Shown: positions 1 to 64,000 of the stretch, in pieces | Layout: every line of letters begins with the position of its first letter | Position numbering within the stretch: the stretch's first letter is position 1 | Assembly (NCBI RefSeq): GCF_019059575.1 | Contig: NW_024883049.1 | Coordinates: 79,691-143,690, forward strand | DNA: 64,000 nt | Direction: 5' to 3' | DNA from: Amphibalanus amphitrite | Taxonomy: Eukaryota > Arthropoda > Thecostraca > Balanomorpha > Balanidae | Notes under the pieces: model-generated | Told to the model about the DNA's origin: nothing | Seen by the model: only the letters and a program-made list of their open reading frames with translations | The model's database searches: none | Made by a program: the position numbers and the translations under genes

Positions 1-444
1 AATTCAACTTTGACCTCGTGCAAAGACACGTTACGAAGTTCTGAGGGGTATACGGCGCACACCAGCGTGTACCCAAACGTGTTTGCCATAAAATGCTGGG
101 AAGAAAACCACCTCTTCCTTGGCTCGTTTTCCCGCCATTGGCGATCGCGCAAAAAGTGTCCAAAACCCCGTTGACTTAACATGGGGAAAATGGAATCGCA
201 CGTGCCACGTGCCACGAGGTTTTAAGCGAGTAGCGACCGGTGCCAACAGGTAGATCGCCTGCGGGAGCCCATACACTGAAATTTTTAAGAAAATCGAGCC
301 ACAAGTTTAGGCCTGACCCAAGTTGCCCCAATTCGCGGCCAGACATGCAAAACATAGCCCGGAGAAGGACCGCTCCGGTTGTTTTTCAATAGAAAAACAC
401 AATTCTAACGAATAGTGTTTGTCTTTTCAAACAACCTGCGGTTA
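1..444. repeat. Array unit 0 (cut by the window edge)
   Basis: Right part of a unit whose left side lies outside the window. It holds the conserved TTGACTTAACATGGGG block, the GAGTAGCGACCGGTGCCA block and the standard terminus. Confidence 0.85.
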
Positions 445-664
445 AGCGAGTAGCGACCGGTGCCATCAGGTAGATCGCCTGCGGGAGCCCATACCCTGAA
501 ATTTTTACGAAGATTGAGGGATTCGTTTAGGAGAGGCTCAACTTGTCTCGATTCGCGGCCAGACTTGCAAAACATAGCCCGGAGAAGGACCGCTCCGGTT
601 GTTTTTCAATAGAAAAACACAATTCTAACGAATAGTGTTTGTCTTTTCAAACAACCTGCGGTTA
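445..664. repeat. Array unit 1, severely truncated (220 bp)
   Basis: Starts at AGCGAGTAGCGACCGG directly after the preceding GGTTA. In longer units this block is preceded by TTTTAAGCG, so TTA is shared at the junction (3-bp microhomology). The unit retains only the last ~220 bp before the terminus. Confidence 0.85.
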
Positions 665-2893
665 AGATCTGGAAGCGAACCCTACACGTGCTCACGTGCA
701 GCTGCACCCCAACCGTGGCACATGAAAATACATACTTACTGACTTGTGCACGGCACCCTACTAACCAGTCTCTAGTGGTATGCCAAATTTGAGCACAGTC
801 GGCCCGGCCGTTCTCGAGATCTGGAAGCGTCAGCCTGCACGTGCGCACGTGCAAAATGAGTCCCATCTGACTTGTGCACGGCACCCTACTCGCCGATCCC
901 TAACGGTGTGCCAACTTTGATCACAATCGGCCCAGCCGTTCTCGAGATCTGGAAGCGTCACCGTGCCCGTGCGCACGTGCAGCGGCACCCCAACCGTGAC
1001 ACATGGAAATGCATTGCGCGTCGGGTGCCTACAACCATGCCAAGTATCAGCGCAATCGGCAAACTAACTACAGAGTTATTAGACTTGTTACCGAACTGAC
1101 ACCTCTTCGTTTTGCACGTGGCACGTGCATTAGGGGTCGCCCATACGCATCAAGAACAGCACACTACGTGTAAGAAAGGAAGACGCTATCCCACACAAAA
1201 GACCGCGAGTGAATCGGTCCAGTGGTTGCAGAGATATATGGTTTGTAAAGGCACCCCACAGGCGGCCTACTGCTAATATTTAGCAATAATCAGTGTCGCG
1301 TCCGCACATGGGAGGTATCCCCTTCACCTGTTCGTATACTCTAATGTGGTTGGGTTCAAGTCACAGTCGAGCCCTGCTTTTTTACAACTTTTCTTAAAAA
1401 CGGCACATCGTGTGGTGACGTTCTATACATTGTTGGATAGAGCATCGAAAGTTGTATATTTTATTACCTTTTCACTTTGATACATAAGCAATGTAAAAAG
1501 TTATTAAGCAACAAAGACGCTCCCATTGACTTTCCATGTTAAAAATTTTAAATTTCAAATTAACTTTATAAGAAAAAATGAGTTATGCCAGCTTAACGAA
1601 GCATAACGGCATGTACAATACTCTTTCCTCTACAAGATATAAGAATATGGGCGAAATCTATCTCTAAAATTTTGTACAAAGATCGAATGAAAATGTCTCT
1701 GCAAAGTCTCGACATCGCCGTCCATTGACTTAACATGGGACACAGCAAAATTCCAACTTTGACCTCGCGCAAAGACACGTTCCGAGATTCTGAGGGGTAT
1801 ACGGCGCACACGGGCGTGTACCTGAACGTGTTTGCCATAAAATGCTGGGATGAAAACCACCCCTTTCTTGGCTCGTTTTTCCGCCATTCGCGATCGCGCA
1901 AAAAGTGTCCAAAACCCCGTTGACTTAACATGGGGAAAATGGAATCGCACGTGCCACGCGCAAAAGACTTCTTAGCGAGTAGCGACCGGTGCCATCAGGT
2001 AGATCGCCTGCGGGAGCCCATACCCTGAACTTTTTACGAAGATTGTACATTTCGTCTAGGCCCCCGTCAAGTTGTACTGACGTCAAGTTGTACTAACGAT
2101 GTATAGCACGTGCAGTGACGTGCTATACATCGTTAGAAAGAGCATCGAAAGTCGTATATTATATCAACTTTTCACCTATATATATTACTAACGATAAAAG
2201 TTATAGAGGAATAAAGACGCACCCATTGACTTTCCATGTTAAAAATTTTCATTTTCAAACGAACTTTATTAGAAAAAACGATTTCTGCCAGCTTAACGAA
2301 GCACACCAACATGTACTATGCTCCTTTCTCTACAAGATATAAGAGTTTGGGCGAAATCTATCTCTAAAATTTTGTACAAAGATCGAATGAAAATGTCTCT
2401 GCAAAGTCTCGACATCGCCGTCCATTGACTTAACATGGGACACAGCAAAATTCCAACTTTGACCTCGTGCAAAGACACGTTCCGAGATTCTGAGGGGTAT
2501 ACAGCGCACACTGGCGTGTACCCAAACGTGTTTGCCATAAAATTCTGGGAAGAAAACCACCTCTTCCTTGGCTCGTTTTCCCGCCATTCGCGATCGCGCA
2601 AAAAGTGTCCAAAACCCCGTTGACTTAACATGGGGAAAATGGAATCGCACGTGCCACGCGCAAAAGACTTCTTAGCGAGTACCGACCGGTGCCATCAGGT
2701 AGATCGCCTCCGGGAGCCCATACCCTGAACTTTTTACGAAGATTGAGCGATTCGTTTAGGCCCCCGTCAAGTTGCCCCAATCTCAGGCCAACTTTGCAAA
2801 ACATACCCCGGAGAACCACCGCTCCGGTTGTTTTTCAATAGAAAAACACAATTCTAACGAATAGTGTTTGTCTTTTCAAACAACCTGCGGTTA
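665..2893. repeat. Array unit 2 (2229 bp)
   Basis: Starts inside a central module at AGATCTGGAAGCG. It then has two further E-box-palindrome modules, the spacer region and two tandem versions of the conserved right-hand body (around 1370-1990 and 2100-2700) before one terminus. An internal duplication or loss of one terminus is the simplest reading. Confidence 0.82.
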
Positions 2894-3849
2894 CGCCGCC
2901 AAACGAGAGGATGAGCCTTGCACGTGCAGCCCGGAGCGGGTGTGTCACGAACTGACGTGCACTGCACTCTACACGGGAGGTATCCCCGTCACCTGTTCGT
3001 ATACTCTAATGTGGTTGGGTTCAAGTCACAGTCGAGCCCTGCTTTTTTACAACTTTTCTTGAAAACGGCACACCGTGCAGTGACTTTCTATACATCGTGG
3101 GAAAGAGCATCGAAAGTTGTATATTCTATTAACTTTTCACTTTTATATACGTGCAACGTAAAAACTTATTAAGCAACAAAGACGCTCCCATTGACCTTCC
3201 ATGTTAAAAATTGTCATTTTTAAACAGGCTTTTAAAGAAAAAACGATTTTGCACAGCTTAACGAAACACAACAGCATATACTATGCTCCTTCTTCAACAA
3301 CTCTTGAATGTTTGGACGAAATCGTGACACATAATTTTTTACAATGTGCGAATGAAAATATCTCTGCAAAATTGTCCATTCACTTAACATGGGACACAGC
3401 AAAATTCCAACTTTGACCTCGTGCAAAGAAACGTTCCGAGATTCTGACGGGTATACGGCGCACACTGGCGTGTACCGGAACGTGTTTGCCATAAAATGCT
3501 GGGATGAAAACCACCCCTTTCTTGGCTCGTTTGTCCGCCATTCCCGATGGCGCAAAAAGTGCCCCAAACCGCCATTGACTTAACATGGGCGAAAATTCAA
3601 ACGCACGCGCCACGCGCAAAAGAATTCTGAGCGAGTAGCGACCGGTGCCATCAGCTAGATCGCCTGCGAAAGTCTATACCCTGAGATTTTTACGAAAATC
3701 GTTGCAGAAGTTTTGGCTGGAATCAAGTTGTACTGATTCGCTGCCAAGTATGGAAAACATAGCCCGGAGAACGACTGCTCCGGTTGTTTTTCAATAGAAA
3801 AACACAATTCTAACGAATAGTGTTTGTCTTTTCAAACAACCTGCGGTTA
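2894..3849. repeat. Array unit 3 (956 bp)
   Basis: Starts at CGCCGCCAAACGAGAGG, near the hairpin end of the parent element, then skips most central modules and resumes at the GGGAGGTATCCCCG block. This is an internally deleted copy. Confidence 0.82.
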
Positions 3850-5152
3850 TGATCATCGACATTGCCAGTGACCCACCACATGACGCAAATATGTACACGG
3901 GTACGAGATCTGGAAGCGTCACCCTGCCCGTGCGCACGTGCAGCGGCACCCCAACCGTGACACATGGAAATGCATTGCGGGGCGGGTGCCTACATCCATG
4001 CCAAGGAATAGCGCAATCGGCAAAATAACTAGAGTTATTACACATGCTACCGAACTGTCACCTCTTCGTTTTGCACGTGGCACGTGCATTAGGGGTCACC
4101 CATACGCATCGAGAATAGCACACTACGTGTAAGAATGGAAGAGGCTATCCCACACAAAAGACGGCGAGTGAATCGGTCAAGCAGTTGTGGAGATATAAGC
4201 TTTGCAAAGGCGCACCCACAACGGCCGACTGCCAATAATAAGCAATAATCAGTGTCGCGTCCGCACATGGGAGGTGTCCCCTTCACCTGTTCGTATAGTC
4301 TAATGTGGTTGGGTTCAAGTCACAGTCGAGCCCTGCTTTTTTACAGCTTTTCTTAAAAACGGCACATCGTGCAGTGACGTTCTATACATTGTTGGAAAGA
4401 GCATCGAAAGTTGTATATTTTATTAACTTTTCACTTTGGGATATCTGCAACGTAAAAAGTTATTAAGCAACAAAGACGCTCCCATTGACTTTCCATGTTA
4501 AAAAATTTAAATTTCAAATTAACTTTAAAAGAAAAAATGAGTTTTGCCAGCTTAACGAAGCATACCAGCAAGTACTATGCTCTTTCCTCTACAAGATATA
4601 AGAGTTTGGGCGAAATCTATCTCTAAAATTTTGTACATAGATCGAATGAAAATGTCTCTGCAAAATCTCGGCATCGCCGTCCATTGACTTAACATGGGAC
4701 ACAGCAAAATTCCAACTTTGACCTCGTGCAAAGACACGTTCCGAGATTCTGAGGGGTATACAGCGCACACTGGCGTGTACCTGAACGTGTTTGCCATAAA
4801 ATGCTGGGAAGAAAACCACCTCTTCCTTGGCTCGTTTTCCCGCCATTCGCGATCGCGCAAAAAGTGTCCAAAACCCCGTTGACTTAACATTGGGAAAATG
4901 GAATCGCACGTGCCACGCGCAGAAGACTTCTTAGCGAGTACCGACCGGTGCCATCAGGTAGATCGCCTCCGGGAGCCCATACCCTGAAATTTTTACGAAG
5001 ATTGAGCGATTCGTCTAGGCCCCCGTCAAGATGTCTCGATTCGCGGCCAACTTTGCAAAACATACCCCGGAGAACGACCGCTCCGGTTGTTTTTCAATAG
5101 AAAAACACAATTCTAACGAATAGTGTTTGTCTTTTCAAACAACCTGCGGTTA
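3850..5152. repeat. Array unit 4 (1303 bp)
   Basis: The first ~55 bp (3850-3904) do not match other units that I can see. From GAGATCTGGAAGCG onward it follows the family through to the standard terminus. Confidence 0.8.
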
Positions 5153-6703
5153 CAATCGGTCCGGCCGTTCTCGAGATCTGGAGGCGTCACCCTGCACGTG
5201 TGCACGTGCAATAGCACCCCAACCGTGGCACATGAAAATACATACTTACTGACTTGTGCACGGCACCCTACTAACCAGTCTCTAGTGGCATGCCAAATTT
5301 TAACACAGTCGGCCCGGCCGTTCTCGAGATCTGGAAGCGTCGTCCTGCACGTGCGCACGTGCAAAATGAGTTCCATCTGATTTGTGCACGGCACCCTACT
5401 CGCCGATCCCTAACGGTGTGCCAATTTTGATCACAATCGGCCCAGCCGTTCTCGAGATCTGGAAGCGTCACCCTGCCCGTGCGCACGTGCAGCGGCACCC
5501 CAACCGTGACACACAGGAATGTATTACCCGGCGGGTGCCTACCCCCATGCCATGTATCAGCGCAATCGGCAAAATAACTACAGAGTTATTAGACTTGCTA
5601 CCGAACTGACACCTCTTCGTTTTGCACGTGGCACGTGCATTAGGGGTCACCCATACGCACCGAGAGTAGCACACTACGTGTGAGAAAGGAAGAAGCTATC
5701 CCACACAAAAGACCGTGATTGAATCGGTCAAGCAGTTGTGGAGATAGAAGCTTTGCAAGGCGCCCCCACAGTCGGCCTACTGCTAATATTTAGCAATAAT
5801 CAGTGTCGCATCCGCACACGGGAGGTATCGCCGTCACCTGTTCGTATACTCTAATGTGGTTGGGTTCAAGTCACAGTCGAGCCCTGCTTTTTTACAACTT
5901 TTCTTGAAAACGGCACACTGTGCAGTGACGTTCTATACATCAGTGGAAAGAGCATCAAAAGTTGTATATTATATTAACTTTTCACCTATATATATTACTA
6001 ACGATAAAAGTTATAGAGGAATAAAGACGCTCCCATTGACTTTCCATGTTAAAAATTTTAATTTTGAAATTAACTTTATAAGAAAAAATGAGTTATGCCA
6101 GCTTAACGAAGCATAACGGCATGTACTATGCTCTTTCCTCTACAAGATATAAGAGTTTGGGCGAAATCTATCTCTAAAATTTTGTACAAAGATCGAATGA
6201 AAATGTCTCTGCAAAGTCTCGACATCGCCGTCCATTGACTTAACATGGGACACAGCAAAATTCCAACTTTGACCTCGTGCAAAGACACGTTCCGAGATTC
6301 TGAGGGGTATACAGCGCACACTAGCGTGTACCGGAACGTGTTTGCCATAAAATGCTGGGAAGAAAACCACCCCTTTCTTGGCTCGTTTTTCCGCCATTCC
6401 CGATGGCGCAAAAAGTGTCCAAAACCCCGTTGACTTAACATGGGGAAAATGGAATCGCACGTGCCACGTGCCACGAGGTTTTAAGCGAGTAGCGACCGAT
6501 GCCATCAGGTAGATCGCCTCCGGGAGCCCATACACTGAACTTTTTACGAAGATTGTACATTTCGTCTAGGCCCCACCCAAGTTGCCCCAATTCGCGGCCA
6601 GACTTGCAAAACATAGCCCGGACAACGACCGCTCCGGTTGTTTTTCAATAGAAAAACACAATTCTAACGAATAGTGTTTGTTTTTTCAAACAACCTGCGG
6701 TTA
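5153..6703. repeat. Array unit 5 (1551 bp)
   Basis: Starts inside a central module at CAATCGGTCCGGCCG; the parent reads CACAATCGG, so the junction shares an A. Three modules follow, then the spacer and conserved right body. The terminus has TTTTTTCAAAC in place of GTCTTTTCAAAC. Confidence 0.82.
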
Positions 6704-6779
6704 CCTCTGTAACGCCGCAAAAACGCCCGCCGCCAAACGAGAGGATGAGCCTTGCACGTGCAGACCGGTGTGGGTGTGT

Positions 6780-7335
6780 TACGAGCTAACGTGCACGGCA
6801 CTCTACTAACCGGTCTCTAGCGGTGTGCCAAATTTGAGTGCAATCGGCCCGGCCGTTTTCGAGATCTGGAAGCGGCACCCTTCACGTGCGCACGTGCAAG
6901 CTGGGTCCAAACTGACTTGTGCGCGGCACCCTAGTTGCCGGTCTCTAGCGGTGTACCGAATTTAAACTCAATCGGCCCAGCCGTTTCCAAGATCTGGAAG
7001 CGACCCCTACACGTGCGCACGTGCAGTTGCACCCCAACCGTGACACATGAATATATGTACAATGTACATACTAACTGACCTGTGCACAGCACCCTACTAA
7101 CCGGTCTCTAAAGGTTTGCCGAATTTGAATGCAATCGGCCCAGCCGTTCCTGAGATCTGGAAGCGTCACCCTGCACGTGCGCACGTGCAGCCTGGGGCCT
7201 AGCTGACCTGTGCAAGGCACCCTACTACGCGGTCTCTAGTAGTGTGCCAACTCTGAGCACAATAGGCCCGGCCGTTCTCGAGATCTGGAAGCGTCACCCT
7301 GTACGTGGGCACGTGCAGTTGCACCCCAATCGTGG
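6780..7335. repeat. Central tandem modules with 20-bp E-box palindrome (exemplar)
   Basis: Modules begin near TGACTTGTGCACGGCACC, run through GTGTGCCAAATTTGAG, CAATCGGCCCGGCCGTT and GAGATCTGGAAGCG, and end in CTGCACGTGCGCACGTGCAG, a perfect palindrome with two CACGTG cores. Spacing alternates between about 127 bp (module followed by AAGCTGGGTCC) and about 153 bp (module followed by TTGCACCCCAACCGTGACAC). Other runs: 700-970, 5153-5510, 9700-10205, 11540-12080, 15240-15730, 19090-19630, 21632-22040, 28000-28520, 29724-30200 and 31600-32300. The palindrome is kept while flanks drift. Confidence 0.85.
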
Positions 7336-7510
7336 CACATTAGGTCAGTGACCTTACCTAACCAGAAAATGCGGTCGGTGTCATAAGATCCGGCTTGAAT
7401 CATAGATCAGGTTTTCCAAGTTTCAGCACTTTGTCGCCGGCGTGTCCCAAGCTATCACGAAAAACCCTATGGGAAGAGGCGGGTGCTGCCCCTCTGCTGG
7501 CGAGGGTTTA
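7336..7510. repeat. Right end of an AGGTCA-rich element, copy 1
   Basis: Runs from TTAGGTCAGTGACC through GTCATAAGATCCGGC to GCGAGGGTTTA. It matches 14149-14318, which ends GCGAGGGTTAA. The TTAA-like edge and G/C hairpin (GGCGGGTGCTGCCCC) resemble the ends of the TTAA-flanked element at 39528. Confidence 0.65.
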
Positions 7511-7893
7511 TCAATATTGACGCAATGGTGACGTCACGGTCGCCGTCGACGTCACCATTCGAATCAGAGTCATTGACTTGTGCCGAATATCAAGTTTAAT
7601 ATTGATGCTTCAACGGATCTGTATATCAGCCGAAAACACCTTACATTCCTTTTTACTCGCTAGATGGCAGAAGCGACAAACGCCTGAATGTATGCTGTGC
7701 CGCAATGCCGGCTCTATTGTATATAACCGCCTAAATCAATGGCGGAGTAATGAGGGATACGGGAAAACCATTATCTCTTTAGAACTAATGACTCGCACGA
7801 AACTGAAGCTTTTGAGGACGATTACCGAGTGTGGTTAATGCGTCTGGCATTTTAGTCAAACATTCCGTAACTCCGTTTTACTCGCTAGATGAC
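7511..7893. repeat. TCAATATTGACG block, copy 1 (truncated)
   Basis: Shares TCAATATTGACGCAATGGTG and the palindrome-rich GTGACGTCACGGTCG section with copies at 8783 and 14319. Inside, TTTTACTCGCTAGATG occurs twice about 220 bp apart. It is cut at GATGACCG, where a different repeat begins. Confidence 0.8.
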
Positions 7894-8782
7894 CGCACAT
7901 GGGGGGGGGGTGCCACCCCCCCAGGTAGTCTTTCTGCTCTGCACTCAACATTGTTTGAGCTAGAAGGCTGATTTTTCGTATAGCTGCTCCTCTATCCTTT
8001 CTTGATGTCCACTTAAAATTTCAAGTTTCTGTGGTTTTTGGTTTTGGAGATATGGCCTTGTTTTTTCAGGTCATGTCATGACCCAAATGGCCAATTCCCA
8101 ACATCTTGCGTTGGCTATGGGCCTTGTGAGCTTTTGACACCTTGATTTCGGCCTTTTTTGCCAGTCTTATCTCCCACCTATCATGGAACATGTTGTTCGA
8201 CGATGTACATATGTCAAGGTCAGGGTCAAGGTCAACCTAGGTCATCTAAGATAATTGCGTTTTAGGCAAGCGGAATTTACTTTTTGTGAAGTTTTTTGAC
8301 TGCATTTTTGGTAAAAGCTTCTCAGATCATGATTTCATGTAATATGGACACATAAACATTCGGTGCACACATCAGTATACACACAGACACACAGACATAC
8401 AAACACATATAACTGACCTTGACCTAACTTGACCTGAAATGACCTCAGCAGCAAAAACCTGGTCGGGTAGTGTGGGAAAGAGGTTCTAGCTGGCTTGGCA
8501 CCAGAAAACGGCATCGTCATCGGTATATAATAAGCAGCGCACTTGGTATCCAACGGAGACCCAAAACAGCAACATTTTTTAGTTTGACCTGACCTGGAAG
8601 GCCAATGACTGACCTGAGAAGGTAAAACTGGGTACCATTGGATTTGTCTCTTCCCAAAGAATCTTTTTGGTCTTTACCGCTAAGCTCTATCTCCAACAGG
8701 AACGAAATGGCGCGGGGGGGGTTGGCAACCCCCCCAATGTGCGTTCCAGGATGGGAAAATGGCATGTGCGGGCGAGGGTTAA
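7894..8782. repeat. ~890-bp G-tract-bounded repeat between two block copies
   Basis: Begins near a G-run/C-run hairpin (GGGGGGTGCCACCCCCC) and ends near another (GGGGGGGTTGGCAACCCCCC) followed by GCGAGGGTTAA. The middle is full of TGACCT half-sites. 8030-8550 matches 63508-64000 in the same orientation, including ATGGCTATGGGCCTTGTGAG and a CACACAGACAC tract. Confidence 0.75.
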
Positions 8783-9400
8783 TCAATATTGACGCAATGG
8801 TGACGTCACGGTCGCCGTCGACGTCACCATTCGAATCAGAGTCAGTGACTTGTGCCGAATATCGAGTTTAATATTGATGATTCAACGGATCTATATCAGC
8901 CGAAAACACCTCACATTCCTTTTTACTCGCTAGATGGCAGAAGCGTCAAACGCCTGAATGTATGCTGTGCCGCAATGCTGGCTCTATTGTATATAACCGC
9001 CTAAATGAATGGCGGAGTAATGAGGGATCCGGGATAACCACTATCTCTTTAGAACTGATGACTCGCACGAAACTGAAGCTTTTGAGGACGATTATCGAGT
9101 GTGGTAAATGCGTCTGGCATTTTCAATCCAAACATTCCGTTTTACCTCGCTAGATGACGCAGAAGTGTCAAACGCCTGAAAGCATGTTGCGCCGCAGTGC
9201 CCCCTCTTCCGTATGTAGCCGCATGAATGAAGATTTAAGCGCAATCGGCGCAGCCGTTGTCGCCGGTGTCAGGTGTGTGCCTACATAGAGGTCCAACCAT
9301 GCCGCTGAAATTGATCTATCATACAAAGCTTTATAACAATGCGCGTAGTAATTTTCTTAACAAACGCAAAAAAAAAAACTAATAGGTGTGGCTACAAGCG
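8783..9400. repeat. TCAATATTGACG block, copy 2
   Basis: Follows the copy at 14319-14900 closely and continues to the array terminus of unit 6. Contains two TACTCGCTAGATG segments ~220 bp apart and GCCGCTGAAATTGATC near the end. Confidence 0.8.
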
Positions 9401-9612
9401 CCCCCGCCCCAATCGGGAGGAGGTTATTGTGTTTTGGTAGCACTCACCGATTTTTCCCTGGTCTAGTCTTCTACAGCAATCACAGACACATTTCGATTGC
9501 GGCCAACCATGCAAAACATAGCCCGGTGAAGGACTGCTCCGGTTGTTTTTTTCAATAGAAAACACAATTCTAACGAATAGTGTTTGTCTAATGAAGAAAC
9601 AACCTGCGGTTA

Positions 9613-11401
9613 CCCGCCGCCAAACGAAAGGATGAGCCTGGCACGTGCAGACCGGAGTGGGTGCGCTACGAACTGACGAACAGGACAATCTACTAACCAC
9701 TCTAGAGGTGTGTAAAATTTGAGTGCAATCGGCCCGGTCGTTTTCGAGATCTTGAAGCGGCACCCTTCACAGGAGCACGTGCAAGCTGGGTCCCAACTGA
9801 CTTGTGCACGGCACCCTAGTTGCCGGTCTCTAGTGGTGTACGGAATTTGAGCTCAATCGGCCCAGCCGTTTTCAAGATCTGGAAGCGACCCCTACACGTG
9901 CGCACGTGCAGTTGCACCCCAACCGTGACACATGAATATACATACTAACTGACTTGTGCACAGCACCCTACTAACCAGTCTCTAGAGGTGTGCCAAATTT
10001 GAGTGCAATCGGTCCAGCCGTTCTTGAGATCTGGAAGCGTCACCCTGCACGTGCGCACGTGCAAGATGGGTCCTAACTGACTTGCGCACGGCACCCTACT
10101 AACTGGTCTCTAGCGGTGTATCAAATTTGAACTCAATCGGCCCGGCCGTTCTCGAGATCTCGAAGCGTCACCCTGCACGTGCGCACGTGCAGTTGCACCC
10201 CAACCGTAGCACATGAAAAGGCATGGTCCGACGGGTGCCTACATCCTTGTGTAGTTTCAGTGCAATCAGCCAAGTAATTACCGTGTTATTGTCATTACAA
10301 CAAAAGTGACACCTCTCCGTTTTACACCTGTCACGTGCAGTAGGGGTCACCGGCATGCATCATCCATAGTAAATACTTCTAAGAAGGGTATACGCTACCC
10401 CACACACAAAACCGCAAGTGTATCGGTCCCCTGCTTGCGGAGATATAAGTCGTACAAAAACGTCCCCACGGAGGCCGGTCGCTAATATTTAGCATTAAAT
10501 CGCATCCTTCAATGGGAGGTATCCCCGTCACCTGTTCGTATACTGTCTGAGCAAGACCATATATAGGTGTGAGCTCAAATCTCGGTAATGTCGTGCTTTT
10601 TTACTAAATTTCTCAAAAACGGCACAACGTGCAATAACGCTCTATATATCATTGGAAAGAGCATCAAAAGTTGTATAACCTATCAACTTTTCACTTAAAT
10701 ATATCTCAACTGTAAAAAGTTATTAAGCAGCAAAGACGCTCCCATTGACTTTCCATGTTAAAATTTTTCATTTTTAAACGAGCCTAAAAAGAACAAACGA
10801 ATTTGCACAGCTTAAAGAAGCATAACAACATGTTCTATGGTCTTTTCACAACAAGTCCTGGAAGTTTAAACAAAATCGTATCATATAATTTTGTACAATG
10901 AGCGAATGAAAAAGTCTTTGCAAAAACGCCCATTGACTTAACATGGGGAGCGAAAAAAGTTCAACTTTGACCTCGTGCAAAGACACGTTACGAAGTTCTG
11001 AGGGGTATACGGCGCACACTAGCGTGTACCCAAACGTGTTTGCCATAAAATGCTGGGAAGAAAACCACCTCTTCCTTGGCTCGTTTTCCCGCCATTGGCG
11101 ATCGCGCAAAAAGTGTCCAAAACCCCGTTGACTTAACATGGGGAAAATGGAATCGCACGTGCCACGTGCCACGAGGTTTTAAGCGAGTAGCGACCGGTGC
11201 CATCAGGTAGATCGCCTGCGGGAGCCCATACCCTGAAATTTTTACGAAGATTGAGGGATTCGTTTAGGAGAGGCTCAACTTGTCTCGATTCGCGGCCAGA
11301 CTTGCAAAACATAGCCCGGAGAAGGACCGCTCCGGTTGTTTTTCAATAGAAAAACACAATTCTAACGAATAGTGTTTGTCTTTTCAAACAACCTGCGGTT
11401 A
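9613..11401. repeat. Array unit 7 (1789 bp)
   Basis: Starts at CCCGCCGCCAAACGAAAGG, then four modules (9700-10205), the spacer and the uninterrupted right body. At 10541-10590 it shows the empty site (GACCATATATAGG) of the 798-bp insertion carried by units 11-14, 16 and 20. Confidence 0.85.
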
Positions 11402-11451
11402 CCAGCATCTGCGATGCTGGGCTCCGCATCGCGGGACCGCAGGTTGTTTGA
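11402..11451. repeat. Hairpin end of the array element with inverted copy of the terminus
   Basis: CCAGCATC-TGC-GATGCTGG forms an 8-bp stem; GCGATGC and GCATCGC just inside could form an alternative stem. ACCGCAGGTTGTTTGA at 11436-11451 is the reverse complement of the terminal TCAAACAACCTGCGGT. The same arrangement is at 13279-13328, 18957-19006 and 27851-27900. Confidence 0.88.
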
Positions 11452-13277
11452 GCAAGCACCTTTGTAAACGCAGCAAAAACCCCCGTCGCCAAACGAAAGG
11501 ATGAGCCTTGCACGTGCAGACCGGAGTCGGTGTGCTACGAACTGACGTGCACGGCACCCTATTCGCCGGTCTATAGCGGTGTGCCAAATTTGAGTGCAAT
11601 CGACCCGGCCGTTTTCTAGATCTGGAAGCAACACCCTGCACGTGCGCACGTGCAGCCTGGGCCCCAATTGACTTTTGCACGGCACTCTATTCGCCGGTCT
11701 CTAGCGGTGTACCGAATTTAATCTGAATCGGCCCAGCCGTTTCCAAGATCCATGGAAGCGACCCCTACACGTGCGCACGTGCAGCTGCACCCCAACCGTG
11801 GCACATGGAAATACATACTAACTGACTTGTGCACGGCACCCTACTAACCAGTCTCTAGTGGTATGCCAAATTTGAGCACAGTCGGCCCGGCCGTTCTCGA
11901 GATCTGGAAGCGTCGTCCTGCACGTGCGCACGTGCAAAATGAGTCCCATCTGATTTGTGCACGGCACCCTACTCGCCGATCCCTAACGGTGTGCCCAACT
12001 TTGATCACAATCGGCCCAGCCGTTCTCGAGATCTGGAAGCGTCACCCTGCCCGTGTGCACGTGCAGCGGCACCCCAACCGTGACACATGGAAATGCATTG
12101 CGCGGCGGGTGTCTACAACCATGCCAAGTCTCAGTGCAATCGGCAAACTAACTACAGAGTTATTAGACTTGTAACCGAACTGACACCTCTTCGTTTTGCA
12201 CGTGGCACGTGCATTAGGGGTCACCCATACGCATCGAGAGTAGCACACTACGTTTGGGAAAGGAAGAAACTATCCCACACAAAAGACCGCGAGTGAATCG
12301 GTCCTGTGGTTGCAGAGATATAAGGTTTGTAAAGGCACCCCCCGGCGGCCTACTGCTAATATTTAGCAATAATCAATGTCGCGTCCGCACATGGGAGGTG
12401 TCCCCTTCACCTGTTCGTATATTTTAATGTGGTTGGGTTCAAGTCACAGTCGAGCCCTGCTTTTTTACAACTTTTCTTGAAAACGGCACACCGTGCAGTG
12501 ACGTTCTATACATCAGTGGAAAGAGCATCAAAAGTTGTATATTATATTAACTTTTCACCTATATATATTACTAACGATAAAAGTTATAGAGGAATAAAGA
12601 CGCACCCATTGACTTTCCATGTTAAAAATTTTCATTTTCAAACGAACTTTATTAGAAAAAACGATTTCTGCCAGCTCAACGAAGCATACCAGCATGTACT
12701 ATGCTCCTTTCTCTACAAGGTATAAGAGTTTGGGCGAAATCTATCTCTAAAATTTTGTACAAAGATCGAATGAAAATGTCTCTGCAAAGTCTCGACATCG
12801 CCGTCCATTGACTTAACATGGGACACAGCAAAATTCCAACTTTGACCTCGTGCAAAGACACGTTCCGAGATTCTGAGGGGTATACAGCGCACACTGACGT
12901 GTACCCAAACGTGTTTGCTATAAAATGCTGGGAAGAAAACCACCTCTTCCTTGGCTCGTTTTTTCCGCTATTGGCGATCGCGCAAAAAGTGTCCAAAACC
13001 CCGTTCACTTAACATGGGGAAAATGGAATCGCACGTGCCACGCGCAAACGAATTCTTAGCGAGTAGTGACCGGTGCCATCAGGTAGATCGCCTCCGGGAG
13101 CCCATACCCTGAACTTTTTACGAAGATTGAGCGATTCGTCTAGGCCCCACCCAAAATGTCTCGATTCGCTGCCAGACTTGCAAAACATAGCCCGGAGAAC
13201 GACCGCTCCGGTTGTTTTTCAATAGAAAAACACAATTCTAACGAATAGTGTTTGTCTTTTCAAACAACCTGCGGTTA
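11402..13277. repeat. Array unit 8, reaches the hairpin end (1876 bp)
   Basis: Begins with the CCAGCATCTGCGATGCTGG hairpin and an inverted copy of the terminus at 11436-11451. It is followed by modules, spacer and right body, and is among the best candidates for a full-length copy without secondary insertion. Confidence 0.87.
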
Positions 13278-13574
13278 ACCAGCATCTGCGATGCTGGGCT
13301 CCGCATCGCGGGACCGCAGGTTGTTTGAGCAAGCACCTCTGTAACGCCGCCAAAACACCCGCCGCCAAACGAGAGGATGAGCCTTGCACGTGCAGACCAG
13401 AGTGGGTGTGCTACGAACTGACGTGCACTGCACTCTAACCTCTGTAACCCACTCACCCGTGCACGCAGCAAAAACGCCCGCCGCCAAACGGAGGACGAGC
13501 CTTGCACGTGCAGACCCGAGTGGGTGTGCTACGAACCGACGTGCACGACACTACTAACCGCTATCATCGTGCTT

Positions 13575-14318
13575 ACCTTGCTAAGGCGCGTCGAATGATA
13601 TTTTTTTTGTTTGGTTTAGGTCAACCTAAGGTATTGACCTCGGGTCAAGGGCAGGTCAGAGCCCCTCAGGTCATGAGGCTGGTCGAAGGAGGTCATATCG
13701 CATACCATTTGATTCGGCAGGTCTTTCAGAGTCCATTTGTAGCTTTTTCGACTCCCTAGCTCAATTTTAGCAGGAGTTATTGACAGAAAACTCCTTTGAC
13801 TATAGTGACGTCATAAATGACGTTACGCAATGTCAACAATTAAAAATAGAACATTGGACCTTGCAAGGAATGCATGAAATCACGATTTCATGCGCTTGAG
13901 ATAGTTTTAGATCATTTCCAGCGCCAAAATACCAGTTTTCATATTTCCCCATTGACTTATAATAGTGAGGTCACATGACCGACCTGACCTCATGTGACCT
14001 TTGAAAAATACGAGTTATACAAGTTGGACATCCTGGGAGGCTACTACGTCCTGTAAGTTTCATCTTTCTGTGAAAGTTCCTCTGGTACTGAGGGCGGTGC
14101 GAAGTTGCGACCTCTGAGGACAGTGCAGAAGTTCACTTATGACGTCATAGGTCAGTGACCTTACGTAACCAGAAAATGTGGTCGAAGTCATAAGATCCGG
14201 CTTAAATCATAGGTTAGGTATTCCAAGTTTCAGCACTTTTGTCTCCGGCGTGTCCCGAGCTATCACGAAAAACCCTATGGGAAGAGGCGGGTGCTGCCCC
14301 TCTGCCGGCGAGGGTTAA
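13575..14318. repeat. AGGTCA-rich element inside unit 9
   Basis: Shares TCGAATGATAT near its left edge, GGAGGTCATATCGC, TAGTGACGTCATAAATGA and CGCCAAAATA-CAGTTTTCAT with 44190-45125. It ends at GCGAGGGTTAA on a TTAA. Nuclear-receptor half-sites (AGGTCA and complement) recur throughout. No coding capacity is seen. Confidence 0.72.
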
Positions 14319-14900
14319 TCAATATTGACGCAATGGTGACGTCACGGTCGCCGTCGACGTCACCATTCGAATCAGAGTCATTGAATTGTGCCGAATATCA
14401 AGTTTAAGATTGATGCTTCAACGGATCTGTATATCAGTCGAAAACACCTTACATTCCTTTTTACTCGCTAGATGGCAGAAGCGTCAAACGCCTGAATGTA
14501 TGCTGTGCCGCAATGCCGGCTCTATTGTATATAACCGCCTAAATAAATGGCGGAGTAATGAGGGATCCGGGAAAACCACTATCTCTTTAGAACTGATGAC
14601 TCGCACGAGACTGGAGCTTTTGAGGACGATTATCGAGTATGGTAAATGCGTCTGGCATTTTAGCCAAACATTCCGTTTTACTCGCTAGATGACGCAGAAG
14701 TGTCAAACGCCTGAAAGCATGTTGCGCCGGAGTGCCACCTCTTCTGTATGCAGCCGCATGGATGAAGATTTAAGCGCAATTGGCGCAGCCGTTCTCGCCG
14801 GTGTGTGCCTACATAGAGGTCCAACCATGCCGCTGAAATTGATCTATCATACAAAGCTTTATAACAATGCGCGTAGTGATTTTCTTAACAAACGCAAAAA
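14319..14900. repeat. TCAATATTGACG block, copy 3
   Basis: Best preserved copy of the block, with GTGACGTCAC and CGACGTCACC palindromic CRE-like motifs, and two ~220-bp direct subrepeats starting TTTTACTCGCTAGATG. Confidence 0.8.
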
Positions 14901-15140
14901 AGCTAATAGGTGTGGCTAAAAACACCTTCGCCCCACTCGGGCGGAGGTTAATGTGTTTTGGTAGCAAACTCGCCGATTGTTCCCTGTTCGAGTCTTCTAC
15001 TGCAATCACAAACACATTTCGATTCGCGGCCAACCATGCAAAACATAGCCCGGTGAAGGACTGCTCCGGTTGTTTTTTTCAATAGAAAAGCACAATTCTA
15101 ACGAATGGTGTTTGTCTAATGAAGAAACAACCTGCGGTTA

Positions 15141-16948
15141 CCCGCCGCCAAACGAGAGGATGAGATTGGCACGTGCAGACCGGAGTGGGTGTGCTACGAA
15201 CTGACGAACAGGACACTCTACTAACCACTCTAGCGGTGTGCAAAATTTGAGTGCAATCGGCCCGGCCATTTTCGAGATATTGAAGCGGCACCCTTCACGT
15301 GCGCACGTGCAAGCTGGGTCCCAACTGACTTGTGCACGGCACTCTAGTTGCCGGTCTCTAGCGGTGTACCGAATTTAAGCTCAATCGGCCCAGCCGTTTT
15401 CAAGATCCGGAAGCGACCCCTACAAGTGCGCACGTGCAGTTGCACCCCAACCGTGACACATGAATATACATACTAACTGACTTGTGCACAGCACCCTACT
15501 AACCAGTCTCTAAAGGTGTGCCGAACTTGAATGCAATCGGCCAAGCCGTTCCTGAGATCTGGAAACGTCACCCTGCACGTGCGCACGTGCAACTTGGGGC
15601 CCAGCTGACCTGTGGAAGGCACCATACTGCGCGGTCTCTAGCGGTGTGCCAAATCTAAGCACAATCGGCCCGGCCGTTCTCGAGATCTGGAAGCGTCACC
15701 CTGCACGTGCGCACGTGCAGTTGCACCCCAGCCGTAGCACATGGAAAGGCATGGTCCGGCGGGTGCCTACATCCTTGTGTATGTAGTTTCAGCAGAATCT
15801 CACCAGTAATTACCGTGTTATTGTCATCACAACAAAAGTGACCCCTCTCCGTTTTACACGTGTCACGTGCAGTAGGGGTCACCCGCATGCTTCGTCCATA
15901 GTAAAATACTTCTCCGGAAGGGTATACGCAACCCCATACAAAAAACCGCAAGTGTATCGGTCCAGCGGTTGCGGAGATAGGTCGTACAAAAACGTCCTCA
16001 CGGCTGCCGGCCGCTAATATTCAGCATTAAATTCGTGTCGCATCCTTCTATGGGAGGTATCCCCGTCACCTGTTCGTATACTGTCTGAGTCAAGACCATA
16101 TATAGGTTTGAGCTCAAATCTCGGTAATGTCGTGCTTTTTAACTTAATTCCTCAAAAACGGCACGACGTGCAATAACGTTCTATATATCATTGGAAAGAG
16201 CATCAAAAGTTGTATAACCTATCAACTTTTCACTTAAATATATCTCAAATGTAAAAAGTTATTAAGCAACAAAGACGCTCCCATTGACTTTCCATGTTAA
16301 ATTTTTTCATTTGTAAAGAAGCCTAAAGACAACAAACGAATTCTGACAGCTTAACGAAACATAACAACATGTTCTATGGTCTTTTCTCAACAAGTTCTGA
16401 AAGTTTAAACAAAATCGTATCATATAATTTTGTACAATGAACGAATGAAAATGTCTCTGCAAAAACGCCCATTGACTTAATTAACATGGGGAGCGAAAAA
16501 AGTTCAACTTTGACCTCGTGCAAAGACACGTTACGAAATTCTGAGGGGTATAGTACGGCGCACACTAGCGTGTACCCAAACGTGTTTGCCATAAAATTCT
16601 AGGAAGAAAACCACCTGCTTCTTGGCTCGTTTTCCCGCTATTGGCGATCGCGCAAAAAAGTGTCCAAAACCCCATTGACTTAACATGGGGAAAATGAAAT
16701 CGCACGTGCCACGTGCCACGAGGTTTAAAGCGAGTAGCGACCGGTGCCATCAGGTAGCTCGCCTGCGGGAGCCCATACCCTGAAATTTTTACGAAGATTG
16801 AGCGATTCGTTTAGGAGAGGCTCAACTTGTCTCGATTCGCTGCCAGACATGCAAAACATAGCCCGGAGAAGGACCGCTCCGGTTGTTTTTCAATAGAAAA
16901 ACACAATTCTAACGAATAGTGTTTGTCTTTTCAAACAACCTGCGGTTA
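15141..16948. repeat. Array unit 10 (1808 bp)
   Basis: Starts at CCCGCCGCCAAACGAGAGG, then four modules, spacer and right body. It also shows the empty site of the 798-bp insertion (16081-16110, GACCATATATAGG). Confidence 0.85.
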
Positions 16949-17480
16949 CCTACCAAGACACGTGGAAATGCATCGCCTGGAATGTGTCTACCTCCATGCC
17001 AAGTTTTAGCGCAATCGGCCCAGTAATTACCGCGAGCTATTGCACTTATTACAAAACAGGCACCTCTTGGCTTTGCACGTGGAACGTGCGTTAGGGGTCA
17101 CCCATATGCATCGAGAGTAGCACACTATGTGAAAGAAGGAAAAAAGCTACCCAACACAAAAAACCGCACGTGTATCAGCCCAGTGGTTGCCGAGATATAA
17201 GTCGTACAAAAACGTCCCCACGGCGGCCGGCCGCTATTTAGCAGTAAAATCGTGTCGCATCCTTCTATGGGAGGTATCCCCGTCACCTGTTCGTATACTG
17301 TCTGAGCAAAGACCATACGTTACGGTCCAAACTCCATAGTGAGGCGGACATACGAATTTACGAGAGTTTAGCGACGAAATGATTCACTTAATTGTTAAGT
17401 AATGGGTACCATTAGGTAGACCATAAATTTTATCTAGCATCTCACCGTAGATGCAGTAAAAAGTGCTTTACTTTTCAATG

Positions 17481-17515
17481 TATATAAAGACTTGCTCAGC
17501 TCAATCAGTTCACTC
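17481..17515 (+). promoter_or_regulatory. Putative TATA box and TCAGT initiator inside the 798-bp element
   Basis: TATATAAAG at 17481-17489 is followed about 25 bp later by ATCAGTTC, matching the arthropod-type initiator TCAGT at roughly the expected spacing. The same pair is at 20156, 22572, 24681 and 32839. This is a sequence match only; transcription is not shown. Confidence 0.5.
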
Positions 17516-17536
17516 TGTATTGGCTCAAGCCGTATC

Positions 17537-17830
17537 ATGCGAACGCAATGCAAACTAGAGCACCGACAGCGCAGCGCTCCCCAACTCACTGCTCGCCCAG
17601 TCCACCCGGGCCGCCGCCACGACGACCCCCCGCAAGTAGGCATCCCGCACTGCACCGACAGCCGCGGGCGACCAGCTGACCGGCCAGCTGACCGGCCAGC
17701 AGCCGGCGGGCGGCAGGGCGCGGATGGCCGACCCGCCGGCGCGGCGAGGGAGGGGAGGAACGCAGCTGAAAGACCCGACTACATATATATCAAAGAAACA
17801 TTATATGTAATCATCGATGACGCGACATAA
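17537..17830 (+). other. 98-codon open frame downstream of the TATA/Inr pair (doubtful)
   Basis: ATG at 17537 begins a proline/arginine-rich frame containing a tandem RPAD repeat from duplicated GACCGGCCAGCT DNA, ending after YIKETLYVIIDDAT. It is conserved in units 12-14 (20212-20505, 22628-22921, 24737-25030) but frameshifted in unit 20 by an added C. I recognise no family; GC-rich DNA easily yields such frames. Confidence 0.2.
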
Positions 17831-18956
17831 ATCTGCTTTATTGGGGTTAGCGGTGTAGTCTGTGATGCCATCACAATGAAAATAGGCGCCTAGTTTTGTA
17901 CAGCATCAAATTCTGATTCCATAACGACTCTCGCTAGTCCATTTTCAATTGTAAATAAGCCTTTTATTGCGATGCAAAGTCCCGAAATGGTGCCGACGGC
18001 GGCCGGTCCCCCGATGGTACCATACCATAGATGGTAAACAGGTTAGTTCACATTCCCGCCGCTATGCGGGCGGCGGCGGCGCCACCTGTCCTCGTGTCCG
18101 CCTGACACCGTAACGATATAGGTCTGAGCTCAAATCTCGGTAATGTCGTGCTTTTTTACTATATTTCTCAAAAACGGCACCACGTGCAATAAAGTTGTAT
18201 ATATCATTGGAAAGAGCATCAAAAGTTGTATAAAATATCAACTTTTCACTTGAATATGTCTTCAAGGTACAAAGTTATTAAGCACCAAAGACGCTCCCAT
18301 TGACTTTCCATGTTAAAATTTTTCATTTTTAAAGAAGCCTAAAGACAACAAACGAATTTGCACAGCTTAAAGAAGCATAACAACATGTTCTATGGTCTTT
18401 TCTCAACAAGTCCTGAAAGTTTAAACAAAATCGTATCATATAATTTTGTACAATGAGCGAATGAAAAAGTCTCTGCAAAAACGCCCATTGACTTAACATG
18501 GGGAGCGAAAAAAGTTCAACTTTGACCTCGTGCAAAGACACGTTACGAAGTTCTGAGGGGTATACGGAGCACACTAGCGTGTACCTGAACGTGTTTGCCA
18601 TAAAATGCTGGGAAGAAAACCACCTCCTTCTTGGCTCGTTTTTCCGCTATTCCCGATCGCGCAAAAAGTGTCCAAAACCCCGTTGACTTAACATGGGGAA
18701 AATGGAATCGCACGTGCCACGTGCCACGAGGTTTTAAGCGAGTAGCGACCGGTGCCAACAGGTAGATCGCCTGCGGGAGCCCATACACTGAAATTTTTAA
18801 GAAAATCGAGCCACAAGTTTAGGCCTGACCCAAGTTGCCCCAATTCGCGGCCAGACTTGCAAAACATAGCCCGGAGAAGGACCGCTCCGGTTGTTTTTCA
18901 ATAGAAAAACACAATTCTAACGAATAGTGTTTGTCTTTTCAAACAACCTGCGGTTA

Positions 18957-21631
18957 CCGGCATCTGCGATGCCGGGCTCCGCATCGCGGGACCGCAGGTT
19001 GTTTGAGCAAGCACCTTTGTAAACGCAGCAAAAACGCCCGCCACCAAACGAGAGGATGAGCCTTGCACGTGCAGACCGCAGTCGGTGTGCTACGGACTGA
19101 CGTGCACGGCACCCTATTCGTCGGTCTATAGCGGTGTGCCAAATTTGAGTGCAATCGACCCGGCCGTTTTCGAGATCTGGAAGCGACACCCTGCACGTGC
19201 GCACGTGCAGCCTAGGCCCCAATTGACTTGTGCACGGCACTATTCGCCGGTTTCTAGCGGTGTACCAAATTGGAGCTCAATCAGCCCCGTCAATTTCAAG
19301 ATCTGGAAGCGACCCCTACACGTGCGCTGGTGCAACTGCACCCCAACCGTGGCACATGAAAATACATACTAACTGACTTGTGCACGGCACCCTACTAACC
19401 AGTCTCTAGCGGTATGCCAAATTTCAGCAGAGTCGGCCCAGCCGTTCTTGAGATCTGGAAGCGTCAGCCTGCACGTGCGCACGTGCATAGCGGGTCCCAT
19501 CTGACTTGTGCACGGCACCCTACTTACCAGCCTCTAGCGGTGTGCCAAGTTTGATCACAATCGGCCCAGCCGTTCTCGACATCTGGAAGCGTCACCCTGC
19601 CCGTGCGCACGTGCAGTTGCACCCCTACCAAGACACGTGGAAATGCATCGCCTGGAATGTGTCTACCTCCATGCCAAGTTTTAGCGCAATCGGCCCAGTA
19701 ATTACCGCGAGCTATTGCACTTATTACAAAACAGGCACCTCTTGGCTTTGCACGTGGAACGTGCGTTAGGGGTCACCCATATGCATCGAGAGTAGCACAC
19801 TATGTGAAAGAAGGAAAAAAGCTACCCAACACAAAAAACCGCACGTGTATCAGCCCAGTGGTTGCCGAGATATAAGTCGTACAAAAACGTCCCCACGGCG
19901 GCCGGCCGCTATTTAGCAGTAAAATCGTGTCGCATCCTTCTATGGGAGGTATCCCCGTCACCTGTTCGTATACTGTCTGAGCAAAGACCATACGTTACGG
20001 TCCAAACTCCATAGTGAGGCGGACATACGAATTTACGAGAGTTTAGCGACGAAATGATTCACTTAATTGTTAAGTAATGGGTACCATTAGGTAGACCATA
20101 AATTTTATCTAGCATCTCACCGTAGATGCAGTAAAAAGTGCTTTACTTTTCAATGTATATAAAGACTTGCTCAGCTCAATCAGTTCACTCTGTATTGGCT
20201 CAAGCCGTATCATGCGAACGCAATGCAAACTAGAGCACCGACAGCGCAGCGCTCCCCATCTCACTGCTCGCCCAGTCCACCCGGGCCGCCGCCACGACGG
20301 CCCCCCGCAAGTAGGCATCCCGCACTGCACCGACAGCCGCGGGCGACCAGCTGACCGGCCAGCTGACCGGCCAGCAGCCGGCGGGCGGCAGGGCGCGGAT
20401 GGCCGACCCGCCGGCGCGGCGAGGGAGGGGAGGAACGCAGCTGAAAGACCCGACTACATATATATCAAAGAAACATTATATGTAATCATCGATGACGCGA
20501 CATAAATCTGCTTTATTGGGGTTAGCGGTGTAGTCTGTGATGCCATCACAATGAAAATAGGCGCCTAGTTTTGTACAGCATCAAATTCTGATTCCATAAC
20601 GACTCTCGCTAGTCCATTTTCAATTGTAAATAAGCCTTTTATTGCGATGCAAAGTCCCGAAATGGTGCCGACGGCGGCCGGTCCCCCGATGGTACCATAC
20701 CATAGATGGTAAACAGGTTAGTTCACATTCCCGCCGCTATGCGGGCGGCGGCGGCGCCACCTGTCCTCGTGTCCGCCTGACACCGTAACGATATAGGTCT
20801 GAGCTCAAATCTCGGTAATGTCGTGCTTTTTTACTATATTTCTCAAAAACGGCACCACGTGCAATAAAGTTGTATATATCATTGGAAAGAGCATCAAAAG
20901 TTGTATAAAATATCAACTTTTCACTTGAATATGTCTTCAAGGTACAAAGTTATTAAGCACCAAAGACGCTCCCATTGACTTTCCATGTTAAAATTTTTCA
21001 TTTTTAAAGAAGCCTAAAGACAACAAACGAATTTGCACAGCTTAAAGAAGCATAACAACATGTTCTATGGTCTTTTCTCAACAAGTCCTGAAAGTTTAAA
21101 CAAAATCGTATCATATAATTTTGTACAATGAGCGAATGAAAAAGTCTCTGCAAAAACGCCCATTGACTTAACATGGGGAGCGAAAAAAGTTCAACTTTGA
21201 CCTCGTGCAAAGACACGTTACGAAGTTCTGAGGGGTATACGGAGCACACTAGCGTGTACCTGAACGTGTTTGCCATAAAATGCTGGGAAGAAAACCACCT
21301 CCTTCTTGGCTCGTTTTCCCGCTATTCGCGATCGCGCAAAAAGTGTTCAAAACCCCATTGACTTAACATGGGGAAAATGGAATCGCACGTGCCACGTGCC
21401 ACGAGGTTTTAAGCGAGTAGCGACCGGTGCCAACAGGTAGATCGCCTGCGGGAGCCCATACACTGAAATTTTTAAGAAAATCGAGCCACAAGTTTAGGCC
21501 TGACCCAAGTTGCCCCAATTCGCGGCCAGACATGCAAAACATAGCCCGGAGAAGGACCGCTCCGGTTGTTTTTCAATAGAAAAACACAATTCTAACGAAT
21601 AGTGTTTGTCTTTTCAAACAACCTGCGGTTA
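18957..21631. repeat. Array unit 12 (2675 bp), hairpin end plus 798-bp insertion
   Basis: Longest near-identical unit of the 11-14 group. It begins with a hairpin variant, CCGGCATC-TGC-GATGCCGG, in which both stem strands changed together. Modules at 19090-19630 precede the spacer, the 798-bp element and the right body. Confidence 0.88.
19993..20790 (+). mobile_element. 798-bp TIR element, copy in unit 12
   Basis: Same ends, same insertion point and same length as the unit 11 copy, so it was amplified with the array unit rather than inserted independently. Confidence 0.78.
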
Positions 21632-24047
21632 CCCAATTGACTTGTGCACGGCACTCTATTCGCCGGTTTCTAGCGGTGTACCAAATTGGAGCTCAATCAG
21701 CCCCGTCAATTTCAAGATCTGGAAGCGACCCCTACACGTGCGCTGGTGCAACTGCACCCCAACCGTGGCACATGAAAATACATACTAACTGACTTGTGCA
21801 CGGCACCCTACTAACCAGTCTCTAGCGGTATGCCAAATTTCAGCAGAGTCGGCCCAGCCGTTCTTGAGATCTGGAAGCGTCAGCCTGCACGTGCGCACGT
21901 GCATAGCGGGTCCCATCTGACTTGTGCACGGCACCCTACTTACCAGCCTCTAGCGGTGTGCCAAGTTTGATCACAATCGGCCCAGCCGTTCTCGACATCT
22001 GGAAGCGTCACCCTGCCCGTGCGCACGTGCAGTTGCACCCCTACCAAGACACGTGGAAATGCATCGCCTGGAATGTGTCTACCTCCATGCCAAGTTTTAG
22101 CGCAATCGGCCCAGTAATTACCGCGAGCTATTGCACTTATTACAAAACAGGCACCTCTTGGCTTTGCACGTGGAACGTGCGTTAGGGGTCACCCATATGC
22201 ATCGAGAGTAGCACACTATGTGAAAGAAGGAAAAAAGCTACCCAACACAAAAAACCGCACGTGTATCAGCCCAGTGGTTGCCGAGATATAAGTCGTACAA
22301 AAACGTCCCCACGGCGGCCGGCCGCTATTTAGCAGTAAAATCGTGTCGCATCCTTCTATGGGAGGTATCCCCGTCACCTGTTCGTATACTGTCTGAGCAA
22401 AGACCATACGTTACGGTCCAAACTCCATAGTGAGGCGGACATACGAATTTACGAGAGTTTAGCGACGAAATGATTCACTTAATTGTTAAGTAATGGGTAC
22501 CATTAGGTAGACCATAAATTTTATCTAGCATCTCACCGTAGATGCAGTAAAAAGTGCTTTACTTTTCAATGTATATAAAGACTTGCTCAGCTCAATCAGT
22601 TCACTCTGTATTGGCTCAAGCCGTATCATGCGAACGCAATGCAAACTAGAGCACCGACAGCGCAGCGCTCCCCATCTCACTGCTCGCCCAGTCCACCCGG
22701 GCCGCCGCCACGACGGCCCCCCGCAAGTAGGCATCCCGCACTGCACCGACAGCCGCGGGCGACCAGCTGACCGGCCAGCTGACCGGCCAGCAGCCGGCGG
22801 GCGGCAGGGCGCGGATGGCCGACCCGCCGGCGCGGCGAGGGAGGGGAGGAACGCAGCTGAAAGACCCGACTACATATATATCAAAGAAACATTATATGTA
22901 ATCATCGATGACGCGACATAAATCTGCTTTATTGGGGTTAGCGGTGTAGTCTGTGATGCCATCACAATGAAAATAGGCGCCTAGTTTTGTACAGCATCAA
23001 ATTCTGATTCCATAACGACTCTCGCTAGTCCATTTTCAATTGTAAATAAGCCTTTTATTGCGATGCAAAGTCCCGAAATGGTGCCGACGGCGGCCGGTCC
23101 CCCGATGGTACCATACCATAGATGGTAAACAGGTTAGTTCACATTCCCGCCGCTATGCGGGCGGCGGCGGCGCCACCTGTCCTCGTGTCCGCCTGACACC
23201 GTAACGATATAGGTCTGAGCTCAAATCTCGGTAATGTCGTGCTTTTTTACTATATTTCTCAAAAACGGCACCACGTGCAATAAAGTTGTATATATCATTG
23301 GAAAGAGCATCAAAAGTTGTATAAAATATCAACTTTTCACTTGAATATGTCTTCAAGGTACAAAGTTATTAAGCACCAAAGACGCTCCCATTGACTTTCC
23401 ATGTTAAAATTTTTCATTTTTAAACGAGCTTCAAAAGAGCAAACGAATTCTGACAGCTTAACGAAGCATAACACCATGTTCTATGGTCTTTTCTCAACAA
23501 GTCCTGAAAGTTTAAACAAAATCGTATCATATAATTTTGTACAATGAGCGAATGAAAAAGTCTCTGCAAAAACGCCCATTGACTTAACATGGGGAGCGAA
23601 AAAAATTCAACTTTGACCTCGTGCAAAGACACGTTACGAAGTTCTGAGGGGTATACGGCGCACACCAGCGTGTACCCAAACGTGTTTGCCATAAAATGCT
23701 GGGAAGAAAACCACCTCTTCCTTGGCTCGTTTTTCCGCTATTCCCGATCGCGCAAAAAGTGTCCAAAACCCCGTTGACTTAACATGGGGAAAATGGAATC
23801 GCACGTGCCACGTGCCACGAGGTTTTAAGCGAGTAGCGACCGGTGCCAACAGGTAGATCGCCTGCGGGAGCCCATACACTGAACTTTTTAAGAAAATCGA
23901 GCCACAAGTTTAGGCCTGACCCAAGTTGCCCCAATTCGCGGCCAGACATGCAAAACATAGCCCGGAGAAGGACCGCTCCGGTTGTTTTTCAATAGAAAAA
24001 CACAATTCTAACGAATAGTGTTTGTCTTTTCAAACAACCTGCGGTTA
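21632..24047. repeat. Array unit 13 (2416 bp)
   Basis: Near-identical to unit 12 but starts at CCCAATTGACTTGTGCACGG, about 260 bp further in. The CC overlap with the parent is microhomology. Confidence 0.88.
22409..23206 (+). mobile_element. 798-bp TIR element, copy in unit 13
   Basis: Same position and ends as in units 11 and 12; shares with units 12 and 14 the base changes CCATCTCAC and CGACGGCC. Confidence 0.78.
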
Positions 24048-26156
24048 CTTACCAGCCTCTAGCGGTGTGCCAAGTTTGATCACAATCGGCCCAGCCGTTC
24101 TCGACATCTGGAAGCGTCACCCTGCCCGTGCGCACGTGCAGTTGCACCCCTACCAAGACACGTGGAAATGCATCGCCTGGAATGTGTCTACCTCCATGCC
24201 AAGTTTTAGCGCAATCGGCCCAGTAATTACCGCGAGCTATTGCACTTATTACAAAACAGGCACCTCTTGGCTTTGCACGTGGAACGTGCGTTAGGGGTCA
24301 CCCATATGCATCGAGAGTAGCACACTATGTGAAAGAAGGAAAAAAGCTACCCAACACAAAAAACCGCACGTGTATCAGCCCAGTGGTTGCCGAGATATAA
24401 GTCGTACAAAAACGTCCCCACGGCGGCCGGCCGCTATTTAGCAGTAAAATCGTGTCGCATCCTTCTATGGGAGGTATCCCCGTCACCTGTTCGTATACTG
24501 TCTGAGCAAAGACCATACGTTACGGTCCAAACTCCATAGTGAGGCGGACATACGAATTTACGAGAGTTTAGCGACGAAATGATTCACTTAATTGTTAAGT
24601 AATGGGTACCATTAGGTAGACCATAAATTTTATCTAGCATCTCACCGTAGATGCAGTAAAAAGTGCTTTACTTTTCAATGTATATAAAGACTTGCTCAGC
24701 TCAATCAGTTCACTCTGTATTGGCTCAAGCCGTATCATGCGAACGCAATGCAAACTAGAGCACCGACAGCGCAGCGCTCCCCATCTCACTGCTCGCCCAG
24801 TCCACCCGGGCCGCCGCCACGACGGCCCCCCGCAAGTAGGCATCCCGCACTGCACCGACAGCCGCGGGCGACCAGCTGACCGGCCAGCTGACCGGCCAGC
24901 AGCCGGCGGGCGGCAGGGCGCGGATGGCCGACCCGCCGGCGCGGCGAGGGAGGGGAGGAACGCAGCTGAAAGACCCGACTACATATATATCAAAGAAACA
25001 TTATATGTAATCATCGATGACGCGACATAAATCTGCTTTATTGGGGTTAGCGGTGTAGTCTGTGATGCCATCACAATGAAAATAGGCGCCTAGTTTTGTA
25101 CAGCATCAAATTCTGATTCCATAACGACTCTCGCTAGTCCATTTTCAATTGTAAATAAGCCTTTTATTGCGATGCAAAGTCCCGAAATGGTGCCGACGGC
25201 GGCCGGTCCCCCGATGGTACCATACCATAGATGGTAAACAGGTTAGTTCACATTCCCGCCGCTATGCGGGCGGCGGCGGCGCCACCTGTCCTCGTGTCCG
25301 CCTGACACCGTAACGATATAGGTCTGAGCTCAAATCTCGGTAATGTCGTGCTTTTTTACTATATTTCTCAAAAACGGCACCACGTGCAATAAAGTTGTAT
25401 ATATCATTGGAAAGAGCATCAAAAGTTGTATAAAATATCAACTTTTCACTTGAATATGTCTTCAAGGTACAAAGTTATTAAGCACCAAAGACGCTCCCAT
25501 TGACTTTCCATGTTAAAATTTTTCATTTTTAAACGAGCTTCAAAAGAGCAAACGAATTCTGACAGCTTAACGAAGCATAACACCATGTTCTATGGTCTTT
25601 TCTCAACAAGTCCTGAAAGTTTAAACAAAATCGTATCATATAATTTTGTACAATGAGCGAATGAAAAAGTCTCTGCAAAAACGCCCATTGACTTAACATG
25701 GGGAGCGAAAAAAATTCAACTTTGACCTCGTGCAAAGACACGTTACGAAGTTCTGAGGGGTATACGGCGCACACCAGCGTGTACCCAAACGTGTTTGCCA
25801 TAAAATGCTGGGAAGAAAACCACCTCTTCCTTGGCTCGTTTTTCCGCTATTCCCGATCGCGCAAAAAGTGTCCAAAACCCCGTTGACTTAACATGGGGAA
25901 AATGGAATCGCACGTGCCACGTGCCACGAGGTTTTAAGCGAGTAGCGACCGGTGCCAACAGGTAGATCGCCTGCGGGAGCCCATACACTGAACTTTTTAA
26001 GAAAATCGAGCCACAAGTTTAGGCCTGACCCAAGTTGCCCCAATTCGCGGCCAGACATGCAAAACATAGCCCGGAGAAGGACCGCTCCGGTTGTTTTTCA
26101 ATAGAAAAACACAATTCTAACGAATAGTGTTTGTCTTTTCAAACAACCTGCGGTTA
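24048..26156. repeat. Array unit 14 (2109 bp)
   Basis: Near-identical to unit 13 but starts at CTTACCAGCCTCTAGC. The parent reads CTACTTACCAGCC, so TAC at the junction can belong to either side. Confidence 0.88.
24518..25315 (+). mobile_element. 798-bp TIR element, copy in unit 14
   Basis: Same position, length and ends as in unit 13. Confidence 0.78.
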
Positions 26157-26228
26157 CTCCGGTTGTTTTTCAATAGAAAAACACAATTCTAACGAATAGT
26201 GTTTGTCTTTTCAAACAACCTGCGGTTA
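26157..26228. repeat. Array unit 15, terminus only (72 bp)
   Basis: Consists of nothing but the invariant end, from CTCCGGTTG to CGGTTA. It defines a minimal terminal cassette and is a second terminus placed directly behind the first. Confidence 0.88.
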
Positions 26229-26701
26229 CCCGCACTGCACCGACAGCCGCGGGCGACCAGCTGACCGGCCAGCTGACCGGCCAGCAGCCGGCGGGCGGCA
26301 AGCCACGGATGGCCGACCCGCCGGCGCGGCGAGGGAGGGGAGGGACGCAGCTGAAAGACCCGACTACATATATATCAAAGAATGATACATTATATGTAAT
26401 CATCGATGACGCGACATAAATCTGCTTTATTGGGTTTAGCGGTGTAGTCTGTGATGCCATCACAATGAAAATAGCCTAGTTTTGTAGAGCATCAAATTCT
26501 GATTCCATAACGACTCTCGCTAGTCCATTTTCAATTGTAAATAAGCCTTTTATTGCGATGCAAAGTCCCGAAATGGTGCCGACGGCGGCCGGTCCCCCGA
26601 TGGTACCATACCATAGATGGTAAACAGGTTAGTTCACATTCCCGCCGCTATGCGGGCGGCGGCGGCGCCACCTGTCCTCGTGTCCGCCTGACACCGTAAC
26701 G
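26229..26701 (+). mobile_element. 798-bp TIR element, left-truncated copy in unit 16
   Basis: Only the right ~470 bp remains because the array unit itself begins inside the element. Several small differences from units 11-14 (AAGCCACGG, AATGATACATT) are partly shared with unit 20. Confidence 0.76.
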
Positions 26702-27542
26702 ATATAGGTCTGAGCTCAAATCTCGGTAATGTCGTGCTTTTTTACTATATTTCTCAAAAACGGCACCACGTGCAATAAAGTTGTATATATCATTGGAAAG
26801 AGCATCAAAAGTTGTATAACCTATCAACTTTTCACATAAATATATCTCAACTGTAAAAAGTTATTAAGCAGCAAAGACGCTCCCATTGACTTTCCATGTT
26901 AAAATTTTTCATTTTTAAACGAGCCTAAAAAGAACAAACGAATTTGCACAGCTTAAAGAAGCATAACAACATGTTCTATGGTCTTTTCTCAACAAGTCCT
27001 GGAAGTTTAAACAAAATCGTATCATATAATTTTGTACAATGAGCGAATGAAAAAGTCTCTGCAAAAATGCCCATTGACTTAACATGGGGAGCGAAAAAAG
27101 TTCAACTTTGACCTCGTGCAAAGTCACGTTACGAAGTTCTGAGGGGTATACGGCGCACACTAGCGTGTACCCAAACGTGTTTGCCATAAAATGCTGGGAA
27201 GAAAACCACCTCTTCCTTGGCTCGTTTTCCCGCTATTCGCGATCGCGCAAAAAGTGTCCAAAACCCCATTGACTTAACATGGGGAAAATGGAATCGCACG
27301 TGCCACGTGCCACGAGGTTTTAAGCGAGTAGCGACCGGTGCCAACAGGTAGATCGCCTGCGGGAGCCCATACACTGAAATTTTTAAGAAAATCGAGCCAC
27401 AAGTTTAGGCCTGACCCAAGTTGCCCCAATTCGCGGCCAGACTTGCAAAACATAGCCCGGAGACGGACCGCTCCGGTTGTTTTTCAATAGAAAAACACAA
27501 TTCTAACGAATAGTGTTTGTCTTTTCAAACAACCTGCGGTTA
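26229..27542. repeat. Array unit 16 (1314 bp), starts inside the 798-bp insertion
   Basis: Starts at CCCGCACTGCACCGACAG, which lies within the 798-bp element of units 11-14, so truncation occurred after that insertion. The right end of the insertion is at 26701. Confidence 0.87.
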
Positions 27543-27850
27543 TGGAACCACCTCCCAGAATCATTAACCCGCGCACCGACGGGGGTCTGCGCCAACTTAG
27601 TACCGACGGGGGGCGGATGACCGCCCCCCCCTGAGATCTCGAGAACGAAGCAAGATAGCGACAAGCGGTAAACGGCATCGGATACGCACGGTCAAGATCT
27701 ACAATTTTTACTCAGGTCATTTTCAGGTCAGGTCAAAGATGACGTCACAGGGGTCGAAAAAGTCAAAATGGCGGCGCTAAATATGGAGAGAGTTTTTCTC
27801 GAATAACTTTCAAATTAGTCAAGATAGTCTTTTCAAACAACCTGCGGTTA
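27543..27850. repeat. Array unit 17: captured flanking DNA plus 22 bp of terminus
   Basis: 27543-27829 matches 39507-39794, the DNA directly following the solo unit at 39506. It comprises ~25 bp of LINE, a TTAA site and the left part of a TTAA-flanked element. The match stops at AGATAG, and the array terminus TCTTTTCAAACAACC resumes at once. Confidence 0.88.
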
Positions 27851-29723
27851 CCAGCATCTGCGATGCTGGGCTCCGCATCGCTGGACCGCAGGTTGTTTGA
27901 GCAAGCACCTTTGGAAACGCAGCAAAAACGCCCGCCGCCAAACGAGAGGATGAGCCTTGCACGTGCAGACCGGAGTCGGTGTGCTACGGACTGACGTGCA
28001 CGGCACCCTATTCGCCGGTCTATAGCGGTGTGCCAAATTTGAGTGCAATCGACCCGGCCGTTTTCGAGATCTGGAAGCGTGACCCTGCACGTGCGCACGT
28101 GCAGCCTGGGCCCTAATTGACTTGTGCACGGCACTCTATTCGCCGGTTTCTAGCGATGTACCAAATTTAATCTGAATCGGCCCAGCCGTTTCCAAGATCG
28201 GGAAACGACCCCTACACGTGCGCACGTGCAGCTGCACCCCAACCGCGGCACATGAAAATACATACTTACTGACTTGTGCACGGCACCCTACTAACTAGTC
28301 TCTAGTGGTATGCCAAATTTGAGCACAGTCGGTCCAACCGTTCTTGAGATATGGAAGCGTCAGCCTGCACGTGCGCACGTGCAAACTGGGTCCCATCTGA
28401 CTTGTGCACGGCACCCTACTCGCCGATCCCTAACGGTGTGCCAACTTTGATCACAATCGGCCCAGCTGTTCTCGAGATCTGGAAGCGTCACCCTGCCCGT
28501 GCGCACGTGCAGCGGCACCCCAACCGTGACACATGGAAATGCATTGCGCGGCGGGTCCCTACATCCATGCCAAGGATCAGCGCAATCGGCAAAGTAACTA
28601 CAGAGTTATTACACTTGCTACCGAACTGACACCTCTTCGTTTTGCACGTGGCACGTGCATTAGGGGTCACCCATGCGCATCGATAGTAGCACACTACGTT
28701 TGGGAAAGGAAGAAGCTATCCCACACAAAAGACCGTGATTGAATCGGTCAAGCAGTTGTGGAGATAGAAGCTTTGCAAGGCGCCCCCACAGTCGGCCTAC
28801 TGCTAATATTTAGCAATAATCAGTGTCGTATCCGCACACGGGAGGTATCGCCGTCACCTGTTCGTATACTCTAATGTGGTTGGGTTCAAGTCACAGTCAA
28901 GCCCTGCTTTTTTACAACTTTTCTTGAAAACTGCACACCGTGCAGTGACGTTCTATACATCAGTGGAAAGAGCATCAAAAGTTGTATATTATATTAACTT
29001 TTCACCTATATATATTACTGACCATAAAAGTTATAGAGGAATAAAGACGCACCCATTGAATTTCCATGTTAAAAATTTTCATTTTCAAACGAACTTTATT
29101 AGAAAAAACGATTTCTGCCAGCTTAACGAAGCATACCAGCATGTACTATGCTCCTTTCTCTACAAGATATAAGAGTTTGGGCGAAATCTATCTCTAAAAT
29201 TTTGTACAAAGATCGAATGAAAAGGTCTCTGCAAAGTCTCGACATCGCCGTCCATTGACTTAACATGGGACACAGCAAAATTCCAACTTTGATCTCGTGC
29301 AAAGACACGTTCCGAGATTCTGAGGGGTATACAGCGCACACTGGCGTGTACCCAAACGTGTTTGCCATAAAATGCTGGGAAGAAAACCACCTCCTTCTTG
29401 GCTCGTTTTCCCGCCATTGGCGATCGCGCAAAAAGTGTCCAAAACCCCGTTCACTTAACATGGGGAAAATGGAATCGCACGTGCCACGTGCCACGAGGTT
29501 TTAAGCGAGTAGCGACCGGTGCCATAAGGTAGATCGCCTCCGGGAGCCCATACACTGAACTTTTTACGAAGATTGTACATTTCGTCTAGGCCCCACCCAA
29601 AATGTCTCGATTCGCTGCCAGACTTGCAAAACATAGCCCGGAGAACGACCGCTCCGGTTGTTTTTCAATAGAAAAACACAATTCTAACGAATAGTGTTTG
29701 TCTTTTCAAACAACCTGCGGTTA
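27851..29723. repeat. Array unit 18, reaches the hairpin end (1873 bp)
   Basis: Hairpin at 27851-27869 and inverted terminus copy at 27885-27900. Modules, spacer and right body are uninterrupted, so this is a full-length candidate. Confidence 0.87.
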
Positions 29724-31593
29724 AATTTGGGTGCAATCGGCCCGGCCGTTTTCGAGATCTTGAAGCGGCACCCTGCACGTGCGCACGTGCAGGCTGGGTC
29801 CCAACTGACTTGTGCACGGCACTCTATTCGCCGGTCTCTAGCGGTGTACCAAATTTAATCGCATTCGGCCCAGCCGTTTCCAAGATCTGGAAACGACCCC
29901 TACACGTGCGCACGTGCAGTTGCACCCCAACCGTGGCACATGAAAATACATACTTACTGACTTGTGCACGGCACCCTACTAACCAGTCTCTAGTGGTATG
30001 CCAAATTTGAGCACAGTCGGTCCAGCCGTTCTTGAGATATGGAAGCGTCAGCCTGCACGTGCGCACGTGCAAACTGGGTCCCATCTGACTTGTGCACGGC
30101 ACCCTACTCGCCGATCCCTAACGGTGTGCCAAGTTTGATCACAATTGGCCCAGCCGTTCTCGAGATCTGGAAGCGTCACCCTGCCCGTGCGCACGTGCAG
30201 CGGCACCCCAACCGTGACACATGGAAATGCATTGCACGGCGGGTGCCTACATCCATGCCAAATATCAGTGCAATCGGCAAACTAACTACAGAGTTATTAG
30301 ACTTGTTACCGAACTGACACCTCTTCGTTTTGCACGTGGCACGTGCATTAGGGGTCACCCATACGTATCGAGGGTAGCACACTACGTGTGAGAAAGGAAG
30401 AAGCTATCCCACACAAAAGACCGCAAGTGAATCGGTCAAGTGGTTGTGGAGATATAAGCTTTGCAAAGGCGCCCCCAGTGCGGCCGACTGCTAATAATTA
30501 GCAATATTCAGCGTCGCGTCCGCACATGGGAGGTGTCCCCTTCACCTGTTCGTATACTCTAATGTGGTTGGGTTCAAGTCACAGTCGAGCCCTGATTTTT
30601 TACAGCTTTTCTTAAAAACGGCACATCGTGCAGTGACGTTCTATGCACCAGTGGAAAGAGCATCAGAAGTTGTATATTATATTAACTTTTCACCTATATG
30701 TCTTACTAAAGATAAAAGTTATAGAGGAATAAAAACGCTCCCATTGACTTTCCATGTTAAAAATTTTCATTTTCCAACGAACTTTATTAGAAAAAAACGA
30801 TTTCTGCCAGCTTAACGAAGCATACCAGCATGTACTACGCTCTTTCCTGTACAAGCTATAAGAGTTTGGGCAAATTCTATCTCTAAAATTTTGTACAATG
30901 AACGAATGAAAATGTTTCTGCAAAGTCTCGGCATCGCCGTCCATTGACTTAACATGGGACACAGCAAAATTCCAACTTTGACCTTGTGCATAGAGGTGTT
31001 GCGAGATTCTGGCGGGTATACGGCGCACACGGGCGTGTACCGGAACGTGTTTGCCATAAAATGCTGGGAAGAAACCCACCTCTTCCTTGGCTCGTTTTCC
31101 CGCCATTGGCGATCGCGCAAAAAGTGTCCAAAACCCCGTTGACTTAACATGGGGAAAAGAATTCGCACGTGCCACGTGCCACGAGATTCTGGCGGGTATA
31201 CGGCGCACACGAGCGTGTACCTGAACGTGTTTGCCATAAAATGCTGGGAAGAAAACCACCTCCTTCTTGGCTCGTTTTCCCGCTATTAGCGATCGCGCAA
31301 AAAGTGTCCAAAACCCCATTGACTTAACATGGGCGAAAATGGAATCGCACGTGCCACGCGCAAAAGACTTCTTAGCGAGTAGCGACCGGTGCCATCAGGT
31401 AGATCGCCTACGGGAGCCCATACACTGAACTTTTTACGAAGATTGTACATTTCGTCTAGGCCCCGCTCAAGTTGCCCCAATTCGCGGCCAGACTTGCAAA
31501 ACATAGCCCGGAGAACGACCGCTCCGGTTGTTTTTCAATAGAAAAACACAATTCTAACGAATAGTGTTTGTCTTTTCAAACAACCTGCGGTTA
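29724..31593. repeat. Array unit 19 (1870 bp) with an internal duplication
   Basis: Starts inside a module at AATTTGGGTGCAATCGG. The block with GTATACGGCGCACAC and TGTTTGCCATAAAATGC occurs twice in tandem (about 30995-31150 and 31180-31330), which produces an unusually long but meaningless - strand open frame. Confidence 0.84.
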
Positions 31594-33375
31594 CGGAGTC
31601 GGTGTGCTACAAACTGACGTGCACGGCACCCTACTCGCTGATCTATAGCGGTGTGCCAAATTTGAGTGTAATCGGCTCGGCCATTTTCGAGATCTGGAAG
31701 CGTCACCCTGCACGTGCGCACGTGCAAGCTGTGTCCAATTGCATTGTGCATGGGACCCTATTCGCCGGTCTCTAGCGGTGTACCAAATTCGAGCTCAATC
31801 GGCCCAGCCGTTTTCAAGATCTTGAAACGACCCCTCCACGTGCGCACGTGCAGTTGCATCTCAACCGTGACACATGGAAATACATACTAACTGACTTGTG
31901 CACGGCACCCTACTGATCGATCTCTAGATGTTTGCCGAATTTGAGTGCAATCGGTCCAGCCGTTCTTGAGATCTGGAAGCGTCACCCTGCACGTGCGCAC
32001 GTGCAAGATGGGTCCAAACTGACTTGCGCACGGCAGTCGGCACCCTACTAATCGGTCTCTAGCGGTGTACCAAATTTGAACTCAATCGGCCCGGCCGTTC
32101 TCGAGATCTGGAAGCGTCACCCTGCACGTGCGCACGTGCAGTTGCACCCCAATCGTGGCACATGGAAATACATACTAAATGACTGCAACCTTCTGATCGG
32201 TATCAAGCGTTATGCCAAATTTGAACACAATCGGTCCAGCCGTTCTCGAGATCTGGAAGCGTCACCCTGCACGTGCGCACGTGCAGTTGCACCCCTACCA
32301 AGACACATGGAAATGCATCGCCTGGAAAGTGTCTACCTCCATGCCAAGTTTTAGCGCAATCGGCCCAGTAATTACCGCGAGCTATTGCGCTTATTACAAA
32401 ACAGGCACCTCTTGGCTTTGCACGTGGAACGTGCGTTAGGGGTCACCCATATCAATATGCATCGAGAGTAGCACACTATGTGAAAGAAGGGAAAAAGCTA
32501 CCCCACACAAAAAACCGCACGTGTATCAGCCCAGTGGTTGCCGAGATATAAGTCGTACAAAAACGTCGCCACGGCGGCCGGCCGCTATTTAGCAGTAAAA
32601 TCGTGTCGCATCCTTCTATGGGAGGTATCCCCGTCACCTGCCACTACTTCGTATACTGTCTGAGCAAAGGCCATACGTTACGGTCCAAACTCCATAGTGA
32701 GGCGGACATACGAATTTACGAGAGTTTAGCGACGAAATGATTCACTTAATTGTTAAGTAATCGGTACCATTAGGTACGCCATAAATTTTATCTAGCATCT
32801 CACCGTAGATGCAGTAAAAAGTGCTTTACTTTTCAATGTATATAAAGACTTGCTCAGCTCAATCAGTTCACTCTGTATTGGCTCAAGCCGTATCATGCGA
32901 ACGCAATACAAACTAGAGCACCGACAGCGCAGCGCTCCCCAACTCACTGCTCGCCCAGTCCACCCGGGCCGCCGCCACGACGGCCCCCCCGCAAGTAGGC
33001 ATCCCGCACTGCACCGACAGCCGCGGGCGACCAGCTGACCGGCCAGCTGACCGGCCAGCAGCCGGCGGGCGGCAAGCCGCGGATGGCCGACCCGCCGGCG
33101 CGGCGAGGGAGGGGAGGGACGCAGCTGAAAGACCCGACTACATATATATCAAAGAAACATTATATGTAATCATCGATGACGCGACATATATCTGCTTTAT
33201 TGGGTTTAGCGGTGTAGTCTGTGATGCCATCACAATGAAAATAGCCTAGTTTTGTAGAGCATCAAATTCTGATTCCATAACGACTCTCGCTAGTCCATTT
33301 TCAATTGTAAATAAGCCTTTTATTGCGATGCAAAGTCCCGAAATGGTGCCGACGGCGGCCGGTCCCCCGATGGTA

Positions 33376-33587
33376 CACTCGGGGGCAGAATGATGTTCCA
33401 CCACTCCCTACCCATCGGGCGATCCCATGGCTCAGCACTGGCTGCTGTCAGTGTTGCCTGCCCTCGGCACTGCTCAGCACTGCATGCCAGTGCCAGTGCT
33501 GCCAGTGCTGCCACTGGCAGCAGCCAGTGCTGAGCCATGGGAGCTCGATGGGTAGGGAGTCGTGGAACATCAATCTGCCCCCGAGTG
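33376..33587. mobile_element. 212-bp foldback MITE with CACTCGGGGGCAG ends
   Basis: Ends CACTCGGGGGCAG and CTGCCCCCGAGTG are inverted and flanked by TA on both sides; units without it read GGTACCATACC. Almost the whole insert folds back (CAGCACTGGCTGCTG against CAGCAGCCAGTGCTG). A TA duplication suggests Tc1/mariner mobilisation, while a CACT start would also fit a CMC-type element. Confidence 0.8.
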
Positions 33588-33602
33588 TACCATACCATAG
33601 AT

Positions 33603-33855
33603 CAGAGGGCTGTTCACGGGCCCTGTGTGCGGTCGGACCGCACACAGCCTCCAAGCTCCGCCCACTGCGTCCCTACGTCAGCCTTCCGTCACCGCACACA
33701 GCGATCGCTGTGGCCGTCGGGACTGGCCACAGCGGACCGTCCACCGCACGCAGCCGTGACGTCAGAACCGCCTACCCATCCCCTACCCCCACGCCTGCTG
33801 GACGCACCGCACACAGCGCACGCAGCAGTGTGCGGTGCCCGTGAACACCCCTCTG
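33603..33855. mobile_element. 253-bp MITE with CAGAGGG...CCCTCTG ends
   Basis: Terminal inverted repeats CAGAGGGCTGTTCACGGGC and GCCCGTGAACACCCCTCTG match except at one base. The interior is rich in CGCACACAGC motifs on both strands. It sits 15 bp from the previous MITE. CAGAGG ends resemble hAT elements, but I see no clear 8-bp duplication. Confidence 0.7.
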
Positions 33856-34778
33856 GTAAACAGGTTAGTTCACATTCCCGCCGCTATGCGGGCGGCGGCG
33901 GCGCCACCTGTCCTCGTGTCCGCCTGACACCGTAACGATATAGGTCTGAGCTCAAATCTCGGTAATGTCGTGCTTTTTTACTATATTTCTCAAAAACGGC
34001 ACCACGTGCAATAAAGTTGTATATATCATTGGAAAGAGCATCAAAAGTTGTATAACCTATCAACTTTTCACTTAAATATATCTCAACTGTAAAAAGTTAT
34101 TAAGCAGCAAAGACGCTCCCATTCACTTTCCATGTTAAAATTTTTCATTTTTAAACGAGCCTAAAAAGAACAAACGAATTTGCACAGCTTAAAGAAGCAT
34201 AACAATATGTTCTATGGTCTTTTCTCAACAAGTCCTGAAAGTTTAAACAAAATCGTATCATATAATTTTGTACAATGAGCGAATGAAAAAGTCTCTGCAA
34301 AAACGCCCATTGACTTAACATGGGGAGCGAAAAAAGTTCAACTTTGACCTCGTGCAAAGACACGTTACGAAGTTCTGAGGGGTATACGGCGCACACTAGC
34401 GTGTACCCAAACGTGTTTGCCATAAAATGCTGGGAAGAAAACCACCTCTTCCTTGGCTCGTTTTCCCGCCATTGGCGATCGCGCAAAAAGTGTCCAAAAC
34501 CCCGTTGACTTAACATGGGGAAAATGGAATCGCACGTGCCACGTGCCACGAGGTTTTAAGCGAGTAGCGACCGGTGCCAACAGGTAGATCGCCTGCGGGA
34601 GCCCATACACTGAAATTTTTAAGAAAATCGAGCCACAAGTTTAGGCCTGACCCAAGTTGCCCCAATTCGCGGCCAGACATGCAAAACATAGCCCGGAGAA
34701 GGACCGCTCCGGTTGTTTTTCAATAGAAAAACACAATTCTAACGAATAGTGTTTGTCTTTTCAAACAACCTGCGGTTA

Positions 34779-36480
34779 TTACCGCAGGGAACACGACGCA
34801 TTTATAGCCGATACATTTGCTTTTTTTCTTAAATAAGATTGAAACATTGCGAGTACTGGCTTTTCGCCTAGCAGTTGGGCGTGAGGTGAGTGACGATAAA
34901 AATTATTTCGCTCTCCCTTGCTCCTGCACCTGCGGAAAGTGGATGGATGGGCATTGGATACTTACTGGAAGGGTGTAATAAGGGCAATACACCACTTCAT
35001 GCTCCGATAATTGCATTACGTCTATGACGGTGTAAAGTAAAGAATAAAGATGTGTGAAGAAATAGACATCTGACAATTGGCTGACTTCCCTGCCTCCCGG
35101 CCGCTACTCAGGTCCACCACTCGCCGTTGTCAGTGCACGGTTTTTCTAGCAAGCTCCAGCCTAGTATTGATCTTATTCAGTATTTACGGTACGAAGATTT
35201 GATAACGGAATGTGACGTTTCCACATCATGCTTGATGGTTGAAGTTTGCACCGTTAACAACTACCAAGTCAAGTCGCAGCCCCAGTCATCTGGCACGTCT
35301 CTGTCATCGAATAAAGCCAATGAACAAGAAAGTTATTATTTTCCAGCATAAATGAAAATATATAACACTGCTACAGGCGGTACGCGGATGTCATGCACAT
35401 TACACACAACGATTCAATCGAATAAAAACTGGATTAACCATAAATCAGCACTGGATTAACCATAAATAATAACAGTACAGCACCAAACACTTGAGATGCA
35501 CATTATAGTACTTTAGAATGCACAGAGGAGTAATGAGACTAAAAGTTTTAACACGCCCTATCTTAAAAAAATATTGAACGAGATATTTCCACAGTGCAAA
35601 AACAAAACCGAAATCCGACAAAAAACCGATTCCAGGTTCAATGTCCACAGATTTAAAAACAAAACTTTCAAGTGCCCCCATGGTAAAAAAAAAAAATGAC
35701 CAAAGACGGAATTGTAACAAAGAATAAATAAAGATATGTGCGGCAAACGAAGGGCGGCACTGGACGAGCGTCTGCACAAAGTAGGCGCACAGAGTTACTC
35801 CTTAGCCCAGCGGGCAGCAGCAAATGAATTACAACCAAAGGAAGAATATGCATTAGTCTATTAAGGCTCATCGCACCATGACGAGGCACAGCTAGGATAA
35901 CGCGATTCGCCTGCGTCCTCCAGGCGAGAAGCACCTCGAGTAGGCTGCCGTGTCTTGACCAACTGCCGCATCCGTCGTCCGCGCCGCAGGCCTCCCAGTA
36001 GTGCCTCGGAGTAGTGCCTCCATCGCATCGGCCGTCGACCGGCGTGGGGCCCGGATGTGACTAGTGCAGCTCCGTGGGGTGCCCTGCCGCGCTCTGCCGA
36101 GTGTGCAGAGAGCAGGTAGACTGGTGGCGGTGAAGAAAACAAGCAGTTATCTTCTTTCGGGATCTGTAAAGAAGCATTCTACTAAAAACTACATCCAAAA
36201 CGTTTTCCATATTTTTTTTTTACAGAACACAATGCAGTAGCCAAAATAGATATGAAGTATGTGAAGACAACAGTCTACTGCCATTAGATAACTGATCCTG
36301 ATGGACAAATACATTAGATACTAGTAAATCATAAGGTGGTTCAAAGGCACACTTTGCAGCTCCAGTAAAAAATCACTGTTTTTCATACTTCATACTGTAA
36401 GGGGAAAGGGTGGGGTGGGGATGCAGCCAAGAGTGCATCATATGGGGTTGTAGTGGTCGGACCATCTGGAGCAATAGCCT
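34779..36480. other. Lower-copy sequence, no gene recognised
   Basis: Immediately right of the array. A 74-codon + frame (35127-35351) and several - frames have no recognisable motif. 35861-36140 is GC-rich and arginine-rich in translation but looks non-coding. An A-run is at 35683-35695. Confidence 0.5.
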
Positions 36481-36691
36481 GTTTTTGCCGTTTTTAATGT
36501 TAACCCTATGGCGCACATGAGCACGCGCCACGGGCGCACCCCCGGCCGAATCGTGCCCAAAAGCTAATACGACCTGTTGAATTACATGACCCACGAGTCG
36601 TGAAAATTTCACCCTCGTGCGTCAATCGACGGCGCCGCAATATCCGTTTTGGGGCATCACGCCGCCTATAAGCCTCGCAAAAGCGTCCGCA

Positions 36692-36717
36692 CGGCCGGCC
36701 GGCCGGCCGGCCGGCCG
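36692..36717. repeat. CCGG microsatellite
   Basis: About 26 bp of perfect CGGC repeats, a few dozen bases from a stray array fragment. Confidence 0.9.
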
Positions 36718-36775
36718 CTCATACTCAGAAATTTCCGTTAATCTAAGGAAAGACTTCGCTCGCTTCGCTCGCTCC

Positions 36776-36903
36776 GTAACAAAAGTGACACCTCTCCGTT
36801 TTACACGTGTCACGTGCAGTGGAGGTCACCCGCAAGCATTGTCCATAGTAAATACTTGTAAGAAGAGTATACGCTACCCCACACAAAAAACCGCAAGTGT
36901 AAC
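36776..36903. repeat. Stray fragment of the array element
   Basis: Contains AAAAGTGACACCTCTCCG, CACGTGTCACGTGCAGT, TCCATAGTAAATACTT, GTATACGCTACCCCACAC and AACCGCAAGTGTA in the same order as unit 7 (10300-10430). Both ends are broken; it lies 2 kb outside the array. Confidence 0.85.
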
Positions 36904-36904
36904 A

Positions 36905-38041
36905 GTGTCCGTCCCCCTCCCCGGCGCCGTTTTCCTCCAGGGGAGGCGCCCCAGCCGCCGTACTGGGGCGTAGCGGAGTCCGTGCTTTTAGCACAGCAAA
37001 ATATCCACCCAGGCTAGATTAACGTCACGACAACCTAGGATTAAGAGTGGCTAGACTTCAGACTTCATGCAGACTTAACATTGAAGTATTATATATGCAA
37101 CTAAATGACACACATGGTGTTTGTTCTAACCTTCTCAACAGAAAGTGAACGTGTCAGGACAGCACCCCTTGGTGACCATTATATTCAAGGGGTGCAGGAA
37201 CTGATTCCCCAGGGGTGAAGCGATAGAAGCAAAAACATGAGTCACTAGTTCCCTCCTGTGTCTTCCCTCCTGCAGAAAAAAAAATACATGTGTGATGCCC
37301 AATGTGACTGATAACTGCATATTATAAAGCTGGAAATATTGTACAAAGTTGTGACAACACAAGCAAACTATGCATGTCACTGCTCTTGTATAACTTTTCT
37401 ATTTTTATTGCTATATGAGACCTCACAAGACACAAAAATATGCATGGTTAGAAAGTGGGTAACAATACATTTCAAATGAACTAAGCAGATTATTTCTAAG
37501 CTCCTTTAAGTCCCAATTTCTGCTATATTTCGCTTGTTGTCACTTCATATTTTGAACTCAAGGTGCCTTGTGGATTTACCTCAGGTATGTAGGTAAATCC
37601 ACAAGGATTTATGGGCTTTACCACAGTTGAGTAGCTGCTCCCTCAATTTAAGTTTCTCGTTAAATTTCATTGAGGCGTTGCAAGATGGGCTGAAGCCGAA
37701 TCCTCTTCCCTGTTTAGCTGATGCTCATAATACCTGAACATTTTTAATTCCAATTTTTATAGCTGTTAACAATTGGTAAAGGCCCATGTACCTAGACAAC
37801 AATGACTTTACAGAAGAAACCCCTGGCTGTGTTTCATGGGCGCGCTGCCAGCCGCTGCCAGCGCATTCCGCGTGAGCTAGCGTCAACCTCCGGTAGTGTT
37901 GGAGGTATAGGCTTGTTGATGTCTCTATGGAAGCCAAAAGCGGCTGGCAGAGTGCTGTGATATGCTGTGATACACCACCCTTATTTTTGCACAATAATGC
38001 TGTGATAACTGTTCCTGCAAAAAATATAAGGTGAAGTGAAG
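36905..38041. other. Lower-copy sequence, one strong hairpin, no gene recognised
   Basis: No frame with recognisable domains. 37566-37606 forms a perfect hairpin: CCTTGTGGATTTACCT, a 9-nt loop and its exact reverse complement. Confidence 0.55.
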
Positions 38042-38200
38042 TAAAATCAGGTCAAACATTAATATATACCCGAAAATAGCAGTGTTTGGAGTACCTATAT
38101 TCACATTACCAATAATATAAAATCAGGTCAAACATTAATATATACCAGAAAATAGCAGTGTTTGCCGTTTGGAGTACCTATATTCACATTACCAATAATA
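38042..38200. repeat. Tandem duplication of ~76 bp
   Basis: TAAAATCAGGTCAAACATTA begins at 38042 and again at 38118; both copies end ACATTACCAATAATA. The second copy has a 7-bp insertion after CAGTGTTTG and one C-to-A change. Confidence 0.9.
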
Positions 38201-38715
38201 TGATACACAACAGGCCATAGAAAACCAGTGAATCAGAATGTTGAATTGTACCCCAATTTCAATATCAATATGGCACTTGGCAATAACAGTTAAACACACC
38301 GTTTTTGATGTTAAATCAACAGAGAAAACTCCTGAACATAAAAAATGATCAGAATGTATAATAAGGATAACAGTATAAATAAAAATCGACGACATCAGCA
38401 CCTATCATCGCCGTTCCACATTCACCACTCCCCATTCCACGCACAGATTGTTTACTCCTTGGTTTACCCCGTGTTCGCAGTCTCCCTGACGACGGAGATT
38501 CTTTACGCCCACCGACCAATCACGTTCAAGATCAGCGGGGCTTGGCCGCAGTTCTCGAACGCTATTTGCCAGATTAAGCAGGACCTTCGTCGTCAGTAAA
38601 CTGTGAACACGGCGTTACATATTTCGCTATGGTAACAAAAGCGCCAGAATTGACTACCAGAATTGGATCCGAAGGTCAAATGGGTCACGTGACTGACAAG
38701 TTCAGATGGACAACA

Positions 38716-39506
38716 CCAGGAAAACGGAACAACGTGCAATAACGTTCTATATATCATTGGAAAGAGCATCAAAAGTTGTATAAAATATCAACTTTTGACT
38801 TAAACATATCTTAAACGTAAAAAGTTATTAAGCATCAAAGACGCTCCCATTGACTTTCAAAGTTAAAATTTTTCATTTTTAAACGAGCTTCAAAAGAGCA
38901 AACGAATTCTGACAGCTTAACGAAGCATAACACCATGTTCTATGGTCTTTTCTCAACAAGTCCTGAAAGTTTAAACAAAATCGTATCATATAATTTTGTA
39001 CAATGAGCGAATGAAAAAGTCTCTGCAAAAACGCCCATTGACTTAACATGGGGAGCGAAAAAAATTCAACTTTGACCTCGTGCAAAGACACGTTACGAAG
39101 TTCTGAGGGGTATACGGCGCACACCAGCGTGTACCCAAACGTGTTTGCCATAAAATGCTGGGAAGAAAACCACCTCTTCCTTGGCTCGTTTTCCCGCCAT
39201 TGGCGATCGCGCAAAAAGTGTCCAAAACCCCGTTGACTTAACATGGGGAAAATGGAATCGCACGTGCCACGTGCCACGAGGTTTTAAGCGAGTAGCGACC
39301 GGTGCCAACAGGTAGATCGCCTGCGGGAGCCCATACACTGAAATTTTTAAGAAAATCGAGCCACAAGTTTAGGCCTGACCCAAGTTGCCCCAATTCGCGG
39401 CCAGACATGCAAAACATAGCCCGGAGAAGGACCGCTCCGGTTGTTTTTCAATAGAAAAACACAATTCTAACGAATAGTGTTTGTCTTTTCAAACAACCTG
39501 CGGTTA
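38716..39506. repeat. Solo array unit outside the array (~790 bp)
   Basis: Starts near AAAACGGAACAACGTGCAA and follows the right body of the family to the standard terminus at 39506. It abuts a LINE fragment. The DNA to its right is the source type of the sequence captured in unit 17. Confidence 0.85.
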
Positions 39507-40925
39507 TGGAACCACCTCCCAGAATCATTAACCCGCGCACCGACGGGGGTCTGCGCCAACTTAGTACCGACGGGGGGCGGATGACCGCCCCCCCCCCCTG
39601 AGATCTCGAGAACGAAGCAAGATAGCGACAAGCGGTAAACGGCATCGGATACGCACGGTCAAGATCTACAATTTTTACTAAGGTCATTTTCAGGTCAGGT
39701 CAAAGATGACGTCACAGGGGTCGAAAAAGTCAAAATGGCGGCGCTAAATATGGAGAGAGTTTTTCTCGAATAACTTTCAAATTAGTCAAGATAGGAACAA
39801 ACTAAGGGCATCATCGTGATCCTCTCGTCAATCCGCATCGAATGATATATATGTTGACCTCGAAAGGTCAAGGTCAAAGGTTGGGTTAGGTTAGTCACGT
39901 GACCTCGAGGTCATCATGTATATCATTCGATGCGTCTTGACGAGCTGAACACAATGAGACCATCCACGCGTCTGTATCTTGTTCCTGTACGGAGTTATTG
40001 GCCAAAAACCTTTGGTGACCTTTGATGACGTCACATGACCTCACAGCTGCCCAACAGCAAAACAGACCTCAAGGTAGTGAAGGTTGATCGTAAATGAAGT
40101 CATGTATGGTATATGGGGCCATTCCGACCCGTTTTAGTGGTAAAAACAGGGAGTTGATTTTTCCCCCATTGACTTATAATGGGGAGGTCGCGAAATTGAC
40201 CTGACCTTAGGTCACCGATATCAAAATTCCGAGATATACAAATTGTAGCTACTAATGATCTAATAACATCCTGCGACTTTCAAAGGCCTCCGACATCTAC
40301 TGTATCTCTGGCACGGTGACAAAGTTGCAAAAAAGTGACTTGAGGTTGGGTCATTCAAAGTGACCTGGTGACCTGACCTTGAAAGGTAGGAGGTTCAAAC
40401 TTGCACACCATGTGTAAAATTGATAAGGGAATAGTCATACCAAATTTCGCGCTATTCGCGAAAAACCTCAGGGGGGGGGGCGGATATCCGCCCCCCCCCC
40501 CCCCCGTCGGTGCGCGGGTTAAGATCCTTGCCCCATACATCCTTCTCCAGCGACTAGGGATGCCCAAACCCCCAGACTACTACAAAATTGGCTCAAAAAC
40601 TGGAAATATTCTGCATACCCGATTAAGAACTGAAATGTCTTGTCTAAATTCTCATCGTTTTCAAATCAACAAAGCAGATTCGCCTGAATGTTATTGCGGC
40701 CACTTCAAGGAAGATGTCCGCCACTACGTAATATTCTGTCGAAATTATGATGCCCAAAGGAAAACACTATCTGATAACGCTTCTCGTATACTGGGAGAAA
40801 ATTTTGCAAATTACATACTCACCCGACCAAAAATTGAACATTCTTATCCACGGAGATCGCTTGAGTGGCGAGGGCAGTCGAGAAATGGCTTACGCCTTTC
40901 AAAAGTTTTTGACAAAAACAAATAG
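39507..40925 (+). pseudogene. LINE reverse-transcriptase C-terminal fragment, split by a TTAA element
   Basis: Two pieces, 39507-39531 and 40519-40925, read in one frame when the intervening TTAA-flanked insert and one TTAA are removed. The right piece ends with the typical tail of non-LTR retrotransposon polyproteins: HTRLRTEMSCLN, then a cysteine/histidine knuckle (CYCGHFKEDVRHYVIFC) and YDAQRK, then a stop. The RT core itself is absent. Clade not determinable; Jockey/I/CR1-like tails look like this. Confidence 0.65.
39528..40522. mobile_element. ~1-kb non-autonomous element with TTAA target duplication (piggyBac-like)
   Basis: Bounded by TTAA on both sides. Left end CCCGCGCACCGACGGGGG is the exact inverse of the right end CCCCCGTCGGTGCGCGGG. 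Long G and C runs lie just inside both ends. The middle contains TCGAATGATATAT, its inverted form, and dense AGGTCA/TGACCT half-sites. TTAA specificity and ends starting CCC fit piggyBac-type transposition; no transposase is present. Confidence 0.82.
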
Positions 40926-41306
40926 ATTTTCGTAGTAACAAATTAGTTCATTCAAAGTTTTCAAAATTTGCAATCCCGAGAGCTGAGCGGCTGATGAACA
41001 CCAAAATTTACCGCTCATGAGCGACTGGTCAGCGGCGGCGGCGGTTGTTTCACATGTTTTATTTTTGTTCCAGAGTGGTGCCTCGAGTTAAGCGAATGCG
41101 CTTTTGCACCACTCTGCTATCATTTTTATGTTGCTACATTGTGCCATATGTTTCATTGATCATGCTTTATTTCTCGTGTATCTTTTGTTCCTTAATAAAC
41201 GTTTTGTGTGTGTGTGGGGGGGGGGGGTGTGTGATTATTAAAAGCATGAAGAATAACCTGTTGCTCATTTCTATCAGAAATAGAAAAAAAAATAAACCAA
41301 TATATA
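40926..41306. other. Intervening sequence, no gene recognised
   Basis: Contains a GT/G-run at about 41205-41230 and a short + frame (41045-41458) without motifs. Confidence 0.5.
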
Positions 41307-42674
41307 GGGGAAGTTGGGGGAACGCCGAATACTTTTTTTCTGACGCCCGTAGCACGCAAGGTAGACAACAGAAGCTATTCTTGTTGGCGTCATTCGAGAG
41401 GCCAGTCTTTTGCCTTTCAAACACACCAGGCGCATTTGATGAATTCGCATACCGTTAAAGGGACCCTCCCACCTTCAAAAAAGTTAATGAATTGGCATGG
41501 AAGTGATGTCGCTCGGTTCAGAAAGAGCCAAAACGAATATCTACCAAATTTCATCGAAAAATATTCACCGGTTTTCAAGATATTAGACTTTTACTTTTGT
41601 TTACTTTTTGGGATCTCCACTGTTCCTAGCGACTTTATTTGAAAGTGCGGCATTTATTGCGCGCAAAGCAGCAAATACCACCGCGTGCTACAAAACGTTT
41701 TAGTCAAACATTTAAAAATCGTTAGATATCTGCGCTGACGTCACACATTCAGAGGGGTATTCCTATGCATTAGCCCCTCTGAATCAAAATGCTGCAATTT
41801 TGAAATTCAATATTTCCGATTTAAGGCATTTCTCGATGTTGTGAGTGCCGAAACCGGTAATTGTGAGCCAGGGACCCCATTTTGGCTATCTCAACTCAAA
41901 TCTAATGTTAAGGTGGGAGGGTCCATTTAAGCGCACAAACTAAAAATGTCAAAGAAGTGACTTTTTCGGCGTTGCCCCGGACTGCGGAGAAAGCCGAAAA
42001 TGGGAGAAATGATCTACGGGGAATGTCGAAATTGATGTTTTGCCATTTTATCTCAAACTTTATCCACAATTCATCAAAGCTGACACACGTTTTAAGAGCT
42101 TAAGGACGCTTGGTGCACACTGGAAGTTATAATTGTATGATATAATAAGAAAAGGCCAGGTAAATCATTCCTTATAGGTAACAGGCCATTGTGTCGGTTA
42201 AAAGTGTGATTTGTGTGACTAAAAATACGCGTTGCTATTCAACAGCATATAAGTCCACGTAGCGTGCTTTAACGTGCGTAATTGCACGTTTTCGGCATTA
42301 CCCTAGCCAGCCATACTTTCATTTGCAGGCCCATAACTTTTCAACGTGCTGTATAAATTTCAAATAGGCAGCACACTTATGCAAAGACATGCTGAAGATT
42401 ACTTGACCGAATTGGCCAGACAAACGGTAGCATAATGAGTAAGAAATGCAGCTTCAAAGGCGCATGTAGTATGTACAAGGGAAACGTACCTTGAAAACGC
42501 TCTTGGCGCACTCACAGCCGAAGCATTCCGAATGACGACTCGTAACAAACATGCGATAATTGGTAGTCACTTAAGCTTCAGAGCATCGTTGACAGGTGGC
42601 ATTCATGTCGTACGGTTTTCGAAATATCTCGAATTTCGGCTTTGCCCCAACTCCGGCATTGCCCCAACTTCCCC
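41307..42674. mobile_element. Possible ~1.37-kb element with GGGGAAGTTGGGG ends and TA duplication
   Basis: GGGGAAGTTGGGG at the left and CCCCAACTTCCCC at the right are inverted and flanked by TA. TTCGGC-TTGCCCC motifs recur near the right end (42636, 42655) and inside (41967). It encloses another MITE. No coding sequence. Confidence 0.55.
41455..41930. mobile_element. 476-bp TTAA-bounded MITE nested in the preceding element
   Basis: Ends TTAAAGGGACCCTCCCACC and GGTGGGAGGGTCCATTTAA are inverted with one mismatch and both carry TTAA. An internal hairpin, ATTCAGAGGGG against CCCCTCTGAAT, is at 41747-41784. Likely mobilised by a TTAA-specific transposase. Confidence 0.8.
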
Positions 42675-42676
42675 TA

Positions 42677-43901
42677 TTCGGGCGTGGCCCTTCTTCAGTG
42701 GTACAAGATCACAATAAAACAAGAGAGACGTATGTGACACACATAGGCAAAATACAATATTTTGAATCAAATCACTCACAGATATTTTGCATGCGCTTCC
42801 AAGATAGGCGTCGATCTAATTCTAGATTTAGATAGTAATAAATAACTAATAAATGGTTGCACAGTACATACATATATATAGGTACGGTTCTCCAGTAAAA
42901 GTCTTGTTGGTTTGGCTTTTTTTGGATATATATGGTCCTATATAATTTTCAAATGCATAAGTATGAACCCGAATTTTGTGTATGCACATTTACCACTAGA
43001 CTGTAAAATTGCATCGTTGTATGCCAAATACTTTCCGAGATATTCACCAAAAACTTCATTTTCTGCCGTTTGGGGTATTCTGGCCGCAATCTGCCTGGGA
43101 TCGCCTATAACATCAGTAGATACATCTAACGAGAGGAACGCGGAAACACAGAATCATGAATGAATCGAGCGCGTAGTAAACGGTGTATGAAAGGGAAACT
43201 CAGCAGAGGCTATCCGGGTGGCCGGCGGGCGGCGCGCCCTTAGGCATCGGCTGACCCTTGGGACCGCGTGGGGTCAGAGGTCGCGCTCGGGAAGTCTCGG
43301 CTCTGGGTTTTAGCGCTGTGCAGTCAGGAAGGGAGGGGAGGATAGCGCTAGCCCGACTGACTAGTATCTCGGCTGATTCGTGTGGGGTGGAAGGGAGCAC
43401 AGAACGGGATAGTGGTTAGTGGTGGATGGTGGGATGGTGGTTAGGTTAGTGCGTACTGCGTAGAACGTAGCTGAACATGCATTGTTTTTCATGACAAACA
43501 ACATGCAGCATAATGTGCGGGAGTATACCAGAACTGATACAAAAAGGGAACTATATTTCGGGCGAGGGAGTGGATGGGTGCCGTGACACAGCATGACGAA
43601 GACGGTGCTGCCAAAATCGGGATGCTTTTTTTTGCCCCCATTCTTTTACCCCTAAAATGGAGCGCTTGACCCGAACGTAGAGGTCCCTGACTGACCTTAG
43701 ACCTTAAAATCGCACCCGTCAAGTGCGTCACCTTTTCTTCAGGGGCGCTCTTCCTGGTTGCCTCTGTTCTTACCAATAACTAAAGCAAATCGAACGTTTA
43801 ATTAAAAAGGCATATATCAAATACAATTTTACTCACACCCGCTCGTGTGCATAGTTGTTTTGACCTATATCTTCTCATATCATAATATATCACTTCAATG
43901 C
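42677..43901. other. Lower-copy sequence, no gene recognised
   Basis: Short frames only. 43190-43400 is GC-rich; 43402-43450 has GGTGG-rich imperfect repeats. Confidence 0.5.
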
Positions 43902-45125
43902 TTAACCCTCAACGGACTTTTGGGTTTTCTGCATATACCCCGGCCGAGGGGGGGGCGATTACGACCCCTCTCCGTCTTTTCGCCCCTAATTGAGCTAGCG
44001 CCTTGCGGATAAAACTGAGCGCGTGCATCGTATGAGATGCAGCAGCTGGTGCCCGAGTTGAATGTCTCAGGTCAACCAAACTCTGAGGTCAGTATAAGTG
44101 CTCCAAGTCGCGGGATCGGTTTTTGGTAAACAACTTCACCATAGTGGATACAGAGCCAAGGTAATGGCACCATCGAGTTTTGCATGCTCAAGCGCATCGA
44201 ATAATATACGCTTTGTTTTTGTTGAGGTCAATTTAAGGTGTTCACTTCAGGTCATGATCAGGGCAGAGCCACTCAGTCCACGAAGCTGGCCCAAGGAGGT
44301 CATATCGCTTATTCGATTCGGTAGGTCCTCACAAGTCCTTTGGTGGCTTCCCGACTCGCTAGCTCAATTTGATCGGGACTTTTTGGTGAAAACTCCTGTG
44401 ACTTTAGTGACGTCATAAATGAAGTCGCCTAAGATCAAGAATGCAAAAGGAAATGCTGGGGCTCGCAAAGATTGTATAATATCACGAATTAATGCGCTTG
44501 AGACAGCTTTAAGGCCGCCCCACACTGGACCTCGCATGCGGGTTGCGAATTTTGGGTTTTCGGGTTTCTTCAAAATCAAACAATACAATCTAAGCTGAGT
44601 GACCCACACTACCATCTAACAGGCGAGTGTGCATGTTTTTAGCTTGCGAGCGACCTTGCATCGCGTTCCAAAAGTTGGTTTTGAGTCAACTTTCGAATTT
44701 CCTCGCTGCGAGGTCTGCGAGTTCTGCGAGGTTTGCGGGTTTTTCGTTAGAGTCGAATTTTGGTTCGTTGCGTTGCCTATTGCGACTATATGTAAGTTTC
44801 TGAAGGTGCACTGGCTTCACTGCATTCATGAAGTTACCATAAGGGAGCGATCTAATCACTCTATGAATTAGCATTATGTCCGCAAACTCAAAACCCGCAA
44901 ACTCGCAACCCGCATGCGAGTTCCAGTGTGGGGCGGCCTTTAGACGGCTCCCGGCGCCAAAATAACAGTTTTCATAGTTCCCCATTGATAAATAATCGTG
45001 AGGTTGCGTGACCGCAACCTTCAGGAAAATACGAGATAACTACATACAAGTTGTGAGGCCTCTAGGTAGGAGATAGCAAGATTACTTTACTACTCAGGTT
45101 GGTTCACTAGGGAAATAAAGGCGCC
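43902..45125. repeat. AGGTCA-rich repeat starting at TTAACCCTC, interrupted by a MITE
   Basis: TTAACCCTC at 43902 and a nearby G-run/C-rich section resemble the ends of other TTAA elements. 44190-44500 and 44943-45125 match 13575-14110 of unit 9 in order (AGGTCATATCGC, GACGTCATAAATGA, GGCGCCAAAATA). I see no matching right-hand TTAA end. Confidence 0.6.
44512..44939. mobile_element. 428-bp MITE, TTA duplication, AGGCCGCCCCACACTGGA ends
   Basis: AGGCCGCCCCACACTGGA at the left is mirrored by TCCAGTGTGGGGCGGCCT at the right. The outer ~40 bp pair further with GCATGCGGGTTGCGA. TTA flanks both sides and the related repeat at 13895 shows the empty site. A 3-bp TTA duplication with such ends suggests PIF/Harbinger. 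Confidence 0.85.
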
Positions 45126-47050
45126 GTAGTTACGTCACGAATTTGGTAGCAACCTGGTAGCAATTTTTGCAGACATCAATGGCGCACGTGTTGTTTGATC
45201 GTCGCCAATACTATTTTACTGCACTATTTTGTTATTTCACTGCAATGCATTGTACATTACATTTGAAAATTAAAATAAAGAAATATTCGTAACCCAGCAA
45301 GTCAGTTATTCTTTGAGGCAGCACTCTGTCAGCATTGAGCCTTCAGAATGTGTCATTTGATAGACTTTCCCACATTTTCTACTCTTGTGGAAAACTTTCT
45401 TAGTCATCAAAAATGTATGCACATATGAATAATTAGAACTTCATTTTCAAAGTTTTATAGAAATAAGATTTCACATTACATTATCATAAGGCTACCTGTC
45501 CATTTCGTCCAACCAATTAAATATTCATCCAGCAGAAGGCAGGTACCTCTGAGAAGGTACTGATATCTCTTATCTACACCAATATTTCAGGAAAATGACT
45601 GAGAATGAGACTGAGACTGAAAATGAGAATGAAAATGAGAATGAAAATGAGACTGAGAAGCTATTAAAACTTCAGCGTATGAAAGGGATGTTATGGCTTA
45701 TCCACATTGAAAAACATCAGATAATGCTTTTGAACCATCTCATTCACCAGCACACATCAATCCGGCTCCTGGCTTCTGTCAAGGAAACATTCCAAAATAA
45801 TGCATTATTTTATTTCATTGACCACCTTGCAAAAGACAAACAGCAAACACATCACCACCAAAAACAAAAATAGTCAACAAGTAGGTACCAGCTGATCTAG
45901 CCATGCTGTGTCATGTGCCTTTGAAAAACTTGAGCAGTCAGGGTTGAATAAATACCCCAAACTTAGCCATTCATGCATGAACAAGTGCAAATTCTGGTCG
46001 GGCATTTTATTAAAAATGAACTAACAGCATTGTACCTAGGTTACAATTATAAAAAAACAATTACAAAAAAAAACAGCAGAGCTTACTCGACAAGGCATAA
46101 CCATTAATTTTATAACTGATATCCAAATTCGCATCTCCGAAGTTTAACCCACCTACCAGCCACCTGCACATTTCTGCGCACATGTGCTGCGCAATGTGCA
46201 CAGTCACTACACATTACACAATAATGAGAATTAAAATAGTTTTAAACAATCAAGCAAGTCAGGACTGGTATGCAGATTCACAAGTTCTCTCAACATCTTC
46301 AATTACCAACAATCAAGAGCACCTTGTGATCTCAGTAACTCCGCAGATCCATCTTCTGTTTTTCCATTTTCAGTTTTCAATTGAATTATAAGTTCCATCT
46401 GGGAGACAAATGTTGCATCATTATGTTTAAACAATTATTATGCTTGAACTTTTGGTTTTTCATGTGAACTTCACTTCAAAAGTTGATTCAATTTTTAAAG
46501 TTGATATAATTTGTATAATGCTACGATCACGGCGCACCAAATCACAGATAACTTGAAAATAACCAAGCAAAAGCCACATTCTTCAGCAAACAATGAGAGC
46601 TATCTGATCCATGCTGCGTTGAAATAATTGAAAATCGCCAAAATCAGTCAAAATATGACAATTAAATTAATATAAACTTCACAAAACTCTTATTTGTGTG
46701 GCAATGCGCAACAGAAATGCGAGGGAATATGGTAGTAATCTGGTAGCAATTATGAAGGATTTCCCCTGTCGCTGATAAAAAACACTTGAAACAAATTCTT
46801 CAACGCAGAGGAAATCCTTCATTATGAGTTGCAGGGACCATTTGATTGGCCCATTTTAGATAAATATAGGCCGAATGTTTCGATTTCAACCCCATTTATC
46901 GTAATGAGAAGAATCCATTGGCTTAGTGGTACGTCTTTTGAACACATGTAGGCCTTAGATTTCTCCTTAGCCCGCCTGAAACACACCATGCTTTGCATGC
47001 ATTTCTATGGGTGAAGGAAAATTAATGCGCCGTGATGACGTCACGGTAAA
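45126..47050. other. AT-rich sequence, no gene recognised
   Basis: One + frame (45595-45873) starts with an Asn/Glu/Thr-rich run from a GAATGAGACTGAAAAT-type microsatellite (45600-45660). A TTTCAG precedes it, but no domain is seen. The remainder has no motif. Confidence 0.45.
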
Positions 47051-47650
47051 GGAATTATGAAGCTCGTGAACGGGGGCTGGGAGAAAGTACTATGTAGATC
47101 ATATAAGCTTCATTACCCAGTGAAAGGTCCCATGGCATGCGACATTTTGGGACCTTGCAGAGGTTCACTTTTGACGTCATTGGTCAACGGCCTGACCTTA
47201 ACCTTCGCACTTGTAAGAGGGTGTCGAACAGACGCCCCACTCTCAGTTTTTTTTTTTTTCGCAAATAACGGGCGCAAAAAGCGGCTGTTCGCGACGAAAC
47301 TTTCAGTACTCTCGAGTTACTATCAATATTACGCCTACCCTTAAAATTTTTATGACCCTGACCCAAAAAAGGCCTTTGACTTGTGACCTGTTTTCCGAGA
47401 CCATGTTTGGTTGGAATCGCGATTTAGCGTATTTTGGCTCACATTATGAGCGCGTTTATTGTCTTTTTTTGTGGCTTTAAGCGATCAAACATGTGAAAGG
47501 ATGTTGATCCCATGGATTCTAGTGGGTGTCAAGGTCACGTGAAGGTCAGTCAGGTTACTGACCTTTGATGACCTTAGTTTACTGCTTCGAGTTCTACATG
47601 TTTCTAGGGTAGATTTTGGAGTTGATTTCGCATTTACAAATTGTTTGAAC
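47051..47650. repeat. AGGTCA/TGACCT-rich repeat sequence
   Basis: Contains GACGTCATTGGTCAACGG, CCTGACCTTAACCTTCG, GTCAAGGTCACGTGAAGGTC and similar half-site clusters, as in other AGGTCA-rich repeats of the window. A 13-T run lies near 47248-47260. Confidence 0.55.
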
Positions 47651-47662
47651 ATTTACGAAGTA

Positions 47663-48610
47663 AGACTGAAGAGTCATGTCTTAATAGTTAATACCCAGGT
47701 AAATGCTTATTTGAAATTGTTTTAACGGACTTTCACTGGGTAGTGGGTAAAAGTTATTATTGGTCCCGGTACTCCGACTTGTATTGAAAAGTCTTCGATG
47801 GGGCACACATCAGACACTGATATACATGGGTCGCTGTCGTTCGGTGGTCGGCTGGGAATGATCGGTATGATCGGAATGATCGAACGACAGCGACCCATGT
47901 ATATCAGTGTTCCATACGTCAAGGGTACCAGCGAGAGAATAGGCCGGATTTTAGCGCCGCATAACATCCGGATAGGACATAGCTCGAGGCCGACCCTGCG
48001 GGAGAGGTTGGTGAAGGCGAAGGATGCTGTCCCCAAAGAGCTAAGGAAAGGGGTGGTGTACAAGACCTCGTGCGAGTGTGGTGCAACGTACGTTGGTGAA
48101 ACAGGGCGCCCCAAGAACGTACGGCTCAAGGAGCACGCCGCGGATCTAAGGCATTGCAGGACTGACAGTTCCCCCTTGGCCGAACACTGGCTACAGTGTG
48201 GGCGGCAGTTCGACCCGAGGCAGGCCAGCACTGCAGCTGTGGAGCCGACATGGGGTCGCCGTGTGGTTAGAGAAGCGATCGAAATTCGAGTGTGCAATCC
48301 GTCTTTAAACCAGGGCGTGGGTAAATTCTCGCTTAGCCCCATATGGGACAGTGCTCTAAAACAGTAGTTTTTCTTTGGAAGAGGAAGTGTACCTATTGGC
48401 TGTGTTTTACATATGAGAATAGGCAAGTTGTGCATCACGTGCTGGATATTTAGAAATTCGATTGATGTGTTGCGAAAAATGGCTACCTGATTTTTGTCTG
48501 TTTTAAACCTATGTGTGCCCCATCGAAGACTTTTCAATACAAGTCGGAGTACCGGGACCAATAATAACTTTTACCCACTACCCAGTGAAAGTCCGTTAAA
48601 ACAATTTCAA
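47663..48610 (+). mobile_element. 5'-truncated Penelope-like element with inverted ends
   Basis: Flanked by a 12-bp direct repeat ATTTACGAAGTA (47651-47662 and 48611-48622), a plausible target-site duplication. A perfect 101-bp inverted repeat (47710-47810 against 48511-48611) brackets the coding part. A second perfect 30-bp inverted repeat (47814-47843 against 47881-47910) marks the 5' breakpoint. Inverted duplicate 5' ends and heavy 5' truncation are known for Penelope-like elements. About 47 bp left of the inverted repeat is unpaired. Confidence 0.83.
47882..48367 (+). pseudogene. Penelope-like polyprotein C-terminus: linker plus GIY-YIG endonuclease
   Basis: The open frame begins at 47798, but its first ~28 codons come from the inverted junction DNA. 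Family-like sequence starts with ISVPYVKGTSERIGRIL, the segment joining reverse transcriptase to endonuclease. The GIY-YIG nuclease follows: GVVYKTSCECGATYVGETGR (GIY and YIG strands), then Arg in VRLKEH, then the catalytic Glu in REAIEI and a NPSLN near the end, closing at SPIWD. The endonuclease domain appears complete, but without its RT it cannot be autonomous. Confidence 0.85.
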
Positions 48611-48955
48611 ATTTACGAAGTAGTTTTGGTTCCCTCGTAACATGTGACCTGACCTGACCTGACCCGACCTGGACTAAATGCACGAAAACATCATCTGTGA
48701 TAAAAGTTAACTTGAAATTCGTGATCAGCACCCTCGCAAAACCTTATAACAGCCTCACTTTAAGAAGCTCTAACAGGTCCCCATTTCCCGACTTTTGAGT
48801 TATTGACCTGTCAATTTTGACAACTTTGTCATTTTAGACTTTTGACTTGTCAACCAATGACCTAGGAAGGACCTTAAAATTGGGCATCTGGCATGACTGG
48901 CATCAGTTATTGCTCAAAGGCTTGCGCTGACAAGAAACGAAATACTGATGGGTTA
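48611..48955. other. TGACCT-rich spacer
   Basis: Contains a GACCT microsatellite (about 48646-48670) and more half-sites; no gene. Confidence 0.5.
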
Positions 48956-49162
48956 TACCGGGTGGCCCAAAAAAAAAACGTTCCCAACTTTAAAGCGATA
49001 TTTCTTAAAAACTTGTATAGGTACAGCCTTTGAATCTTTATATTATTGATGGGTGGTTTATTAGCATTATATGGTGTGATTTTTTAGTAAGTGAGTCGAT
49101 AACTTTTCGTATAATTCGTGTTTTCATCATGTCATGTCAAAATGCTTTTTTTGCCTTGGTGT

Positions 49163-50726
49163 TTATTTGAAAAGGTGAGCGATGGGACCACCGTCAGCCT
49201 GCACCACAGCCCTTAGCCTTGGCTTCCACTGGCGGGTGCTTTTCTTCATCGTGGTCAGCGACACCTCCTCCCAGGCAGCCACGATAGCTGCCTTCAGTTC
49301 GGCGATGGTCGCGAACTTCTCACGCCGCTGACGGTACACCGGCTCGGAGAGCGCGTCCCAGACATGGTACTCGAGCGGACTCAGATCCGGCGAGTTCGGT
49401 GGCCACTCGCTCTTGGTTATGAATCGGCAGTGTCTGGCCAGACACTCTTGCGTTGCCTTGCTCGTGTGTGACGGGGCTCCGTCCTGCTGAAGGATGAATC
49501 CCGATGGATGAAGTTTCTTGCAGGCCGGTAGTAGATTTTCCTGCAGAAGGCGGATGTAGGCAGCCGAGTTCACTTTGGCGTTCTCGGTTTCTAAGAAGAA
49601 GATTTTCGTTTTACCACTGTAAAGCCCGTGTTACACTGCCGAATTTTGGTACACGAATGTGCACGAATATGCAAGTCATCCTATGTCGCGGACCGATTCG
49701 GGATCTTTCCTCCAATGTCTTGGCATTTCGCAGACCAGTCGGTGTCCACCGCGCGACTTTTACGGTTCGTCACGACCACCACGAATATTTCATGAAAAAT
49801 GAAAATTTCGTGGCCGTTCGCCGAACTTATAATAAACGAACATGATCGCCAAACAGTTGCCGAGTCGCCGCCGACATGTCGCTGCGTGCGCCGACTTGTT
49901 GCCAAGGTATCGCCGACTATTCGCAACAGATTCGCCATTCATTCGCGATGTTCGCCGAATCATGGATCAGCTTTGACCCGCGCACGATTAGGGGGGCCCC
50001 CACCCGTTTTCTGCAAATCGGGCTCTGTCGGCGAACTGTTCGCCTCTGTCGTTGAACTGTTCGCCGATTTCCTACACGACGTGATTCGGCGACAGGGTCG
50101 TGACCAAAATTCGGCAGTGTAACACGGCCTTAAGACACGCCAGCGCTTACCATCACTTTCTTCGAGAACCTGGACTTCTCATGGTACAGTCTTGTTGGTG
50201 GCACCTCACTCTTCTTGCCGCTCCCGTAAACGCGATTGTTTTGGGGGTTGATGGGCACTTCAAGGGTGAAGTCTTTTTCGTCCGTGAACACGACGCTCTG
50301 AACTTCAACGTTGCCTATCTTCTGGTACAGGTGCCTTGCCCGAGACTTGCGCTTTTGTTTGACTTTGTCAGACATAGGTGGAACGATGAGTCGCTTAAAC
50401 GCCTTCATGTTTTTTGACTTCAGGTGACGTTGAACAGAAGATCGCGACTTTCCTAAAGTTCTGGCTATCTTCCGTTGGCTCAAATGTTGTCCCGGCCTTT
50501 CTTCTTGCGAGCAAGCTAGTGCTTCCACTTTACCCTTTTCATCTGCGGACAGGGCTGTTTTCGGACGGCCACTCCCTCGTTTTCTTCCGCAAGAACCAGT
50601 CTGTTCCAGTTTTTTTATCACCCGGTTGATGGACTGTTTAGTCCACTTGAAGTGGGGGAACTCAGAAACAAGTCGAGCGCCGCGCCATCCCTTCTGTTCG
50701 AAACAGGCCTTGATGGTGAAACGCAT
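49163..50726 (-). pseudogene. Tc1/mariner transposase, DD36E type, split by a MITE
   Basis: N-terminal half (to 50134): helix-turn-helix region starting MRFTIKACFEQKGWRG, a GRPKTA motif, second HTH (SQRKIARTLGKSRSSVQRHL), first catalytic Asp in VVFTDEKDF near 50281. C-terminal half (49163-49622): second Asp in QQDGAPSH near 49482 and Glu in SPDLSPLEYHVWD near 49371, with 36 residues between. I chose the ATG at 50726 because similarity-like sequence starts there; the frame is open further upstream. Total ~350 codons, normal for the family. The only visible lesion is the MITE, whose removal with one TSD keeps the frame. Confidence 0.88.
49623..50130. mobile_element. 508-bp MITE inserted in the transposase, TAA duplication
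   Basis: TAA on both sides (49620-49622, 50131-50133). Ends AGCCCGTGTTACACTGCCGA and TCGGCAGTGTAACACGGCCT are inverted, and the pairing extends through AATTTTGGT. Interior rich in TTCGCC/GGCGAA. The 3-bp TWA-like duplication and AGGCC-type end resemble the MITE at 44512, suggesting a PIF/Harbinger source. Confidence 0.87.
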
Positions 50727-51320
50727 CTCATCCGTCAGCACCAGCTTGGCGAAATATTTGAACAATTGGCATAAATGAGGGGGAAAATGTTTGAATTTTG
50801 TAACGCACGTGCTGGTTTCGCTTACACGAGTAAAAATTAATGATACTGTCATCCTAGTATGTTCAACCCAAATTTCATCATGTTTTAAGATCCGGCAAAA
50901 AAAGTAAAAAGGTGGCATTTCGTTCAACATGGCAGTGCTGCCACGCGAAGGACGGTACGGATAAATAATTTGGCATACCGATGCGCAATGAAATGACGCA
51001 CGCGTGGTGAAAGTTTCAGCCCCTTATCTGAGTTAGAACCACAGATATAGATCTTCAAAGTTGGGAACGTTTTTTTTGGGCCACCCGGTATAATCAATGA
51101 ATGCATAGGTACACCACATCCATTCGGAAGTTTTTGGAATCATTAGTATTTATTACGGTCACGTAATTAATACTATTGACTGGAGACAGTTCCGAGCGCA
51201 TATTTTCGAATGGATGTGGTAAATGCATGAGGTAGGTATACCCAGTAGGTATACCTATCGTGCACCGTCAGCATAAAAGTCTTTGAAGCAAGAAATGATG
51301 CGCATGTGGAAGAATATATA

Positions 51321-51456
51321 TTACTGACCGGGCCGACGAAATTATTTGGAAACGAGGTTTGCAAAATTGACGTAGGCCCGAGTGCGAAGCACGAGGGCCG
51401 GAGTCAAATTTTGCAAGCCGAGTTTCCAAATAATTTCGTACGGCTGAGGTCAGTAA
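51321..51456. repeat. 136-bp near-perfect hairpin (foldback element)
   Basis: TTACTGACC...GGTCAGTAA at the edges, then ACGAAATTATTTGGAAA against TTTCCAAATAATTTCGT, TTTGCAAAATTGAC against GTCAAATTTTGCAA, with CCGAGTGCGAAGCACGAGG near the centre. Only short blocks are unpaired. No clear target duplication, so it may be a MITE or a palindrome of other origin. Confidence 0.85.
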
Positions 51457-52600
51457 GATTTTTCCTACATGCCTCATAGCTAGGTTAGTTTCGACAGGTT
51501 TTGGTGACACTTTTATACAATTGTTTTGTCCATATTTTCCTAACAGTGATTGCGCTACTGCTGTGGATAAAGCCTTAAAGGAAATTTATAGAAGAAAATG
51601 CATCAAAATACCTCACTTCAAAAAGAATCGTGTCTGAAAATATCAACTCAGAATGGCACAACAATTAGATATCCAAGGAACATAATACTTGAATGATTTG
51701 CCACGACATAAGAACAAGAAGAAGGTATGATATTCCTAGTGATTAAACGTGAATTTTCCCAGTGCTCTTGCAAGAATCTTTGCTTCATTTATGTAATCGT
51801 ACTTTGTTGATATGCCCTATGGCTAAACGTTCGTTAAATACATAATATTTTCCATATTTTACATGTTTGTTTCGAGGAAAGGACTACAACTGCCAAATAA
51901 AAACGCATTAACTTAGGCCCAAGGTATCAGTGGACATATCAAACGAAGATAAGACAACAAGCGATAACGGATTTCGATTAATAGGCGTACCTATATCTTA
52001 CCATAATTTCGGCTTTGTAACCAATACAAAATATTTCAAAACCCTTGATAAGCAGAGCAGATATTTACCAAAAAATGTTAGTTTTCTAATTTTACGCGGC
52101 AAATATCATGCAATAATGATGTCAATTATACCTACATTCCCTGTCAATTATACCTCTGGACTAATGCGATAAACTGTAGTTTAGAGGTCATTGCCCTGGG
52201 CAGTAAACTCGGGCAGTAAACTTTTGTTTCCTGCCCGGCCTATCAAATAACATGGCATTTTGACACCGACAGTTTCTTGGTCATAGTTTTACTGCCCGGC
52301 TCGTGCTGTGCTTAAGACATACCCCGGCATGTAGGAACATGGTTTTGTGCACCGCATCAAGCCAGAAGTATAACATGCCCGTATGACGAATATTTCCTGA
52401 ACATTTACCATAACAATCATGGCAGTTGCACGATCACGCAGATAATTCGAATAAATCATGATCGCCAACCAGATTAGCTTTTACAGCCCATACCTATATG
52501 TCCATCAGTTAGGTTAAAAATACAAAGAGTTGAATTAAAGGCAACTAAATGTATTTATATAAAAAAAAACACCGACCGCAAAACATCTGCTCACATGTGC
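51457..52600. other. AT-rich sequence with inverted GGGCAGTAAA motifs
   Basis: 52199-52216 carries two GGGCAGTAAACT repeats; an inverse, AGTTTTACTGCCCGG, is at 52285-52299. These may mark a small inverted-repeat element. No gene is seen. Confidence 0.45.
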
Positions 52601-52789
52601 AATGTGCATGCACAGGTCTGGCCCACTTACATTGCGCGCGCAGGGGAAGGGAGGCGTCTCGACCGCGGGTATAGGCACGATTAGTGCGTCCCGCAGGCCA
52701 GAGGGGGCCTCACTCACAGCACGAACACCGCAGTTCACAGATTTCACTATTCACTGCACAAATTCACTTTTTACACATGTCTACACTTG

Positions 52790-52992
52790 TTTCACTTTTT
52801 AGAAGAGTGGCTAGTTTACGTGACCGACCCACGCGACAAGACAGCCATTTTTATCTACCTCGTGTCAGGTCAGAGGCAGGACGGTGTCAGTTTGCGTACC
52901 GAGCCCCACAGCTATACAACAGTGTGCCGGAACGGCTGACTACGCTCAGCACGGACGTCTTCAAGCGGAACTTATGGCGTACTCTGAAGTGA
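52790..52992 (+). pseudogene. LINE C-terminal fragment (CR1/Jockey-like tail)
   Basis: The frame ends RVASLRDRPTRQDSHFYLP, then SEAGRCQFAYRAPQLYNSVP, then ERLTTLSTDVFKRNLWRTLK and a stop. The pattern (short basic segment, YLPRVRTE-like, F-YR-P-LYNSLP, S-FK--L) is the usual extreme C-terminus of several non-LTR RT clades. Upstream RT is absent, so this is a 5'-truncated relic. Confidence 0.65.
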
Positions 52993-53079
52993 GAAGCGAC
53001 TACTACTGTTAAAAGTTTTTCGCTTATAACTTTTGATCTAATTAAGATAGAGCAAAAAGAAAAGCACCAGTGAGCTCAG

Positions 53080-53945
53080 CACGTCAAGGCGCGTCGAATG
53101 ATATACTTTTTGCTTACTTACTTGTACTGAAAATTTCCCTAATTATTAAGTAAACTTTAATTAATTAAGTTCAAGTTAACCAAATTGCATCATATCGCAT
53201 AGCATTGGATTCGGCTGATCACCAGGAACACAATGACACCATTTTTAAGCTTTAGCGTCACTGTGTGCCACGTTATTGGCAAAAACGTCATTTGACCTCA
53301 GTTGACCTCATTTGACCTGACCCATGGATAAGTACACCAAATAAAGAAGGACCAAGTGACATGCTGTTAAGTACTGTGGTTTCAAAGCACAAAAGTGGTA
53401 GAACGAAGCGGATATCTCCAATATTTTCCGAATTGAATATTTTCCCATAGGCTTAGATAGATTAGATAGACGTATTTACAACACATCCACAGTGAAACGT
53501 GGCTTTTCGGTGTTGCACGTCAAACATTGGTTCATCACAATAGGTTGGTTCATCACATTGGTTCATCCCCACTCCAATCATTCGGCGAAATGACCTCATT
53601 AACATTACGACGTAATGACCTCTAACTGACCTCAGGTCAGTGACATAAAAAACGAACTATATGTTACACAACTCGGTGAACTTAGCACATCCTGAAAGTT
53701 TGAAGGAAATCAGTCCAAAACTGTGAGTTGGACAGGTGCATAAAGAAAAATGAAATTTGATCATGACCTTGTACCGGGTTTTCTGACCTGGTGACCTGAC
53801 CCAAGGTCTCCGGGACCTGAAATTTTTTAGGTCAGATGTAAGAAGGCTGCCCCATAGGCTGTGCCAAATTTTGCGTTTTTTTTCACTATCTTTGAAAAAC
53901 CTTAGGGGGTTGCATCACCCCCTGCCAGGGCGAGGGTTAAATTGA
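53080..53945. repeat. AGGTCA/TGACCT-rich repeat ending GCGAGGGTTAA
   Basis: Shares GGCGCGTCGAATGATATA with 13580 and 44190, has many TGACCT half-sites, and closes with GGGGGTTGCATCACCCCC followed by GCGAGGGTTAA at about 53929-53940. A second GCGAGGGTTAA after a C-run is at 54049-54059. Confidence 0.65.
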
Positions 53946-54840
53946 TAAACGCGAGGGTAGTGAAAGTTTGGTCGCGATCAGCCGCTTTTTACGCGAGTTT
54001 TTCGCGGAAAACCGAGAGAAAACCGTTCGACCCCCCCCCCCTATACGAGCGAGGGTTAAAGTATTGAATATCCCTTTACCAATTAGTCTGCGAATACCCA
54101 ACCTAATGTGAATGTGAAAACTTACTCAGTACGTAAGTATAGTTGACTACAAAATGATGTTCCTTTTTTCACATGCAATTATTTGCCTGGAGTGGTAGGC
54201 TGTGCCGCATCACACGGGCTGAGTTCACAAATTATAGCTTTGTCCCTATGCTCACAATCGACACGCTTAATTAATTGCGTGATAAACGGCACAACTTAGC
54301 GCTCCGGTCAACTGATAGCTTCTGAGGAATGGAACATCATTCTGTAGTCGACTATACATGCAATTCAGTTTCCAACGCTCGGGTCTTAACGCTCCGGTAG
54401 ATGCGCTGCGGTAGATGATGCCCGTCAACCAATATAAAGTATTTACGGTGATTTGCGGGCGTATGTCACTGTCGCACAGCATTTTCTGTGAGCTGACCGT
54501 GTTCTCTATCCTCCCGCCGACACAGGAAGGTCAACTAAGGACGAATGGTGAGTGAGATGTCCCGTTGGGAGTTGGTCGGGTATGTCACGGTCAATCCAAG
54601 CCTCTCCTTCGGTTTTCGCGCCCTCTCGATGGCCTGTTCGCAGCCCGTTGTGGAGCTACCTGGGTATACTACGTAGCTTTGTAGATAGACTGTCTTACCC
54701 TGTTTACATGAGTCATTCAGCCTAAACGGAAATATCCGATTAGCCAGGGAACGGAAAAATGCGATTCGGTGTCCCCGTATACATGAACAGCGCGGCGGCC
54801 TTATCGGAAAAATCCGTTCAGGAATGGATAATTACCTTCA
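53946..54840. other. Lower-copy sequence, no gene recognised
   Basis: Short frames without motifs. 54695-54835 has TTTACATGAG and ATCCG/CGGAT motifs that may be a decayed MITE. Confidence 0.4.
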
Positions 54841-54859
54841 GGCGCGCACACAGGATTTT

Positions 54860-54945
54860 TGAATGGGGGGGGGGGCACGACCTTCGAACTGGGCCCCCCA
54901 TGCCGAAGGGCCCCCCCCAAAAAAAAATACGGCCCACGGGGCTAT
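54860..54945. repeat. G-run/C-run palindromic block related to 62210-62315
   Basis: GAATGGGGGG, a CACG core, GGGCCCCCC and then AAAAATACGG occur in a similar order at 62232-62315. Probably two diverged copies of one hairpin-bearing repeat. Confidence 0.5.
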
Positions 54946-55837
54946 ATTTCGGTTGGTTTGAAGCTTGAGCAATTGGTTTGTCAATGCATGGTAAAACAAT
55001 TATTTCGGTACCAGCTTAGTTTTCAAAACATATATATTTTACGCTAGGCTGTTTTTTTTTTCTCAAATGCGACTCAGAGCCGGTACATATACCTAATCAT
55101 CTAATTTATTACGTAAAACATTTCATTAATAAACTTTTTGCAGGTCCCTCAGAAATCAGCCCGGGCAGCGATGACTGCCGGCCGGCCGACGGCCCGGGTG
55201 GCTAGAAGCAGGGGCCGGTCACTGTTTGGCCCAGATGTGTAGGAGCGGGAGCAGCACTCCTTTTTCACGTATATTCGCATATTTTTTTAGGCACATGGAC
55301 ATGAAATGTCATTATATCTGATACGATGCGGGATCACAGACTAGAGATCCAGCTTATAACTTATATTTAATGCTTAACCAATGAATCAAATCAACAGGAC
55401 TATGTACGATGCATGTCGGACACGTACCCAGAATTTCGCCCAAGAGCGGGTCACCTGCTGGTCACCTGACCCCGGGCCCGCGAGTCACCCGGGCGCCCGG
55501 GGTCAGCTCAGGCAAGGATGTACCCAGGACCTTTCGATGGGAGGAGGGAGGCACGGTGGGTCCAGTCTCACTGGCAGACGGGTCTCTTTAAAACGGTCTC
55601 TGCATGAGAAAATGTGGAAAATTGGCAAGCAAAAGTATCATTTATGCCCGAGGAGTGTCAAGTGTGCCTAATGTACACTAATGCCTAATTTACATGGTAT
55701 TTTACGAGCGAGCGAACCCTCTGCTACCAACTGGCGCCGCAGGGCCCCTCGGTTTCGAAGGAACCCTAAACCCGAGAACGGGCACGTACCCCCTCGCCCC
55801 CTTGCTATGTCACTGAATCCAAGTGATGGGACCCTTT
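54946..55837. other. GC-rich low-copy sequence
   Basis: 55440-55540 holds GGTCACCTG repeats and CCCGGGCCCG; no gene recognised. Confidence 0.4.
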
Positions 55838-56012
55838 AGGTAATCAGGGGCGTTTCAGATGACCAGGGGTTTTCATTGATCAGGGGCCCACCAGGTGACC
55901 ATGGGCCCCTCTGGTAACCAGGCGCCCCTTAAGTAACCAGGGACCCCATCAATAACCAGGGCCCCTCAGTAAACGGGGCCACTCAGGTAAGTGTAGGAGT
56001 CCCGCAGATAAC
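55838..56012. repeat. Minisatellite A, GTAACCAGGGGCCC-type
   Basis: At least seven imperfect repeats of about 20-25 bp with the core (G)TAACCAGGGGCCCCT(C). Confidence 0.8.
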
Positions 56013-56029
56013 CAGGGCCGGCAAGGTTT

Positions 56030-56187
56030 CTCAGGTCCGTTTTTTGACAAGGCTCTTATTGACTCAGGTGCGAGCCTTTGGCCATCAGCAGAGGGCCCTT
56101 TCAAGCCTTTTGGGGCCGTTTAACGTCTCTTGAGTTCCCATTGAGGCCTTCTAAGGGCCCTTTGAGCAGTCGAGGGGCCTTTGAGGC
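56030..56187. repeat. Minisatellite B, left part
   Basis: Imperfect repeats of GAGGGCCCTTT, GAGGCCTTCTAAGGGCCC and similar. It is continuous in character with 61383-62150; the LTR element was inserted into this tract. Confidence 0.75.
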
Positions 56188-56388
56188 TGTCACGGGTTTT
56201 CTATGTATTTTTACCAATACTCGGCAATTATCAAGCACCTCCTAACACTGTTCTTCCAAAAACTCCCCCAAGCCAACATCCCTCTCCTTCCCGATTTTCT
56301 CTGGTCTAAATCTCTCGCGACACAGTTATACATCACGTGACATGCCGCTTGAGATCTTTCACCAATATAGGTTACACAGAGCGTGACA
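56188..56388 (-). repeat. 3' LTR (201 bp)
   Basis: Nearly identical to 61186-61382; differences are mainly small indels (CACCTCCTAACAC versus CACCTAACAC, TTTTCTCTGG versus TTTTCTTGG, T-run lengths). Few changes imply a fairly recent insertion. Confidence 0.93.
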
Positions 56389-56402
56389 TCACTCCCCCTT
56401 TC
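56389..56402 (-). promoter_or_regulatory. Polypurine tract next to the 3' LTR
   Basis: On the - strand GGAAAGGGGGAGT directly precedes the 3' LTR, the expected plus-strand primer site. Confidence 0.8.
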
Positions 56403-56537
56403 CAGAAAAAACTTGTTTTTTATACCCATCATCACCAATCTTTGTCGACATGCTCATAACCACCACCGCCATGACCCGTAACGCGGAGATAAGACGGTGC
56501 GTTCTTCATTTCTTCATCTACCCGACTCGACCATGCT

Positions 56538-56900
56538 TCAGACGGCGCGACTCATGTAGTCGGCCTCCACGTTGTCCGCTCCCTTGATGGCCATGATATG
56601 CATGCGGTAGCTCTCCAGGAACAGGGCCCACCGCATAATCCGATCGTTCAGCAGTTTTGCCTTGTTGAGGAAGACCAACGGCTGGTGATCAGTCTGTAAG
56701 AAATGGCCTCCCGTAAATATAACTGGAACTTCCTCACGCCCCAGACCACCGCCAAACACTCTCGCTCCATCGTAGAGTACTTCCTCTCACGTTCTGATAA
56801 CTTCTTACTTGCGTAAGACACCGGGAAGAGATCACCGTCATGACTCTGTAGCAGAACGGCGCCGATGCCCTTATCAGAGGCGTCCGTCCGTAAGACGAAC
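56538..56900 (-). pseudogene. RNase H domain of the LTR element
   Basis: Starts after PEMDKQFVL with the catalytic Asp of LRTDASDKGIGAVLLQ (near 56884). It continues with SYASKKLSERERKYSTMERE (second acid, Glu of MERE) and, in another frame, TDHQPLVFLNK. The reading frame changes between about 56690 and 56760, so the domain is split. Ends ADYMSRAV before the polypurine tract region. Confidence 0.85.
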
Positions 56901-57776
56901 TGCTTGTCCATTTCTGGCAGTCTTAGGATCGGCCTCGATGCTAGCAGTCCCTTTAGACCATCGAAGGCCTTGTCCTGAGCCGCTCCCCACTGCAGCACCC
57001 TTGGTGACCCCTTCCGCGTCAGGTCTGTTAATGGCACCGCCACTGCAGCGAAGTCGGGGATGTAGTTGCGGTAGAAGTTGGCCAGCCCGAGGAAAGACCT
57101 CAGCTCAGTCTTAGTCCTCGGCTTCGGCGCTTCCAGGATCCTGGAGACGTTGTCTTCAATGGCAGTGACGACCCCCCGCCCGATACGATGTCCGACGAAC
57201 TCCACGCACGCCATTCCTATGACACACTTTGACGGTCTCGCCGTCAGTTCTGCTTCTTGCATGCGGTGAAGTAGGACATTCAGAGTGGACACGTGTTCCT
57301 CCCAGGTCTTGGTATGCACCATATGTCATCGATGTACGCAGTTATGTTGGGTAGACCTTCCAACAGCTTCCTGACCCCCCTGACTAGTGTTGCTCCCGAG
57401 TTGACCATTCCAAATGGCATGCGGAGAAACTCATATTCTCCATCAGGTGTGACGAATCCTATCTTCTGCACGTCTTCTTCCTGACAGGGAACTGCCAGTA
57501 CCCCCGGCTGAGATCGATCTTGCTGAAGTATCGATCTTTGCCTAGGTCCTGGAACACGTCTTCGATCTTGATCATCGGCTCAGGGTCTACTATCGTTACT
57601 TGATTTAGCTTACGATAGTCGACACACACGCGGTTACTGCCATCCTTTTTCCTCACCAGTACCACGGGGGCCGCGTAAGGTGACCGAGACTGGCGTATCA
57701 CTCCCATATCGAGCATGTTCCTGATGTCCTCGCGGAGGGACTCCCTCATGCTATATGGCAAGGGTAGGGCTTGCAT
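56900..57776 (-). pseudogene. Reverse transcriptase of the LTR element (three frames)
   Basis: 57459-57776 holds the fingers and first palm motif (VLVRKKDGSNRVCVDYRKLN and YFSKIDLSRGYWQ). 57280-57471 holds MPFGMVNSGATLVRG and the YIDD catalytic box at 57325-57336. 56648-57322 holds the thumb/connection with FVGHRIGRG, SFLGLANFYRNYIPDFA and LTDLTRKG. Frame changes lie near 57480 and 57320. Relative to usual Ty3/gypsy, this block follows rather than precedes integrase. Confidence 0.9.
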
Positions 57777-58110
57777 CGGATCGGCTGTGGGGACGTCACC
57801 TCGATCCTGTGCTCAATGAGTTTGGTGCGTCCGGGTTTGTCTGAGAACACTGCAGGTAGGTTTTTGATCACCTCTTGCGCTTGCAGTCGCTCCTTCCTTG
57901 ACATCCCTCCCCGATTTGTACGTCTGCCAAAGATTCGTTGCCTCCTGGAACCACAAATTCCAGTAGGTCGTCATCCTCGATGGCTTCTTCTGGGGCTGCC
58001 TCGCTTCTCTCGATCACAGCCACTGCCACCACTTCCATGAGTGCCCCGCTGACACTGGCACTGACGTCTGACCTGTTCTCCTGAACGGTGCGGTCCATGT
58101 AGCGTTTCAA
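57777..58110 (-). pseudogene. Linker between integrase and RT
   Basis: The frame at 57868-58110 starts with KRYMDRTVQ (end of the GPY/F module) and is acidic afterwards (EEAIEDDDLLEFVVPGG). This is a plausible inter-domain linker or cleavage region; no catalytic motif. Confidence 0.6.
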
Positions 58111-59185
58111 CTGTTGATGTGGTAGGTTTTCACCTTTCCATTGACAATGATTCGGTAGTCACACTCATTTGTTTTTTTCCTGCACGCTGTACGGACCTTG
58201 CCATTGCATGAGAAGCTTGTTGCTGGTTGATGGGAGAAGAATTAGGACTTTATCACCGGCTTCCAGCTTTCTGTTCCTCGCTTTGCGATCGTAGTTGTAC
58301 TTGTATCGTGACTGGGCCTTCCCCAACTCCTTTTGCGCCAGTGCCATCGTATCCTCTAGCCGCTCACGGAGCTCAAATACATACTGGTAGCTCGTCTTCA
58401 CCTCAGCCGTCTCGCTTTCGCTGGTCCAGAGCTCTCGTAATATCCTCATCGGTCCGCGCACCGTTCTGCCGTACAACAGCTCGAAAGGCGAGAACCCAGT
58501 GGATTCTTGTGGGTCCCTGTACGCGAACAGCAGTGCATTGATGTAGCGGTGCCACAGTCTTGGCTGCTCGCTACTGAGACGTTTCAGCATCATCTGTAGC
58601 GTGCCGTTGAACTTTTCCACTAAGCCATTACACATGGGTGGTATGGTGTGGTTGTTAAATGGCGTATATTGAGTAGCTCAGAGACCTCTTCCATGCAGTT
58701 GGATACGAACTGTCGTCCCAGATCGGTGAGCATTTCATCGGGAACACCGAGCCTGCTATACAAGTCGATCAGAGCTTCAGCTACAGCTTCGGCAGTGCAG
58801 GTCTTCAGAGGGACTGCTTCGGGATACCGAGTTGCGTAGTCAACGAGGGTCAGGATGTACCGATGTCCCTCTTCGCTGGGGGGTGAATCGGTCCGTTCAG
58901 GTCCAGGGCCACTCTCTGAAACGGGCGGTCGATCAGCGGCATCTTACCCAACGGCGCCTTACCAACTGATCCCTTTGGTACAGTCCGCTGGCACACATCG
59001 CACGAATGGCAGAATCGGCGCACGTCTGCTCCAAGACCTGGCCAGTAGAAGCTGGATAGAATTCTCTCAGCCGTCTTCTTAGCGCCGACGTGGCCGGCTA
59101 GCAGTGATTCATGGGCGACTTTCATGACGTGCTCGCGTAGCCCTGTTGGTAAAACTACCTGTCGGGTACTTTCTTGGCGCTGCAC
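58111..59185 (-). pseudogene. Integrase of the LTR element (HHCC, DD35E, GPY/F)
   Basis: 58850-59185 has the zinc-binding HHCC domain (HESLLAGHVGAKKT, FYWPG, CHSCDVCQR) and the first core Asp in VALDLNGP. A frame change falls in a run of six G at 58878-58883. The next frame carries the second Asp (LTDLGRQF) and, 35 residues on, the Glu in NGLVEKFNG near 58630. 58165-58635 continues with ALLFAYRD, TGFSPFELLYGR and the GPY motif WQGPYSV; another frame change lies in a T-run at 58172-58178. Confidence 0.9.
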
Positions 59186-59191
59186 CCCGAA

Positions 59192-59968
59192 TCATCGAAG
59201 AGACACGGTAGAGAATGCCCCGATTTTTTCGTACCTCACCATCTTTCCCTCTCTTTTCCTTGCCTCCCACCCATCAGTGAGTTTCTTCAGAGTTTCGTCC
59301 TCTTGTTGGAGTTTAATGAGCTCGTCTCGGGTCACAGTGGTACCGCCGATGAGGTCACTTTGTCTGAGCACCCCGCGTCCCTTTTGTGACTGAGCCCGGG
59401 TGATCGCGGCGCCTCCCGTCTGGCTTGCCGGCTCTGTCGCGCGCCACTCGGGATCCGGGTCGTTCGGAGCGCGAGCTCCAGGAACTTGGCCGATGATGAG
59501 GTCGTATACGGCGTCGGGCAAGCACAGAGCCTTGACTTTTCCTATCAGGAATGGCGTGTTTACGCATATCATGGCCACTGGTACGCGGCGCACGGTGTTG
59601 TCAATCAGGAGCATAAGCGATGTTTCTCCCGTCAGCTCCTCGTCCTTGACGAACTCCCGTTTCACCACTACGGTACTGCACCCGGTGTCTCGCAGGGTGT
59701 TCACCATGACGTCGCCAACCTGACCCTTCACAACGGGCATATTGGTACGTGCGTCCGTTCGACGACTCAAACTTGCGCCATTCACGATGGGAATCGACCT
59801 TCCATTGGCTAATTTGAGCTCATTATCGCTCAAACACTCAAGTATGTCTTCTTCTGTCGCCTTATTTCCACGGGCAATGACCGGCGTGGGTGACCGTGGG
59901 ATGATGTTAAGGCGGCGGCCGCCTCGTGCGGACCACCTTCGAGCGCCCCGTCGCCCCGATTGCCTCAT
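59192..59968 (-). pseudogene. Aspartic protease and pre-integrase region of the LTR element
   Basis: 258-codon frame. Retropepsin active site LRDTGCSTVVVK with DTG near 59687; flap and second strand follow (SLMLLIDNTVRRVPVA, YDLIIGQVPGA). The tail (TVTRDELIKLQQEDETLKKL) is typical of the segment before the integrase zinc finger. It runs almost into the integrase frame at 59185. Confidence 0.85.
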
Positions 59969-59994
59969 TGTCCTCTGTTTCTGACGGCAGAGCT

Positions 59995-61089
59995 TCAGCT
60001 GCAGCTCCCCTTGGCACCCACCCCTGCGATCGGAATCTGTGTTGCCGGTCCATTGGTACCTCTCGGGACGGTCCCATTATTGTACCGCTGAGCCATTTGA
60101 GAATCACGCTGGCGGCACTCTACAGCGCGGTGCCCCAGCCGGTTGCAGTTGTAACATCGTATACGGCTCTGGTCCCGCCGATTATACACGGTACCGTATG
60201 GTCCGCCGCTACGCCCTGCACTTCCTGCTTGAGTGGTAGACTCGTCCCCCCTTGGCTGCGAAGATGCGAGTGACCGGTCGTGAGCAGCGAGATATTTGTC
60301 CGATATTTCTACCACTTGGGGAAGATCCGTCGGCGTTCGCTCTCGGAGATGCACGGCAAGGTCACGGGGACAGCTGTTCAAGTACTGTTCTCTATCATCA
60401 AGTCTCGAATGCCAGCAAAAGTCTTTGCTGTGTCTGACAGTTCTATCCATCTGTTAAGGTATCCAGTCAGTCTCGAGATGAACTGTTTTGGGCATTCGCC
60501 CGTCTCGGCTTTGATGAGCGGAATTTCTCCCGGAATCCATTTTCGGTCATAGCATAGCGTGTCAACAGCGCTTGTTTCAGGGCACCGTAGTCCTCAGCGT
60601 CCTCATCGGATATCCTGGAATACACTTCCAGCGCTCTTCCAGTCAGCAGTGCGCTCAACCGTGTGGCCCAGCTTTCTGTTGGCCAACATGAGCTCTTGGC
60701 GAATCGCTCGAAGCGCTGTAGGTAGCAATCGATGTCGTCTTTTCCGTCCACATATGTCGGTAGTTTCGGAACGGACACTACTTCGGATGCTGCACCCCCT
60801 TGCCTTTGATTTTCCGCTATATGTGCAGCCTGCAGCTCGATGTTTTCATCTCCAATTCGTGTGCTCATTCTCTCTCGTTCTTCTCTTTCACGCTCTCTCT
60901 TTCGCGTTCCCACTCCATCTCTTCCCTCCGTCTTGCTTCTTCCATCTCTGTCCTTCGTCTCGCTTCTTCCCTTTCCTGCATCCTCTCTTCTCTTTCTACC
61001 GCCTTTTGAATGAACTGCTGTAACTTCTCTCCTTCTAAGCCGAGCTTCTGTCCTGCTTCCAGCAATCGTTCGAAATTAGGAAGATCCAT
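59995..61089 (-). pseudogene. Gag of the LTR element with coiled-coil N-terminus and zinc knuckle
   Basis: ATG at 61089 (MDLPNFERLLEAGQKLG), then a highly charged Glu/Arg coiled-coil. After a frame change near 60890 comes VPKLPTYVDGKDDIDCYLQR and LLTGRALEVYSRI, the capsid region; after further changes near 60500 and 60400, YLNSCPRDLAVHLRER and a CCHC knuckle CYNCNRLGHRAVEC (60115-60156). Clearly Ty3/gypsy-type Gag, broken in at least three places. Confidence 0.85.
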
Positions 61090-61166
61090 ATTAATTATCT
61101 TTGTCGGCTAATCGTTCAGTTTGGTTGCGTTACGTTACTTACCCAGCAAAATTACTCATCTTTCAT

Positions 61167-61184
61167 ATCCCGGACGAGCCCCCA
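61167..61184 (-). promoter_or_regulatory. Primer-binding site complementary to tRNA-Pro
   Basis: On the - strand TGGGGGCTCGTCCGGGAT starts one base inside the 5' LTR. It is the 18-nt sequence known as the proline-tRNA PBS in other retroelements. Confidence 0.88.
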
Positions 61185-61185
61185 G

Positions 61186-61382
61186 TGTCACGGGTTTTTC
61201 TATGTATTTTACCAATACTCGGCAATTATCAAGCACCTAACACTGTTCTTCCAAAAACTCCCCCAAGCCAACATCCCTCTCCTTCCCGATTTTCTTGGTC
61301 TAAATCTCTCGCGACACAGTTATACATCACGTGACATGCCGCTTGAGATCTTTCACCAATATAGGTTACACAGAGCGTGACA
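61186..61382 (-). repeat. 5' LTR (197 bp)
   Basis: Partner of 56188-56388. TGTCACG/CGTGACA short inverted ends. No convincing TATA box is seen on the - strand. Confidence 0.93.
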
Positions 61383-62150
61383 GAGGCCTTTTGAGGGTCT
61401 CTTGACGTCAGCTGAGGACCGTTGGACGCCAGCTGAGGATCGTTTTTGGGCCTTCTGATGGCCATTAGACGCCAATGGATGACCCTCTGACACCAACTGG
61501 GGCCCTCTGACACCAGCTAAGGGCACTTTAAGTTTGACGCTAGCCCAGGGCCCTCTGACATTAGCTGGGGGGCCCTTTGACATTAGCTGGGGGGCCCTCT
61601 GACATTAGCTGGGGGGCCCTCTGACGCTAGCTCAAGGCCCTTTGACGCTCTTTAAGGCCTTCTGAGGGCCCCTTGAGGTCTTCTAAGGGCCCTTGAGGCT
61701 TTTTGTGGGCCGCTTGACGCCAACTGAGGACCGTTTGAGGCCTTCTGATGGCCATTGGCGCCAGCTGGGGGCCCTCTGTCACCAGCTAAGGACCCTTTAG
61801 AGCCTTCGGAGAGCCATTGACGCAAGGGCACGGCCCTCTGACGCCAGCTCAGGGACCTTTGACACCCTTTAAGGCCTTCTGCCGTCCGTTTGACGTTAGC
61901 TGAGGGCCCTTTGACTTGAGGCTATCTGAGGGCCCTTTAAGGCCATCTGAGAGTCATTTGAGGTCATCTGAGGGCTCCTAAAGGCCATCTGAGGGCCCTT
62001 TGACACCATCTAAGGGCCCTTTGACACCAGATGAGGGCCCTATGACGTAACTGAGGGCCCTTCGAGGCCATCTGAGGGCATTTTGAGACCATCTGATCTG
62101 AGGGCCCTTTAAGGCCATTTGAGGGCCCGTTGTACACGGTCTTCGGTGGT
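61383..62150. repeat. Minisatellite B, right part
   Basis: About 25-35-bp degenerate repeats of the type GAGGGCCCTTTGACGCCAGC / GGCCATCTGAGGGCCC, including three near-perfect 27-bp copies of TTAGCTGGGGGGCCC at 61560-61625. Many GGGCCC palindromes. Frames through it are artefacts. Confidence 0.85.
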
Positions 62151-62166
62151 CTAAGGATTAGTTAGA

Positions 62167-62262
62167 GGCCCATTTGAGGCGGCCTTCGGCCGCCTCAAAT
62201 GGGCCCCTTCCTTCGAGTTGGGCCCCCAACTCGAATGGGGGGCACGGGCCCGTGTGCCCCCC
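62167..62262. repeat. Three consecutive palindromes
   Basis: Palindrome 1, 62167-62205: 18-bp stem starting GGCCCATTTGAGGCGG with a TTC loop. Palindrome 2, 62212-62235: TTCGAGTTGGG, CC, CCCAACTCGAA. Palindrome 3, 62237-62262: GGGGGGCACGGG against CCCGTG, TG bulge, CCCCCC. Confidence 0.9.
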
Positions 62263-63170
62263 CCCTTGTGTGCGCCCTTGATTACCTTTACGCCGGCAGC
62301 CCGAAAAAATACGGATATTTGCGCATTTTTGCATGTCTGGCGCACCTCCTATCAAGCATTAGTTGTGCTTGTTTTAGGCTTAACCTACCTGATTCTTAGA
62401 AGTTTTATATGGAAAATTGGAAATAATCATGGCACAAGCCATTACTGTACCTGTGTGCCTGTAAAGACTGTGATTAACTGTCAGAAACAGCCGGTGCGCT
62501 CGCGGCGTCCCGGCAGCCCGCCGCCATAGGGAAATTCATGTTTTTTGTCGTTTTTCGCTTCTTATGGGTCACTTGATCTAATTCGAGCTTACCTAGGAAC
62601 GAGGCGGATCACTGACGCATTTGGGAGTCGATTACTTGTTTTGGTGCCAATCTGGTAAACCTATCCGCCCAATCCGAGTTTCTCAGAGTCTACCGCCCAA
62701 ATTAACGTTGAGCACGGCTGTTTTCGGTCGGTTTTCCGCGACCTTTCGGCGAAATACCTAGGCCTTGACATCGACAGCAAACTGTCATGGGAAAAAACAG
62801 GTCAGCAACATCAGTCAGTAGGAAGGCATCGAACACCCTGGCTTTTGTATTTCAGTTGAGACAAGTATAATAAACGGACTGCGCCATGACTGTACGCTAA
62901 TCCTATTCGTTTGTGATGCGAATTACCGGCCGTCGAGGAGTCAGCCCGGGTGAGCCAAACAAGATCCGTTTGACGTAGATAAAACGAATTAATCTCATGT
63001 AACCGGTGCCGTAGATACGTTTGTGGGGAGCTGATGCGCATTAGCGTAGGTAGTGCGTATTTGGAACGGATCGCTCATGTAACCCGGTAATAGACCAGTG
63101 GTGGAATTGTCCAGCGCTTATTTTGGCCCGCAGCTGATGTGGCCAGTGCTCGCAGTGGCCAGACCATTTT
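62263..63170. other. Low-copy sequence, no gene recognised
   Basis: Short frames only. CTCATGTAACC occurs at 62994 and 63073, possibly part of a decayed MITE. Confidence 0.4.
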
Positions 63171-63175
63171 GTAGG

Positions 63176-63376
63176 ATTGGCGGTAATACTCTGAGTCGGC
63201 GGCGCCATATCCAATCAGGAAGGGTGAGGCAGCGACGGCTATGAATCCTGACCAATCAGCGCTCACCACGTGCCAAGGAGCGGAGCATCGCATCCTGACC
63301 AATTAGTGCAATGGGCGGGGCATCGAAAGCGTTCTGCGGCGACGGTGGGAAGTTCGAGCTATTGGTCTGATGAGCG
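63176..63376. promoter_or_regulatory. Cluster of CCAAT boxes with GC boxes
   Basis: CCAATCAG at 63211 and 63252, CCAATTAG at 63299, inverse ATTGG at 63176 and 63361, plus GGGCGGGG at 63313. ATCCTGACCAAT is duplicated (63244, 63289). This resembles an NF-Y-type proximal promoter, but no downstream gene is visible in the window. Confidence 0.35.
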
Positions 63377-63507
63377 GGGTCGTCTCCGCAACTCTGTCGG
63401 CGGTAAAGGCACGCTCCCTCACCAGAGCCCGGCACGGACGGGGGAGGGGTAGTTTACACGGTGCGGCGGCGATGGTGTGATGGAAAATCACAAGGACCCG
63501 TACTGGT

Positions 63508-64000
63508 TTTGGTTTCGGAGACATGACCTTGTTTTTCAGGTCTGTCATGACCAAATGACCAATTCTTAACATCTTGCAATGGCTATGGGTCTTGTGAGCT
63601 TTTGACACCTTGAGTTCGGATGTTTTTGCTAGTCTTACCTCCACCTACATGGTACATGTTATTCGATGATATGCAGATGTCAGGGTCAGGGTCAAGGTCA
63701 ACCTAGGTCATCTAAAAACATTGCATTTTTGGCTTGCTGAATTTACTTTTCGTGAAGTTTTTTTTACTGCATTTTTGGTAAAAGCTTCTCAGATCATGAT
63801 ATCATGTAAAAGGACACACAAACCAATCGGTGCACACATCAGTATACACACAGACACACACAGAATACAAACACATCGTTGACCTTGACCTAGCTTGACC
63901 TGAAATGACCACAGTCAGTGAAAACTAGTCGGATAGTGTGACAAAGAGCTGTTTAGCTGGCCTGGCACCACATACGGCAGCGCCATCAGTATATGATGGG
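63508..64000. repeat. Second copy of the 8030-8550 TGACCT-rich repeat
   Basis: Colinear with 8030-8550: TTTCGGAGACATGACCTTG, GGCTATGGGTCTTGTGAG, TCAAGGTCAACCTAGGTCAT, AAAGCTTCTCAGATCATGAT and a CACACAGACACAC tract, with scattered substitutions and small indels. Continues past the window end. Confidence 0.88.

Follow-up and report, generated by a model that had tools for sequence, protein, structure and literature searches.

A probable Helitron2/Helentron-like family and its head-to-tail arrays in the genome of Amphibalanus amphitrite

Structure of the array and its units

The first part of the analysed window, a 64,000-nt stretch of the A. amphitrite genome (contig NW_024883049.1, positions 79,691 to 143,690), is occupied by a head-to-tail array on the minus strand (1..34778; fixed 5′ end TAACCGCAGGTTGT, 3′ hairpin end), which raises the questions of what kind of element forms such an array and how the array grows. 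We consider it probable that the units belong to a Helitron2/Helentron-like rolling-circle family, with an OTU-helicase open reading frame (ORF) as likely mobiliser and with arrays arising via the joining of copies at resident 5′ termini.

An exact string search revealed 22 fixed ends (ACAACCTGCGGTTA) in the window, all on the plus strand and none on the minus strand, with a chance expectation for the 14 fixed bases of about 0.0005 per 128 kb of strand (by arithmetic). As claimed in an initial annotation, 21 units end at the same base (GGTTA) up to position 34778, and the other end varies: successive fixed ends in the array are 72 to 3185 bp apart, the first unit being cut by the window edge. 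The 22nd fixed end belongs to a partial unit beyond the array (38720..39506, minus strand), and further units lie left of the window on the same contig. The central tandem repeats claimed for the layout are present (~128 bp), and Rfam returned 0 matches in the window at gathering score. Read on the minus strand, the element opens with TAACCGCAGGTTGTTTGA and closes with a subterminal inverted copy of TAACCGCAGGTTGTTTGA and a terminal hairpin. Both features, a hairpin next to an inverted copy of the fixed end, were recovered in the full-length non-autonomous unit at 11402..13277 (minus strand; 5′ end 13277, 3′ hairpin end 11402). Its 3′ arm (11436..11451, plus) pairs at 16/16 positions with the 5′ arm (13260..13275, plus), and the terminal hairpin (11402..11420, minus) has a perfect 8-bp stem. 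The folding energy of the terminal hairpin did not exceed that of shuffles (z −0.8 and −1.0); that of the stable subterminal hairpin at the 5′ end (13218..13277, minus) did (z −3.2). Elements start with TAACC, preceded by A, G, or T, and end with CTGG or CCGG depending on the subfamily. Further full-length units on the minus strand comprise a member of a second subfamily (13278..15140; hairpin from 13279), one part of which is similar to sequence 5′ of the ORF on contig C1552, a 2675-bp unit with the CCGG hairpin variant (18957..21631), and a 1873-bp unit (27851..29723). The shortest unit of the array, at 72 nt (26157..26228, minus), consists of the 5′ end alone.

The window array is one among many in the 807-Mb genome, which holds 3768 exact fixed ends (backwards-sequence control: 0), 1726–1744 hairpin ends, and 774 exact head-to-tail joints in one register. 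C1552:35584-75400 is a duplicate of the window array (97–100% by segment, except for units unique to one copy), and the 21 window units are therefore not known to be single-copy sequence. At the outermost fixed end of the array (34765..34778, minus), the other duplicate has extra units, two of which are followed by a 34-nt flank duplication. Regarding the proposed ladder of truncations, the variable ends are real, but not every rung is a truncated unit: 445..664 (minus), which matches C1552:36026-36245, is the leftover part of a unit interrupted by a full-length copy nested within it, and 27543..27850 (minus) consists mostly of flanking sequence (285 nt, 98.6% to 39507-39794) with ~23 nt of 5′ end. 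Some apparent truncations are either one half of a split unit or a short copy that duplicates its flank.

Insertion sites

At the full-length insertions examined, the target is not duplicated and the element sits just before a T, in most cases that of a TA. The element at C1552:34154-36025 interrupts host sequence between GAGGTTTTA and AGCGAG with no duplication, and the unsplit string GAGGTTTTAAGCGAG occurs 65 times in the sequences examined (some loci overlap). An insertion on C6 separates TTTCAATGTATA from TAAAGACTTG; TTTCAATGTATA was found 30 times, and the five occurrences shown continue unsplit. Within the arrays, 27542..27543 (minus) is an empty site at a resident 5′ terminus, where an additional full-length unit of 2681 bp is present in the other duplicate, again with no duplication. 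A second empty site (2970..2973, minus) corresponds to a 1569-nt truncated copy in the other duplicate, with 2–4 nt duplicated there. Hairpin ends directly follow a GGTTA end in 35 of 49 cases in the sequences examined. For the remaining 14, inspection showed a flank ending in A throughout and in TA in 12, and the insertion site lies before TA in 12 and before TT in two. Presumed solo copies were identified on C12, C5, and C1 (that on C1 in a (TTAGG)n run; interiors partly read). Solo copies with both ends and empty sites free of target duplication, both named beforehand as support for a rolling-circle element, are hence represented by these presumed copies, by the unsplit C1552- and C6-type host strings, and by window position 27542 compared with the C1552 duplicate. 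The opposite outcome, solo full-length copies with target-site duplications, was not seen at the full-length insertions examined.

Some short copies are flanked by duplications of 10, 15, 34, or 155 nt, unlike textbook Helitrons. These duplications, together with the truncation ladder at one end, would also suit a LINE-like element with a fixed 3′ end that becomes 5′-truncated during target-primed reverse transcription and inserts in tandem at its own end. We regard this as very improbable: full-length insertions examined are duplication-free, and a scan of 13 pieces and ORFs in the surroundings of the OTU-helicase ORF described below found no reverse transcriptase. One fixed end adjoining (TTAGG)n and the flank duplications of short copies had prompted target-primed reverse transcription, or a telomeric retrotransposon, as a first idea; it was dropped in view of the duplication-free full-length copies and the presence of the OTU-helicase ORF. 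Telomere specificity was likewise discarded, as none of five other contig stretches contains three TTAGG in a row. That the units are a cut-and-paste (DDE) transposon bounded by terminal inverted repeats is hardly conceivable; it would account for the 16-bp inverted repeats, but these are asymmetric, the terminal hairpin is present at one end only, and a target-site duplication of constant length is absent at the sites examined.

A candidate mobiliser and the class of the element

An intact ORF of 3174 aa with OTU and Pif1-helicase domains and HUH and two-tyrosine motifs is located on the window's contig, outside the window. Pfam recognised OTU (5e-11), AAA_19 (1.4e-11), and PIF1 (2.5e-6), and the predicted protein would carry an OTU protease at its N-terminus, in addition to an HUH/two-tyrosine Rep motif and a helicase of the Pif1 type. 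Between the OTU and helicase domains, EWx5PHxH is followed by YxxKYxxK. These patterns, composed after the ORF was seen, occurred in 5 and 46 of 20000 ORF shuffles, respectively, and never together; both are present in six of eight fetched Pfam-recognised Reps, with a gap of 141–143 residues compared to 274 in the ORF. The putative Rep identity rests on these two motifs. Neither the Pfam Helitron Rep model (E < 10) nor a profile comparison with other Reps matched the ORF, and the predicted structure of the Rep region was uninformative (pLDDT 35). Pfam identified no C-terminal AP-type endonuclease domain in the ORF, the last 161 aa included, and the best E-value for 10 further ORFs beside it was 0.014.

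The ORF is multi-copy and found in or near arrays. All 31 scored copies are 98–100% identical, and 23 retain an open frame of 3158 aa or more. On C1–C103, four of five ORF copies have an array junction no more than 50 kb away (the fifth, on C63, has no listed junction), compared to none of the 35 other Helitron Rep rows on these contigs (of 148 in total, with single genes in part broken up over several rows). Pfam-recognised Helitrons were rejected as array drivers, as the distance from each of these 35 rows to any listed junction exceeds 100 kb. On C1552, the ORF has a hairpin end on one side (2246) and a fixed end on the other (26593), with no other end found between them. On C78, the ORF is followed at 13 kb by a hairpin end whose interior is unlike the units and preceded at 10 kb by a fixed end; on C29 and C264, fixed ends are located 5′ of the ORF at a distance of 7–9 kb. 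An ORF of Rep-helicase type flanked by ends of this kind, with Rep assigned by motif, had been named beforehand as support and is present on C1552 and C78. The ORF copies on C78, C264, and C282 have 3′ flanking sequence in common (96–99%) at 6–8 kb beyond the ORF. C1552 diverges at position 5432 from the flank that C282 has in common with C264 and C78, and for this reason its hairpin end may derive from a fused non-autonomous unit, its 3′ end looking chimeric. In that case, C78, whose sequence was read in parts, provides the evidence for a full-length ORF element.

Alternatively, the ORF could mark a different Helitron-like element inserted in or near the arrays, with the real mobiliser unseen. 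The 5′ flanks of the ORF copies are indeed a mosaic, similarity on C80 and C295 reaches only ~600 bp either side of the ORF, and C1552 leaves the common 3′ flank before its hairpin end. However, a hairpin end of the array family, with an interior unlike the units, follows the ORF on C78, fixed ends and 5′ sequence of the array type precede it on C264, C29, and C1552, and none of the 35 other Rep rows is close to an array, which makes this alternative unlikely. We infer that the ORF probably moves the array elements, with the variable flanks and the chimeric-looking C1552 3′ end in mind.

As to class, a canonical Helitron (Helitron1: 5′ TC, 3′ CTRR, A^T site) does not agree with the TAACC and CTGG/CCGG termini or with A, G, or T as the base ahead of the 5′ end. 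For Helentrons and HINEs including DINE-1, the accessible part of Thomas et al. 2014 (PMC4067079) describes subterminal inverted repeats 2–4 nt from the 5′ end and 38–60 nt from the 3′ end (2 and 34 nt here), a palindrome at the 3′ end, an unmodified target, numerous short derivatives, tandem repeats in part of the copies, and OTU in some Helentrons. All of these features other than the 3′ offset recur here, and the inverted repeat (16-bp arms) exceeds the required 11 bp. Unlike the Helentrons described there, hundreds of exact head-to-tail joints exist, sites without duplication are followed mostly by TA rather than TT, the Rep candidate lies outside the Pfam model (the helicase is recognised), and no endonuclease domain was found. 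An asymmetric terminal inverted repeat with hairpin and a Rep-Hel protein without endonuclease, as reported in the accessible part of a study on Helitron2 FoHeli of Fusarium (PMC5148889), are common to both systems, Rep being assigned here by motif. The Helentron-like reading of the initial annotation is therefore upheld by solo copies, empty sites, and the Rep-helicase-type ORF, but narrowed by the lack of an endonuclease domain: the element is Helitron2/Helentron-like rather than a strict Helentron.

Growth of the arrays

The suggestion that repeated initiation built the array in place did not hold as the main route, because a unit seldom has its closest relative next to it: neighbour and best relative coincide for 4 of 18 units in the window and for 5 of 30 on C6. 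Adjacent units are nevertheless slightly more alike than expected by chance (172/5000 and 27/5000 permutations), and local copying therefore contributes. Arrays formed mainly by tandem duplication, through unequal exchange or in-place rolling-circle copying starting from few insertions, would be in line with this slight excess, with the large C1552 duplication, with a 412-nt stretch identical to the neighbouring unit, and with the identity of units 14 and 15 over 2109 bp. Yet best relatives are non-neighbours in 14 of 18 and 25 of 30 units, and the extra units of one array duplicate have closer relatives on C6. The 2681-bp unit absent at window position 27542 (C1552:59318-61998), for instance, is 97% identical to C6 copies versus 93% to its neighbour. 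We thus judge predominant tandem duplication decidedly unlikely. New copies joining resident 5′ ends, accompanied by nested insertion and a certain amount of abortive copying nearby, fit the data better. New copies, full length or shortened at the 3′ side, would attach to resident copies at the 5′ terminus, which starts with TA and is also the presumed Rep cleavage site. Nicking by Rep at resident 5′ ends could provide the targeting, and truncated copies could be early terminations repaired by the host. Tentatively, but as a serious possibility, we propose that the transposase prefers resident 5′ termini as landing sites, the cut site for replication start being an accepted target.

The arrays bear on the target choice of Helitrons and on why some of them form tandem arrays. 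One-ended transposition of the bacterial element IS91, an HUH rolling-circle element without a helicase domain, likewise yields one constant and one variable end; unlike IS91, the elements studied here use a different target. Xiong, Dooner and Du reportedly described in 2016 truncated Helitrons arranged in tandem in plant centromeres, with many 5′ ends and few 3′ ends. Those arrays also consist of tandem truncated copies, but of plant Helitrons, whereas here insertion at resident ends is seen by the presence or absence of single units. Such centromeric arrays are cited in the accessible parts of PMC5148889 and PMC5876387. The former further reports one FoHeli copy 2 bp upstream of the 5′ end of another, and attributes to self-insertion several elements that combine a single 3′ terminus with multiple 5′ termini. 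As far as described there, these are short 5′ duplications and single cases, in contrast to the arrays of tens of units, and the OTU domain, observed here.

If resident 5′ termini are indeed targeted, this would account for in-register stacking and for satellite-like arrays of mixed subfamilies across a large genome, and it may spare genes from new insertions. The family is young and apparently intact, and one genome offers hundreds of exact joints alongside abortive-looking short copies and several pairs that differ by the presence or absence of a unit, so that resident-end targeting and in-place copying can be directly tested against each other. It represents a route from transposon to satellite-like array.

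Structure and duplication of the array

Read on the minus strand, the units of the array (window 1–34778) have a fixed 5′ end and, where complete, a hairpin at the 3′ end. The fixed end ACAACCTGCGGTTA occurs 22 times in the window, always on the plus strand, with 21 copies at or before 34778 and spacings of 72 to 3185 bp within the array, which agrees with the invariant end and variable opposite end described in the initial annotation. Most units share long stretches that reach the fixed end and differ in their start points; a different subfamily is represented by units 7 and 10. As had been noticed for the furthest-reaching units, full-length units open with the hairpin, and an inverted version of the fixed end comes next. 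In the 807-Mb genome, we counted 3768 exact fixed ends and 1744 or 1726 hairpin ends, depending on the search pattern. On the same contig (NW_024883049.1, hereafter C1552), in which the window spans 79691–143690, positions 35584–75400 form a near-identical duplicate of window 1–34814 (97–100% identity by segment), which may be a tandem duplication or a haplotype that was joined on; either way, filled and empty sites can be compared. Other features of the window are a DDE_3 transposase piece that we class as Tc1/mariner-type (49166–49630, minus strand), a piece with reverse transcriptase/RNase H that we class as Gypsy-like (56651–57325, minus strand), and dense 21–22-bp tandem repeats with many GGCCCTCTGA-like motifs (61548–62132).

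Insertion sites and growth of the array

The initial annotation had named empty sites without target duplications and solo copies with both ends as support for a Helentron-like element; such empty sites were found, together with presumed solo copies. The full-length unit C1552:59318–61998 is absent at window 27542/27543, where the resident 5′ end meets TGGAACC, and the join is exact. Over its length, this unit is 97.6% identical to copies on contig C6 versus 93.3% to copies on its own contig, and its second half matches its neighbor at 93.3%. The element C1552:34154–36025 sits within an older unit, which it splits at GAGGTTTTA|AGCGAG; 65 intact instances of this host string are present in the sequences examined, some of which overlap. 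A C6 copy splits its host in the same manner (TTTCAATGTATA|TAAAGACTTG). Copies on C12, C5, and C1 are without duplication; the way their ends are spaced led us to consider them solo, their interiors being read in part. The C1 copy is embedded in a (TTAGG)n run, in which duplication of whole repeats would be invisible. This (TTAGG)n/(CCTAA)n run, seen at loci L001 (C1:80163–83176) and L052 (C1:84250–84750), suggests that an arthropod-type telomeric repeat is present in an internal position.

Among 49 hairpin ends, which are mostly from arrays including the duplicated one on C1552 and are not a random sample, 35 directly follow a GGTTA end. Counted by eye, the flanks of the remaining 14 all end in A and 12 of them in TA, with locus L057 read with a CGCG variant and C1552:48863 with its hairpin shortened by one base. 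Insertion precedes T, usually TA, on the minus strand, and the element's own 5′ end begins with TA. Exact-register joints (GGTTA|CCAGCATCTGCGATGC) number 774 genome-wide, a count that leaves aside further registers present in the sample.

If the array had been built in place, as initially proposed, neighbors would be expected as nearest relatives. This applied to 4 of 18 units in the window and 5 of 30 on C6 (units <300 nt excluded; no comparable match for two units). Mean neighbor identity slightly exceeded permutation (172/5000 in the window, 27/5000 on C6). Taken together, these comparisons suggest growth mainly by independent insertion at resident ends, with local copying as an addition.

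Short copies with repeated flanks were also observed. A 1569-nt copy, found in the left duplicate only, lies in a unit interior with 2–4 nt duplicated. At the array edge, the left duplicate carries copies of 22 nt and 413 nt, each followed by a 34-nt flank repeat, and the latter is 100% identical to its neighbor over 412 nt. Short pieces on C9 have flank repeats of 10, 15, and 155 nt. We infer that these short copies are abortive starts, made where a resident 5′ end had been nicked. Furthermore, a 285-nt flanking sequence seen at window 39507–39794 recurs inside the array (27543–27850), where it adjoins an element end of 23 nt, as though flanking DNA had been brought in.

The OTU/Pif1-helicase frame as candidate mobilizer

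Outside the window, C1552:9518–19039 (minus strand) is open over 3174 codons, with Pfam matches to OTU and AAA/PIF1 helicase. Its motifs EWGANANPHIH (position 1718) and YALKYTMK (2000) match EWQKRGLPHAH and YxxKYxxK, present in six of eight fetched Helitron Reps of the same genome, with an inter-motif gap of 274 residues versus 141–143 in the other Reps. Over this motif region, Pfam's Helitron_like_N was not detected, nor was the region detected by profile comparison with the other Reps. In a protein search, 31 of 213 candidates were scored, each 98–100% identical over 1511 aa, and 23 of these 31 have frames of at least 3158 aa. A splice-acceptor-like TTTGCAG just 5′ of the ORF on C1685, C2052, C282, C134, and C29 (L037, L039, L041, L043, and L036) points to a possible 5′ intron; C1552 has TTCCAG at this position.

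The C1552 ORF has the orientation of the element and is enclosed by a hairpin end at 2246 and a fixed end at 26593 (one mismatch), between which no other element ends were found; more fixed ends lie at 30721 and 32513. C282 tracks C1552 up to 5432 and then diverges, and its 3′ flank (7.6–8.4 kb past its ORF) is common to C264 and C78 at 97–99%; the latter two have 1817 bp in common at 96%. The hairpin end on C1552 may therefore be the 3′ end of a non-autonomous unit that became fused there. On C78, a hairpin end whose interior does not resemble the units is located 13 kb past the ORF, and a fixed end 10 kb ahead of it, with no exact ends in the parts read between them. The first fixed end found 5′ of the ORF is 7 kb away on C29 and 9 kb on C264. 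The C1685 and C2052 loci, nearly identical to that of C1552, add no independent support. The 5′ flanks of the ORF copies are mosaic, and C80 and C295 share only ~600 bp past the ORF on either side. The weakened C1552 ends and the 3′ flank common to three other copies make it slightly more plausible, if still unlikely, that the ORF belongs to a different Helitron-like element inserting into or near arrays. They slightly reduce our confidence in a Helitron2/Helentron-like rolling-circle family whose new copies join the 5′ termini of resident copies, with this ORF as likely mobilizer, which we nevertheless consider probable.

On contigs C1–C103, for which all exact junctions are listed, four of five ORF copies have a junction within 50 kb, compared to 0 of 35 Helitron_like_N matches; ~1.8% of this sequence falls within that distance (contig sizes interpolated from 14 known). 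The Helitron_like_N matches are other Helitrons, away from the listed array junctions where this is checkable. They number 148 genome-wide (e.g., on C64, C575, and C1662); several have open frames >1800 aa, and some lie 13–26 kb apart on one contig.

Relation to known Helitron-like elements

Xiong et al. (2016) reportedly described truncated Helitrons arranged in tandem in plant centromeres. For Helentrons, passages of one source describe subterminal repeats, a 3′ palindrome, T-rich sites without target modification, and an endonuclease (PMC4067079), which, according to sections of another, OTU often accompanies (PMC5148889). The same sections attribute to Helitron2 asymmetric repeats and a hairpin, self-insertion, and multiple 5′ termini, with fungal members lacking the endonuclease (PMC5148889). 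PMC5876387 describes the left (5′) end of Helraiser as essential and its right end as no strict requirement, which is consistent with the variable 3′ ends here. The array family itself is a variant within the known Helitron-like kind; judged against the open-access literature subset in which prior reports were sought, the targeting of resident ends may be its novel part.
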